Shown here in pieces: positions 1 through 64,000 of a DNA stretch of 64,000 nucleotides. Under the pieces are notes generated by a model. It was not told the DNA's origin. It worked only from the letters and a program-made list of their open reading frames with translations, and made no database searches. The translations under genes were made by a program, and so were the position numbers. Location: assembly GCA_011800155.1 (NCBI GenBank), contig CM022372.1, positions 558,001 to 622,000 of the forward strand, read 5' to 3'. Numbering within the stretch: position 1 is the stretch's first letter; every line of letters begins with the position of its first letter. The DNA comes from Flammulina velutipes (Eukaryota > Basidiomycota > Agaricomycetes > Agaricales > Physalacriaceae).

Positions 1-615
1 GAGGGCCTCTTCCGCCTACAATCCAACACTGAGGATGTTCATCCCACGACGCCTCTGGTGCAATGTAAACATCTCGAATTCCTGGAAGTACAGGAAGCCG
101 AACCCACCACCATTCCCGTCTTCAGGCAACTCTTCCAGTCTCTAATATTTCCTTGCCTTACAACCCTCAACATCCCCCATTGCAAGGGCGTTGCCCAACA
201 GCTGAAGTACGGTGATGTGTTCACTGCGATAGTGGATGCCATCATCCGCTCATGCTGCCCCCTCACTTCTCTCTATTACGAACAAGGCTACATCTTGTAT
301 GAAGATATTGGGCGTCTTCTCTGCGCGACACCTACTATCCGCAGACTGGAACTCCGAGACGTGGGTTGTCCTGGTATTACGGAAGTTCTCAACATTCCCG
401 GTCCTCCTGTCTGTACTCTAAAACTTCACGGGGACGGGAAGGTGTATGTTGGCACGATCAAAGCGCCCGACGACCCACGTACTGGCAGGAGTATAGTACT
501 TTCATTGATAAAGCTAGCAGGCGTCCACAGGGAACATCTAGAGGCAAAACTGCGAGTCGAACTACAAAATGGCGTGGAAGATCTTCCGATGATCTTCACG
601 GGCCAGGATAAATAA
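1..615 (+). CDS. F-box/LRR-like protein, C-terminal fragment
   Basis: The reading frame is open from the first base of the window to a TAA at 613-615, so the 5' part lies outside. The visible residues resemble the C-terminal leucine-rich half of the two F-box genes further along (about 9882 and 15726). Shared landmarks are 'FPCLTTL', 'DVFTAIVDAI', 'SCCPLTSL' and 'LRDVGCPGIT'. Family knowledge: such proteins join an N-terminal F-box, which docks to Skp1 of SCF ubiquitin ligases, to degenerate LRRs that bind targets. After the 'KLHG' position the similarity to the paralogues breaks down, so the last 60 or so residues may be a degraded or frameshifted tail. The substrate is unknown. AATAAA-like sequence overlaps the stop. 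Confidence 0.55.
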   Translation, partial: EGLFRLQSNTEDVHPTTPLVQCKHLEFLEVQEAEPTTIPVFRQLFQSLIFPCLTTLNIPHCKGVAQQLKYGDVFTAIVDAIIRSCCPLTSLYYEQGYILYEDIGRLLCATPTIRRLELRDVGCPGITEVLNIPGPPVCTLKLHGDGKVYVGTIKAPDDPRTGRSIVLSLIKLAGVHREHLEAKLRVELQNGVEDLPMIFTGQDK

Positions 616-864
616 AGGCACCATATAATTATCCTCGTCATACTAGATGATCATCTCGCAACCAGTTCATTGACATCTTCCTTCCTTTCTAACTAGCGGT
701 TAACAACAACGCGGCTCCAGAGCCTGAGTGCCGTCGCGGCATACGGTGAGAGATGAACCCGAAAAATTCGCAGGCAGAGCTGGAAACCGAAGATGGAAGA
801 TGATGGTAAGGCGGGTACCATAGCACTTGCAAAGTTCGGGGAGGCGAATTTTGGTTGCGTCTAG
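616..864. other. intergenic, convergent 3' ends
   Basis: This lies between the end of the F-box fragment on the + strand and the end of the TAD2-like gene on the - strand. I see no gene, repeat or RNA in it. Confidence 0.5.
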
Positions 865-1612
865 CTACGTGGGGCTAGCAAACGGCTCGATTTCTGTCTT
901 TAGCACACGATTGGCTTTTGACTTTGGAACGGGTGCTGCGATGATGGTTTAGACGATAACAGACGGGAAAAAAGATGCCCATACCCTTGGTATTTTCAGT
1001 CATGTAGAATCGTCGTAGTATCATGATGCTCTCTTCTCGTAGGTAACCTCCGTGGGCGCGGTAAGACGGATGAGTAGGATGGGCCAGACTGTTCTAGTCA
1101 GTTGTGCATAGATGCTACGGAATGAGAAAAGCCGTACGTACGTGTTGACTGACAAGACACCTTCGCATCCTCCGAATCGTTCATTTGCGCAGCCATAATA
1201 GACTTCCTTGATGCCCAGTTGCCGTAGGGCAGACGCGCACATCATGCAAGGCTCAACAGTCACGTAGAGAGTGGTCGTGGACAGTGGATACGTTGAATCG
1301 GCCGTGGACAGAGGGTCGGCGAGAATTTGGTCGATAGCTTCGAGCTCAGCATGCCTAGTGGCCTGTGAGCATCGGGGTGAAGGTAATGCAAGGAAAGTCA
1401 ACGACGAAGGCGTACATTTCTCAACTCGTTCGTTCGGTTTCTTGCCTTTGCGATGACCTTGCCATTGCGAGTAAAGACGCAGCCTACGGGAACTTCAGCA
1501 GCTGCAAAGGCTTCTTCTGCCTATTAAAATAATTAGATTTTAGACGATGTCCATGTTCGTTGCGCACCATTGCCAGAGCTTCCTTCATAAGTGCGATATG
1601 GACTGATTCCAT
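865..1612 (-). CDS. TAD2: tRNA-specific adenosine-34 deaminase catalytic subunit (Tad2/ADAT2-like)
   Basis: A five-exon model joins cleanly into 184 residues: exons 1612-1568, 1520-1416, 1362-1138, 1093-985 and 935-865, with GT-AG introns of 44-53 nt and every junction in frame. The protein has the cytidine-deaminase-fold zinc site: HAE (His54 ligand, Glu56 proton shuttle) and PCMMC (Cys89, Cys92). The neighbouring 'EVPVGCVF' and the C-terminal '[18 protein letters not shown]' stretch are typical of fungal Tad2. Family role: with Tad3 it forms the heterodimer that converts A34 to inosine in tRNA anticodons, an essential function. Length fits the family. The start is the ATG just before '[14 protein letters not shown]'. 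It is divergent from the GMC gene, with a shared 189-bp upstream region. Confidence 0.92.
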
Positions 1613-1801
1613 GGAGAGGAAACCCGGAGGAAACTGAGAGCAAGAGGACAAGATAGAATAAACCCTAAACTGAGGTTCACGTTCACTCTTAGCCTTCGAC
1701 TACCATGAACATCAGTTATCCAACGTTACTGTCCTACAACGAGTCAACGAAGCAACTATTCGCTCTCTGGGTTTATTTTACCGACTCGCCACGACCACCA
1801 A
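1613..1801. promoter_or_regulatory. divergent intergenic promoter region
   Basis: This 189-bp gap separates the start codons of the TAD2-like gene (-) and the GMC oxidoreductase (+), so both promoters must lie here or overlap. No confident TATA box was recognised. The right part is repeated upstream of the second GMC copy (about 6935-7042), marking the edge of the duplication. Confidence 0.45.
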
Positions 1802-4346
1802 ATGCTGTTTGACATAATATTTGCTGGCGGTAAGTACTTACTGTCTGTTCATCCAAGTTCGATGTTCATGACTGGCAGGTGGAACGACCGCATGCGTTGT
1901 AGCTGGCCGTCTAATTGAAGCAGATCCGTCGCTCAATATTCTTATCGTCGAACCTGGTCCACACATACAAGGCCTCGACGTGCACGTACAACCAGCGCGT
2001 TTCTTTTCCAATCTTCGGTCGAAAACCACGCTTTCCCGACATGTAGCTCGACCGAGTCCCACACTGGATGACAGACGACTCGTCGTTACGGCTGGAAAAT
2101 GTGTCGGAGGAGCGTCGGGCGTCAATCGTGCGGTCCTTTTAGCAAAACAATTTTCAGCATCTGACGGATTTTGTAGTTATGATGTACACTCGTGCATCCG
2201 CCTCGGACTACGATGACTGGGAACGTCTGGGAAATCCGGGTTGGGGTGCGTGCCAGTTGATCCCTCTCGCAAAAAAGGTGCGTTACTCTTACACCTTACC
2301 ACCTTATTCTAACTCTCCAGGACAGCTTGAGAGCTACACGCCATTCAAGGACGAAATCGATTCACATGGATCCTCTGGACCTATCCGCGTCTCTCCTGGA
2401 GGTTGCGCTACAAGCATCGGTCGAGATTTCCTAACCATGGCGAGCAAGTATGACAGAGACCGTCCATTCACTCAAGACACCAATGACTTTCGGACCTGCA
2501 ACGCGTATGGGGTATGTTATCAATCCACCTAACCCAAGGATATTATTAACTTTCGTTCAGAGATGGGCAAAGTGAGCACAACTACCATCCACCATGCCCT
2601 TTGCTGATCTTCTCAAGGTATATTGACAATCACACTGGAACACGCTCAGATGCAGCGCATGCCTACATCTACGATAAGGCGGACAATGACAATCTTTTCA
2701 TTCTCACTGGAAAACACGTAAACAGGATCGTCTTCAAAAATGGTGTAGCGACTGGCATAGAGTGCGTTGACGAACAGGATCCGGCGCTAGAGGTCGTGCT
2801 TTTCCAAGCTTCGAAGCTCGTCGTCCTATCGGCTGGAACGTTTGGTTCGCCGACTATCCTCGAGAGGTTGGTGACTGCTTAAACAAGCTGTGACAGACGC
2901 CACCTAATTTTCATCCCTTAGATCAGGCATAGGCTCCAAGGAGATTCTGGAATCGCAAGGAATTCCTCTAGTGGCAGACCTCCCAGGTGTAGGAGAAAAT
3001 TATCACGGTGAGCAGAATTCTCCGAATATAGGTGAATTGATGGATATTCAATGAACGGCACCTAGATCATAACTCTCACATGCCCGCCTATTTCGTTGAC
3101 GACGATAGCGATTGCATGACCGACTTGTACAGAAATGTCGATAAAGCGGCGATAACTCGTAAGAATACAATTCTAAACGCTCTCTATTTTTTCTGATCTC
3201 CCTTCTAGCTCATCTAGATCTTTGGCGTCAATCGGGCAAGGGTCTCGTAGCTCATAAGTTAGTATCTGTCTATTCATTATTACTAGGTGTTGACAATCGA
3301 ACAGTGGTATTGATGCGGGCATCAAGATTAGGCCGACTCTCCGTGAAGTAGAATTGCTTGGACCGGGCTTCCAGCCTCTGTGGAACTCGTTCTACGCTCC
3401 CTCGCCAGACAAGCCGTTGTCCTTCATTGGACCAGTTGCTGGGTACGTAATGATCGTTCTGTCATGTCGCCATATCCTAATAACTTTCAGGTACTTTGGT
3501 GCTGCAAATGTAGAAAGGAAGATAATGGGCATGCTATACTACGGAGTGCGTACCGCGCCCTCCCTTGTCTGTCCAATTCCCTAATCCTTCGCGCACAGGC
3601 ATATCCGACGTCAACTGGACGTGTGCATATCTCCTCGACGGATCCTCGTGCACCAGTGGACTTTGAGTTTGCGTTCTACAGGTCGTGAGTAACCCATTCC
3701 TGGCAATTATGACTATCACCAATCGAAGTTGCTAGCGAATTCGATATCCTCGCAGCGCGATATGCATACAAGCGCAGCAGGGAGTATGCGCGGAGGATGG
3801 CATGCTACCGTGGGGATTGTATGTCTGATCACCCGAGGTTCTTGTCAACCAGCGGCGCAGCACTCAAGCCATTCGCTCAACCTGTCGATGCTGGGGAGCG
3901 AGATATTGTGTATGCTGAGGAAGACGATACAGTCCTTGATGTGTGGCATCGCGCTACTGGTACGAGAACTTCATACCGCGTGTCTTCCTCCGTCACTAAT
4001 TGTCTTTAGTTTCAACATCGTGGCACTCAGTGCGTATTCCAGTTACCTTCTTTCACTGGTATCCTCATGAACGGGGTAATTAGTTGGGCACCTGCGCTAT
4101 GAAACCGCGAGAGGCTCTAGGTGTGGTGGATCCGAGGCTGGACGTGTATGGGGTCCGGAATTTGAAGATCGCAGGTGGGTCTCTTGTGTCGTGTTGCTTG
4201 GAGTTGTACTGAATGACCGAACAGATCTGAGCATCGCACCACTCAATGTTGGTGCTAATACGTGTAATACGGCGCTGATTATTGGGGAGAAGGCGGCTGG
4301 TATCATTATACAGGAGTTGGGGATCGTGTCGAAGTCGAGACTATGA
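1802..4346 (+). CDS. GMC oxidoreductase, alcohol-oxidase-like, apparently intact
   Basis: A many-exon flavoprotein of roughly 585 residues. It opens with the dinucleotide-binding start 'FDIIFAGGGTTACVVAGRL' split by intron 1 (exon 1 ends at 1829). It continues through 'MMYTRASASDYDDWERLGNP', 'RWAKYIDNHTGTRSDAAHAY' and 'LPGVGENYHDH', and ends with the C-terminal active-site blocks 'WHSLGTCAMKPRE' (catalytic His) and 'NVGANTCNTALIIGEKA' (second active-site residue Asn). Short GT-AG introns (about 45-60 nt) can be placed so that the frame stays open to the TGA at 4344-4346. Family role: FAD-dependent oxidation of primary alcohols with H2O2 production, often peroxisomal or secreted in wood and litter fungi. 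The substrate is not predictable here. The GGGS-type second FAD motif reads GGASGVN, a mild departure. A decayed duplicate lies at 7043-9575. Confidence 0.82.
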
Positions 4347-4860
4347 ATCTTGACCTTATTCTATAACATAAGTAGGCAGAGTAGAGAATGACTTGCGCAG
4401 TATCATGCTGTGCAGGTCAAGTAAGAAGATGATTGTTGAGATGCCACACTTTTTTTGGGAGGAGGGACAACTTGGGCGAACGTTAAACTTTGAAGGGTAC
4501 GGTAGCAACATGCAATGGTTTGGAAAACGATAGAGTAAATGAATACTAGTAGTTCAGAACTCAACGTCACGGAGGTCAATGCGTAATACGCACGTGGTCA
4601 TAGGACAATTCAAACTTCAAATGCCAGCCGATGGCACTCTCTTCTCACAGCGTCAGGGTCAGGCCAGAAAGAAACTTTGGCGCGTATGGCCAAAGAAGCA
4701 GCTAAGCGTGACGATTTTGCGTCGACGACGATGGGAGTATGATAATGAAGCAAAGAAGCCAACCGATCAAAACGGTCACGTGCCCCATCTGGTGTGAAAC
4801 TTGTGTTGAAGCATAAAAGTGACTACAGCGCTATGTATTAGATACGGAGTTGGTTCCAAT
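4347..4860. other. intergenic
   Basis: No supported gene. Parts up to about 4670 align with the stretch after the second GMC copy (about 9620-9840, including 'GCCAGCC' and 'CACTCTCTTCTCAC' blocks), so the segmental duplication extends past the gene. Confidence 0.5.
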
Positions 4861-6514
4861 TTAAGCTAAGAATGGTTCATTTTCCACAAAGTACTCATAA
4901 TTATCAGCATTAGTAGCCGCAAAGAATGGATCGTCGTTGGCTAGCCGGTGGCACTCTCCGGGACCGTTTATGAGGTCCACAGCATACGGGTTATGGAAGG
5001 TGAAATGCGTAGCCTCGTGTACGAGGGTACCGGCTTTCGAGTTACTACCCCGCATGGGTGTACTCTTTGCGCGGAACAACTTGCAGAGATATATAACTGC
5101 ACCTGCAGGTGCCCCCGGGTCACTGTATGGACATTTTAGTTTAGTTCTGAGAAGAGGGTGGCAGCTGAAGGCTTACCGTCCTGGTTTCCAGGTACGTGCA
5201 TATACATTTTTCTCCTTACATGTGCAATCATAGGTATATCCACCTTCGGTACCAGGCTTTAGGAAAGAGCGTCTACTTAGGCTTCCGTACATTGCAGTCA
5301 CTCGATACCTGGGTTTCCAATTATGTGGTGGCGCTCTTTCCACGGCATACCAGTCGCCAAACCAATAATTGTATCGAGCTGTTGGTCCCGTCATCGCAGA
5401 GATGTATCTGGATTGTCCGACATGGTCAGGCGCTTCAGCAGAAGGTAGACGGGACTCACTGATTTGCTTCGTATACATATCTTTCTGCATGCTGGGCAGC
5501 AAGATCAATGTTCGAAATTTGTGTCCTACCGCACCCACGGGTTGTCACGCTAGTTGGCCTAGCTCTATGTGGTGCCCGTTGAAAGATATCGCGGTCATCA
5601 ATAGTGTCATTCTCCGTAATTTTTTCATCCAGAGGGAGATCCTCGGGTTCGGGAATATCTGCCTCAAGGTTCCCCTCGATTTTGATCGTATTGGCATCCA
5701 CCTTGACTTTAGGATACGTCACAACATCGTCGACTAAAACGTAGAAGAAGTTGCGCTTGAGCTTGAAGGTGTAGGCGCCAGCGCCTGATTTTCTAAAGTC
5801 GTACGCGTCGCCAACTATAGAGATCCGATCAGAGAGGCAACGCGTGGGAAATGATGTGGCGCACCTTTGTAGTTGAAAGTTATCTTTTTACCAGCTCGGA
5901 GATCAAGGGTCATACCCGGAGGGTATTTTCTGTCTCCTGCTTCTGAGGCGTCGGTTACGCTGCTCTCAGTTTCAGAGAGAGAACCTGATTCTTCAGAGGA
6001 GTCCTCGGAGCCACGTCGCGTGCGGAATTTGTTATCCAGGGAGACTACGTCTTTGTGGTTGTCAGGGAGGTATTCATCTTCTTCATCGTTGCCATTTTGC
6101 AGATATGTCGTTATATCCCACTTTGTCATATAACCAACGAAGGTAGGGTTTTTTATAGCATCCTTCGCCTTCGAGTCCGTTCTCTCGAATTCCAGAGCAT
6201 CTGCAGGGAAGGAATCGTAGAGAATCCCGCTCGGATCTTTGACAACTAGGATGTCCTTGGTGCTTTTGTTTTCTAGTGTGCCAGTTATGATGATATCTTT
6301 GACGTCATTTACGCTAGGTGGAGCTGTTAACGTTTTCGCGTTGCTTAGTATCCTCAGACTCGATGAAGAGAAACACCATACCTTTTAGAGATAGCACCAG
6401 GATACCTTCCTTTGACCCTCGACTCTCAAGCTGTGGTAGCGCCGTTGCGGGAAGGAAGAGTGTAGATAGTAAAAAACATGCGACGTAGACTGTGTTCTTC
6501 GCATGAAAAGACAT
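4861..6514 (-). CDS. secreted M35 (deuterolysin/peptidyl-Lys) metalloendopeptidase
   Basis: The N-terminus has a signal peptide: a basic start, then the hydrophobic run 'VYVACFLLSTLFLPATALP'. A propeptide-like beta domain follows ('LVVKDPSGILYDSFPADAL', 'AYDFRKSGAGAYTFK'), then the mature domain with 'ARYNYWFGDWY', 'TYDCTCK', 'VIYLCKLF' and the zinc helix 'GTLVHEATHF' (HExxH: two His ligands and the catalytic Glu), then 'NADNYEYFVEN'. Introns resolve near 6386-6321, 5867-5816 and 5497-5446. A further intron at about 5177-5089 is less certain because its phase leaves two possible junctions. Family role: aspzincin endoprotease cutting before lysine or in basic proteins. Two oddities: a Ser/Glu-rich insertion in the propeptide around 5940-6070, and no clear GTxDxxYG-type third-ligand motif after HEATH. 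It sits between the two GMC copies. Confidence 0.8.
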
Positions 6515-7042
6515 TCTGGAATGTGTACTTTGGAGCCTGAAGAAGACTCCTTTTATATGTAGTAAATGCATAGCATCCTGCTAGGATACAATGGCCGACA
6601 ATAATCCTCAGGGGATCACCTGGGAATCGCAAATGATGTGCTGATAGAAACTATCATAGAGGCTAGAGCACCGCACTTGTCAGACATCTCGTCTCCATAC
6701 GTACCATGACTGTCTCTAGATACCATCGAACCTAATTTGACGATCTGCGCGGTTATGCCAACGATTGGAATAACGACGACACTTGGCTTACTTACGCGCG
6801 CAGGTGACCATTGGCAGCTAGTGGGCAGACAATGAGACATAAGTAGACTGGCTGAGAGAGATGAAGTAAGTCCTGACTCCTAAGTGGTGATGCGGCACCA
6901 CCGGTCCGCACATTTGAGCCCTTCCTGCTCACTACCATGAACATCAGTTGCTCGCCATCGCTAAAGTACAGGCCACCGGCGCCCTTGGGAAACCCTCGGC
7001 ATACTGTAACGAAGCGACTGTTAACTCCGGGTCCCTCTTCAA
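6515..7042. other. intergenic
   Basis: Upstream of the M35 protease (-) and of the second GMC copy (+). No supported gene. From about 6935 it is homologous to the stretch upstream of the first GMC copy ('CTACCATGAACATCAGTT'). Confidence 0.45.
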
Positions 7043-9840
7043 ATGTCGTTTGACATAATATTTGCTGGCGGCAAGTACTATCTATCTCTGGATCTCCGAC
7101 CTCAACGGTCGACGCTCATGACTAGCAGGTGTAACGACCGCATTGCGTTGTAGCTGGCCGTCTAATTGAAGCAGATCCGTCGCTGAAGATTCTCATCGTC
7201 GAACTTGGTCCCCACATACAAGGCCTCGACGTGCACGTACAACCAGCGCGTTTCTTTTCCAATCTTCGGTCGAAAACCACGCTTTCCCGACATGTAGCTT
7301 GACAACGTCCCACACTGGATGACAGACGACTCGTCGTTACGGATGGAACATGCGTCGGAGGAGCGTCGGGCGTAGTTCGTGCGTTTCTTTTATCAAGGCG
7401 ATAGCCAGCATCTAACAGATTTTATAGTCATGATATACACTCGTGCATCCGCTTCAGACCACGATGACTGGGAACGTTTGGGCAATCCAGGCTGAGGTGC
7501 GAGCCAGTTGATCCTCGCAAAAAAGGTGCGTTACTCTTACACCTTACCACCTTATTCTAACTCTCGAGGACAGCTTGTGAGCTATGCGCCATTCATGGAC
7601 GAAGTTGATTCGCATGGAACTTCTGGACCTATTCGCGTCTCTCCTGGAGGTTGTGCCACGAGAATCGGTCGAGATTTCCTAACCATGGCGACAAAGTATG
7701 ACAGAGACCGTCCATTCACTGAAACACCAATGACTTTCGGACCTGCAACGCGTATGGGGTATATTATCAGTCCATATAACGCAAGAACATCATTAACTCT
7801 CGTTCAGAGATGGGCCAAGTGAGCAAAACTACCATCCGCCACGCCCTTTGCTGATCTTCTCAAGGTATATTGACCATCGGACTGGAACACGCTCATATGC
7901 AGCCTACATCTACGACAAGGCGGGCAACGACAATCTTGTCATTCTCACCAGAAAACGCGTCAATAGGATCGTCTCTAAAAATGGTGTAGCGACTGGCGTA
8001 GAGTGCGTTGATGAACAGGATCCGGCGGTAGAGGTTGCGCTTTTCGAAGCTCGTTGTCTTGTCAGCTGGAACATTCGGCTCGCCGACTATCCTCGAGAGG
8101 TCAGTGGCAACTTAAAATGCACGATGATAGACTCAGCCTCATGCCATCCCATATATCAGGCATAGGCTCCAAGGAGATTCTGGAATCAAACGGAATTCCT
8201 CTAGTGGCAGACCTCCCAGGTGTAGGAGAAAATTATCACGGTGCGCAGAATTCTTCGAATATAGGTGAATTAATAGATAAGTTAATGAACGGCACCTAGA
8301 TCATAACTCTCACTTGCCCGCCTACTTCGTCGACGATCATAGCGATTGCATGACCGTCTTGTAGAGAAATGTCTATAAGGCGGCGATCACTCGTAAGTTT
8401 GCCATCTAAATGCACTGTCGTTTCTAATTCTCGTTCTAGCTCACCTTGACCTTTGGCATGAAACAGGCAAGGGTCTGGTAGCCCACAAGTCAGTGTCAGT
8501 CTATCCATAATTACTAGGTGTCGACAAACGAATAGTGGTATTGATGCGGGCATCAAGATTAGGCCGACTCTCCGTGAAGTAGAATTGCTTGGACCGGGCT
8601 TCCAGCCTCTGTGGAACTCGTTCTACGCTCCCTCGCCAGACAAGCCGTTGTCCTTTATTGGACCAGTTGCTGGGTACGTAATGATCGTTCTGTCATTTCG
8701 CCATATCCTAATAACCATCAGGTACTTTGGTGCTGCACACGTAGAAAGGAAGATAATGGGCATGCTATACTACGGAGTGCGTACCGCGCCCTCCCTTGTC
8801 TGTCCAATTCCCTAATCCTTCGCGCACAGACATATCCGACGTCAACTGGACGTGTGCATATCTCCTCGACGGATCCTCGTGCTCCAGTGGACTTTGAGTC
8901 TGTGTTCTACAGGTCGTGAGTAACCCATTCGTGGTAATTATGACTATCACCAATCGAAGTTGCTAGCGAATTCGATATCCTCGCAGCGCGATATGCATAC
9001 AAGCGCAGCAGGGAGTATGCGCGGAGGATGGCATGCTACCGTGGGGATTGTATGTCTGATCACCCGAGGTTCTTGTCAACCAGCGGCGCAGCACTCAAGC
9101 CATTCGCTCAACCTGTCGATGCTGGGGAGCCAGATATTGTGTATACTGAGGAAGACGATACAGTGCTTGATGTGTGGCATCGCGCTACTGGTACGAGAAC
9201 TTGCTGCTTGTCTTCCCGGTCACTAATTGTGTTCTTAGTCTCGACATCGTGGCACTCAGTGCGTATTCCAGTTACCTTCTTTCACTGGCATCCTCATGAA
9301 CGGGGTAATTAGTTGGGCACCTGCGCTATGAAACCGCGAGAGGCTCTAGGTGTGGTGGATCCGAGGCTGGACGTGTATGGGGTCCGGAATTTGAAGATCG
9401 CAGGTGGGTCTCTTGTGTCGTGTTGCTTGGAGTTGTACTGAATGACCGAACAGATCTGAGCATCGCACCACTCAATGTTGGTGCTAATACGTGTAATATT
9501 GCGTTGTTTATTGGGGAGAAGGCGGCTGGTATCATAATAGACGAGCTGTGGATCATATCGAAGTCAAGTTTGTGAATTTCGAGCTACGTCGAACTAACAT
9601 AGATGAGCAGAAGCCGGCTTGGGGCTAAGATGTTGCTGAGCCACACTTTTTTGGGACGAGTTGAACGTCGAACGTTGCAGGGCGTGATACCAGCATGCAA
9701 TGTAGTGAATGAGTAGTATTCGTCTAGAGCTGTGAACGTTGAATCTGTACGTAGCAGGTCAATGCGCAATATGCACGTGACCGTACAAGTTAAAATAAGA
9801 TGCCAGCCGGTTGCACTCTCTTCTCACGCTCAGTAGCAAT
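6905..9840 (+). repeat. second unit of a segmental duplication (first unit about 1680-4670)
   Basis: Nucleotide similarity runs from about 200 bases upstream of the GMC start through the gene to about 250 bases downstream, and is very high in the last third. The two units are direct repeats about 5.24 kb apart, with the M35 protease between them. Boundaries were set by eye. Confidence 0.7.
7043..9575 (+). pseudogene. GMC oxidoreductase duplicate, decayed
   Basis: This aligns along its length with the gene at 1802-4346 but carries several lesions. The first intron donor is GC instead of GT. There is a one-base insertion near 7142 in the FAD motif. A Trp codon became TGA at 7493-7495 ('GNPG*G'). 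One base is missing near 7722, several bases are missing near 8050, and a Tyr codon became TAG near 8362. The 3' third, including the His/Asn active-site region and the stop at 9573-9575, is close to the intact copy. Known biology: after tandem duplication one copy often decays. Gene conversion may explain why the 3' part is so similar. Confidence 0.85.
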
Positions 9841-9881
9841 GGTTCGCAGAGCTCTAGGTTCGCAGCGTCTTGTATCTGTAA
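9576..9881. other. intergenic / 5' remnant of F-box gene
   Basis: The left part belongs to the GMC duplication. Around 9836-9885 a short stretch ('AGGTTCGCAG', 'TTGTAT') matches the leader of the F-box gene at 15610-15650. This suggests the F-box gene below lost its N-terminal coding part. Confidence 0.45.
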
Positions 9882-12458
9882 GCCACCAGTAATGCTAACA
9901 TATCCAAAGATCCTTCACAGCGCCATCCGCTAATCACTGGCAGATGGCATAATCATTCTGCTATCCCAAGCCCAGTTCAGCGTCTACCCATAGAAATATT
10001 ATCCCTCATCTTCCTACATTCCGTCTACTTTCCTGACCATGAGCTCGAAGTCACAAATGCCGATTGGCCATGGGTGATTGAAAGCGTCTGCAAGACCTGG
10101 CGTAACATCATCCTGGCTTATCCTCGCGTTTGGTCGTTTATCACCCTCTACACCTCACCCCAAACATTCGGAACCCAGGCCCCATCCGTGACCCACCGCT
10201 CTACTATCTTGCAACTAAAGTCTCAGCTCAGCAGATCGCGCCAGTCGCCATTATCAGTTCTGCTTTCGGACAGAGGAGCAATGTCACCAGAGCTCGTCAA
10301 AGTCTTGGTCCAGTGCGCCAGTCGCATCCAAGACTTGCACATCAACATGGGTAACAACGTAGCTCGGGATCTATCTTCCCTCAAGGATCGATTTGACACC
10401 CTGTCGTCACTCTATGTCATTCGAATTCCCAATGCATTTTCCCAGGGCGATACACCACTCTTAGACCTTGGACGATGCCCTAATCTTCGATATTTGGAAA
10501 CACATGGCGTCTCCCGCCGTCCCAAACTTCTCCTCCCCTGGCATCTAATTCACGATTACCACAGTTTCATGGGGAAGTTTGATAGACACGAGGGATTGAC
10601 TACGGGTGAAAGCCTAGTCGATCTGTTGACAGCAGCGCCTCAGCTACGAGGGGTTTCCTTCAGCCTACAATCGAGAAATAGGAACAGCACTCCCTACGTG
10701 CATTGTAACCATCTCCAATCACTGTCCCTAGAACATGCTGCTACCTACATGCTCCCTTCATTTCGCGAGTTCTTCGAGTGCGTAACGTTCCCCTGCCTCA
10801 CACATTTGGAAATCCATCGCCACCAAATCGCTTTATGGGACACCTTGGGTGCCGATGTTTTTACCGCGATGATTGACGCGATCGTGCGCTCTGGATGTCC
10901 CCTCCTTCGTCTCTCCTACACGCAGGGCTATGTCCTTTCCGACGATGTCATCCGGCTCATCCATACCGCGCCCACTCTCTCGTCGATGAAACTCCAAAAT
11001 GTGGTCTGTCCAGGTGTTGCGAATATTCTTTCCCATGCGTTCAAGGACCTTAATCTTGCTCCTCATTTGCATGACCTATTGCTCCACGGGGGGCGAGTAG
11101 AACTTGGAGGAAGTCCGTGGCGGAACTTATTTCCTTACCTTTCCTTCACTTCATCCTTGCTTCATCCTTACTTTATTTGGCAACTTCCGCATGTCCCGGG
11201 TTTTTTCGGCCCATGTCACGGTCGTTGCCGCAGTGCCGTTTCATCCATTTTCATGTCTTTCAGCCAAATTGAATACCTGTTAAGCATTTTGCTACATACT
11301 ATGGGTCCATATCAAGTCATTCTGATTGAAATCATAGGGAGAAAACTTGTGGTACACACTTTGCACTGTTTTCCTGGGTGGGATAGACTACACCGGGACT
11401 GATGGCTATTCAACGCTTTCCTCTTTAGTCTTGTAGCATTGTACATTCGTTCACTTGTGTTAGGGTTCATCTACCTCATAATAAATTCCTCCATCACTTC
11501 CATCCTGATTCCTCTCCATTTCCTCCATTTACTCAGTACCTTCCTTCACGTTCGCTGTGCCTTCCTTCACCTTCCTTCACATGATCCATGCCTTCCTTCC
11601 TCTGCTTCATGCTTTACTTCACTTACTTTATGTCTTCCTTCGCTTGCACCAAGCCTTCTTTTAAGTTCATTATGTTTCATCTATGCCTTAGCTGTAATGT
11701 ACAAGCCAACAGTTGAACATTGAACAATATGGGTGTCCTTCTGTATCGAGTTCACTGGAGACGCTTCAGCTATGGCTGCTGGATATTTAGACTGTGAGAT
11801 CCATGTTCTCGGGCTCCGGCGCAGCGATCCGTACCAACTGTACTTGGACGTCCCTCATGATGTTGCATCTTTCAGTGTCACCTTGTTTACATGCACTGCT
11901 ATTTCTCAACTTTGTGAGCATCCGACACTCCTCGTTGGCCCCGTTTTAGCTGGAGTGTGATCTACCTTCCGATCTCATACATGCGAGAGAGCACCAAACT
12001 TCTCGCGGCGCCCCCCTTCTCGTCTCATCTTCCCAAGGGAACAGTTCAGTGACTACCAGTAATTCTTATAGCAGATACCCATTCTACACCCTTGCTCTGT
12101 TCGACAGAACCCTTGCTCCGAGTTGAACTTACGCCAGATTACTTCAACTTACACGATTCCTTACGCTTCCGCCAACTAGGACTTATTTTTCCGCCGCGCA
12201 TGCCTTACGCTACAGACTTCCGCCAATTTCATACTGCCCCTCCACGGGTCTATGCAATTCGATGGCAAGGTGTATGTTGATGTTGTGTTCCATGAGCGTT
12301 ACACGAAGGCGTGTCCATTCAAGGATTTGAAGCTTACATGGGTACCGTCAGTGCCGATGGTCTTGAACAACGCAGAAGCTCGACTGGATATCATTCGCGA
12401 CGGTCTCAAGGAACATTCGTCGTTATTCACCTTCACTGGAAACTTGTTTAGGTTCTAA
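9882..12458 (+). pseudogene. F-box/LRR-like gene interrupted by a DNA transposon
   Basis: The frame is open from 9882 with no upstream ATG, so the start is unclear. The F-box core 'VQRLPIEILSLIFLHS' is at about 9975-10022 and 'VCKTWRNIILAYP' follows. The LRR-like body runs to 'LLLHG' at 11090. There a 1150-bp element (11091-12240) intervenes, and homology resumes in the same frame at 12249 with 'SMQFDGKVYVDVV', ending at TAA 12456-12458. The 442-codon frame 10074-11402 is therefore a chimera of gene and transposon. Relative to the paralogue at 15726 it also lacks the N-terminal coiled-coil-like segment. Family role: F-box substrate adaptor for SCF ligases. The interrupted gene is unlikely to make the normal C-terminus. 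Confidence 0.8.
11091..12240. mobile_element. non-autonomous DNA transposon with imperfect TIRs and 8-bp TSD
   Basis: The element is flanked by the perfect 8-bp direct repeat TCCACGGG (11083-11090 and 12241-12248). Its ends form an imperfect terminal inverted repeat of about 33 bp: the left end begins GGGCGAGTAGAACTTGGAGG and the right end read inwards begins GGGGCAGTATGAAATTGGCG. Subterminal CTTCCGCCAA-type repeats occur near the right end, and GGCGGAA or CTTCCG near the left. The interior has no transposase and includes a CCTTCCTTCAC-rich tract (about 11500-11640). An 8-bp TSD fits hAT or Zisupton/KDZ-type transposases; the superfamily is not settled. Removing the element plus one TSD restores the F-box reading frame. 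Confidence 0.85.
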
Positions 12459-12720
12459 TGACATGCTACTTACCACAAGAACCTCGTTTACACTCCTCTT
12501 TTCTCCCGCTCTTTCTCGCATAACAAGGAAGTCTTTATGTGTAAAGTCGGACTTGATTTCTCTACATATACCTTCAATAAATTGTACAGATCTCTATCTA
12601 ATAACTTTCCAAGCTATTTACTCAACCACGCGGTTGGCCATTGAAAGACTCGCAAGGTTGCTTGTTTTTTTGAAAAAAACATGAGAATAACGATTTTACA
12701 GAGTGTGCATATAAATCTTA
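12459..12720. other. intergenic, convergent 3' ends
   Basis: Between the F-box pseudogene (+) and the FunK1 gene (-). Nothing recognised. Confidence 0.45.
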
Positions 12721-15386
12721 TCAATAATAACGGTAACGCAGACCCTTCAAAGGAGTGGGAAGTCGCAACCCGGGAGCGATGATCTTAAGATAGGTAACTT
12801 GTCCACCAAGGGTTTCCTGATCGAACGGAGGTGGCGCCACGGGGGCATCATCATCAGGGGGAAGGATCGCCTGCAGGCGAACATCTTCGACATCTATCAA
12901 TCCTCTGTCGTCACTTTGGACGGCTTCGTTGTGGGCGCGAACTGCTTCGTCGTGCGCCTTTAGTAAGTCAAGTCCGGCATGAAAGCGGGCACGTATGCGA
13001 TTAAGCCACGGGCGAAGGGGCTCGAATGAGGACGAAAGCTCAAAATTATGTGAGCCTGTTAGGAATGCTTCCTTGTTGTTGCCATGTACATGGTAAGCCA
13101 TTGAAGAGTCAAACCAATCATGCAGAGGTAACTCTGTAGGCGCTAAATCGGTGCGAACGACGAGGGAGTGAGGAGGGATGGGGTTCTGTCTCTCAACAGG
13201 AGTTTTGCGCTCCTCCGGCTCTGTCAGTAACACGTGTCGGCTGGCTACAACGACCATGACATAGAAAATAGACTCTAGATCATGACGGTAGAGGTGTTGG
13301 ATGTCCTCCCGGTGTTTTAGGATGTCAATGGCCATGAAAGGAGGCGTTCCAGTACGTTGACCTGACGAGGGACCCATCAAGCGATCACGGAAGGACGCAA
13401 GGTCAAAATCGTTGAGGACACCATAGACCTTGCCGTCAATGATGCGATACATGATGTTGTCCATGCTAATGTCGCGATGTAGAATCCGCGGATGGTCGTA
13501 GAGCCAGCTGTGTGCTAAAGGAAATATATTCAGTCGGCGTACAAGATGCAAATGACGAAAGAAACTCACTGGCTATCACATCGACAAAGACCTGAGTAAC
13601 ATCGCGGACATTGGTCAGAGTCTCCAAAGGATAGAGTAGTTCGTAGACAGTAACGCGACGAACACGATCTTCGTATGGGTATATATTGTTGCCGACGTAT
13701 TTGCGCTTCGTGCACAAATTGCTAACCAGGGCTTCCGTCGACTCCTCGTCATCTGCAAGGATCTTCGTCTCCGCGTACAGTATCGTAGGCAGGTGATCCA
13801 AGACCCAATACCGTTCTTCTCCCTTCTCCTTGCCCATCTCGTTGGCCTTTTCCGTGGCCTTCTTGAGAAAAGCCTCTTCGCCCTGACGGGTAGCGCTCGG
13901 ATAACTGATCTTCACGACAAGTTGCCGTCCAGGCCACTCGGAAGATGAACCATGCAATGTCCTCGTCGAACGTCCGATGATGCCAGGTTCACGATAGATC
14001 TCCCGACCCAAGCGGATGACGATGGGGTTGTCGCCCTCCCGAAGAGTGATGCTATTTCCGATGTTGACACACTGGGCTCGGGGCTCAAAGCCTTTGTTTC
14101 GGTGGTTGAAGACGTACTCGGTGAGGAACCGTTGTCGTTGATCAACGATAGGTGGGATTCCGTGATGCTCTGTCTTGAGAAGATGAAATCCAATGAGGAT
14201 ACCGATGAGCTTCCGCAGGTCAGCTTTCTCCTTGATATTGATGGCGTTAGACACAAGAAAAACAGAATGGTTGCCGTGGATGAGTTGAAGGCGATCTCGG
14301 TCCATGAGTGCGACAGTAGCGTGCGAGCGCATGACAGCCGCAGCGAACAACTCCATGATATAGCGCCCAATCTGCGACATGGGAGCTACTTTGCGCTTTA
14401 TCTGTGGGACGACTAGCTCCTGTTTCTCTGGAACTGGCGCTAGGTCTAGGGCAGATTTTACTCTCTTCGGGTCTCCGCCTACCTGTGTTAGTGGTGCGCG
14501 TTTTTTCCCGGTAGTGTCCGAATAGACTGCGGGTTTTACCGCATAGTCTTCGTCGTCATCCCTCTTGCGAGACGTGCGAGCAGGAGATGGGTCTGGCCGA
14601 TGAAGATCAGCTGGATCCTTGCCTGTGATTTGTAAGTCAGCAAAAATTAAGAGCGATAAGTATCAACGTACCGTCTTTCGTGAGTATCCGATATGCACAT
14701 CCTCGCCCACTATCCAGGGTGACATCCAAGTGTTTCGTCTCCAGAGCTATAAGCACTTGTGCCCAAGCCATCTTGAGTTCCACATGGCCGCCTTTGCCAT
14801 CGCTGATAAGACTTGACAAGACTGCGAAGAGATCCGGACTCAGGTCGTTGATATTGAGTACCCCGTCGAAGACATGGGTAGGATCGTTCTTGAAGAAGCG
14901 GAGTTCATGCCCATCAACATGAGGATGCTGACGCCGGATGGTTGCGAGTGCGGTGTTCAACATCGATACCTGAAGGTCGTAGAGGTCGGATTCTTTGATC
15001 CCTCGCTTGTCACAGACGCCCTGGTATAGTTGGCGCGCCGTGTCGAACGATCCATTGGCAGTGAGAATGTTGTCGATTGTCTTGCCATAAACACCCGGCG
15101 AGTCCCAGTTCTCCGGAAGATGAAGCACGGTGCACATAAAGTCCTCAATATCTGTGAAGACTTTGTTGCGGGCAAGGTCCTCCTCGATGAAGGCGTCGTA
15201 ATCCTTGACTTGGTATTTCGGGGTGTTGGGCGAGTCCGCGTCAAAAAGACTGCGCACTGCGCTGCCTCGAGCTTGAGGGGTAATTTTAACCGCCTGCATG
15301 AGCGCGTGAGACGACCTAGGGCTGTTCGGCGGTGTTGGACCATTAGGCTTGGATGGCAGCGGTTGAGAGGTAAATCGGGGAGCCAT
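12721..15386 (-). CDS. FunK1-family protein kinase
   Basis: Three exons (15386-14672, 14622-13570, 13514-12721) with two introns of 49 and 55 nt join in frame into 853 residues. The start is the ATG of 'MAPRFTSQPLPSK'. The N-terminal part is Pro/Ser-rich, followed by the FunK1 N-lobe region ('FLVSNAINIKEKADLRKLIG', 'RQLVVKISYPSATRQ', whose VVK Lys is a candidate ATP-binding lysine). Exon 3 has the catalytic loop 'LHRDISMDNIMY' (about residue 602) and 'LNDFDLASF' (about 627) in place of DFG. Family knowledge: FunK1 kinases are a large, fast-evolving family in Agaricomycetes, linked to multicellular development. Substrates are unknown. All catalytic residues look present. Neighbouring F-box genes are another expanded family. 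Confidence 0.88.
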
Positions 15387-15725
15387 GAGAGAAGATAGCG
15401 TGGGTGATGATGATGAGAGATGAAAGAGCAATGTAGCAACGTAAAAGTCGAGTAGCGCCATTTTTATAGATGAAGCACAATGACCGTGGACAATAAACGA
15501 ACAATGAGTGAGAGACGATGGAACAACTGCGCACGTGGTCGTGTTGCCACCCAATTTGGCAATCGGCATCATATTGATCCTTGTCAATTGTCCACTACGC
15601 TGTAAAGCAATGTCTCTCGAAACGCAAGGTTCGCAGTATTGTGTATGTGGAGGTCGTTATTTACCCACTTTCTAGACTCCTGGAAACGCTGTCCCGTCAC
15701 CAATTGCCCATGTCCAAACCATGAA
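15387..15725. other. divergent intergenic region and possible 5' leader of the F-box gene
   Basis: Upstream of FunK1 (-) and the F-box gene (+). The F-box frame stays open back to 15639 but without an ATG nearer than 15726, unless a spliced leader beginning near the ATG at 15610 is used. No other gene seen. Confidence 0.4.
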
Positions 15726-17342
15726 ATGGCTATTCCCCCGTTCTCTCCTTACGCTCGGGACACTTTCGAAGAGCCCGCTTTCCACCATCTCTTGCATACC
15801 AATAATACCCCCCTCGATTCGGAGGGAGCCACCATACGCCTCCTCATAGACGCCCTGCAGTCGAAGAAAGCGCCAATCTGCGCTTCCATGTCTGAACTGG
15901 AAACGCTGCGAGCAGAAGTTTGTTCCCAGATTGACGAACGGATGCTTGCCCTCAAAGAAGAGGAGCGACAACTTTCCGATGCCATCACACGGCACAAGGC
16001 TGTCTTAAGTCCAATTCGGCGCCTACCCCCGGAAATCCTGTCACATATATTCTTGCAGTCCATCCCCTTGCCTAACAAACCCTTCGTGCCTGAAGACTGG
16101 CTATGGCAGATAGAGCGTGTCTGCAAGACATGGCGAACTACAATCCTTGGCTATCCCCATTTTTGGTCCTTTATCGCCTTCCACGTCTCGCAGTATTCGG
16201 TTTTCAATAATTTACAAGCTCAATGCTATGTCTCACGACTCAAGACTCAGCTCAGTCGAACGCAGCAGCTCCCTTTGTCGGTTAGCCTTTTTGACAATAG
16301 CAGGGCCAGAACTAGGTCGATGGCGTCGGGGCTCTTCGAAGTCCTGGAAGAGGGCGCTAGTCATATCCAAGAATTACATGTTAAGCTTGGGGTAAACCTA
16401 GCTCGATACCTCCGAGCCTCCAACCTCAACGGCTCTCTCGATTCGTTGTCGTATCTTTGTATCGACATTTATGCAAATGGTGCTATGGCAACACCGATAT
16501 CAACTTTTGCACGGTGCCCCAAACTTCGACATTTGGAACTACACGCTGTTTCTCGTCCTATGACCTGCTTCATTCTACCTTGGCACCAAATTCACAAGTA
16601 CTACGCTTTTGTTGGAAAGGGTGTAGGACGTGAAGGAATGTTGACAGTCGAAGACTTGCTGGCTGTATTGGCAGCAGCGTCTCACCTACGCGACGGCTCC
16701 TTCCGGATGCAGGCGAGTGCTGTCGGTGGCAGTCCCACAACCACTTTGGTTCAATGTAACCATCTTCGGTCGCTGTCTCTGCAACAATCTGATCCCACAC
16801 AACTTGCATCCTTCCGCTTATTTTTCGAGAACGTAACGTTTCCCTGCATCACAAACTTGAAAATCCACCTTCGCAAAGGTGCTACTCCGCTAGTTAACGA
16901 CGACGATGTCTTTGTCGCCATGGTTGATGCAATTGCGCGCTCGCATTGCCCCCTCCTTTAACTTTCCTACGAGAGGGGTTTTATGCATTCTGAGGATATC
17001 ATCCGTCTGCTCCACGCAACTCCTACTCTCCTCACGCTACAACTTCGAGATGTCGGCGCACCAGGCATCACAGATGCTCTTTTCCAAGAACTCGAGGACC
17101 CCACCCTAGTTCCTCGGTTGTTCTCCCTCCGACTGCATGGGTTTTTGGATTTCAATGGGCAGGGATATCGTGATATGCTCCATGCGCGGTGGTTGAAGGC
17201 ATGTCCCTTGTATCACTTGGAACTTTCATGGGTGCCATCAGCTGCAGTCCTCCCAGACTACGCAGAGGCTCAACTACAAACAATTCGCCATTATTTGAAG
17301 AAATATTCGTCACGGGTAGTCTTCATTGGAAATGTCGAGTAA
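15726..17342 (+). pseudogene. F-box/LRR-like gene with one in-frame nonsense codon
   Basis: The start is placed at the ATG of 'MAIPPFSPYARDTF'. A probable coiled coil follows ('MSELETLRAEVCSQIDERML', 'LKEEERQLSDAITRHKA'), then the F-box 'IRRLPPEILSHIFLQSIP', 'VCKTWRTTILGYP', and LRR-like repeats. TAA at 16959-16961 interrupts 'CPLL*LSYERG'. The same frame then continues without a break to TAA at 17340-17342, with the expected C-terminal 'LRDVGAPGITDALF' and 'WLKACPLYHLELSWVPSA'. A single change, for example TCA to TAA, would explain it. It may be a recent pseudogene, a read-through case or a sequence error. Without the stop it would be a full-length family member. Confidence 0.75.
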
Positions 17343-17691
17343 GTTGTACCATGTTTACGATCCTTGGCATATGTAACGCGAACGTATACACCTTGAACTT
17401 GAATGATAGCTTTATTTAAACCATCCCCGGTCCCGTACTAATATCGTGTCATGAATGACTTGACAAGTTAAAAAAAAATAGCAATTTGAAGCCGCCGGAG
17501 AGGTTGGTTGGTACGGAAGGATCGGCGGCGCGGTTTCTTGACGCGTCGTAGACCACGTGATCGGATTGTTCGCTTGCTGCTCGAAACCACCATCATCGTC
17601 GACGACGGGTTCGAGCTTTCGACGACGCAGACTGCAGTCTGCTCGCTCTTTCTTTCTTTTTCGTCGTTCGCTCTCCACCGTTTATCTTCAG
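17343..17691. other. spacer and probable left end / leader of the DIRS-like element
   Basis: No coding region. The stretch 17480-17691 is GC- and CG-rich and ends in a pyrimidine-rich tract (CTCGCTCTTTCTTTC) just before the gag ATG, as in fungal leaders. The exact left terminus of the retrotransposon could not be fixed because no repeat partner is inside the window. Confidence 0.4.
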
Positions 17692-20600
17692 ATGGTCCGT
17701 GCTAGCAAGCCGCTGCCAGCAAGCAGCATGACGACGCGAGGGATGCGTCGCGCGGCGTCAGGACAAGACGCTGCACCTGGTCTGCAATCCAACGCAGCGT
17801 TCCCTCAAGTCAAAGCGAAGTCTAAGGCCAAGGACAAGGCGCTTCGTGCCCCATCGCCCAGTACAGCACTGGAATTCATCGATATCCCTGCAGCCGCCAC
17901 ACAGGGGACATCTGCCCAGTTGGAGGTCGCTCGCCTAGTCCCATCGCCCTCGGCTTTCTCGTTGGACGCGGTACTTGACCTCATCCCGGTTCTTCCCCGT
18001 CCTCCCACCCTTCCACAGACCGAAGGCGTAGGGAGCTCGTTGGCGGGCCCGTTGACGGTGGAGCCCAGGTCGCGCAAACGCGCGCATACATCCACGACAC
18101 ATCCCGCCCACACCCCCGTGCAGCAGACGACAGCTGTCTTGGCTGCTGGCTTGGCCACACCTGGTCCTTCCAAGCATCATCCTCTGCTTCGCAGCGCTTC
18201 GGGTGGGAGGCTAGCTCCCCTCTCGGTGGCCCCGCCAGCCGCCCACATCTCGCCAGTCCATTCGGAGGGTGTCATTTCTACCCCCGGGCGTCGACGCTCA
18301 GCCGCGGACAGCGGAGACGCGTCCTTTTCCTGGGACTCGATATCCTCACCCAGCGTGGTTGACATGGCAGTAGAGTCAGGATTGGGGGCTCAAGTCGAGC
18401 TCTTCCTTGGCGGGATACATCCAGCCCCCGCAGCGCCCGAAACTCCCTCTCCCTTCGTGACAAAGGACGGCAGGAAGAGGCAGGCTGTCAATCTTCCCTC
18501 GGCGGGAAGGTCCAGACGCTCAGCGCACTCCTCCTCTGTGAGCGATTGCATCCCGGCAGCTGCCAAGGGCAAGGGCAAGGCTTGTTCGCCCGCCCATCCT
18601 CCTACCCAGATTCCTCCGGGATTGACTGCTGTCAAAGGAACCCCAGTCACCGGGTTGGGGGGTGGTGGCGCTCCCGCTTCGGTGGGTGGTGCTGCCATCG
18701 CCACGCCTAGGAGCTGGGCTCCGCCCCCGTCTGTGCGTATGGAGTCTCCAGTGGTTGCAGGCGTGCACGACTTGGCGTCAGTCACCGCGCTGGTGCTGGG
18801 CTTCGAAGAGCGCTTCGAGGCCTATATTGGGACAGTTAAGGTCATCGACCTGAGCACCCAGAGGCAACTGGGGTCGGCGGACTCTAGAGGAAAAAAAGCC
18901 TCAGTTCTTCTCCTCAGCAACCAGCGGTTGCTGACTGAGACAGAGCTTCTCCTCACCGCTTGTGAGTGCTTCGCTTGGGACCCCTGCCAGCGGCGGGGCT
19001 CCTGGGTCGTCTTTAATTTGCTGGCGAGCAATTTTCTGACTCTTTTCCAGGTGACGAGGTCATCGACCTTGTCCGCATCCATGGGTTGGGTGACTGCGCA
19101 GAGCAGTGGGATAGACTGTTCGTTGTGCGAGAGCTCGCCATCGAGCGCTACGTCATGTTGGAAGACGACAGGACTGTATTCGCGTTTGAGGTCACTGCAG
19201 CTAACTCTGGGAACGACGGTGCCAAGTTCACTCCGGCTCAGCCGGAGCCAACCTCTGCTCGCACCCTAGCTCTTAGGGAGGCAGCACTCTCCTCTAGGGA
19301 TATTGTTCGTCCTGCGTCTGCTCCTGGCTCAGCGACCGGAGTGGATAACACCCGCTCGCGCGGAGTGTCATCGTCACGTCCTCCAGTTCCTCGTGCGTTC
19401 TCTGCCACACGCGACAGTGGTGGGGACGAGGCTAGGGTCTCTCCCGCGAGGACCAGTGCCGCTAAAGCCATGACAGCGGCCTCAGCCATGTCCAGCGTCC
19501 GTTCAATGACGGACTGGCTGGAGCTTGACCAGTATGGTCTTCCTAGAGGTATCTAGCTTGCTACCCTAGCGCACATGTTTCACGGACTGACTGCTTGTCA
19601 GAATTTCCCAAGACCGTCAACCCCTCGGTTGCCCCCCTTGCCCAGCCATTGAGGCCTGCGAGCATCCACGGGAAGGTGCGGGGCACACCCCATGAACGTT
19701 TTCGCGGTTCGATCTTAGCGTCGCAGCCATCGTTCCTCCAGTCCCCCGCTACGGGCATCGCTACGCCGGCATCCTCTCGGAGTACCTCTTCCCTGGCAGC
19801 CTTCACCTATAGGACCCCAGGTTCCTACATCTCAAGCGGAGCCTCGCGGGCATCGTCTTCTCGTTTTCCCTTGCAACCAGAACCTGCCCCTCGGGCGAGG
19901 TCCCAGGACCCCCAGCGGGGTCGCTCCCAGGTGCCCCTGCTGACGCAGGACACTCCTGGGATGGCGCATGACAGAGCTTACTTGCAAGAGAGGTTGCGTC
20001 TCCCCCAACCCTTGTCATGGAGGGAGGTCTTGGATGACAGACGTGCCATGCCACCGCCAACACACCTTCCACGCGGTCGCACTCCCGCGCAACAGACTCG
20101 GTTGCAGCATCCGTCCTCTCAGCCTGAATTTGCGCGTGAGGGCCCTCACCCTCCATTCCTTCGAGACGATGCAGAGGATGAGTTCTACCTCGCACCTCTT
20201 GTTGGGGACGCCTCCCGGTTGCCAGATGGGGGCTACGGTGGCTACAGAGCGTTAACCTCTATCAGCAGGCTATACCCGCCAGCAGTCATTCCCCCGGAGA
20301 TCACCCGTTACACAAACTGGGAGTCCCGCGTCTATAGGGAGCTCATCGTGAACTCGACGTCAGGAGAGGAGGGGCCTCTCAGTTTGAGCCATCGCATTGG
20401 GATGGAGAACGCCACTCTCAGAGGAGGCATTGGAGGACCAGATACCTTCGACCCGATGGAAGCCAGAGTTCCCATTGGGGAGATCGTGAACCTCCAGATG
20501 GGGCTCAAGGAGTACCCAAGCCTTTGGGGCTTCACACTGGAGGCAGCAGAGGAAGCCAACGCAGCAGGTTATACGTCGCGGATACAGAAGGAGACGGCCA

Positions 20601-21385
20601 TGGGCGACCTCATCATCAAGACTGGCGGGAAACTGGCCTACAAGTCGAAAAGCGAGCGCACACTCACGGTTGAGCAGTGGAAGACAGCCGCAGACCGATT
20701 CGTTAAAACGATGAAGAAACATCTTCGCCTAGCATCACCTGTCCTCACCGCAGCCTACATCGACGACGTCGAGCAACACTTTGACTATCTGCGCAGCCGC
20801 CCTCACTTGGAAGCAAATGCAGCGTCTCTCATTCGATACGATGTGGACAAACGTGGATGGGCACATACAGGGAAGTTCTGGTTAGGGAAGTGCGATCCCA
20901 CAACTCTCTTCGGGGTCGCCAACGACGGGCTCGAGAAATCATGTTCTATCATGAAAGCTCGCCTAGATGAGATGGAGGCGAGACTCAAGAAGTCGCAGGC
21001 GAGCAACCGTACGGGTACTGGAGGATCCAACACATCCTTTCGTCAAACTGGGACAGCCTCTCAGAACAAACAGGACTCCCGCAACCAAGGGAATAGCCGG
21101 TCATCCTCCCGAAATGGTTCGTCGAAGCAAAGTGGTTCCTCCGGCGGTGCGAAGTGTATCCGTTGCGGTTCTAAGGAACACCGCGGAGATGACTGCGACG
21201 ACCCAAATCCCCAATGGCTCATTCGCAAAGAGGGTCGACAGTGGGTCGACAAGGACGGCCTCACATACTGTCACCAGTGGAACAGATCTGGCAAGTCCTG
21301 CGCTCGAGGAGATTCAGCGTGTCGCTACACGCATAAGTGTGCGAGATGTGGCGCATCAGGCCACAATGCTCAAGAGCACACTTAG
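17692..21385 (+). CDS. DIRS-like Gag with C-terminal zinc fingers (three exons)
   Basis: Exons 17692-18961, 19051-19548 and 19602-21385 join in frame (introns of 89 and 53 nt) to 1183 residues. The first half is Pro/Ser/Ala-rich and low complexity. The central region after 'LYPPAVIPPEITRY' is ordered-looking ('PIGEIVNLQMGLKEYPSLWG', 'TVEQWKTAADRFVKTMKKHL'). The C-terminus carries Cys/His clusters: 'CIRCGSKEHRGDDC' (CX2CX4HX4C), a CX8CX5CX3H-like 'CHQWNRSGKSCARGDSACRY' followed by TH, and 'CARCGASGHNAQEH'. Role by analogy: particle-forming, RNA-binding capsid protein. The introns are odd for a gene that replicates through RNA. Its end overlaps the RT start by 20 nt. Confidence 0.78.
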
Positions 21386-23246
21386 AGGCCAGCTCTTTCC
21401 CATAGTAACTCCTTTCAAGCACTGGGTGTGGCGGGAGTACTTAGAGGATGCAGGCGTCCTAGATCAATTTGCAGACATTCCGCTTGGTGAGCTGGACAAT
21501 CTGATTGATGACATGATTTCTGAGTTTACGATAGGCATCGAACACAGCTTCTTCATGGGCCTAGAAAACTTCAAACTCAAAAAATCTTTCATTCCGGAAA
21601 ATCACTATACAGATCCCTCGCACCACGAATTCCTCGTCAAGAAATACGGCGAAGAAATTGCCGCCAATAGATTGTCCCCGGGTTATGAACCCGCTTTCCT
21701 TGAATCTCTGATAGGTCAGTAGACGAAACCTTCGCGTCACACAGAAACTGATTCTGGCGCAGGTCCCATTAGAACAGCACCTTTGAGTGTAGCAGAAACC
21801 CGCCCAGGGAAACTCAGAGTCATTGTCAACCACTCGTTCCCCCGTAATACACAGAATTCCATAGATCTGTCAACGTTTACACCCAACGCAGCCTTGTATT
21901 CCATCGAAAACTACGACCCCGATCCAGAAGATCTCATTCCTATCGACCCGGAAACTACGTCCATCAACGAAGTGATTGACTCGAAGAAGTTTCAGTGCCA
22001 GTGGGGCACCTTCTCAGAGTGTTATCTCTTGGTCGCAGAAGCGCCGCCTGGAACAGAAGCAGCCGTATTCGATGTTGAAGGAGCATTCCGGAACGTTCCC
22101 ACACACCCCTCCGTCCGAGTCTTTACCGCTATCCTACTAGGAATCCTTATTCACCTCGATGCCTGCCTAAACTTTGGTGCATCTCCTGCCCCTGGCATCT
22201 GGGGACGCATCGCAGACGCAATGGTAGCCATTCTCCTCGCACATGGTGTCGAAGCCCTCATCAAATGGGTCGACGACTTTATCTTTTTCCGATATCCCAA
22301 AGGCAAAGCAGAAGACGGGTCCACGATTTTCTCCTACGATGAGTCCCTAATCTGGAACGTCGCAAAAGAGCTAGGATGGCCATGGGCCCCAGCGAAGTTT
22401 GTTCCATTTGTAACTGCATTTACCTACATCGGATTCCTTTGGTCTCTGGCAAACAAAACGGTGGAACTCCCGGAGGAGAAAAAGCTGAAATACTCGAAAA
22501 AGCTCGCTCCTTGGTCGGAATCTCCGAAAATGTCGCTGGACGCCGCCGAATCTATCATCGGCACTCTCAACCACGTCTGCATGGTCGTCCCCCAAGGCCG
22601 CTCGAGGATGACTCAATTCTACAGGTTCCGTGCGACCTTCAAGGAAACGACGTCCCGATTTATCCAACATAAAGTCACCACAGACCTACGATCAGACGTC
22701 GAATGGTGGAAAGCAGAACTAGCAAAGGAATTTGTCGGTATCGCCTGTGTTCAGCCAAAAGAGCCGTTAGCGATGTCTCTAATGGTGGACGCCTCCACCG
22801 GGTGGGGCATGGGCTTCGTCCTGGATGGCAAATGGCTCGCATGGGAATTCAAGGAGAACTGGAAGACAGATGGGAGAGAGATAGGATGGGGAGAGATGGT
22901 CGTTATTGAACTCGCCCTTCGAACTCTCATCGCAGCTGGGTTCGAGGATTGCCATATCCTCCTACGCTCAGACAATCAGGGAGTAGTCGGAGCTCTCAAA
23001 GCGGGTTACTCGAAGGGATCAAAGCAGAACGCTATCCTTCGCCAGATAGTATCCCTCATGCAGAGTAGCAGAATATGGCTCTCCGTCGACTGGGTCTCCA
23101 CCAAGGATAATGTCGCGGACGCCCCATCTAGAGGAGAGTTTGGACCGAAGAAGGATATTTACGGATATCCACCTAGTATTCCCCCTCACCTAAAAGCTTA
23201 TGTATACGAACATGTGTCGCATAATGACCCGAGACTTACGAAGTAG
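21366..23246 (+). CDS. DIRS-like reverse transcriptase / RNase H
   Basis: Exons 21366-21714 and 21763-23246 give 610 residues. The ATG at 21366 lies inside the end of gag, in the +1 frame. RT motifs are 'KLRVIVNHSFP', 'AAVFDVEGAFRNVP' (first catalytic Asp), 'FGASPAPGIWGRIADA' and 'ALIKWVDDFIFF' (the VDD active site). RNase H follows: 'SLMVDASTGWGMGF', 'GEMVVIELALRTL', 'LLRSDNQGVVGAL', and 'DNVADAPSRGE', which supply the D-E-D-D set. Role: reverse transcription of the element RNA. Nothing is visibly broken. The frame stays open through all RT and RNase H motifs to the stop at 23246. Confidence 0.85.
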
Positions 23247-23356
23247 AATACACACTGTAGTAACTGTCGAAAAAACTTTGACATCGGAAATGCGTGGCTA
23301 TGCCTTTCCATGGTGGCTGTGTCTTTACATCCTTCTTCACTACACTCGCAGTTATT

Positions 23357-24110
23357 ATGGCAAGAACTGGAAACTATCGCAAACGCTCGCATATGGCACC
23401 CGTGCATCGTCAGGCAGGAGGAGATTCCAAGTTGCTGGACTCAACAAGGGATACAATCCGCGAGGCCTGGGCAAAATCAACGACAAACCAACATCGTTCT
23501 GGCGTCCGCCAATACCTCAGCTACATGAAGTCGCAAAACATACCCGAGCAAGACTGGTTCCCCGCCTCCGAAATCAATCTTTGCAACTTTGCGAACACAT
23601 TTAAAGGTCGCATAGCGGGAAAGTCGATTAGTGCTCTTATCTACGGAGTACGAGCATTCCATATCATCTTCAACTATCCCTACGCTACAGGAAACCTCCT
23701 CCACTACACGCTCATTGGCCTAGACAAAGCTACCCCAGAGACATCCAGGAAGCAGAAGCGGAGACCAGTTACAAAGGAGATGATGGACATTCTAAACACG
23801 GTACTGGACCCGTCAAATAGGAAGGACAACGCCATCAGCTTTCACGCCAACGCGGGCTTCCTTGGACAGATACGTCTAGGAGAAATCCTGCCTACAAACA
23901 GCAAACCTGCCACCTTTGACGCGAGCTGTTTTCCTGTCGGCGATGACATCCTCCCAGCGCACTCACCGCATGGATCCTTTTCACTCCACCTTCCCAAGAC
24001 GAAAACGGAGCAGATCAACGGAGAGGACGTCAGCCTTTGCAAACAAGGTGGGAAGACAGATGCGGTTGATCCTAAGAACCTTCATGTCCACACCAACAAG
24101 ATTGGCGCGT
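23357..24110 (+). pseudogene. tyrosine recombinase (DIRS YR), C-terminus missing
   Basis: The frame is open from 23294; the ATG at 23357 ('MARTGNYRKRSHM') is a likely start. The N-terminal core-binding domain is visible ('AWAKSTTNQHRSGVRQYLSY', 'GKSISALIYGVRAFHIIF'). The catalytic domain begins with 'HANAGFLGQIRLGEILPT', containing the first active-site Arg, then 'SLHLPKTKTEQINGEDV'. The HxxR box and the nucleophilic Tyr expected next are absent because the Ty3 LTR starts at 24111. The protein cannot be active as it stands. Family role: integration of circular DIRS DNA. Confidence 0.8.
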
Positions 24111-24729
24111 TGATGCGCATTGTATTAATGCAAGTACGAAAGACCCCAAAATTTGCGATTCTAAGAAGCATTCTTAGTGATAGAACGAACCTATGAGTAC
24201 AAGAACCTCTAGTTACAGACCGAAACGCGTATACGATACAGTGTAAGGAGTTTCCGTGGTACGACCGGAAAACTCCTAAGATTCGTCGGAAAAGCGCCAC
24301 ACGCTGAAGGGCGTGTAGGTATAGCCAAACCACACATGACGATCTTGAATATCATCATCAAAAGTACCCCGATGGAGACATCGTGATCAAATACACTTGA
24401 ACGCGCGAAACTCCGAAATACTTAACGGAATTCGGCGAGTTACCCTTACACAAGGAAACTCTACATAAAGAGACGCAACGTCAGCAAGCAGTTAAACGCT
24501 GGCTGGACTAGCAAACCAAATGTTCATACTACTCAGACGTCGGGATATTACATAGGAGACTCAGGAGTCAGGGTAACCTTTTAGGCTTTCAAAAGATACT
24601 GCTCGATCACCGATCGACTTACTCCGGTGGACTGTTCCTGATCGATTCTCGGGATCCACAAGTAAATCGTTACAAGGACCTACAATACGAGTACTATCGA
24701 CAACTCGTAAAGATACAACGATAGCTTTT

Positions 24730-24744
24730 CCGGAGTACTACCGG
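24730..24744. promoter_or_regulatory. CCG-N9-CGG everted repeat in the LTR
   Basis: CCG at 24730-24732 and CGG at 24742-24744 sit inside perfect 9-bp arms (CTTTTCCGG / CCGGAAAAG). This is one of the cleanest examples of the element-wide motif, and it is kept in both LTRs of copy B. Confidence 0.7.
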
Positions 24745-25040
24745 AAAAGTCCGAACACGATACTAAGAACATACTTGCGCGTCCAGTATACCAAACCTAG
24801 TCGGTACTACTCGGACTCGTAGTATGAAATAAGAATACGAACAAAGGCTAAGAGTTCCTGCTAGACAGGACTCGGCCGCTAATAATAGTGGAAAACGATG
24901 AAATAGTGGAGCTTCCAAGCACAAGGAACAACCTGGCGCCACTGCAAACTCAGTTACGGCGCCACCATTGGTTGGATTCAAAGCAAATAGAAGCCAGAAC
25001 GAATAGGCAGCAATGCCAAGGGCACCATTAGAGGGATATT

Positions 25041-25056
25041 CCGTACATCCTATCGG
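25041..25056. promoter_or_regulatory. CCG-N10-CGG everted repeat upstream of the LTR TATA box
   Basis: ATATTCCG and CGGAATAT arms flank a 10-base spacer, about 65 bp upstream of the putative TATA box at 25119. Zn2Cys6 proteins bind CGG half-sites, so this is a candidate site for the element's own gene X product (inference). Confidence 0.6.
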
Positions 25057-25118
25057 AATATTCCCCCGAACCAGCGGACTCGGTATTATATCCTTATTCA
25101 GACGTATATAGAAAACAC

Positions 25119-25125
25119 TATAAAG
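25119..25125 (+). promoter_or_regulatory. putative LTR TATA box
   Basis: TATAAAG within CACTATAAAGC. The antisense gene Z of copy B has nearly the same CACTATAAAAGC about 50 bp before its ATG. This would place the RNA start near 25150, leaving a long R-U5. Confidence 0.45.
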
Positions 25126-25857
25126 CTAGCTCGTTTGTACTATTTACAGTTTAGCTTACGCCCCCCGTATCCGCAGCCCACAAGCCGTATATACTGGAGG
25201 AATAGACTCTAAGATTTAGTTAGCAAAAGAACCACTGTTTAGATAGGTGGAAATAAGAAACAGAACCAAAGATCTAAGAACTCATTGGAGCTACTTCCCA
25301 TATTAAAGAAGTTGAAGCCAAGTCCTTTGCGATTCAAACGATCCGAGTTTCCGCGGGAAATTCCATCTAAAGAACCTACCAACTCTGGTTGGAGTCCCAA
25401 GTCCCATACAAGTGTGGTTCAGACTGTGCTAGGCTATCTATTCAGGCCCCGACTAGTTGTTGGAGAGTCCTGATTATACAGATAGATACCAGAGCTCCCG
25501 CTCCCTAGTGTGGTTGAAGGTTGTTGGCCTGGGAAGAGCCTCATTAGGTCTCTTTACACACATCCCAATCGGCCTGTGACTTAGTGGCAAACTAGAACTC
25601 AGTTTAAGATCAGATCCCTGTTACCCCGTCGAACTAGTATAAGCATTTTGAGCAGAAGATAGAGAGAAACAGTCCCATAAAACAAAGATACAAAGAACAA
25701 GAACCCGTCCCATACCACCTATTACAAAACGAACGATTGCTACTATAACGTGAAATCCCGCTATAAACATCGGACTTTCCCGCATCGCACCATTGACTTG
25801 TTAGTGTGTGTTTTGTGTGTGTTTTTGTGGCGTTCTTCTACACTGCACATCATATTT

Positions 25858-25876
25858 TGGAGCCCACCGCGAGGGG
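25858..25876 (+). other. primer-binding site, probably tRNA-Cys
   Basis: TGG, the complement of tRNA CCA, begins 5 nt after the LTR end and is followed by AGCCCACCGCGAGGGG. The implied primer 3' end is ...GGGCTCCA, whose discriminator base is U. Established knowledge: U73 is characteristic of tRNA-Cys. Assignment to Cys is inference. Confidence 0.55.
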
Positions 25877-26375
25877 TGATAAATTTGACTTAAACGATCC
25901 CTCTTATTGAGGTTCCTTGAGTTACTTCTACACCTACTTCAAAATTGCACGAAAGCCCAAAGCCAGTAACGCGAACCCCGCGCCTAGCCAAAGCTCAAAC
26001 GATCAAGAACAAATCAGCCGTAGAGCTAACTTGGGTGAAAACTCAAGTGCTCCAGTTGAAAGAGAACTCCGACACGAACGACCGCCTCCAGGCGCATTAT
26101 TCGACGGAACTAAAGCTCAACGTTTAAAACACGTTCAGTCTCAAAAAGCCCAAACAAATCCTTCACCGGATACAGGCTACCCACCTGGATATATACTATC
26201 CACGATCCCTATTTTCCCTAGACTACCTCGGATTATTCCGAGTCCTAGTCCTTTACCGACTTTAACCCCCTCTCCCAACGAACTCCACCAGTTCGATAAC
26301 CTATTCCCAGTCACTCCGCATCCCTTTCTTGAACGATTAAGACAGTCGATTCCCCTTGGAAGACCATTATTCCCA

Positions 26376-27812
26376 ATGTCAGACCAAGGAGACAACGAAG
26401 ATGGTGCAAGAAGACAGGAAAATCCCGTGCCTCCAGCGGCAGCTGGTTATGTTAACCAGCTAAGCGCAGAGACACAAGAACAGATCGCTGGGAAACGTAT
26501 GCCCGTTCCCGGTGCCAAAGACACACCAAGATTCAAAGGCGATAATATTAGGGACTTCCTAACTAGTTGCGAGTTCTTATTCTACGGCAGGGGCATCATG
26601 AGCCCTACAGCCCAAATCGAGATAGCAACTTTGTATGTGGGATATGAAATTAGACGCCAATGGGCGGCTTTACCCGAATATTCAGCCGGAGATTGGCAAG
26701 CCTTCAAAAACGCAGTACAAAAACTGTATAACAAAGGCGACCAAGATAAAGAGTTTACTCTTGAAGAAGTTGAAGAAGTCACTCGCCACTTTCGGGCAAG
26801 GCCGATCGCAACTAAGATGAGATTGATGGAGTTCAGAAGAGAGGTAGTACACAAACTACAGTATCTAATTGATATTGGAGATGTTACTCAAAAGACGGTG
26901 TTGAATATGTTACAGTATTGCTTTGCTGGTCCAGCATGGGCAGCAATATACACCGACTTGCGGGTTTTACCGATCCCACCCAACAATCCTCTTGGACAAA
27001 GATGGACCTTAGTTGACGTGGTCAGAGTAGCTGAAAAATACTTAGAAGAAGTGGAGACGTTCGGAGGAGCCCCTGTAGTTAATGGAGGTGCTACCAACGA
27101 ACGCGAGTTAGTAACACCCTCCACTGCTCGAGTAAAGATTGAAGATATGCACGATCAAGTGGCTAGTATCAACTCACTCACGGATACCTTGAAGGCTTTG
27201 GAAAAAGCACGACAGGATGAAATGAAAGAGATGGAGAAAGCCAGACAAGAAGATACTCGGAGGATGATGAACCTCATGGAACGGATGTCAACGGCCAGAC
27301 AAGTTCAAGTACAGCAGTATCCCACCCAACAAATGGGATACCCACAGTACATACAACAAAGTCAACAAGCGCCATATCCCGTGCAAAACTCGGGATCCTC
27401 CGCACCCAAAGGCTTAGTCCCTATGCCTGCGAACTTCTTACCCCAACGCAGACCAGCTGCTGTGAACGGGAAGTGCTTCTTCTGTGACGAACCCGGACAT
27501 TTCCTTATGGAATGCCCGGAAAAGAACAAACTAGAGAAGGAAGGCTGGATTTACAAACCAGCTAACTCGAACTGGTATTTCCTGCGCAATGGAATTTCTC
27601 TTACACGAAACAAGAATGGACCTAATCCGCTCGAGCAAGTGGCAAAGTTCCAGAGAGAATCGGGATCTACTCTACCAGAAACGCCACAGGTGCAAGCATA
27701 TGAAGGAATCCAACAGGAGGACTTCTTTGCTCCATCTGGAACGATTGACACATCCATATACCAACAGCAGTCGATGGTCGATCCCGCGTATTCAAGGGAG
27801 GATTTCGATTAG
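26376..27812 (+). CDS. gag: Ty3-type Gag, copy A
   Basis: The frame is open from 25917, but the first ATG in it is at 26376 ('MSDQGDNEDGARR'), giving 478 residues. An upstream non-ATG or spliced start remains possible. The capsid-like region includes 'TPRFKGDNIRDFLTSCEFLF', 'QWAALPEYSAGDWQAFKNAV' and 'FTLEEVEEVTRHF'. A coiled-coil/Gln-rich stretch follows, then one zinc knuckle 'CFFCDEPGHFLMEC' (CX2CX4HX4C, about residue 366). Role: virus-like particle and RNA packaging. The protease frame overlaps its last 63 or so nt in the -1 frame. Confidence 0.88.
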   Translation: MSDQGDNEDGARRQENPVPPAAAGYVNQLSAETQEQIAGKRMPVPGAKDTPRFKGDNIRDFLTSCEFLFYGRGIMSPTAQIEIATLYVGYEIRRQWAALPEYSAGDWQAFKNAVQKLYNKGDQDKEFTLEEVEEVTRHFRARPIATKMRLMEFRREVVHKLQYLIDIGDVTQKTVLNMLQYCFAGPAWAAIYTDLRVLPIPPNNPLGQRWTLVDVVRVAEKYLEEVETFGGAPVVNGGATNERELVTPSTARVKIEDMHDQVASINSLTDTLKALEKARQDEMKEMEKARQEDTRRMMNLMERMSTARQVQVQQYPTQQMGYPQYIQQSQQAPYPVQNSGSSAPKGLVPMPANFLPQRRPAAVNGKCFFCDEPGHFLMECPEKNKLEKEGWIYKPANSNWYFLRNGISLTRNKNGPNPLEQVAKFQRESGSTLPETPQVQAYEGIQQEDFFAPSGTIDTSIYQQQSMVDPAYSREDFD

Positions 27813-29017
27813 GCTCGAGGACGGACGGAGGTTCGTCTGAAATACTGCGACAGCGAACCCTCCCTCCTGAGAGCCAAAATACTCAGCATCGTACCAGAAG
27901 TCATAGCGCTATAGAAAAGGAAAAACCAGAAGAGCCTGAACCAGTTGAACCACAAGAGAAGATACCTCAACCCAGAGGTCTAAGAATGGAAGTAGTGATC
28001 CCTACTCGACAGAAACAAGTAAAATTCGTGGAGCCACCAGTGGCGGAAATAGACGATGAAGAACCCGACTTGAGTGAGATACTTAAGGAGGTACTGGAAG
28101 GACCAGAACCCATAGAAAGTCGCAAGGCTGAAGATAAACGGGAAAATCCCGCTAACGCCACGGAAGAAGCCGCAGTAAAGAAGGAAGTAGAAAAACATAA
28201 GAGCTACCAACGCATATCAAAGCTAAAGGATCTCCTTAGTCGGAATCCCGGATGGCGTTCTCTATGGAAGAAACTACTCCCCGAAGAACTATTGGCGACT
28301 AACGAGGCTTGGCAGAAAGACCTGTTAGAAAACTTAAGAGCAAAGAACGTTAAGGTCAACCAGCAGACGGTGGAATCCGACGAAATCCCGGAATATCACG
28401 CAAGTGAAGATCCTATGTACTACTCGATTAACTTACAAAATTCGAGTCAGCTACCTCTAGGATCAGTGGTATGCCATGATTTAGTCGAACAACTGTTTAA
28501 CCATACGGGTTACGCTGGCCCATACCAACTACCACGATCCAATGTTGCAGCTGAAAGTGCTGACCTTCGAACCCTATGGCCCACGATCTTTGGGGCCGGC
28601 AAGAAGGAAAGTCTACTTGATAGCGGGTCCCAAATTGTATCGATGTCGTTAAAAGCCGCGCTTGAATTAGGAATCCCATTCGATCCTTCATTCAACATTA
28701 TTATGGAAAGCGCCGACAAAGGACAAACCCGCACTGCAGGCTTAGCCAGAAACGTAGCATTTGACTTTGGTGGAATAACGTTCTATCTACAAGTTCATAT
28801 CATCAGAGACCCTGCATACGAAGTCCTTTTAGGACGACCCTTTGATGTGATCTCGAGTATCAATACAACCACCCTTAAAGATGGTGCTGTCGTAGCGACT
28901 ATAACAGATCCCAGCAATGGGAAGAAAATCACTTTGCCTACATACAAGAGAGGGCAAATGCCTAGGTATCAGCAACCCGCGGCTATACCGGTTTTTCTGC
29001 AACACTCGAGGAATTGA
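27749..29017 (+). CDS. aspartic protease region of Pol, copy A
   Basis: The frame is open from 27749 (overlapping gag, -1 relative to it) to TGA at 29015-29017. The first ATG is 27986 ('MEVVIPTRQKQVKFVEPP'). Retropepsin signature: 'KESLLDSGSQIVSMSLKAAL' (DSG catalytic Asp) and 'AYEVLLGRPFDVIS' (LLGRPF flap-side motif). An acidic linker of about 200 residues precedes it. Role: processing of Gag-Pol. The next frame (RT) also overlaps its end in the -1 frame, so two successive -1 shifts would be needed to make Gag-Pol. No canonical slippery heptamer was recognised. Confidence 0.82.
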   Translation, partial: HIHIPTAVDGRSRVFKGGFRLGSRTDGGSSEILRQRTLPPESQNTQHRTRSHSAIEKEKPEEPEPVEPQEKIPQPRGLRMEVVIPTRQKQVKFVEPPVAEIDDEEPDLSEILKEVLEGPEPIESRKAEDKRENPANATEEAAVKKEVEKHKSYQRISKLKDLLSRNPGWRSLWKKLLPEELLATNEAWQKDLLENLRAKNVKVNQQTVESDEIPEYHASEDPMYYSINLQNSSQLPLGSVVCHDLVEQLFNHTGYAGPYQLPRSNVAAESADLRTLWPTIFGAGKKESLLDSGSQIVSMSLKAALELGIPFDPSFNIIMESADKGQTRTAGLARNVAFDFGGITFYLQVHIIRDPAYEVLLGRPFDVISSINTTTLKDGAVVATITDPSNGKKITLPTYKRGQMPRYQQPAAIPVFLQHSRN

Positions 29018-32000
29018 TCGAGGATCAAGGAGAGGTTGCTCTAATCATAAGTGATCAAGGGTCTCAGGGAATACATTTGGTGGAAACCTATGTGCCCGGA
29101 GATTCCCGGTCAACTTTCACAACCGAAGCCGTTACGAACCTATACCTAAGAAAATCCACAGAGGGTATTCACAATGCAGTTAAACCCTTGCGCAATGAAT
29201 ATCAATACGAAGAACCGCCTGTAGCATACGATAGCACAGGAAGGGAATTTCCGGGGAATCAACGGAAAATTCCACGCAAGAAGATAGCAGGCTTCCATAA
29301 ACATGGAAACCTGTCTAATACGATAGAAACTTGGAGTCAGCCTTTAACAGACGATCAAAAGTATCCTCCAAGTTTTGAACAGGACTTAGCTAGCCATCAG
29401 TTGGATACAGCGAATATATTCTACGACGTTCCCGCAGAACTAAGTAAAGTGTTTAGCAATCTAACGGTTACACTACCTCCTGAAGCATGGGGCTCAGAAC
29501 AAGTCAAGTTCCTGGAGCAGGTCAAACAGAAGGCAACTCCTGTACAAGTACTAGCTTCAAAGAAATATAAACCAGTGGCGTTGAAGGTCAAACCACACTT
29601 AGGAACCTTACCAGACGAGTTCAGAATTGTGCGAAACATTGTAGGCGATCCCCTGGAGGGAATGCCTGTATTGAATCCCAATCCACCTAAGTTTCAACCC
29701 ACCGGGCGATACACGGAAGAACGAAGAGAACAAGTACAGAAGGACCATACCGGAAATTTCCTATGGCCTCAAGAACGAGATTTGATAGACGACCTCATGT
29801 GCAAACAGAATGAAGGCTTTGCATGGGAAGAATCAGAGAAGGGAAGATTCCGGGAAGACTTCTTCCCGCCAGTAGACATGCCAGTCATACCTCATGTACC
29901 ATGGGTACTAAGGCCAATCAAGATTCCACCGGGAATCTTCAACGAAGTCTGCGCGATAATAAAGAACAAGCTGGACTCCGGCGTGTATGAGCCTTCGAAC
30001 TCGTCATACAGGTCGCGTTGGTTCTGTGTAGTTAAGAAAGATGGCAAGAAACTTCGATTGGTCCATAGCTTAGAACCATTGAATGCAGTTACTATTGCGC
30101 ATTCAGGCTTACCTCCCGCCACCGAAGAATTAGCGGAAGCGTTTGCTGGAAGAGCTTGTGGGGGTACCCTAGACTTGTATGTCGGGTACGACGAACGACA
30201 CTTAGCGGAAAAATCCAGAGACATGACAACGTTCTCTACTCCGTATGGGGCATTACGACTCAAGACCTTACCCATGGGTTGGACGAATTCAGTACCCATC
30301 TTCCACGAAGATGTTACTCATATTCTCAAAGACGAAATACCAGCCTTTACTAGGCCTTACATAGACGATGTACCAGTTAGAGGGCCAGCTACTAGGTACC
30401 AAGATAAAGATGGCAACTACGAGACAATCCGTGAAAATAACGGAATCCGCCGATTCGTATGGGAACATATGATCAACATGAATAGGATCATACAACGCAT
30501 GAAGTACTCGGGGGGAACCTTTTCTGGGCATAAAGCTATCATTTGCGCGAACGAAACCGTAGTAGTAGGTCATACCTGTTGCTATGAGGGACGTAAACCG
30601 GCAGAAGAACGAGTCAAAGTCATATCAGATTGGGTACCTTGTGAATGCTTAAGAGACGTTCGTTCCTTCCTTGGAACCGCAGGCGTTTTCCGAACGTTTG
30701 TGAAAGACTACTCTAAGAAAGCACTGGCAATGACCAGGTTAACAAGAGATGGTGTGTTGTTTCATTGGGGAGAAGAAGAGCAAGCCTCGATGGACTCATT
30801 AAAAAGAGCCCTTGAGACGAGTCCCATGCTGAAACCCTTGAACTATGATTGGGATACTCCGATTATATTATCGGTGGATACCTCTTATATGGCGGTAGGA
30901 TTTTATCTTAGTCAAGAAGATCCTGAAGACCCTAAGAAACGATACTATGCGAAGTTCCTATCGATCACCTTGGATGAACGTGAGGCTAGGTACTCACAAT
31001 CAAAGAGGGAGTTGTTCGGACTTCACCGCGCATTAATGGCGTGCAAGTACTATCTATTAGGTTGTCGAAAGCTGAAGGTAGAAGTCGATGCAAAGTACAT
31101 TAAGGGAATGCTATCAAACATCGACTCCCTTACCAACGGGAACCTACAAAGATGGGCAGAGGAGATACTCATGTTTCACTTCACTTTGGTACATGTACCT
31201 GGAAAAGTCCATGGTCCGGACGGGCTGAGTCGAAGGGTGCCTGCACCTGAAGACATTATCATACCCCGTCCTCCAGGAGATGAAGAAGAAGACGAGCTGC
31301 CTAGCTTTGAGTATGAAGAACCTAACGACTTAGCGGACGAGGACAAGCCTCTTCCCTTCGAGGACTTCAAAGATGCTATAGATACTAAGACAGGTTACCT
31401 GCAAGAAGTACGGGAAATTCCCGTAAGTTTACCGGAAAACCCAGTAAACGACTTCGAGCAGCCCTCAGAAGAATACCGCGCTACTCAACTAGCAGCAATG
31501 GCGGTAGAAGACCTTGAGAAATGGGTAGCAATTGATGAGTTTCCGGACTTAGAAAGGTCAAGTAGAGAAGCACTCTGGGAAACTCTCTTGCCACACGTTG
31601 AAGCTTGCCTACGCAACAGTGAATATGAAACCGAAGAATTGTCCACCAGACAACTATCAACGTTGAAGGACTGGGCATCTAAGGATTTCTTCATTGCGGG
31701 TGGGAAGTTATACAAGAAGCACAAAGAAAACAAGCACCGTCGAGTCCTCTTAGTAGGGAAACGGTTGCCAGTAGTGACTATAGTACATGATAAACATGGC
31801 CATAAAGGACAATACTCAGTTCGACAATTAGTTGGCAAGAGGTTCTGGTGGCCAGGCATGGAAGACGACATGAACTGGTTTGTTAAGACTTGTATTCTTT
31901 GCCAAAAACGACAGAAGATTATCATCCATAAGGAACCTACGATTACACCAACACCAGGAATATTTGAGACTGCTTTTGTGGACACATTCCGAATGCCGAA

Positions 32001-32958
32001 ATCAGGCGGGAAAAATCCGAAGATCAAAAAGTATGACGGCTATAATGCTGTCACAGTGGCTCGATGTGGACTTAGTGGTTGGCCGGAAGCAAGGGCCTTG
32101 ATCAACGAGAACGCGGATACTCTAGGAGACTGGCTCTTCGAAGATATCCTATGTCGTTGGGGATGTATAAAGCAGATCATAACAGATAATGGTCCTGCTA
32201 TTAAGAAAGCGATGGTTCATATTGAAGCCAAGTATGGAGTCAAGGGTATCCTCATTACGCCGTATAATAAACAGGCTAATGGGAAGGTCGAACGCGGACA
32301 TTGGGACATAAGACAATCCTTATTCAAAGTCTGTAGGGGAAATCCCGAAGAATGGCCGGCATACCTACACGAAGTACTATGGGCAGAACGAATCACTGTT
32401 AAACGAACACTTGGACAGTCACCATTTTACGCGGTAACAGGATGTGAACCCATCCTACCGTTAGATATAAACGAAGTGACTTGGTTGGTTGATATTCCGG
32501 ATTCGTTAGTGTCGCATTCAGACTTGATAGCGTTTCGTGCACAACAGCTCATTAAACACAAAGAAGATGTGAAACGTATGAAGCAAAGAGTCACAGACGC
32601 AAAGATTCGAGCAGCGGCTAAGTTCATGGAAGATCATAAGAACAGAATGCCATCTCACAAGTTCAAAACTGGTGAACTGGTATTAGTCCGAAATACTAGG
32701 ATTGAAGAGGAACTTAATCACAAGTTCAAAGAACGATTCATGGGTCCATACGCCGTAGTATCGCGCACGACTGGTGGAAACTATGTCCTATGTGAGCTAG
32801 ATGGATCCTTACTCAAAGACAAGATTGCGCAGTTTCGGGTTATTCCGTTTTATTCACGGAAAGACCCTAGCTTCTTAGGAGACTTGTTCTTCAAGAGACT
32901 ACACATGATACGTGGCTCTGTAGGCAAAGTTATGGACGAATTAAACAAGAAAGCATGA
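28970..32958 (+). CDS. pol: Ty3-type reverse transcriptase / RNase H / integrase, copy A
   Basis: The frame is open from about 28970 (stop TAG just before) through 1314 codons counted from 29014, ending at TGA 32956-32958. RT: 'KKLRLVHSLEPLNAVT', 'GGTLDLYVGYDERHL', 'LPMGWTNSVPIFHEDV', active site 'PYIDDVPV' (about residue 449). RNase H: 'ILSVDTSYMAVGFYL', 'YSQSKRELFGLHRAL', 'VEVDAKYIKGML'. Integrase: HH-CC zinc domain ('HDKHGHKGQYSVRQL', 'CILCQKRQK'), then the catalytic triad D in 'FVDTF', D in 'ITDNGP' and E in 'GKVERGH', the last two about 35 residues apart. No chromodomain was recognised. The RT-RH-IN order is that of Ty3 elements. Intact. Confidence 0.93.
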
Positions 32959-32959
32959 G

Positions 32960-32978
32960 CTGATGGTAGGGATACCAT
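32960..32978 (+). other. hairpin just after the pol stop
   Basis: GATGGTA and TACCATC arms around GGGA, conserved in all three copies directly behind pol. It may be an RNA structure, for example 3'-end or readthrough related. A TATAAAG follows at 32981. Confidence 0.4.
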
Positions 32979-32987
32979 CATATAAAG

Positions 32988-33002
32988 CTTGTGGGGGATA
33001 TA
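32988..33002 (+). other. candidate fossil polypurine tract
   Basis: TTGTGGGGGATATAG lies 30 nt after the pol stop in every copy. A G-rich tract here is where a simple Ty3 element would have its PPT immediately before the 3' LTR. In this family 4-7 kb of further genes follow instead, and the present LTR-proximal tract (ATGGGAGA before 38898, - strand) is different. Confidence 0.35.
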
Positions 33003-33428
33003 GAGGCATTCCCGAATAACGAACGGAATTTACCAGGAATTTTCGATTTTACTTGTTACATATCAACGATACGTTCAAGATGTATTAACATTGAGAATGA
33101 AGATAGTATAGCAGTAACGTTAAAGATATACTGTATACAAACCGTACAAATGATGAATATCTTTTATTAATAAAAGGTACCATTCCCGATGCGGGGTGGG
33201 GAAATTCCCCACAATCTAAGATAAGATTCCGAAGAGCTAGGCCCATCAGAAACGGAATGGCCCTTTCCATTTCGGAGTTGATCGACAGGATCACCGGACC
33301 GGGTCCGTGATGGTGAACTTAAAGAGAAAATTTGAGAAAAACGAACTCACTCTTCAACCACCATCGCAGCGACGCGACTCTGCCAAAACGCGACTTAGAT
33401 CAACGCGACGTCGATTAGTTCAAGTACA
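33003..33428 (+). other. putative promoter/leader of gene X
   Basis: No open gene here. It holds a TATA-like element just upstream (32981-32987), a CCG-N9-CGG site at 33012-33026, and several GC-rich palindromes (around 33185-33305). All three copies share this layout. Confidence 0.4.
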
Positions 33429-35684
33429 ATGTCTACAACTAGCTTCTTTGAATTGAAAGACCGACCCAAGGCGCTCGCATTTGAGCGCCGCCACTTCTCT
33501 AAAAATGCGATCAGACGACTTCGCTTTATTCCCGGCAATTGGCGGACTTTGCCTGTCTGCCACGTTCCGGAGGATTACCGAATCTTCTGGACTCAGTTCG
33601 AGAAGGCGGCCGGCGAACTCAAGCACTCGGCGGCTAACAATAACATATGGCTGGATCAAGTCCTTACAAGGGCTTGGCAGTTATACGAAGAGTTGCCGGA
33701 TGCAACGGTAAGATAAAGATCACGTCGGCAGATTCCGAAATTTTAACGGAATCGAATTAGACAAGTGAAGAGGAAAGTGACAACGAAGAGAGAGTCAAGG
33801 TAAATTTCCTTGAGTCTAACGGGTAAATTCCGGGAAACTCAACGGAAAACCCTTAGGCGCCTGAAAGGAAAGGCAAAGATGTCGACAAGGGTGTCGTCGA
33901 CGAAAAAGACAAGTCCGACGACGAAGATGTCGAACAAGAAGAAGATCAGGACGAAGACAAAGCCAAGGGAGCAAAGTCCAAAGGCAACGTCAAGGTGAGA
34001 TCTGAAAAGAACCAGATTCCGGTATATTCAACGGATTTGGTATAGGACTCAAGCGGCGAGAGCTCTGACGACGCAGAGGTCGTCAAGGCTATGGCCGTAG
34101 CAAAGACCAGTGAAGCTGAAGAAGACTCAGGATCCGAGGGTCCGGAAAATTCAGATGGCGAAGAACAAGTCGACAAGCCCGTCGACAAGGTACGATATCG
34201 ACTTGTTTTAAAAGAAAGCCGTTGAGTTTAACGGAATTCTTAGGATCAAGAAGATCAAGAGGCTCAAGATGAGCCACAAGAAGAAGAAGACGAGCAAGCT
34301 GAAGAGCCTGCTCAAGAAAAGGTTGAAACTCGAACTTGGTTATAGTGAATTCCGCTAATGTTAACGGAATTCCTAGGACCAGGAAGATAGCGAGGCTCGA
34401 GAGGAGCCACGACGAAGGAAAGGCTCGAGCAAAGAGCAAGCAGTAAGTAGCTAAGCTCTAAAGGCTATATTACAGCTAATACGATCTACGATAGAGCGCA
34501 AGGAAAAGTCCGCGCCAACCCCGGAAAGGTCTCCAAGTTCAGAGATCCCACGACCACCTCCCCGAAAGACGAAAACCATGCCAAAGGCTCCAAGTCCAAA
34601 GGTAGTGGCACCTCGACCCGTCCAAGCACCCATGCAGATGCCACCAATGGCAATGGTTAGGCCTGCTAGGGCTCCAATGGCTAAGCCAACCCAAGGTTCC
34701 CAGCAGATGCCCCTTCCGTCCATTGCGATGCCTTCGCCAGAAGAAATCAAGGGCTTGGGAAACCGAAAGTTGTCGAAGCTATCGACAATGGCAGCTCCCG
34801 CAGCAGCTCCGGTAGAGGACCCGGAGGTAGCTTTCATACGAGCGGTGAGCTTTCGCGCCAAGCAAGCGAGAATGGAAGATGACTCCGGACAGGAGGTCGT
34901 GGATGAAGAGGCACCTTCTCCCAAGAAAAAGACCAAGACGACGAAGAAGACAACGACGAAAGCTGTGGGTAAGAAGGTGGCTCCAGCAGCCAAATCTAAA
35001 CCTAGCGTCAAGTCGACTCCGATGTCAAAACCGGACTCGCCCGCGAAAGTCAAGGGAACGAAGAGGACTCGCGAAGTAGAAGATGGCGACGCAGATGGGA
35101 GCAGTGGTGATGATGATGGGAATGAAGACGAAGAACAGCAGGAGAACGACTTCGAGCCGAACGATGATGACTTCGAGCCCGACAACGACGAGTTCCAACC
35201 CTCCGACGAACCAACGGACAATTCCGAGGAAGGGTCGGAAAGTGAAGGGCCTGCGAGAAAGAGGAGAAAAACGGCTAAGGGCGCCGTACCATCAGCCAGG
35301 AGCAAAGGCAAGCGCAAGGCAAAGGAGCCGATTCCAGCAGACAAGCTTTGGAAGTACTCTCAAGTACTTTGCAAGGACTGTCTCAAGAAAAACAAGGAGT
35401 GCAAGTACGCGACCCCTACGACCAAGTCTTGCATACGGTGCCAAGTGATGAAGCTGAAATGCGAGAAGTTGGACCCGGAGTCTGACGCGGTCAAACGTCG
35501 ACCTCAAGCATTGCTGGAAACGATCCAAGACCTGCGAAACGACGTCGACCAGCTGGTCGAGCAAAACGGCAGACTCACGGACGCCGTGAACGATCTACTT
35601 AGGCATTGGGGAGATCCCAATGTCCTAAAGTACTATGGGTTGGCGTCGGGAAATTCCGTGGCAGGACCCAGTCGTCGTCGTTGA
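33429..35684 (+). CDS. retrotransposon gene X: acidic protein with Zn2Cys6 cluster and coiled coil, copy A
   Basis: Seven exons (33429-33707, 33761-33799, 33857-33994, 34046-34189, 34244-34321, 34377-34442, 34497-35684) join into 643 residues. Every exon is a multiple of three, so all six introns are phase 0. The N-terminal 93 residues form a conserved basic/aromatic domain ('RRHFSKNAIRRLRFIPGNWR'). Short exons encode acidic Asp/Glu/Lys-rich blocks. Exon 7 is Pro/Ala-rich, then acidic, then Cys at about 540-570 in the pattern CX2CX6CX9CX2CX6C, a canonical Zn2Cys6 binuclear cluster. A heptad-like coiled coil follows ('LLETIQDLRNDVDQLVEQN'). Family knowledge: such clusters plus coiled coils dimerise and bind CGG half-sites. 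Five of its six introns carry CCG-N9/10-CGG. The role is unknown; self-recognition or regulation is inference. Confidence 0.8.
33735..34367. promoter_or_regulatory. five intronic CCG-N9/10-CGG sites of gene X
   Basis: Sites at 33735-33749, 33830-33845, 34019-34034, 34219-34234 and 34352-34367, one in each of introns 1-5. Intron 6 has none. The half-sites persist in copies B and C for introns 1 and 3 and the last intron of this set, although the spacer bases differ. As RNA each would form a short hairpin, so DNA binding and RNA structure are both possible. Confidence 0.65.
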
Positions 35685-36450
35685 AAAAGGGTTCTTAAGT
35701 AAACAAGGTCGAAGCCTAGCTCCCTTGAATACTTAAGAGTGGGTTTTCTTGTCTAAAGCCATTGGTTCTTTTCCGGGTTTTTAGTCGGACTTCCTCTTCG
35801 TCGAAGCCTCTCTTCATTGTACCTATATACATACATGGGATTTAGCGGCCGTAGTGCCAAAAAGATATATATATATACGATACACAAAAGGATACTTACA
35901 ATATGAAAGCGAGCGCGCTACTATTGTGAGAAACCATGTGAACTAAGATCAAGAACAACTTGAAAACCAACGAGAGGTACTAAGTCATTGAGACAAGGGA
36001 TTCTCCGGGTTTTCAAGTGGAAAAACAGACTCTACTAGGTTGAAGCTTAGTGGACCAACAAAAGATACCAGTATGATAGCATCTAATAAGTCAATGGGAG
36101 ACGCCATAAATCATGACGATCTCCGGACTTATCAGGAGCGCGAACATTGGTTATGACTAGAGACTACGCTAAGGCTAGTACGTCTCAAGTTACATAGAAG
36201 AACAAGCCAACGAAGGTCTTAAGCCATATATACCTGAGGCTACGAGTACGAATGCAATAGCATGAAAAAGACTCAACTCCGATGAAGATACGGGAATTCC
36301 CGCGCCACCATCAATTTGAACCACAGAACGAACTTGGTAACAAGGAAAGGGTCTAAATTGAAGGTATAGCGCTACGACATAGGATAACCGACAAACGATA
36401 TAGACCAAGTGTCTAACACCAAGATGATAGACTTTTAACGGAAAATCCGA
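35685..36450. other. spacer between convergent genes X and Y, copy A
   Basis: No gene. Both transcripts must end here. It contains CCG-N10-CGG sites at 35773-35788 and 36447-36462 (the latter at the end of Y), and a TATATATA run near 35868. The homologous spacers in B (42366-43117) and C (56048-56813) have diverged more than the coding parts around them. Confidence 0.5.
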
Positions 36451-37159
36451 CTACTGGGTCGGAGGAGTACATTCGACGGCAGGATGATTAGTGGGACAGT
36501 GGGTACACATAGTCTGTCCTAGCGTATTGAAGTGGGTCTATCAGAAGAAAGGTGTTAGAATAATACACTAGACGTCGAACAGAAGACTTACGAAAGATCT
36601 GACCACTGGTACTGGAGAACTGATTGGAACAAGTTCAGGTGTTGAGCTAGATCACCGTTGAGCAACACAATGGGGCTCTGGTACGAACTCAGTGAAGCGT
36701 TCGGCGTGGGGACCAAGTCTGAGGTCACTAGCGTCAACCAACCCAGCCGGAAAATCGTGTAAAGGCGAATAACCGTTGGTAACGACCCGTTCATACATGA
36801 TAGGACGAGTATCAAACTCGGGCTGAATGTTGTTAGCGGAAAGATAACGAGGCCACCAAGCGACCAATTGAACGTCGCTGGCATCCAAACGAGATAGAGG
36901 GACAGGGATAGCATCCAAGACCTCAGGATGGGCAAAGATCCCACCCAAAGAGTCAGGCGCTCCCCTATGATAGCCTAACATTACGCTGGTCTATGGAAAA
37001 TCCCGAGATTTAGTACGGAAAAAGCGTATAGGTTAAAGAACTCACGATGAAATCGGCGCTAGCATCCAAGTACAACTCCGTAAAGTGCATATGGGGTTGG
37101 CGATATACTTTGGAAAGCCATCCTTCGAAGGAAAGACCATCGAGGGTACAGTTTCCCGT
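36451..37159 (-). pseudogene. antisense gene Y, 3' part only, copy A
   Basis: The last part of exon 2, exon 3 and exon 4 of gene Y match copies B and C at near identity (for example 'LGYHRGAPDSLGGIFAHPEV'). The match ends at 37159 where the inverted LTR of copy B starts, removing exon 1, most of exon 2 and the promoter. The splice sites of the remaining introns are kept. Confidence 0.75.
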
Positions 37160-38898
37160 TGATGTGCAGTGTAGAAGAACGCCACAAAAACACACACAAA
37201 ACACACACTAACAAGTCAATGGTGCGATGCGGGAAAGTCCGATGTTTATAGCGGGATTTCACGTTATGGTAGCAATCGTTCGTTTTGTAATAGGTGGTAT
37301 GGGACGGGTTCTTGTTCTTTGTATCTTTGTTTTATGGGACTGTTTCTCTCTATCTTCTGCTCAAAATGCTTATACTAGTTCGACGGGGTAACAGGGATCT
37401 GATCTTAAACTGAGTTCTAGTTTGCCACTAAGTCACAGGCCGATTGGGATGTGTGTAAAGAGACCTAATGAGGCTCTTCCCAGGCCAACAACCTTCAACC
37501 ACACTAGGGAGCGGGAGCTCTGGTATCTATCTGTATAATCAGGACTCTCCAACAACTAGTCGGGGCCTGAATAGATAGCCTAGCACAGTCTGAACCACAC
37601 TTGTATGGGACTTGGGACTCCAACCAGAGTTGGTAGGTTCTTTAGATGGAATTTCCCGCGGAAACTCGGATCGTTGGAATCGCAAAGGACTTGGCTTCAA
37701 CTTCTTTAATATGGGAAGTAGCTCCAATGAGTTCTTAGATCTTTGGTTCTGTTTCTTATTTCCACCTATCTAAACAGTGGTTCTTTTTCTAACTAAATCT
37801 TAGAGTCTATTCCTCCAGTATATACGGCTTGTGGGCTGCGGATACGGGGGGCGTAAGCTACTGTAAATAGTACAAACGAGCTAGCTTTATAGTGTTTTCT
37901 ATATACGTCTGAATAAGGATATAATACCGAGTCCGCTGGTTCGGGGGAATATTCCGATAGGATGTACGGAATATCCCTCTAATGGTGCCCTTGGCATTGC
38001 TGCCTATTCGTTCTGGCTTCTATTTGCTTTGAATCCAACCAATGGTGGCGCCGTAACTGAGTTTTCAGCGGCGCCAGGTTGTTCCTTGTGCTTGGAAGCT
38101 CCACTATTTCATCGTTTCCACTATTATTAGCGGTCGAGTCCTGTCTAGCAGGAACTCTTAGCCTTTGTTCGTATTCTTATTTCATACTACGAGTCCGAGT
38201 AGTACCGACTAGGTTTGGTATACTAGACGCGCAAGTATGTTCTTAGTATCGTGTTCGGACTTTTCCGGTAGTACTCCGGAAAAGCTATCGTTGTATCTTT
38301 ACGAGTTGTCGATAGTACTCGTATTGTAGGTCCTTGTAACGATTTACTTGTGGATCCCGAGAATCGATCAGGAACAGTCCACCGGAGTAAGTCGATCGGT
38401 GATCGAGCAGTATCTTTTGAAAGCCTAAAAGGTTACCCTGACTCCTGAGTCTCCTATGTAATATCCCGGCGTCTGAGTAGTATGAACATTTGGTTTGCTA
38501 GTCCAGCAAGCGTTTAACTGCTTGCTGGCGTCGCGTCTCTTTATGTAGAGTTTCCTTGTGTAAGGGTAACTCGCCGAATTCCGTTAAGTATTTCGGAGTT
38601 CCGCGCATTCAAGTGTATTTGATCACGATGTCTCCATCGGGGTACTTTTGATGATGATATTCAAGATCGTCATGTGTGGTTTGGCTATACCTACACGCCC
38701 TTTAGCGTGTGGCGCTTTTCCGACGAATCTTAGGAGTTTTCCGGTCGTACCACGGAAACTCCTTACACTGTATCGTATACGCGTTTCGGTCTGTAACTAG
38801 AGGTTCTTGTACTCATAGGTTCGTTCTATCACTAAGAATGCTTCTTAGAATCGCAAATTTTGGGGTCTTTCGTACTTGCATTAATACAATGCGCATCA
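37160..38898 (-). repeat. 3' LTR of copy B
   Basis: Inverse complement of the copy A LTR, beginning TGATGTGCAGTG and ending CAATGCGCATCA on the + strand. It differs from the other LTRs by scattered substitutions and short indels and keeps the CCG-N9/10-CGG sites. Confidence 0.93.
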
Positions 38899-39014
38899 TC
38901 TCCCATAGACTTATTTGATGGTGTCCGCACCATCCTGGTTCCCCTATCGTTGGATCCCTCAATATTCTTCCTGGACTCGGCTCTTTGGAAAGGCCAATAG
39001 GTAGGAGGACAATT

Positions 39015-39030
39015 CCGCTTATTTCAACGG
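39015..39030. promoter_or_regulatory. CCG-N10-CGG site in the gene Z promoter
   Basis: AATTCCG and CGGAATT arms flank 10 bases, 43 bp upstream of the TATA box at 39074. Position and symmetry make it a good candidate operator. Confidence 0.6.
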
Positions 39031-39073
39031 AATTCTCCCGGCTCTGCACGTTCCATTGCCAATATTTCTTCAC

Positions 39074-39080
39074 TATAAAA
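39074..39080 (+). promoter_or_regulatory. TATA box of antisense gene Z
   Basis: TATAAAA within CACTATAAAAGC, 45 nt upstream of the Z start codon. It closely resembles the LTR TATA context, and argues that Z has its own promoter running against the retroelement RNA. Confidence 0.55.
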
Positions 39081-39124
39081 GCAGGCTGAAAACTGTGGCG
39101 CTCTCCGTTTTATCCTTCGTTACT

Positions 39125-40755
39125 ATGCCTCCCAAGATCCCTCAATGGCACTCCATTGGTTCTTCAATCTCTGCGGAAGCCCCCATTGCTACGCTGGAGC
39201 TCGTCCAGTATCGCCTTGCTACTGCCCCGTTGATCAACGACTTCTTGGTTAATTACTCGCTCCCGGATTCGACCAACTCCCTTATTGTCGACGCCATCGA
39301 ACAGCTCACTGCCCCGGTGATGGCCTTGTTGCGTACGGTGTCTGCCAATCCGACGCCACGGGATATTCCGATTGTCGTTGTGGACAAGTTCTTTAGCAAG
39401 TTGCTGGTACGTCTTTCCGCTTTCTTTCTATGTCTCCTGCTTAGATCTTTATTTATCTTCTAGCTCATCAATCAATCTCTGAAGGGAACCACCGCCGCGG
39501 AGGCTTCCTTCGAGATTTTCTCCTTCTTCTGGAATCTGCGCAATGTCCTTGGGGTCTACCTTTTGGAGTTAGGCGTTAGCCCAACTCATCACCGTATCAA
39601 CCTTGCGGATATGTTCACTCCAGTTCTTAATACTGTGGGTCGAGGCAAGGCTTATATCGCACCGCCTTATCCCGAGAGCCACCCCCTTCATGCTGCTTCG
39701 CGTGTAGTTCCTAAGGTCAAGGCGCCAGCTCCAGCTCCTGAGCCTACACCTGCACCCAAGCTTACTGCTAAAGCCATGCGGGCTGCCGCGAAAAAGGTAT
39801 GGACTTTTCCGCTTATTCGTCGGTCTTTCTAACTTGTATCACTTTCTTAGGCTGGTAAGACTGTTAAGTCTGCCGCCATTATCGACGATGCCCTCGAGGC
39901 CGTTGGAGATACTACCAACGCCACTCTTACTGAGGATATCGGTATGTTCTTTCGTGACCGGCACTTTCCGCTTTACTCAACGGACTGTCTGGTTTTCTTC
40001 AGAAATGGACGATGGTGGGTCTGAATCTGATCTTTCTGACGATGAAGATGTGAGCTTAGTTGCTTACTTCTAAGCGTCTCAAGATTGACTCAACCCCTGC
40101 AGGACTTGACCATTATTGATGGAGATGGAGTGCGCCGCAAGGACTTCCCCCCTTCTCCGGTTCGTACTTGTCTTTTTCTTCTAAGGCTTGAACTAAAGGC
40201 ATTTCTCCTTTATTCATAGCCTGCTGAAGTCGAAGGCCCCCGTGTGGTAACTTATCTTCCCTACTCGATGATCCCAGGTATGCTGATCACTTCTCGCGCA
40301 TACCAGAAGGCCATGGAGGTTATAGGAAGTACGGTCACTTTCGTGGAACCTGCTCCTTTGCTCACTAAACGCAAAGCTACGGAAGATGGATCTCCTCGTC
40401 CCCTTAAGAGCCTTAAGGTTGACTCCGTTCGTATTGACAACACCTTTGTCGAACAATTCATTGGAGGTGCGTTTAGTTCTTCTTATCTTAATCTTATACT
40501 TATCGCATTTTTCCGTGTTTCTTAGCGGGCGCTACCGCTCAGAGTTACGGAAGCTCTGTTGCTCGAGTTATCAAACAAGTCAACCGACTCCTCGCCGCCG
40601 ACGAGTTGACTGAACTCGGACCTGGTCTGGTTTCGACTGAGGTTGCGCATCGCAATGAGTTGATTAGACTCTTGAATCGTATTCACGGCGACGTCCAGAC
40701 GTTCAACCGTACCAAGGACTTGTATATCGCTACTGTCAAGTCTATGCTCGAATAG
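39125..40755 (+). CDS. retrotransposon antisense gene Z (unknown function), copy B
   Basis: Seven exons join in frame to 428 residues: 39125-39406, 39464-39796, 39851-39941, 40003-40049, 40103-40159, 40220-40466 and 40526-40755. The first about 170 residues are helical-looking and hydrophobic ('LINDFLVNYSLPDSTNSLIV', 'NLRNVLGVYLLELGV'). Then comes an Ala/Pro/Lys linker ('VKAPAPAPEPTPAPKLTAKA'), an acidic patch 'MDDGGSESDLSDDED', and a conserved-looking C-terminal domain ending 'NRTKDLYIATVKSMLE'. I recognise no domain. It is transcribed against gag-pol. Several introns again hold CCG-N9/10-CGG. It is absent from C at the corresponding place (C begins after it), and A is truncated before it. 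Confidence 0.65.
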
Positions 40756-41198
40756 ATATTTCCCTGTTACAACTAGGTAGTTGCCCATCCCTTCTTTCCG
40801 GGTGATACTACTGTTTACCTATTGTGTTTCCTGGGTTCTTTATCTTTTATCTTTATCTTTCTGATACTGTAGCCATCGCTTATTGACTTCAAATATAACT
40901 GTCCCCTAAACTTCGTGTGATTTGAACTTCAAGCTAGACCCCGAAAACACTTGTGCGCCACTTCCGTGATTCCTAGCGGAATTTCGCATGAAGTCTTCGC
41001 CGGTCTCCTTTCTTGTTCTTAGGGGTTTACAATTTTCGCTTTCCGTATTGGCAATCTTCTATAGCCTATACGTTCGTTATTTTCTTCGCCTTGACGAATA
41101 CCCGACCCATTAGCCAGTCGATCATACACCTCCTATTAGATTTGTACATCGTTTATAAGACTGAACTTTTGTAATGTCTCGGTCTTCGTCTGTCTCAG
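40756..41198. other. spacer between Z and Y, copy B (Y promoter)
   Basis: Noncoding. It contains a CCG-N10-CGG site around 40975-40990 and a TTTATAAG element near 41153. From about 40912 it matches the start of copy C (54594 onwards), marking the point where C lost gene Z. Confidence 0.5.
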
Positions 41199-42365
41199 AT
41201 GCCTTCTCCTATCGCTTTGATTCCTCTATGGGCCAACTTCAAAATCGCCATGATTCCGGGTTTGGACAAGCGATTTTCCGAGAGGCCTTGGACTTTTGCA
41301 GGCTGAGACTGGTCTCGCCGTTGCTATATCGTTATATCGCGCTGCTCAAGGCTTTCCTATCGTGGCCACGCCACTCAATAGCTTGGATCTTACCGCACGG
41401 TATACCGATGCGGCTGCGGACTTGCACTTAGGTCCTGCTCGTCAGATAGACGCTCCTACGTTGAGGTTCACCCTAGGCGTAATGGTACGTCTCGGATTTT
41501 TCCTTACATTTCGCGGGTCTGACTGGTCTTGATAGCAACACGCTTCTAGTTTGTGGCATTGCGAACATCCCGACTTTCGTACAGGGCAAGCCTACAACTT
41601 AGCTTCGTTGTATATCGTCTGTCTTCGATTGGTGTCCAACTTCTTTCATGGACGCACGGGAAACTGTACCCTCGATGGTCTTTCCTTCGAAGGATGGCTT
41701 TCCAAAGTATATCGCCAACCCCATATGCACTTTACGGAGTTGTACTTGGACGCTAGCGCCGATTTCATCGTGAGTTCTTTAACCTATACCCCTTTTCCGT
41801 ACTAAATCTCGGGATTTTCCATAGACCAGCGTAATGTTGGGCTATCATAGGGGAGCGCCTGACTCTTTGGGTGGGATCTTTGCCCATCCTGAGGTCTTGG
41901 ATGCTATCCCTGTCCCTCTATCTCGTTTGGATGCCAGCGACGTTCAATTGGTCGCTTGGTGGCCTCGTTATCTTTCCGCTAACAACATTCAGCCCGAGTT
42001 TGATACTCGTCCTATCATGTATGAACGGGTCGTTACCAACGGTTATTCGCCTTTACACGATTTTCCGGCTGGGTTGGTTGACGCTAGTGACCTCAGACTT
42101 GGTCCCCACGCCGAACGCTTCACTGAGTTCGTACCAGAGCCCCATTGTGTTGCTCAACGGCGATCTAGCTCAACGCCTGAACTTGTTCCAATCAGTTCTC
42201 CAGTACCAGTGGTCAGATCTTTCGTAAGTCTTTCTGTTCGACGTCTAGTGTATTATTCTAACACCTTTCTTCTGATAGACCCACTTCAATACGCTAGGAC
42301 AGACTATGTGTACCCACTGTCCCACTAGTCATCCTGCCGTCGAATGTACTCCTCCGACCCAGTAG
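41199..42365 (+). pseudogene. antisense gene Y, copy B, two frameshifts in exon 1
   Basis: Homologous to the intact copy at 54880-56047, but one base is missing near 41280 (CCGAGAGG against CCGAGGAGG) and one near 41295 (CTTTTGC against CTTTTTGC). The two together do not restore the frame. Exons 2-4 are close to identical with copy C, including the C-terminal Cys/His motif (the residue before its last Cys is Glu, not Asp). Confidence 0.7.
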
Positions 42366-43117
42366 TCGGATTTTCCGTTAAAAGTCTATCATCTTGGTGT
42401 TAGACACTTAGTCTATATCGTTTGTCGGTTATCCTATGTCGTAGCGCTATACCTTCAATTTAGACCCTTTCCTTGTTACCAAGTTCGTTCTGTGGTTCAA
42501 ATTGATGGTGGCGCGGGAATTCCCGTATCTTCATCGGAGTTGAGTATTCTTCATGCTATTGCATTCGTACTCGTAGCCTCAGGTATATATGGCTTAAGAC
42601 CTTCGTTGGCTTGTTCTTCTATGTAACCTGAGACGTACTAGCCTTAGCGTAGTCTCTAGCTATAACCAATGTTCGCGCTCCTGATAAGTCCGGAGATCGT
42701 CATGATTTATGGCGTCTCCCATTGACTTATTAGATGCTATCATACTGGTATCTTTGTTAGTCTACTAAGCTTTCATCCTAGAAGAGTCTGTTTTTCCACT
42801 TGAAAACCCGGAGAATCCCTTGTCTCAATGACTTGGTATCTCTTGTCGGTTTTCAAGCTTTTCTTGATCTTAATTCACACCATTTTACCAATCTGAAGCG
42901 CGCTCGCTATTCTTTTCATAGCTGGTGTATCGTATGTATATATAATTTTGGCACTAGGCCGCTAAGTCCAATGTAAGTTGTATGTATATCGTCCATTAAT
43001 ACATAGTCCGCGAAGAGAAAGATTCCGACAAAAACCCGGCCACGAAAACCAAGACTAAAGATTACAAATGTTAGAGGGAGCTAGGCTTCGACCTCCTTCA
43101 TTTGCAAACCCCTTCCC
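42366..43117. other. spacer between convergent genes Y and X, copy B
   Basis: Noncoding equivalent of 35685-36450. No gene seen. Confidence 0.45.
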
Positions 43118-45272
43118 CTAACGACGACGACTTGGTCCAGCAACGGCATTTTCCGTTGCCAACCCATAGTATGTTAGGACATTGGGATCCCCCCAATGCC
43201 TAAGTAAGTCGTTCACAGCATCCGTTAGTCTGCCGTTTTGTTCGACCAGCTGGTCGACGTCGTTTCGGAGACCTTGAATGGTCTCGAGCAAGGCCTGAGG
43301 TCGTCGTTTGACCAAGTCGGATTCTGGATCCAACTTCTCGCACTTCAACTTCATGACCTGGCAGCGTATACAGGACTTGGTTGTCGGGGTCGCGTATTGG
43401 CATTCCTTATTTTTCTTGAGACACTCCTTGCAAAGCACTTGGGAGTACTTCCAGAGTTCGCCTTCAGGAATGGGCCCCTTTGCCTTGCGCTTGCCTTTGC
43501 TCTTGGCTGATGGTACGGCGCCCTTAGCCGTTTTTCTCTTCTTCCTCGCAGGCCCTTCACTTTCCGACCCTTCTTCGGAATCGTCCGTTGGTTCGTCGGA
43601 GGGTTGGAAATCGTCGTTGTTGGGCTCGAAGTCCTCATCGTTGTTCAGCTCGAAGTCATCCTCCTGCTGTTCTTCGTCTTCCTTCTCGCCATCATCATCG
43701 CCACTGCTATCATCTGCATCGCCATCTTCGATCTCCCGAGTCCTCTTCGTTCCCTTGGCTTTCGCGGGCGAGTCCGGTTTTGACATCGGAGTCGACTTGA
43801 CGCTGGGTTTAGCTTTGGCTACGGGAGCCACCTTACCCACAGCTTTCGTCGACGTCTTCTTCGTCATCTTGGCCTTCTTCTTGGAAGAAGGTGCCTCCTC
43901 ATCCACGACCTCCTGTCCGGAGTCATCTTCCATTCTCGCTTGCTTTGCGCGAATGCTCACCGCTCGTATAAACGCCATCTCCGGGTCTTCTACCGGAGTT
44001 GCTGCGGGAGCTGCCATGGTCGATAGCTTCGACAGCTTTCGGTTTCCCAAGCCCTTGATTTCTTCTTGCGAAGGCATCGCAATGGGCGGAAGGGGCATCT
44101 GCTGGGAACCTTGGGCCGGTTTAGCCATTGGAGCCCTGGCAGGTCTAACCATAGCCATTGGCGGCATCTGCATGGGTACTTGAACTGGTCGAGGTGCCAC
44201 TACCCTTGGACTTGGAGCTTTTGGCACGGTTTTTGTCTTTCGGGGAGGGGGACGTGGGATCTCGGAACTGGGAGACCTTTCCGGGGTTGGCGCGGACTTT
44301 TCCTTGCGCTCCCCGGAATCCTCTTCCTCGCTCTATCGTAGATCGTATTAGCTGCAATATAGCTTTGAGATTCAAGCTACTTACATCTTGCTCTTGGCCC
44401 TTGGAAGAGCCTTTCTTTTGTCGTGGCTCCTCTTGAGCCTCGCTATCTTCATGGTCCTAGGAATTCCGTTAAGTTTAGCGGGATTTGCTATTACCAAGTC
44501 GCTATCGTACCTTGTCCTCGTCAGGACCCTCGGATCCTGAGTCTTCTTCCGCTTCGCTGGTCCTTGCTACGGCCATAGCCTTGACGGCCTCTTCGTCGTC
44601 CGAGCTCTCGCCGCTTGAGTCCTATAACAAGTCCGTTGAATATGTCGGAATCTAGTTCTTCTTCAAATCTCACCTTGACGTTGCCTTTGGCCTTTGCTCC
44701 CTTAGCTTTGTCTTGGTTTCGATCTTCTTCTTGGTCGTCGTCTTCGTCGTCGGACTTGTCTTTTTCGTCGACGACACCCTTGTCGACCTCTTTGCCTTTA
44801 CCTTCAGGCGTCTAAGGTTTTTCCGTTGAGTTTCCCGGAATTTACCCGTTTGACTCAAGGAAACTTACTTTGACGTTTCTGGCTTTCTCTTCAGCCTTCT
44901 TCTCGACCTTTCCTTCGTTACCACTTTCATCTTCACTTGTCTAGTTTGATTCCGTTAAATTATCGGAATCTGCCGAAGTGATCTTCATCTTACCGTAACA
45001 TCCGGCAACTCATCATATAGTTGCCAAGCCCTCGTAAGGACTTGATCCAACCATACATCGTTGCTCGTTGCCGAATGCTTGAGTTCGTCGGCGGCTTTCT
45101 CGAACTGTCTCCAGAAGACCTGGTAGTCTTCCGGAACGTGGCAGACCGGCAGAGTCCGCCAATTGCCGGGAATAAATCGAAGTCGTCTGATCGCATTTTT
45201 GGAGAAGTGGCGGCGCTCGTATGCGAGCGCCTTGGGTCGGTTTTGTATTTTAAAGAAACTAGTCGAAGACAT
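43118..45272 (-). CDS. retrotransposon gene X (Zn2Cys6), copy B
   Basis: Same architecture as copy A, with six exons instead of seven: the block equal to exons 5-6 of A is a single exon beginning 'DHEDSEAQEEPRQKK'. The frame can be followed from 'MSSTSFFKIQNRPKALAYER' to the C-terminal 'NAVAGPSRRR'. All six Cys of the cluster are kept. The last exon differs from A at roughly one residue in ten, concentrated in the Pro/acidic regions, while the cluster and coiled coil are nearly unchanged. Intron half-sites CCG/CGG are kept with different spacers. Confidence 0.78.
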
Positions 45273-45745
45273 TGTACTTGAAATAGACGTTGTCGCGTTG
45301 ATCTGTATCGCGTTTTGGCAGAGTCGCGTCGCTGCGATGGTGGTTGAAGGATGAGTTCGTTTTTCTCAAATTTTCTCTTTAAGTTCACCATCACGGACCC
45401 GGTCCGGTGATCCTGTCGATCAACTCCGAAATGGAAAGGGCCATTCCGCTTTTGATGGGCCTAGCTCTTCGGGATCTTATCTTAGATTGTGGGGAATTTT
45501 CCCAACCCCGCATCGGAAATGGTACCTTTTACTTAAAGAAAAGATATTCATCATTTGTACGGTTTGTATGCAGTATATCTTTAACGTTACTGCTATACTA
45601 TCTTCGTTCTCAATGATAATACATCTTGAACGTATCGTTGGTATGTACCAAGTAAAATCGAAAATTCCTGGTAAATTCCGTTCGTTATTCGGGAATGCCT
45701 CTATATCCCCCACAAGCTTTATATGATGGTATCCCTACCATCAGC

Positions 45746-48700
45746 TCATGCTTTCTTGTTTAATTCGTCCATAACTTTGCCTACAGAGCCACGTATCATG
45801 TGTAGTCTCTTGAAGAACAAGTCTCCTAAGAAGCTAGGGTCTTTCCGTGAATAAAACGGAATAACCCGAAACTGCGCAATCTTGTCTTTGAGTAAGGATC
45901 CGTCTAGCTCACATAGGACATAGTTTCCACCAGTCGTACGCGATACTACGGCGTATGGACCCATGAATCGTTCTTTGAACTTGTGATTGAGTTCCTCTTC
46001 AATCCTAGTATTTCGGACTAATACCAGTTCACCAGTTTTGAACTTGTGAGATGGCATTCTGTTCTTATGATCTTCCATGAACTTAGCCGCTGCTCGAATC
46101 TTGGCATCTGTGACTCTTTGCTTCATACGTTTCACATCTTCTTTGTGTTTAATGAGCTGTTGTGCACGAAACGCTATCAAGTCTGAATGCGACACTAAGG
46201 AATCCGGAATATCCACTAACCAAGTCACTTCGTTTATGTCTAACGGTAGGATGGGTTCACATCCTGTTACCGCGTAAAACGGTGACTGTCCAAGTGTTCG
46301 TTTAACAGTGATTCGTTCTGCCCATAGTACTTCGTGTAGGTATGCCGGCCATTCTTCGGGATTTCCCCTACAGACTTTGAATAAGGATTGTCTTATGTCC
46401 CAATGTCCGCGTTCGACCTTCCCATTAGCCTGTTTATTATACGGCGTAATGAGGATACCCTTGACTCCATACTTGGCTTCAATATGAACCATCGCTTTCT
46501 TAATAGCAGGACCATTATCTGTTATGATCTGCTTTATACATCCCCAACGACATAGGATATCTTCGAAGAGCCAGTCTCCTAGAGTATCCGCGTTCTCGTT
46601 GATCAAGGCCCTTGCTTCCGGCCAACCACTAAGTCCACATCGAGCCACTGTGACAGCATTATAGCCGTCATACTTTTTGATCTTCGGATTTTTCCCGCCT
46701 GATTTCGGCATTCGGAATGTGTCCACAAAAGCAGTCTCAAATATTCCTGGTGTTGGTGTAATCGTAGGTTCCTTATGGATGATAATCTTCTGTCGTTTTT
46801 GGCAAAGAATACAAGTCTTAACAAACCAGTTCATGTCGTCTTCCATGCCTGGCCACCAGAACCTCTTGCCAACTAATTGTCGAACTGAGTATTGTCCTTT
46901 ATGGCCATGTTTATCATGTACTATAGTCACTACTGGCAACCGTTTTCCTACTAAGAGGACTCGACGGTGCTTGTTTTCTTTGTGCTTCTTGTATAACTTC
47001 CCACCCGCAATGAAGAAATCCTTAGATGCCCAGTCCTTCAACGTTGATAGTTGTCTGGTGGACAATTCTTCGGTTTCATATTCACTGTTGCGTAGGCAAG
47101 CTTCAACGTGTGGCAAGAGAGTTTCCCAGAGTGCTTCTCTACTCGATCTTTCTAAGTCCGGAAACTCATCAATTGCTACCCATTTCTCAAGGTCTTCTAC
47201 CGCCATTGCTGCTAGTTGAGTAGCGCGGTATTCTTCTGAGGGCTGCTCGAAGTCGTTTACTGAGCTTTCCGGTAAACTTACAGGAATTTCCCGTACTTCT
47301 TGCAGGTAACCTGTCTTAGTATCTATAACATCTTTGAAGTCCTCGAAGGGGAGAGGCTTGTCCTCGTCCGCTAAGTCGTTAGGTTCTTCATACTCAAAGC
47401 TAGGCAGCTCGTCTTCTTCTTCATCTCCTGGAGGACGGGGTATGATAATGTCTTCAGGTGCAGGCACCCTTCGACTCAGTCCGTCCGGACCATGGACTTT
47501 TCCAGGTACATGTACCAAAGTGAAGTGGAACATGAGTATCTCTTCTGCCCATCTTTGTAGGTTCCCGTTGGTAAGGGAGTCGATGTTTGATAGCATTCCC
47601 TTAATGTACTTTGCATCGACTTCTACCTTCAGCTTTCGACAACCTAATAGATAGTACTTGCACGCCATTAATGCGCGGTGAAGTCCGAATAATTCCCTCT
47701 TTGATTGTGAGTATCTAGCCTCACGTTCGTCCAAGGTAATCGATAGGAACTTCGCATAGTATCGTTTCTTAGGGTCTTCAGGATCTTCTTGACTAAGATA
47801 AAATCCTACCGCCATATAAGAGGTATCCACCGATAATATAATCGGAGTATCCCAATCATAGTTCAAGGGCTTCAGCATGGGACTTGTCTCAAGGGCTCTT
47901 TTTAATGAGTCCATCGAGGCTTGTTCTTCTTCTCCCCAATGAAACAACACACCATCTCTTGTCAACCTGGTCATTGCCAGTGCTTTCTTAGAGTAGTCTT
48001 TCACAAACGTTCGGAAAACGCCTGCGGTTCCAAGGAATGAACGAACGTCTCTTAAGCATTCACAAGGTACCCAATCTGATATGACTTTGACTCGTTCTTC
48101 TGCAGGTTTACGTCCCTCATAGCAACAGGTATGACCTACTACTACGGTTTCGTTCGCGCAAATGATAGCTTTATGTCCAGAAAAGGTTCCCCCCGAGTAC
48201 TTCATGCGTTGTATGATCCTATTCATGTTGATCATATGTTCCCATACGAATCGGCGGATTCCGTTATTTTCACGGATTGTCTCGTAGTTGCCATCTTTAT
48301 CTTGGTACCTAGTAGCTGGCCCTCTAACTGGTACATCGTCTATGTAAGGCCTAGTAAAGGCTGGTATTTCGTCTTTGAGAATATGAGTAACATCTTCGTG
48401 GAAGATGGGTACTGAATTCGTCCAACCCATGGGTAAGGTCTTGAGTCGTAATGCCCCATACGGAGTAGAGAACGTTGTCATGTCTCTGGATTTTTCCGCT
48501 AAGTGTCGTTCGTCGTACCCGACATACAAGTCTAGGGTACCCCCACAAGCTCTTCCAGCAAACGCTTCCGCTAATTCTTCGGTGGCGGGAGGTAAGCCTG
48601 AATGCGCAATAGTAACTGCATTCAATGGTTCTAAGCTATGGACCAATCGAAGTTTCTTGCCATCTTTCTTAACTACACAGAACCAACGCGACCTGTATGA

Positions 48701-49690
48701 CGAGTTCGAAGGCTCATACACGCCGGAGTCCAGCTTGTTCTTTATTATCGCGCAGACTTCGTTGAAGATTCCCGGTGGAATCTTGATTGGCCTTAGTACC
48801 CATGGTACATGAGGTATGACTGGCATGTCTACTGGCGGGAAGAAGTCTTCCCGGAATCTTCCCTTCTCTGATTCTTCCCATGCAAAGCCTTCATTCTGTT
48901 TGCACATGAGGTCGTCTATCAAATCTCGTTCTTGAGGCCATAGGAAATTTCCGGTATGGTCCTTCTGTACTTGTTCTCTTCGTTCTTCCGTGTATCGCCC
49001 GGTGGGTTGAAACTTAGGTGGATTGGGATTCAATACAGGCATTCCCTCCAGGGGATCGCCTACAATGTTTCGCACAATTCTGAACTCGTCTGGTAAGGTT
49101 CCTAAGTGAGGTTTGACTTTCAACGCCACTGGCTTATATTTCTTCGAAGCTAGCACTTGTACAGGAGCGGCTTTTTGTTTGACTTGCTCTAGGAACTTGA
49201 CTTGTTCTGAGCCCCATGCGTCAGGAGGTAGTGTAACCGTTAGATTGCTAAACACTTTACTTAGTTCGGCGGGAACGTCGTAGAATATATTCGCTGTATC
49301 CAACTGATGGCTAGCTAAGTCCTGTTCAAAACTTGGAGGATACTTTTGATCGTCTGTTAAAGGCTGACTCCAAGTTTCTATCGTATTAGACAGGTTTCCA
49401 TGTTTATGGAAGCCCGCTATCTTCTTGCGTGGAATTTTCCGTTGATTCCCCGGAAATTCCCTTCCTGTGCTATCGTATGCTACAGGCGGTTCTTCGTATT
49501 GATATTCATTGCGCAAGGGTTTAACTGCATTGTGAATACCCTCTGTGGATTTTCTTAGGTATAGGTTCGTAACGGCTTCGGTTGTGAAAGTTGACCGGGA
49601 ATCTCCGGGCACATAGGTTTCCACCAAATGTATCCCCTGAGACCCTTGATCACTTAGGATTAGAGCAACCTCTCCTTGATCCTCGATCAA
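45746..49690 (-). CDS. pol: Ty3-type RT / RNase H / integrase, copy B
   Basis: A 1314-codon open frame almost identical to copy A (only about five residue differences noticed, such as AIDTK against VIDTK). All RT (PYIDDVPV), RNase H and integrase (HH-CC, D-D-E) residues are present. Confidence 0.93.
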   Translation of the reverse strand: MIEDQGEVALILSDQGSQGIHLVETYVPGDSRSTFTTEAVTNLYLRKSTEGIHNAVKPLRNEYQYEEPPVAYDSTGREFPGNQRKIPRKKIAGFHKHGNLSNTIETWSQPLTDDQKYPPSFEQDLASHQLDTANIFYDVPAELSKVFSNLTVTLPPDAWGSEQVKFLEQVKQKAAPVQVLASKKYKPVALKVKPHLGTLPDEFRIVRNIVGDPLEGMPVLNPNPPKFQPTGRYTEERREQVQKDHTGNFLWPQERDLIDDLMCKQNEGFAWEESEKGRFREDFFPPVDMPVIPHVPWVLRPIKIPPGIFNEVCAIIKNKLDSGVYEPSNSSYRSRWFCVVKKDGKKLRLVHSLEPLNAVTIAHSGLPPATEELAEAFAGRACGGTLDLYVGYDERHLAEKSRDMTTFSTPYGALRLKTLPMGWTNSVPIFHEDVTHILKDEIPAFTRPYIDDVPVRGPATRYQDKDGNYETIRENNGIRRFVWEHMINMNRIIQRMKYSGGTFSGHKAIICANETVVVGHTCCYEGRKPAEERVKVISDWVPCECLRDVRSFLGTAGVFRTFVKDYSKKALAMTRLTRDGVLFHWGEEEQASMDSLKRALETSPMLKPLNYDWDTPIILSVDTSYMAVGFYLSQEDPEDPKKRYYAKFLSITLDEREARYSQSKRELFGLHRALMACKYYLLGCRKLKVEVDAKYIKGMLSNIDSLTNGNLQRWAEEILMFHFTLVHVPGKVHGPDGLSRRVPAPEDIIIPRPPGDEEEDELPSFEYEEPNDLADEDKPLPFEDFKDVIDTKTGYLQEVREIPVSLPESSVNDFEQPSEEYRATQLAAMAVEDLEKWVAIDEFPDLERSSREALWETLLPHVEACLRNSEYETEELSTRQLSTLKDWASKDFFIAGGKLYKKHKENKHRRVLLVGKRLPVVTIVHDKHGHKGQYSVRQLVGKRFWWPGMEDDMNWFVKTCILCQKRQKIIIHKEPTITPTPGIFETAFVDTFRMPKSGGKNPKIKKYDGYNAVTVARCGLSGWPEARALINENADTLGDWLFEDILCRWGCIKQIITDNGPAIKKAMVHIEAKYGVKGILITPYNKQANGKVERGHWDIRQSLFKVCRGNPEEWPAYLHEVLWAERITVKRTLGQSPFYAVTGCEPILPLDINEVTWLVDIPDSLVSHSDLIAFRAQQLIKHKEDVKRMKQRVTDAKIRAAAKFMEDHKNRMPSHKFKTGELVLVRNTRIEEELNHKFKERFMGPYAVVSRTTGGNYVLCELDGSLLKDKIAQFRVIPFYSRKDPSFLGDLFFKRLHMIRGSVGKVMDELNKKA

Positions 49691-50718
49691 TTCCTCGAGT
49701 GTTGCAGAAAAACCGGTATAGCCGCGGGTTGCTGATACCTAGGCATTTGCCCTCTCTTGTATGTAGGCAAAGTGATTTTCTTCCCATTGCTGGGATCTGT
49801 TATAGTCGCTACGACAGCACCATCTTTAAGGGTGGTCGTATTGATACTCGAGATCACATCAAAGGGTCGTCCTAAAAGGACTTCGTATGCAGGGTCTCTG
49901 ATGATATGAACTTGTAGATAGAACGTTATTCCACCAAAGTCAAATGCAACGTTTCTGGCTAAGCCTGCAGTGCGGGTTTGTCCTTTGTCGGCGCTTTCCA
50001 TAATAATGTTGAATGAAGGATCGAATGGGATTCCTAATTCAAGCGCGGCTTTTAACGACATCGATACAATTTGGGACCCGCTATCAAGTAGACTTTCCTT
50101 CTTGCCGCCCCAAAGATCGTGGGCCATAGGGTTCGAAGGTCAGCACTTTCAGCTGCAACGTTTGATCGTGGTAGTTGGTATGGGCCAGCGTAACCCGTAT
50201 GGTTAAACAGTTGTTCGACTAAATCATGGCATACCACTGATCCTAGAGGTAGCTGACTCGAATTTTGTAAGTTAATCGAGTAGTACATAGGATCTTCACT
50301 TGCGTGATATTCCGGGATTTCGTCGGATTCAACTGTCTGCTGGTTGACCTTAACGTTCTTTGCTCTTAAGTTTTCTAACAGGTCTTTCTGCCAAGCCTCG
50401 TTAGTCGCTAACAGTTCTTCGGGGAGTAGTTTCTTCCATAGAGAACGCCATCCGGGATTCCGACTAAGGAGATCCTTTAGCTTTGATATGCGTTGGTAGC
50501 TCTTATGTTTTTCTACTTCCTTCTTTACTGCGGCTTCTTCCGTGGCGTTAGCGGGATTTTCCCGTTTATCTTCAGCCTTGCGACTTTCTATGGGTTCTGG
50601 TCCTTCCAGTACCTCCTCGAAGTATCTCACTCAAGTCGGGTTCTTCATCGTCTATTTCCGCCACTGGTGGCTCCACGAATTTTACTTGTTTCTGTCGAGT
50701 AGGGATCACTACTTCCAT
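49687..50718 (-). pseudogene. protease region of Pol, copy B, frameshifted
   Basis: Starts like copy A ('MEVVIPTRQK' at 50718), but one extra base near 50625 (ACTTCGAGG against ACTTAAGG) and one missing base near 50105 shift the frame. The second lies just before the DSG active-site motif, so a protease would not be made from this copy as sequenced. Confidence 0.8.
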
Positions 50719-50891
50719 TCTTAGACCTCTGGGTTGAGGTATCTTCTTTTGTGGTTCAACTGGTTCAGGCTCTTCTGGTTTTTCCTTTTCTATAGCGCTA
50801 TGACTTCTTGTACGATGCTGAGTATTTTGGCTCTCAGGAGGGAGGGTTCGCTGTCGCAGTATTTCAGACGAACCTCCGTCCGTCCTCGAGC

Positions 50892-52328
50892 CTAATCGAA
50901 ATCCTCCCTTGAATACGCGGGATCGACCATCGACTGCTGTTGGTATATGGATGTGTCAATCGTTCCAGATGGAGCAAAGAAGTCCTCCTGTTGGATTCCT
51001 TCATATGCTTGCACCTGTGGCGTTTCTGGTAGAGTAGATCCCGATTCTCTCTGGAACTTTGCCACTTGCTCGAGCGGATTAGGTCCATTCTTGTTTCGTG
51101 TAAGAGAAATTCCATTGCGCAGGAAATACCAGTTCGAGTTAGCTGGTTTGTAAATCCAGCCTTCCTTCTCTAGTTTGTTCTTTTCCGGGCATTCCATAAG
51201 GAAATGTCCGGGTTCGTCACAGAAGAAGCACTTCCCGTTCACAGCAGCTGGTCTGCGTTGGGGTAAGAAGTTCGCAGGCATAGGGACTAAGCCTTTGGGT
51301 GCGGAGGATCCCGAGTTTTGCACGGGATATGGCGCTTGTTGACTTTGTTGTATGTACTGTGGGTATCCCATTTGTTGGGTGGGATACTGCTGTACTTGAA
51401 CTTGTCTGGCCGTTGACATCCGTTCCATGAGGTTCATCATCCTCCGAGTATCTTCTTGTCTGGCTTTCTCCATCTCTTTCATTTCATCCTGTCGTGCTTT
51501 TTCCAAAGCCTTCAAGGTATCCGTGAGTGAGTTGATACTGGCCACTTGATCGTGCATATCTTCAATCTTTACTCGAGCAGTGGAGGGTGTTACTAACTCG
51601 CGTTCGTTGGTAGCACCTCCATTAACTACAGGGGCTCCTCCGAACGTCTCCACTTCTTCTAAGTATTTTTCAGCTACTCTGACCACGTCAACTAAGGTCC
51701 ATCTTTGTCCAAGAGGATTGTTGGGTGGGATCGGTAAAACCCGCAAGTCGGTGTATATTGCTGCCCATGCTGGACCAGCAAAGCAATACTGTAACATATT
51801 CAACACCGTCTTTTGAGTAACATCTCCAATATCAATTAGATACTGTAGTTTGTGTACTACCTCTCTTCTGAACTCCATCAATCTCATCTTAGTTGCGATC
51901 GGCCTTGCCCGAAAGTGGCGAGTGACTTCTTCGACTTCTTCAAGAGTAAACTCTTTATCTTGGTCGCCTTTGTTATACAGTTTTTGTACTGCGTTTTTGA
52001 AGGCTTGCCAATCTCCGGCTGAATATTCGGGTAAAGCCGCCCATTGGCGTCTAATTTCATATCCCACATACAAAGTTGCTATCTCGATTTGGGCTGTAGG
52101 GCTCATGATGCCCCTGCCGTAGAATAAGAACTCGCAACTAGTTAGGAAGTCCCTAATATTATCGCCTTTGAATCTTGGTGTATCTTTGGCACCGGGAACG
52201 GGCATACGTTTCCCAGCTATCTGTTCTTGTGTCTCTGCGCTTAACTGGTTAACATAACCAGCTGCCGCTGGAGGCACGGGATTTTCCTGTCTTCTTGCAC
52301 CATCTTCGTTGTCTCCTTGGTCTGACAT
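50892..52328 (-). CDS. gag: Ty3-type Gag, copy B
   Basis: Open from 52787, first ATG at 52328, ending at 50892. Nearly identical to copy A (differences such as SLTPSP for TLTPSP upstream of the ATG). The zinc knuckle CX2CX4HX4C is intact. Confidence 0.88.
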   Translation of the reverse strand: MSDQGDNEDGARRQENPVPPAAAGYVNQLSAETQEQIAGKRMPVPGAKDTPRFKGDNIRDFLTSCEFLFYGRGIMSPTAQIEIATLYVGYEIRRQWAALPEYSAGDWQAFKNAVQKLYNKGDQDKEFTLEEVEEVTRHFRARPIATKMRLMEFRREVVHKLQYLIDIGDVTQKTVLNMLQYCFAGPAWAAIYTDLRVLPIPPNNPLGQRWTLVDVVRVAEKYLEEVETFGGAPVVNGGATNERELVTPSTARVKIEDMHDQVASINSLTDTLKALEKARQDEMKEMEKARQEDTRRMMNLMERMSTARQVQVQQYPTQQMGYPQYIQQSQQAPYPVQNSGSSAPKGLVPMPANFLPQRRPAAVNGKCFFCDEPGHFLMECPEKNKLEKEGWIYKPANSNWYFLRNGISLTRNKNGPNPLEQVAKFQRESGSTLPETPQVQAYEGIQQEDFFAPSGTIDTSIYQQQSMVDPAYSREDFD

Positions 52329-52827
52329 TGGGAATAATGGTCTTCCAAGGGGAATCGACTGTCTTAATCGTTCAAGAAAGGGATGCGGAGTGACTGGGAA
52401 TAGGTTATCGAACTGAGGAAGTTCGTTGGGAGAGGGGGTTAAACTCGGTAAAGGACTAGGACTCGGAATAATCCGAGGTAGTCTAGGGAAAATAGGGATC
52501 GTGGATAGTATATATCCAGGTGGGTAGCCTGTATCCGTTGATGGATTTGCTTGGGCTTTTTGAGACTGAACGTGTTTTAAACGTTGAGCTTTAGTTCCGT
52601 CGAATAATGCGCCTGGAGGCGGTCGTTCGTGTCGGAGTTCTCTTTCAACTGGAGCACTTGAGTTTTCACCCAAGTTAGCTCTACGGCTGATTTGTTCTTG
52701 ATCGTTTGAGCTTTGGCTAGGCGCGGGGTTCGCGTTACTGGCTTTGGGCTTTCGTGCAATTTTGAAGTAGGTGTAGAAGTAACTCAAGGAACCTCAATAA
52801 GAGGGATCGTTTAAGTCAAATTTATCA

Positions 52828-52846
52828 CCCCTCGCGGTGGGCTCCA
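52828..52846 (-). other. primer-binding site, copy B
   Basis: Inverse complement of the copy A site, identical, 5 nt inside the 5' LTR edge. Confidence 0.55.
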
Positions 52847-52851
52847 AAATA

Positions 52852-54593
52852 TGATGTGCAGTGTAGAAGAACGCCACAAAAACACACACAAAACACACAC
52901 TAACAAGTCAATGGTGCGATGCGGGAAAGTCCGATGTTTATAGCGGGATTTCACGTTATAGTAGCAATCGTTCGTTTTGTAATAGGTGGTATGGGACGGG
53001 TTCTTGTTCTTTGTATCTTTGTTTTATGGGACTGTTTCTCTCTATCTTCTGCTCAAAATGCTTATACTAGTTCGACGGGGTAACAGGGATCTGATCTTTA
53101 AACTGAGTTCTAGTTTGCCACTAAGTCACAGGCCGATTGGGATGTGTGTAAAGAGACCTAATGAGGCTCTTCCCAGGCCAACAACCTTCAACCACACTAG
53201 GGAGCGGGAGCTCTGGTATCTATCTGTATAATCAGGACTCTCCAACAACTAGTCGGGGCCTGAATAGATAGCCTAGCACAGTCTGAACCACACTTGTATG
53301 GGACTTGGGACTCCAACCAGAGTTGGTAGGTTCTTTAGATGGAATTTCCCGCGGAAACTCGGATCGTTGGAATCGCAAAGGACTTGGCTTCAACTTCTTT
53401 AATATGGGAAGTAGCTCCAATGAGTTCTTAGATCTTTGGTTCTGTTTCTTATTTCCACCTATCTAACAGTGGTTCTTTTTCTAACTAAATCTTAGAGTCT
53501 ATTCCTCCAGTATATACGGCTTGTGGGCTGCGGATACGGGGGGCGTAAGCTACTGTGAAATAGTACAAACGAGCTAGCTTTATAGTGTTTTCTATATACG
53601 TCTGAATAAGGATATAATACCGAGTCCGCTGGTTCGGGGAATATTCCGATAGGATGTACGGAATATCCCTCTAATGGTGCCCTTGGCATTGCTGCCTATT
53701 CGTTCTGGCTTCTATTTGCTTTGGATCCAACCAATGGTGGCGCCGTAACTGAGTTGGCAGTGGCGCCAGGTTGTTCCTTGTGCTTGGAAGCTCCACTATT
53801 TCATCGTTTTCCACTATTATTAGCGGCCGAGTCCTGTCTAGCAGGAACTCTTAGCCTTTGTTCGTATTCTTATTTCATACTACGAGTCCGAGTAGTACCG
53901 ACTAGGTTTGGTATACTGGACGCGCAAGTATGTTCTTAGTATCGTGTTCGGACTTTTCCGGTAGTACTCCGGAAAAGCTATCGTTGTATCTTTACGAGTT
54001 GTCGATAGTACTCGTATTGTAGGTCCTAGTAATGATTTACTGGTGGATCCCGAGAATCGATCAGGAACGGTCCACCGGAGTAAGTCGATCGGTGATCGAG
54101 CAGTATCTTTTTGAAAGCCTAAAAAGGTTACCCTGACTCCTGAGTCTCCTATGTAATATCCCGACGTCTGAGTAGTACGAACATTTGGTTTGCTAGTCCA
54201 ACAAGCGTTTAACTGCTTGCTGGCGTCGCGTCTCTTTATGTAGAGTTTCCTTGTGTAAGGGTAACTCGCCGAATTCCGTTAAGTATTTCGGAGTTCCGCG
54301 CATTCAAGTGTATTTGATCACGATGTCTCCATCGGGGTACTTTTGATGATGATATTCAAGATCGTCATGTGTGGTTTGGCTATACCTACACGCCCTTTAG
54401 CGTGTGGCGCTTTTCCGACGAATCTTAGGAGTTTTCCGGTCGTACCACGGAAACTCCTTACACTGTATCGTATACGCGTTTCGGTCTGTAACTAGAGGTT
54501 CTTGTACTCATAGGTTCGTTCTATCACTAAGAATGCTTCTTAGAATCGCAAATTTTGGGGTCTTTCGTACTTGCATTAATACAATGCGCATCA
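52852..54593 (-). repeat. 5' LTR of copy B (adjoins copy C)
   Basis: 1742 bp, same termini as the other LTRs. On its outer side it touches the 3' region of copy C directly at 54594. It may therefore also act as the 3' boundary of C, as in LTR-sharing tandem arrays. Confidence 0.93.
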
Positions 54594-54644
54594 TCGTGTG
54601 ATTTGAACTTCAAGCTAGACCCCGAAGACACTTGTGCGCCACTT

Positions 54645-54660
54645 CCGTGATTCCTAGCGG
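54645..54660. promoter_or_regulatory. CCG-N10-CGG site upstream of gene Y
   Basis: ACTTCCG and CGGATTT arms about 170 bp upstream of the TTTATAAG element. The copy B counterpart has CGGAATT, a better match to the consensus. Confidence 0.5.
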
Positions 54661-54832
54661 ATTTTCGCATGAAGTCTTCGCCGGCCCCCTTTCTTGTTCT
54701 TAGGGGTTTACAATTTTTGTTTTCCGTATTGGCAATCTTCTATAGCCTATACGTTCGTTATTTTCTTCGCCTTGACGAATACCCGACCCATTAGCCAGTC
54801 GATCATACACCTCCTATTAGATTTGTACATCG

Positions 54833-54840
54833 TTTATAAG
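54833..54840 (+). promoter_or_regulatory. putative TATA box of gene Y
   Basis: TTTATAAG 40 nt before the Y start codon at 54880; the same in copy B (about 41152-41159). Confidence 0.4.
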
Positions 54841-54879
54841 ACTGAACTTTTGTAATGTCTCGGTCTTCGTCTGCCTCAG

Positions 54880-56047
54880 ATGCCTTCTCCTATCGCTTTG
54901 ATTCCTCTATGGGCCAACTTCAAAATCGCCATGATTCCGGGTTTGGACAAGCGATTTTCCGAGGAGGCCTTGGACTTTTTGCAGGCTGAGACTGGTCTCG
55001 CCGTTGCTATATCGTTATATCGCACTGCTCAAGGCTTTCCTATCGTGGCCACACCACTCAATAGCTTGGATCTTACCGCACGGTATACCGATGCGGCTGC
55101 GGACTTGCACTTAGGTCCTGCTCGTCAGATAGACGCTCCTACATTGAGGTTCACCCTAGGCGTAATGGTACGTCTCGGATTTTTCCTTGCATTTCGCAGG
55201 TCTAACTGTCTTGATAGCAACACGCTTCTAGTTTGTGGCATTGCGAACATCCCGACTTTCGTACAGGGCAAGCCTACAACTTAGCTTCGTTGTATATCGT
55301 CTGTCTTCGATTGGTGTCCAACTTCTTTCATGGACGCACGGGAAACTGTACCCTCGATGGTCTTTCCTTCGAAGGATGGCTTTCCAAAGTATATCGCCAA
55401 CCCCATATGCACTTTACGGAGTTGTACTTGGATGCTAGCGCCGATTTCATCGTGAGTTCTTTAACCTATACGCTTTTTCCGTACTAAATCTCGGGATTTT
55501 CCATAGACCAGCGTAATGTTAGGCTATCATAGGGGAGCGCCTGACTCTTTGGGTGGGATCTTTGCCCATCCTGAGGTCTTGGATGCTATCCCTGTCCCTC
55601 TATCTCGTTTGGATGCCAGCGACGTTCAATTGGTCGCTTGGTGGCCTCGTTATCTTTCCGCTAACAACATTCAGCCCGAGTTTGATACTCGTCCTATCAT
55701 GTATGAACGGGTCGTTACCAACGGTTATTCGCCTTTACACGATTTTCCGGCTGGGTTGGTTGACGCTAGTGACCTCAGACTTGGTCCCCACGCCGAACGC
55801 TTCACTGAGTTCGTACCAGAGCCCCATTGTGTTGCTCAACGGCGATCTAGCTCAACGCCTGAACTTGTTCCAATCAGTTCTCCAGTACCAGTGGTCAGAT
55901 CTTTCGTAAGTCTTTCTGTTCGACGTCTAGTGTATTATTCTAACACCTTTCTTCTGATAGACCCACTTCAATACGCTAGGACAGACTATGTGTACCCACT
56001 GTCCCACTAGTCATCCTGCCGTCGACTGTACTCCTCCGACCCAGTAG
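54880..56047 (+). CDS. retrotransposon antisense gene Y (unknown, C-terminal Cys/His motif), copy C
   Basis: Four exons (54880-55167, 55218-55451, 55507-55905, 55961-56047), all multiples of three, give 335 residues. An ATG at 54855 in another frame leads nowhere. The N-terminal half is helical-looking ('LDKRFSEEALDFLQAETGLA'). The middle has many aromatic residues ('LGYHRGAPDSLGGIFAHPEV', 'VAWWPRYLSANNI'). The last exon contains 'CTHCPTSHPAVDC', a CX2CX3HX4C arrangement one residue short of the classical retroviral zinc knuckle CX2CX4HX4C. Overall it looks Gag-like (helical body plus terminal knuckle), but I recognise no family. It is oriented against gag-pol and convergent with X. Confidence 0.68.
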
Positions 56048-56813
56048 TCGGATTTTCCGTTAAAAGTCTATCATCTTGGTGTTAGACACTTAGTCTATAT
56101 CGTGTGTCGGTTATCCTATGTCGTAGCGCTATACCTTCAATTTAGACCCTTTCCTTGTTACCAAGTTCGTTCTGTGGTTCAAATTGATGGTGGCGCGGGA
56201 ATTCCCGTATCTTCATCGGAGTTGAGTATTCTTCATACTATGGCATTCATACTCGTAGCCTCAGGTATATATGGCTTAAGACCTTCGTTGGCTAGTTCTT
56301 CTATGTAACTTGAGACGTACTAGCCTTGGCGTAGTCTCTAGTTATAACCAATGTTCACGCCCTTGATAAGTCCGGAGATCGTCATGATTTAATGGCGTCT
56401 CCCATTGACTTATTAGATGCTATCATACTGGTATCTTTGTTAGTCTACTAAGCTTTCATCCTAGAAGAGTCTGTTTTTCCCACTTGAAAACCCGGAGAAT
56501 CCCTTGTCTCAATGACTTGGTATCTCTTTGTTGGTTTTCAAGCTTTTCTTAATCTTAGTTCACACCATTTTACCAGTTTTTAAGCGTGCTCGCTTTTTCA
56601 TAGGTATGGTCTATCGTATGTATCTAGATATATTTTTGGCACAGAGGCCCGCTAAGTCCCATGTTCTACTCGTATCGTATTGTACAAGTCCAACGAAGAA
56701 GAAAGAGTCCGAGGACAATCCCGACCAAAACCCGGCAAAAGAAACCAAGACTAAAGACTACAAATGTTAGAGGGAGCTAGGCTTCGACCTCCTTCATTTG
56801 CAAACTCCTTCCT
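56048..56813. other. spacer between convergent genes Y and X, copy C
   Basis: Noncoding equivalent of 35685-36450 and 42366-43117. No gene supported. Confidence 0.45.
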
Positions 56814-58945
56814 TTAACGACGACGACTTGGTCCAGCAACGGCATTTTCCGTTGCCAACCCATAGTACGTTAGGACATTGGGATCCCCCCAATGCCTAAG
56901 TAAGTCGTTCACAGCATCCGTAAGTCTGCCGTTTTGTTCGACCAGCTGGTCGACGTCGTTTCGGAGACCTTGTATTGTCTCGAGCAAGGCTTGAGGTCGA
57001 CGTTTGACCAAGTCAGATTCTGGATCCAACTTCTCGCACTTCAACTTCATGACTTGGCAGCGTACGCAGGACTTGGTTGTCGGGGTCGCGTATTGGCATT
57101 CCTTGTTCTTCTTTAGACACTCCTTGCAAAGCACTTGGGAGTACTTCCAGAGTTCATTTTCAGGAATGAGCCCCTTTGCCTTTCGCTTGCCCTTGCTTTT
57201 GTCCGACTTCCCAACTACAGCTCCCTTTACTGTCTTCCGCTTCTTCCTAGCCGGTCCTTCACTTTCCGACCCATCCTCGGAATCGCCCGTTGGCTCATCG
57301 GAGGGTTGGAAGTCGTCGTTGTCGGGCTCGAAGTCGTCGTCGTTCGGCTCGAAGTCGTCCTCCTGCTGTTCTTTGTCTTCATCCTCGCCATCATCACCAC
57401 TGCTACCATCTGCATCGCCATCTTCTACTTCGCGAGTCCTCTTCTTTCCCTTGGCTTTAGCGGGCGAGTCCGGTTTTGACATCGGAGTCGACTTGACGCT
57501 AGGTTTAGATTTGGCTGCTGGAGCCACCTTCTTACCCACAGCTTTCGTCGTTGTCTTCTTCGTCGTCTTGGCCTTCTTCTTGGGAGAAGGTGCCTCTTCA
57601 TCCACGACCTCCTGTCCGGAGTCATCTTCCATTCTTGCTTGTTTGGCGCGAAATCTCACCGCTTGTATGAAGGCCACCTCCGGATCTTCTACCGGAGCTG
57701 CCGCGGGAGCTGCCATTGTCGATAACTTCGACAGCTTTCGGTTTCCCAAGCCCTTGATTTCTTCTGGCGAAGGCATCGCAATGGACGGAAGGGGCATCTG
57801 CTGGGAACTTTGGGTTGGCTTAGCCATTGGAACCTTAGCAGGCTTTACCATTGCCATGGGAGGCATCTGCATCGGAGCTCGAACTGGTCGAGGTACCACT
57901 ACCCTGGGACTTGGAGCCTTTGGCACGGCTTTCGTCTTTCGGGGAGGGGGACGCGGGATCTCTGAACTTGGAGACCTTTCCGGGGTTGGCGCGGACTTTT
58001 CCTTGCGCTTCCCGGAATCCTCTTCCTCGCTCTGTCGTAGATCGTATTAGCTGTAATGTAGCTTTCACCCCTTTTTGAAGCTACTTACATCTTGCTCTTT
58101 GGAGAGCGCTTCCTCTCCTTCTTGATCTTCCTGATCCTAACAAATTCCGTTAACTTTAGCGGAATTTACTATAATCTGGTATCGTACCTTGTCGACTCGC
58201 TTGTCTTCTTCAGGACCCTCGGATCCTGAGTCCTCTTCAGCTTCGCTGGTCCTTGCTACGGCCATAGCCTTGACGGCCTCTTCGTCGTCCGAGCTCTCGC
58301 CGCTTGACGAGTCCTATAGCAAGTCCGTTGAATACATCGGAATCTGGATCTTAGCAGTTCTTACCTTGACGTTGCCTTTGGACTTTGCTTCCTGGGCTTT
58401 GTCTTGGTCTTGACCGACATCTTCATCGTTGGTCTTGTCGTTTTCTTCGCCAACCTCTTCGTCGTTGGCATCTTCACCTTTACCTTCAGGCGTCTAAGGT
58501 TTTTCCATTGAGTTTCCCGGGATTTACCCGTTCGACTCAAGGAAACTTACCTTGACGGTCTCTTCAGTCTTCTTCTCGACCTTTCCTTCGCCGCCACTTT
58601 CATCTTCACTTGTCTAATTCGATTCCGTTAAATTTTCGGAGTCTGCCGACGTGATCTTTATCTTACCGTTGCATCCGGCAACTCTTCGTATAACTGCCAA
58701 GCCCTTGTAAGGACTTGATCCAGCCATACATTATTGTTCGCCGCCGAGTGCTTGAGTTCGCCGGCCGCCTTCTCGAACTGAGTCCAGAAGATTCGGTAAT
58801 CTTCCGGAACGTGGCAGACAGGCAAAGTCCGCCAATTGCCGGGAATAAAGCGAAGTCGTCTGATCGCATTTTTAGAGAAGTGGCGGCGCTCAAATGCGAG
58901 CGCCTTGGGTCGGTCTTTCAATTCAAAGAAGCTAGTTGTAGACAT
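56814..58945 (-). CDS. retrotransposon gene X (Zn2Cys6), copy C
   Basis: The frame can be followed from 'MSTTSFFELKDRPKALAFER' through short acidic exons to the C-terminal 'NAVAGPSRRR'. The Zn2Cys6 pattern CX2CX6CX9CX2CX6C and coiled coil are kept. It differs from both A and B in the linker regions. The intron 2 site has lost one half-site (TGG for CGG, a CpG-to-TpG change); the other intron sites are kept. It stays open although pol of the same copy is broken. Confidence 0.75.
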
Positions 58946-59417
58946 TGTACTTGAAATTGACGTTGTCGCGTTGATCTGTATCGCGTTTTGGCAGAGTCGC
59001 GTCGCTGCGATGGTGGTTGAAGGATGAGTTCGTTTTTCTCAAATTTTCTCTTTAAGTTCACCATCACGGACCCGGTCCGATGATCCTGTCGATCAACTCC
59101 GAAATGGAAAGGGCCATTCCGTTTCTGATGGGCCTAGCTCTTCGGAATCTTATCTTAGATTTTGGGGAATTTCCCCAACCCCGCATCGGAATGGTTCCTT
59201 TTTTCTACAGGAAAGATATTCATAGTTTGTACGGTTCGTAAGCAGTATATCTTTAACGTTACTGCTATACTATCTTTGTTCTTAATGATAATACATCTTG
59301 AACGTATCGTTTGTATGTACCAAGTAAAATCGAAAATTCCTGGTAAATTCCGTTCGTTATTCGGGAATGCCTCTATATCCCCCACAAGCTTTATATGATG
59401 GTATCCCTACCATCAGC

Positions 59418-62400
59418 TCATGCTTTCTTGTTTAATTCGTCCATGACTTTGCCTACAGAGCCACGTATCATGTGTAGTCTCTTGAAGAACAAGTCTCCTA
59501 AGAAGCTAGGGTCTTTCCGCGAATAAAACGGAATAACCCGAAACTGCGCAATCTTGTCTTTGAGTAAGGACCCGTCTAGTTCACATAGGACATAGTTTCC
59601 ACCAGTCGTACGCGATACTACGGCGTATGGACCCATGAATCGTTCTTTGAACTTGTGATTGAGTTCTTCCTCAATCCTAGTATTTCGGACTAATACCAGT
59701 TCACCAGTTTTGAACTTGTGAGATGGCATTCTGTTCTTATGATCTTCCATGAACTTAGCCGCTGCTCGAATCTTGGCATCTGTGACTCTTTGCTTCATAC
59801 GTTTCACATCTTCTTTGTGTTTAATGAGCTGTTGTGCACGAAACGCTATCAAGTCTGAATGCGACACTAAGGAATCCGGAATATCCACTAACCAAGTCAC
59901 TTCGTTTATATCTAACGGTAGGATGGGTTCACATCCTGTTACCGCGTAAAACGGTGACTGTCCAAGTGTTCGTTTAACAGTGATTCGTTCTGCCCATAGT
60001 ACTTCGTGTAGGTATGCCGGCCATTCTTCGGGATTTCCCCTACAGACTTTGAATAAGGATTGTCTTATGTCCCAATGTCCGCGTTCGACCTTCCCATTAG
60101 CCTGTTTATTATACGGCGTAATGAGGATACCCTTGACTCCATACTTGGCTTCAATATGAACCATCGCTTTCTTAATAGCAGGACCATTATCTGTTATGAT
60201 CTGCTTTATACATCCCCAACGACATAGGATATCTTCGAAGAGCCAGTCTCCTAGAGTATCCGCGTTCTCGTTGATCAAGGCCCTTGCTTCCGGCCAACCA
60301 CTAAGTCCACATCGAGCCACTGTGACAGCATTATAGCCGTCATACTTTTTGATCTTCGGATTTTTCCCGCCTGATTTCGGCATTCGGAATGTGTCCACAA
60401 AAGCAGTCTCAAATATTCCTGGTGTTGGTGTAATCGTAGGTTCCTTATGGATGATAATCTTCTGTCGTTTTTGGCAAAGAATACAAGTCTTAACAAACCA
60501 GTTCATGTCGTCTTCCATGCCTGGCCACCAGAACCTCTTGCCAACTAATTGTCGAACTGAGTATTGTCCTTTATGGCCATGTTTATCATGTACTATAGTC
60601 ACTACTGGCAACCGTTTCCCTACTAAGAGGACTCGACGGTGCTTGTTTTCTTTGTGCTTCTTGTATAACTTCCCACCTGCAATGAAGAAATCTTTAGATG
60701 CCCAGTCCTTCAACGTTGATAGTTGTCTGGTGGACAATTCTTCGGTTTCATATTCACTGTTGCGTAGGCAAGCTTCAACGTGTGGCAAGAGAGTTTCCCA
60801 GAGTGCTTCTCTACTTGACCTTTCTAAGTCCGGAAACTCATCAATTGCTACCCATTTCTCAAGGTCTTCTACCGCCATTGCTGCTAGCTGACTAGCGCTG
60901 TATTCTTCTGAGGGCTGCTCGAAGTCGTTTACTGGGTTTCCCGGTAAACTTACGGGAATTTCCCGTACTTCTTGCAGGTAACCTGTCTTAGTATCTATAG
61001 CATCTTTGAAGTCCTCGAAGGGAAGAGGCTTGTCCTCATCCGCTAAGTCATCAGGTTCTTCATACTCAAAGCTAGGCAGCTCGTCTTCTTCTTCATCTCC
61101 TGGAGGACGGGGTATGATAATGTCTTCAGGTGCAGGCACCCTTCGACTCAGCCCATCCGGTCCATGGACTTTTCCAGGTACATGTACCAAAGTGAAGTGG
61201 AACATGAGTATCTCTTCTGCCCATCTTTGTAGGTTCCCGTTGGTGAGGGAGTCAATGTTCAATAGCATTCCCTTAATGTACTTTGCATCAACTTCTACCT
61301 TCAGCTTTCGACAACCTAATAGATAGTACTTGCACGCCATTAATGCGCGGTGAAGTCCGAATAATTCCCTCTTTGATTGTGAGTATCTAGCCTCACGCTC
61401 ATCCAAGGTAATCGATAGGAACTTCGCATAGTAACGTTTCTTAGGGTCTTCAGGATCCTCTTGACTAAGATAAAATCCTACCGCCATATAAGAGGTATCC
61501 ACCGATAATATAATCGGAGTATCCCAATCATAGTTCAAGGGCTTCAGCATGGGACTTGTCTCAAGTGCTCTTTTTAAAGAGTCTATCGAGGCTTGCTCTT
61601 CTTCTCCCCAATGAAACAACACACCATCTCTTGTTAACCTGGTCATTGCCAGTGCTTTCTTAGAGTAGTCTTTCACAAACGTCCGGAAAACGCCTGCGGT
61701 TCCAAGGAAGGAACGAACGTCTCTTAAGCATTCACAAGGTACCCAATCTGATATGACTTTGACTCGTTCTTCTGCCGGTTTACGTCCCTCATAGCAACAG
61801 GTATGACCTACTACTACGGTTTCGTTCGCGCAAATGATAGCTTTATGCCCAGAAAAGGTTCCCCCGAGTACTTCATGCGTTGTATGATCCTATTCATGTT
61901 GATCATATGTTCCCATACGAATCGGCGGATTCCGTTATTTTCACGGATTGTCTCGTAGTTGCCATCTTTATCTTGGTACCTAGTAGCTGGCCCTCTAACT
62001 GGTACATCGTCTATGTAAGGCCTAGTAAAGGCTGGTATTTCGTCTTTGAGAATATGAGTAACATCTTCGTGGAAGATGGGTACTGAATTCGTCCAACCCA
62101 TGGGTAAGGTCTTGAGTCGTAATGCCCCATACGGAGTAGAGAACGTTGTCATGTCTCTGGATTTTTCCGCTAAGTGTCGTTCGTCGTACCCGACATACAA
62201 GTCTAGGGTACCCCCACAAGCTCTTCCAGCAAACGCTTCCGCTAATTCTTCGGTGGCGGGAGGTAAGCCTGAATGCGCAATAGTAACTGCATTCAATGGT
62301 TCTAAGCTATGGACCAATCGAAGTTTCTTGCCATCTTTCTTAACTACACAGAACCAACGCGACCTGTATGACGAGTTCGAAGGCTCATACACGCCGGAGT

Positions 62401-63430
62401 CCAGCTTGTTCTTTATTATCGCGCAGACTTCGTTGAAGATTCCCGGTGGAATCTTGATTGGCCTTAGTACCCATGGTACATGAGGTATGACTGGCATGTC
62501 TACTGGCGGGAAGAAGTCTTCCCGGAATCTTCCCTTCTCTGATTCTTCCCATGCAAAGCCTTCATTCTGTTTGCACATGAGGTCGTCTATCAAATCTCGT
62601 TCTTGAGGCCATAGGAAATTTCCGGTATGGTCCTTCTGTACTTGTTCTCTTCGTTCTTCCGTGTATCGCCCGGTGGGTTGAAACTTAGGTGGATTGGGAT
62701 TCAATACAGGCATTCCCTCCAGGGGATCGCCTACAATGTTTCGCACAATTCTGAACTCGTCTGGTAAGGTTCCTAAGTGTGGTTTGACCTTCAACGCCAC
62801 TGGTTTATATTTCTTTGAAGCTAGTACTTGTACAGGAGTGCCTTCTGTTTGACCTGCTCCAGGAACTTGACTTGTTCTGAGCCCCATGCTTCAGGAGGTA
62901 GTGTAACCGTTAGATTGCTAAACACTTTACTTAGTTCTGCGGGAACGTCGTAGAATATATTCGCTGTATCCAACTGATGGCTAGCTAAGTCCTGTTCAAA
63001 ACTTGGAGGATACTTTTGATCGTCTGTTAAAGGCTGACTCCAAGTTTCTATCGTATTAGACAGGTTTCCATGTTTATGGAAGCCCGCTATCTTCTTGCGT
63101 GGAATTTTCCGTTGATTCCCCGGAAATTCCCTTCCTGTGCTATCGTATGCTACAGGCGGTTCTTCGTATTGATATTCATTGCGCAAGGGTTTAACTGCAT
63201 TGTGAATACCCTCTGTGGATTTTCTTAGGTATAGGTTCGTAACGGCTTCGGTTGTGAAAGTTGACCGGGAATCTCCGGGCACATAGGTTTCCACCAAATG
63301 TATCCCCCCTGAGACCCTTGATCACTTAGGATTAGAGCAACCTCTCCTTGATCCTCGATCAATTCCTCGAGTGTTGCAGAAAAACCGGTATAGCCGGGGT
63401 TGCTGATACCTAGGCATTTGCCCTCTCTTG
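59418..63430 (-). pseudogene. pol: Ty3-type RT / RNase H / integrase, copy C, frameshifted
   Basis: Close match to pol of A and B, but broken. One base is missing near 61862, just after the YIDD region. One base is missing near 62843 (AGGCACTCC against AGGCAACTCC). Two bases are added near 63305. One base is lost near 63397, in the overlap with the protease. The RNase H/integrase part (61676-59418) is a continuous open frame. Confidence 0.88.
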
Positions 63431-64000
63431 TATGTAGGCAAAGTGATTTTCTTCCCATTGCTGGGATCTGTTATAGTCGCTACGACAGCACCATCTTTAA
63501 GGGTGGTTGTATTGATACTCGAGATCACATCAAAGGGTCGTCCTAAAAGGACTTCGTATGCAGGGTCTCTGATGATATGAACTTGTAGATAGAACGTTAT
63601 TCCACCAAAGTCAAATGCTACGTTTCTGGCTAAGCCTGCAGTGCGGGTTTGTCCTTTGTCGGCGCTTTCCATAATAATGTTGAATGAAGGATCGAATGGG
63701 ATTCCTAATTCAAGCGCGGCTTTTAACGACATCGATACAATTTGGGACCCGCTATCAAGTAGACTTTCCTTCTTGCCGGCCCCAAAGATCGTGGGCCATA
63801 GGGTTCGAAGGTCAGCACTTTCAGCTGCAACGTTTGATCGTGGTAGTTGGTATGGGCCAGCGTAACCCGTATGGTTAAACAGTTGTTCGACCAAATCATG
63901 GCATACCACTGATCCTAGAGGTAGCTGACTCGAATTTTGTAAGTTAATCGAGTAGTACATAGGATCTTCACTTGCGTGATATTCCGGGATTTCGTCGGAT
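63322..64000 (-). pseudogene. protease region of Pol, copy C, partial
   Basis: Cut by the window edge. The DSG and LLGRPF motifs are present in one open frame. Its 3' end reads into a different frame than in copy A because of the base lost near 63397. Confidence 0.7.

Follow-up and report, generated by a model that had tools for sequence, protein, structure and literature searches.

The window, a 64,000-nucleotide stretch from Flammulina velutipes (contig CM022372.1, positions 558,001 to 622,000, forward strand), holds host DNA (1-17342), a DIRS element (17343-24107) and three copies, A to C, of a giant Ty3-type element. The parts of this element lie in Ty3-type order (LTRs, gag, aspartyl protease, RT-RNase H-integrase), and a further gene, X, is present. 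The features are as follows.

24108..37159, + strand: copy A of the giant Ty3-type element, truncated on its 3′ side at 37159, where a copy B LTR begins
24108..25852, + strand: 5′ LTR of copy A, ends TGATG...CATCA; 5 sites
25911..27812, + strand: gag, zinc knuckle below cut-off; 3 sites
27749..29017, + strand: aspartyl protease frame; the portion ahead of pol has 2 sites
28966..32958, + strand: pol (RT, RNase H, integrase); 9 sites
33429..35684, + strand: gene X, 643 aa, 7 exons, modelled by eye from GT-AG introns
33429-33707, 33761-33799, 33857-33994, 34046-34189, 34244-34321, 34377-34442, 34497-35684, + strand: exons of X
35370..35462, + strand: six-cysteine cluster of X, C-x2-C-x6-C-x9-C-x2-C-x6-C
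35484..35612, + strand: predicted long helix of X, probable coiled coil (model residues 65-107)
37160..54596, - strand: copy B; same site peak
43118..44332, - strand: X last-exon ORF of copy B
54597..64000, - strand: copy C; 5′ part beyond the window
56814..58046, - strand: X last-exon ORF of copy C

The 5′ LTR of copy B (52852-54596) appears to be common to copy C, as in a tandem. Among the pol domains, RVT_1 scored below its cut-off, and the RNase H and integrase zinc-binding domains scored above theirs. The named fungi among the 120 pol relatives listed were Lentinula, Armillaria, Agrocybe and Mycena; relatives from these four genera, among the matches listed, scored 62-65% over the RT region. 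Two scans each of viral_contigs and genome_contigs confirmed no relatives.

We counted CCG-Nk-CGG dyads exactly for k = 0 to 20 in copy A (24111-37200). There were 21 at k = 9 and 15 at k = 10, against 4 at k = 8 and 0 to 3 at each of the other spacings, as expected from a preliminary description of this DNA that had proposed a preference for N9 and N10. That description gave 27 sites in copy A, which is an undercount; the exact number is 36. Its chance expectation was 3 to 4; dinucleotide shuffles of copy A (n = 200) yielded ~4 sites for N9 and N10 together (mean of ~2.2 per spacing, maximum of 7). The same peak was found in 37201-50600, which holds copy B (21 plus 16 at k = 9 and 10), and in 50601-64000, which holds copy C (21 plus 12). 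Since copies B and C are near-identical to A, these peaks are not independent evidence.

The excess over shuffled sequence was not shared by host DNA. There were 2 sites at k = 9 and 2 at k = 10 in positions 1-17342, and 2 and 1, respectively, in the DIRS element, without a peak in either; nor did four stretches of other Ty3 elements have a peak at k = 9 or 10. Restriction of the peak to a single Ty3 family had been anticipated, and this held for all of these sequences but not for a sister family in the same genome, which has a peak at N9 only. Five host loci (15.1 kb) had 5 and 4 sites, but each had been fetched for holding a TTCCG-N9/10-CGGAA site, so they are not a fair control. Genome-wide, we found 348 copies of TTCCG-N9/10-CGGAA versus 57 at N11/12, and 1351 copies of CCGMY-N5-RKCGG versus 547 with a spacing one base longer. 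The sites at 24730, 25041 and 33735 have both TTCCG and CGGAA arms, as originally reported, but such sites are rarer than the “many” suggested there (9 of 36 in copy A, by hand count). Base composition or CpG bias as the source of the dyads is ruled out by the flat counts at adjacent spacings. We concluded that the dyad excess is real, and stronger than first stated.

The 36 sites occur throughout copy A, in both coding and noncoding DNA: 5 in the LTR, 3 in gag, 2 in protease, 9 in pol, 5 in X introns, 7 in X exons and 5 in other noncoding parts. An earlier tally had been correct for the LTR, gag, protease and introns, and too low for pol (6), X exons (2) and noncoding parts (4). The sites, listed without strand, are as follows.

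24254..24268, N9, LTR
24413..24428, N10, LTR
24730..24744, N9, LTR
25041..25056, N10, LTR
25758..25773, N10, LTR
26425..26439, N9, gag
26674..26689, N10, gag
27379..27393, N9, gag
28149..28163, N9, protease
28377..28391, N9, protease
28977..28991, N9, pol/protease overlap; aligns with a sister-family site, beside alignment gaps
29251..29265, N9, pol
29702..29716, N9, pol
30122..30136, N9, pol; retained in the sister family
30429..30443, N9, pol
30859..30874, N10, pol
31421..31435, N9, pol
32345..32359, N9, pol
32845..32859, N9, pol
33012..33026, N9, between pol and X
33735..33749, N9, X intron 1
33830..33845, N10, X intron 2
34019..34034, N10, X intron 3
34219..34234, N10, X intron 4
34352..34367, N10, X intron 5
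34510..34524, N9, X exon 7
34798..34812, N9, X exon 7
34809..34824, N10, X exon 7
35019..35034, N10, X exon 7
35203..35217, N9, X exon 7
35224..35238, N9, X exon 7
35475..35490, N10, X exon 7
35773..35788, N10, 3′ region
36279..36293, N9, 3′ region
36447..36462, N10, 3′ region
37003..37018, N10, 3′ region

The X introns are a hot spot, with one site in each of five of the six introns (15.4 per kb); elsewhere the density was 1.6 to 3.6 per kb, with no site in the 58-base leader. Spacing of the sites in copy A was more even than random (CV of 0.63 versus 0.96; P = 0.002). Even spacing was not significant in three stretches of the sister family, family 2 (L051, L052 and L053, the last with a 3-kb gap). 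When pol was shuffled among synonymous codons, 0.9 N9 sites were expected and 8 observed, a number reached in 0 of 1000 shuffles, and protease and the last exon of X also exceeded expectation. Coding constraint is therefore ruled out for these three, but not for family 1 gag alone, where the excess was not significant (N9 plus N10; P = 0.076). The pol shuffles and the even spread bear out the original view that the motif covers the whole element and is explained neither by coding constraint nor by one local repeat.

The dyad takes a different form in the sister family, whose pol is 81% identical to that of family 1 and whose X end is only 29-33% identical. The sister-family motif peaks at N9 only and has RKCGG half-sites instead of CGGAA: CGGAA made up 39 of 86 half-sites in family 1 versus 1 of 112 in the sister family, and RKCGG 25 of 86 versus 87 of 112. 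There are 9 sites in pol of family 1 and 12 in that of the sister family, of which 2 coincide; dyad positions have turned over between the two pol genes. An element-coded protein is thus accompanied by a family-specific motif enriched in the element.

X has an acidic middle, followed by a C-terminal zinc cluster and the predicted long helix. All six cysteines were invariant in the 8 aligned X sequences, three of which are copies A to C. The Zn2Cys6 spacing rule is C-x2-C-x6-C-x5-12-C-x2-C-x6-8-C, and 14 of 14 X sequences scanned (the 8 of alignment A2 plus P0001-P0006) conformed to it, with a loop of 8 or 9. Alignment A2 left out a 73% version of X (L048, L034), for which the reading frame used held stops. 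Pfam Zn_clus scored 17.6 bits on the X C terminus, below the curated cut-off of 21, so we term X Zn2Cys6-like rather than a certified member; Zn_clus had no match at an E of 0.1 in whole X or three X2 proteins. Weak PDB sequence matches of X or an X profile were Zn2Cys6 chains in 5 of 11, 3 of 10 and 6 of 7 cases (best E, 0.019). With a low-confidence X model, Foldseek returned 18 PDB matches, of which ranks 1 to 16, each weak, were Zn2Cys6 factors, counting Pho7 and AlcR, which we take to belong to this class. A first structure prediction, from 3 sequences (pLDDT, 55.8), was set aside. Against the protein collection, residues 525-630 of X1 had no match and X2 had six, all without names. Purifying selection acts on the last X exon (dN/dS, 0.12-0.15). 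The element hence encodes a fungal Zn2Cys6-like protein, of a class that binds paired CGG motifs, and X is the likely reader of the sites; the preliminary description had not proposed any binding protein.

Gal4-type activators (GAL4, PUT3, PPR1, HAP1 and LEU3) likewise combine a six-cysteine cluster with a coiled coil and recognize CGG-triplet dyads of fixed spacing. GAL4 binds CGG-N11-CCG, PPR1 binds CGG-N6-CCG and LEU3 binds CCG-N4-CGG. In contrast, the present dyads are everted with N9/10, and X is transposon coded, with cluster halves that align to those of GAL4 in swapped order. This swap may be the source of the everted geometry.

From sequence, it is strongly suggested that the dyads are DNA sites for X; two X molecules would bind together, joined by a coiled coil, with one zinc cluster per CGG. 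In our preferred reading (probability, roughly 0.55), the element is its own target: X would bind the sites of its own family and keep the copies unsilenced. It would coat every copy of the family, and its acidic middle would perhaps keep element chromatin open, in the way that VANC acts on VANDAL transposons; for the coating and the open chromatin, argued by analogy, we put the odds at about even. Since X and the motif diverged together, the X of each family would act on copies of that family and leave the host alone. The sites would be rewritten as a whole once the factor changed specificity. It is a toss-up whether this amounts to a private self/non-self code, in which a zinc-cluster factor captured by the element, together with dozens of sites that extend even into coding sequence, leaves sister families mutually blind.

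If X were instead a conventional activator of element transcription, as Zn2Cys6 proteins are mostly activators, only sites in the LTR and flanks would matter. The 5 LTR sites (2.9 per kb) fit this, but 31 of the 36 sites lie outside the LTR and pol alone carries the excess of N9 sites over synonymous shuffles, so we consider it unlikely. Somewhat less likely still, X might mark existing copies as landing places and tether integration complexes; new copies would then insert into older ones. Three copies are tandem or abutting in the window and six X2-like matches fall within C8:0.37-1.02 Mb; however, nesting is common in LTR elements without such sites. Repression of its own family by X through element-wide binding, as copy-number control, would fit the sequence data equally well. 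It is nevertheless improbable, since a selfish element is less expected to carry a repressor than an activator and each of the two families has many copies.

We give the same low standing to a host Zn2Cys6 factor as the reader in place of X. There are 35 Zn_clus matches in the genome with an E of 0.001 or better, but two sister families in one genome differ in both half-sites and X proteins, and, by hand count, 65 of the first 100 family 2 motif places listed fall in three stretches of about 49 kb. Least credible by far are RNA hairpins serving as packaging, stability or translation signals. CCG...CGG can pair, and some sites, such as 24730, have longer complementary arms. However, five sites are located in introns, and at 41 of the 43 positions tested the two arms matched no more often than if each had been drawn separately from the half-site logo (P above 0.02), indicating that half-sites follow the consensus largely independently. 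The two exceptions were at A/T-rich positions of family 1 (+3 at N9, P = 0.003; +4 at N10, P = 0.011). We therefore reject hairpins as very unlikely.

VANDAL elements are DNA transposons, whereas the element that encodes X is a fungal Ty3 LTR retrotransposon. For VANC of Arabidopsis, motif binding and loss of methylation have been shown (PMC5735166, Nat Commun 2017). As that source presents it, VANC resembles X in being element coded, with a short motif that is concentrated in its own family and differs between families; motif density matters, and the introns of the factor carry motif-bearing repeats (PMC5735166). The VANC motifs described there are mainly noncoding and often tandem repeats (PMC5735166), whereas ours are scattered and also occur in the coding sequence of gag, protease, pol and X. 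X differs, too, in being Zn2Cys6-like, and its binding and antisilencing roles are inferred. Fungal DNA transposons, including those of mushrooms, code for TET/JBP dioxygenases thought to aid escape from methylation-based silencing, and so also carry a putative antisilencing gene; that product is an enzyme, and the abstract describes no element-wide recognition motif (PMC12730594). Among the papers listed, in a scope that took in little of the subscription literature, there was no precedent in which an LTR retrotransposon codes for a Zn2Cys6 factor of its own.

Our data suggest that this retrotransposon labels its own DNA, perhaps as a means of avoiding silencing. If so, sequence-specific self-recognition by transposons would reach beyond a plant lineage of DNA transposons into the LTR retrotransposons of fungi, with a different class of protein and with sites superimposed on protein-coding sequence. 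The two families, with similar pol and different readers and sites in one genome, make the coevolution of a protein and dozens of sites testable, and would provide naturally occurring libraries of sites for two Zn2Cys6 specificities. As a possible trace of silencing, CpG depletion was not decisive, as young motif-free Ty3 elements (L058-L060) were not depleted either. Two other transposable-element stretches did show CpG depletion (L049:1-5000, 0.66; L052:6500-10000, 0.60).

An excess of everted CCG-N9/10-CGG dyads over chance expectation, claimed in the preliminary description of the giant Ty3-type retrotransposon (family 1), was borne out in its copy A. In a count of CCG-Nk-CGG over 24111-37200 for k=0-20, a spacing of 9 gave 21 dyads and a spacing of 10 gave 15, whereas k=8 gave 4 and each remaining spacing 0-3; dinucleotide shuffles (n=200) gave ~2.2 per spacing, with a maximum of 7. 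Host DNA (1-17342), where the same excess would have counted against the claim, had no peak (2 at k=9 and 2 at k=10), nor had the DIRS stretch (17343-24107; 2 and 1), four stretches drawn from the genome's other Ty3 elements (L052:6500-10000, L058, L059, and L060; 0 or 1 each), or flanking stretches L049:1-5000 (0 and 0) and L050:2600-10000 (2 and 0). With shuffles low and these stretches lacking a peak, the dyad observation is confirmed, and it is extended below.

Sites in copy A (24108-37159, + strand), by part
LTR: 5
gag: 3
protease: 2
pol: 9
X introns: 5
X exons: 7
other noncoding: 5

These 36 sites were spread more evenly than random (CV, 0.63 versus 0.96; P = 0.002). Synonymous-codon shuffling (1,000 rounds) served as the null for coding sequence. 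Family 1 pol had 8 N9 sites versus 0.90 expected, the last exon of X had 4 at N9 and 3 at N10 (0.48 and 0.39 expected), and the protease frame had 3, one of them within the pol overlap (0.25 expected); for gag taken alone the excess was not significant (P = 0.076). The sister family exceeded expectation in pol (12 versus 0.97), gag (7 versus 0.63), and the last exon of X2, its X counterpart (4 versus 0.50). Sites in pol use all three reading frames, and we conclude that sites were put into coding sequence largely by codon choice.

This sister family (family 2) lies in the same genome, where relatives of X with 32-40% identity occur at many loci. Six such loci (19.4 kb in total), which are related copies and not independent, held 69 N9 sites, versus 2-13 at other spacings (k=0-23). 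Two contig C8 stretches had 30 (L051) and 26 (L052:1-6000) N9 sites, with shuffle means of 1.9 and 1.6; L053 had 24, and L048, a 73% version of family 1, had 14 at N9 and 12 at N10. Sites in family 2 stretches were not more evenly spread than random. Pol identity between the families is 81% at the protein level and 71% at the DNA level, and none of the 41 matches listed from a genome-wide pol search (35 of 254 candidates scored) fell at 85-98% identity, so the two families are distinct.

The motifs also differ. The family 1 half-site, read outward, is CGG-A-A-T/A-W-T-Y-C-C, with little preference on the inner side; that of family 2 is T-R-G/T-CGG-G, with preference mainly on the inner side. 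CGGAA occurred in 39 of 86 half-sites in family 1 versus 1 of 112 in family 2 (Fisher P = 4e-16), and RKCGG in 25 of 86 versus 87 of 112 (P = 1e-11); the two halves of each site are not independent in these tests. Family 1 also contained CGG-N6-CCG 21 times and CGG-N7-CCG 8 times (other spacings, 0-6), and CGG-N18/19/20-CGG 10, 8, and 6 times (other spacings, 0-6), as if palindromic units recurred at about two helical turns. Family 2 had a single CGG-N6-CCG. Genome-wide, TTCCG-N9/10-CGGAA occurred 348 times, versus 57 times when the spacing was N11/12; the corresponding reversed controls gave 85 and 106. CCGMY-N5-RKCGG occurred 1,351 times and its N6 counterpart 547 times, versus 411 and 447 for the reversed controls. 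Among the first 100 matches listed for the N5 motif, 65 by hand count fell within three contig C1 stretches totaling ~49 kb, and 35 were spread over the remainder of the first 2.98 Mb.

Between the 9 family 1 and 12 family 2 pol sites, both triplets lay at an aligned place in only 2, one of which adjoins alignment gaps. Triplet bases were no more alike between families (identity, 0.67 and 0.68) than whole pol (0.709). The target of selection therefore seems to be how many sites there are, and not any individual site.

If the dyads acted as RNA hairpins, arm bases should match beyond the consensus. Arm matching was as under independence in 41 of 43 position tests, the two exceptions, both in family 1, falling at A/T-rich positions (P = 0.003 and 0.011), and we rejected hairpins. 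The simplest account is that X, whose C terminus has a six-cysteine Zn2Cys6-like cluster and a predicted long helix, reads the sites, and that the protein and its sites have diverged in step. From the domain class, the dyad type, and the one family contrast, we infer that X binds the sites. Where they align, the X ends of the two families are 29-33% identical, and none of the six cysteines varies. Some results give this account of X no help or weigh against it: the predicted structure of X was of low confidence, X2 searched alone matched neither Zn_clus nor Zn2Cys6, the X gene of a third version had no N9 excess within it, a CpG comparison gave no signal, and two scans each of viral and genome contig collections confirmed no relatives in other species' DNA. 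What binding would do for the element is a further step, with a parallel in VANC, the anti-silencing protein of Arabidopsis VANDAL transposons. The outline is the same, but binding and loss of methylation were demonstrated for VANC (PMC5735166), whereas for X we infer them. This LTR retrotransposon, whose host is probably a mushroom-type fungus, probably carries a self-recognition system.

Identity among copies A, B, and C and L048 falls to 80-95% in the X block (33100-36100), versus 97-100% in other aligned blocks, with dS of 0.31-0.40 versus 0.05 in pol; the block looks like an exchanged cassette. The third version, X2b (L056 and L057), shares 69-79% identity with X2 DNA over pieces of >50 bases, whereas its downstream DNA is 91-93% identical. 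Five of six X introns (33708-34376) have one site each, its CGG overlapping TNAAC, a branch-point-like word near the 3' end; the introns may have arisen from each other by duplication. Zinc-cluster halves of X (35370-35462) align with those of GAL4 in swapped order, which could be related to the everted geometry.

Downstream of X, both families have an antisense ORF (L043:2620-3231 and L048:6373-6876, both - strand; 203 and 167 amino acids) with no Pfam match. A further antisense ORF (L048:9237-9695, also in L047) includes MPPK or MAPPK. CpG depletion of two transposable element stretches, L049:1-5000 (0.66) and L052:6500-10000 (0.60), suggests that methylation-like decay occurs in this genome. 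P0091, which is related to the element's pol, is assigned to a metagenome bin of archaeal label (Thermoplasmataceae), probably through contamination. Copies B and C (both - strand) seem to share one LTR (52852-54596) as a tandem array.
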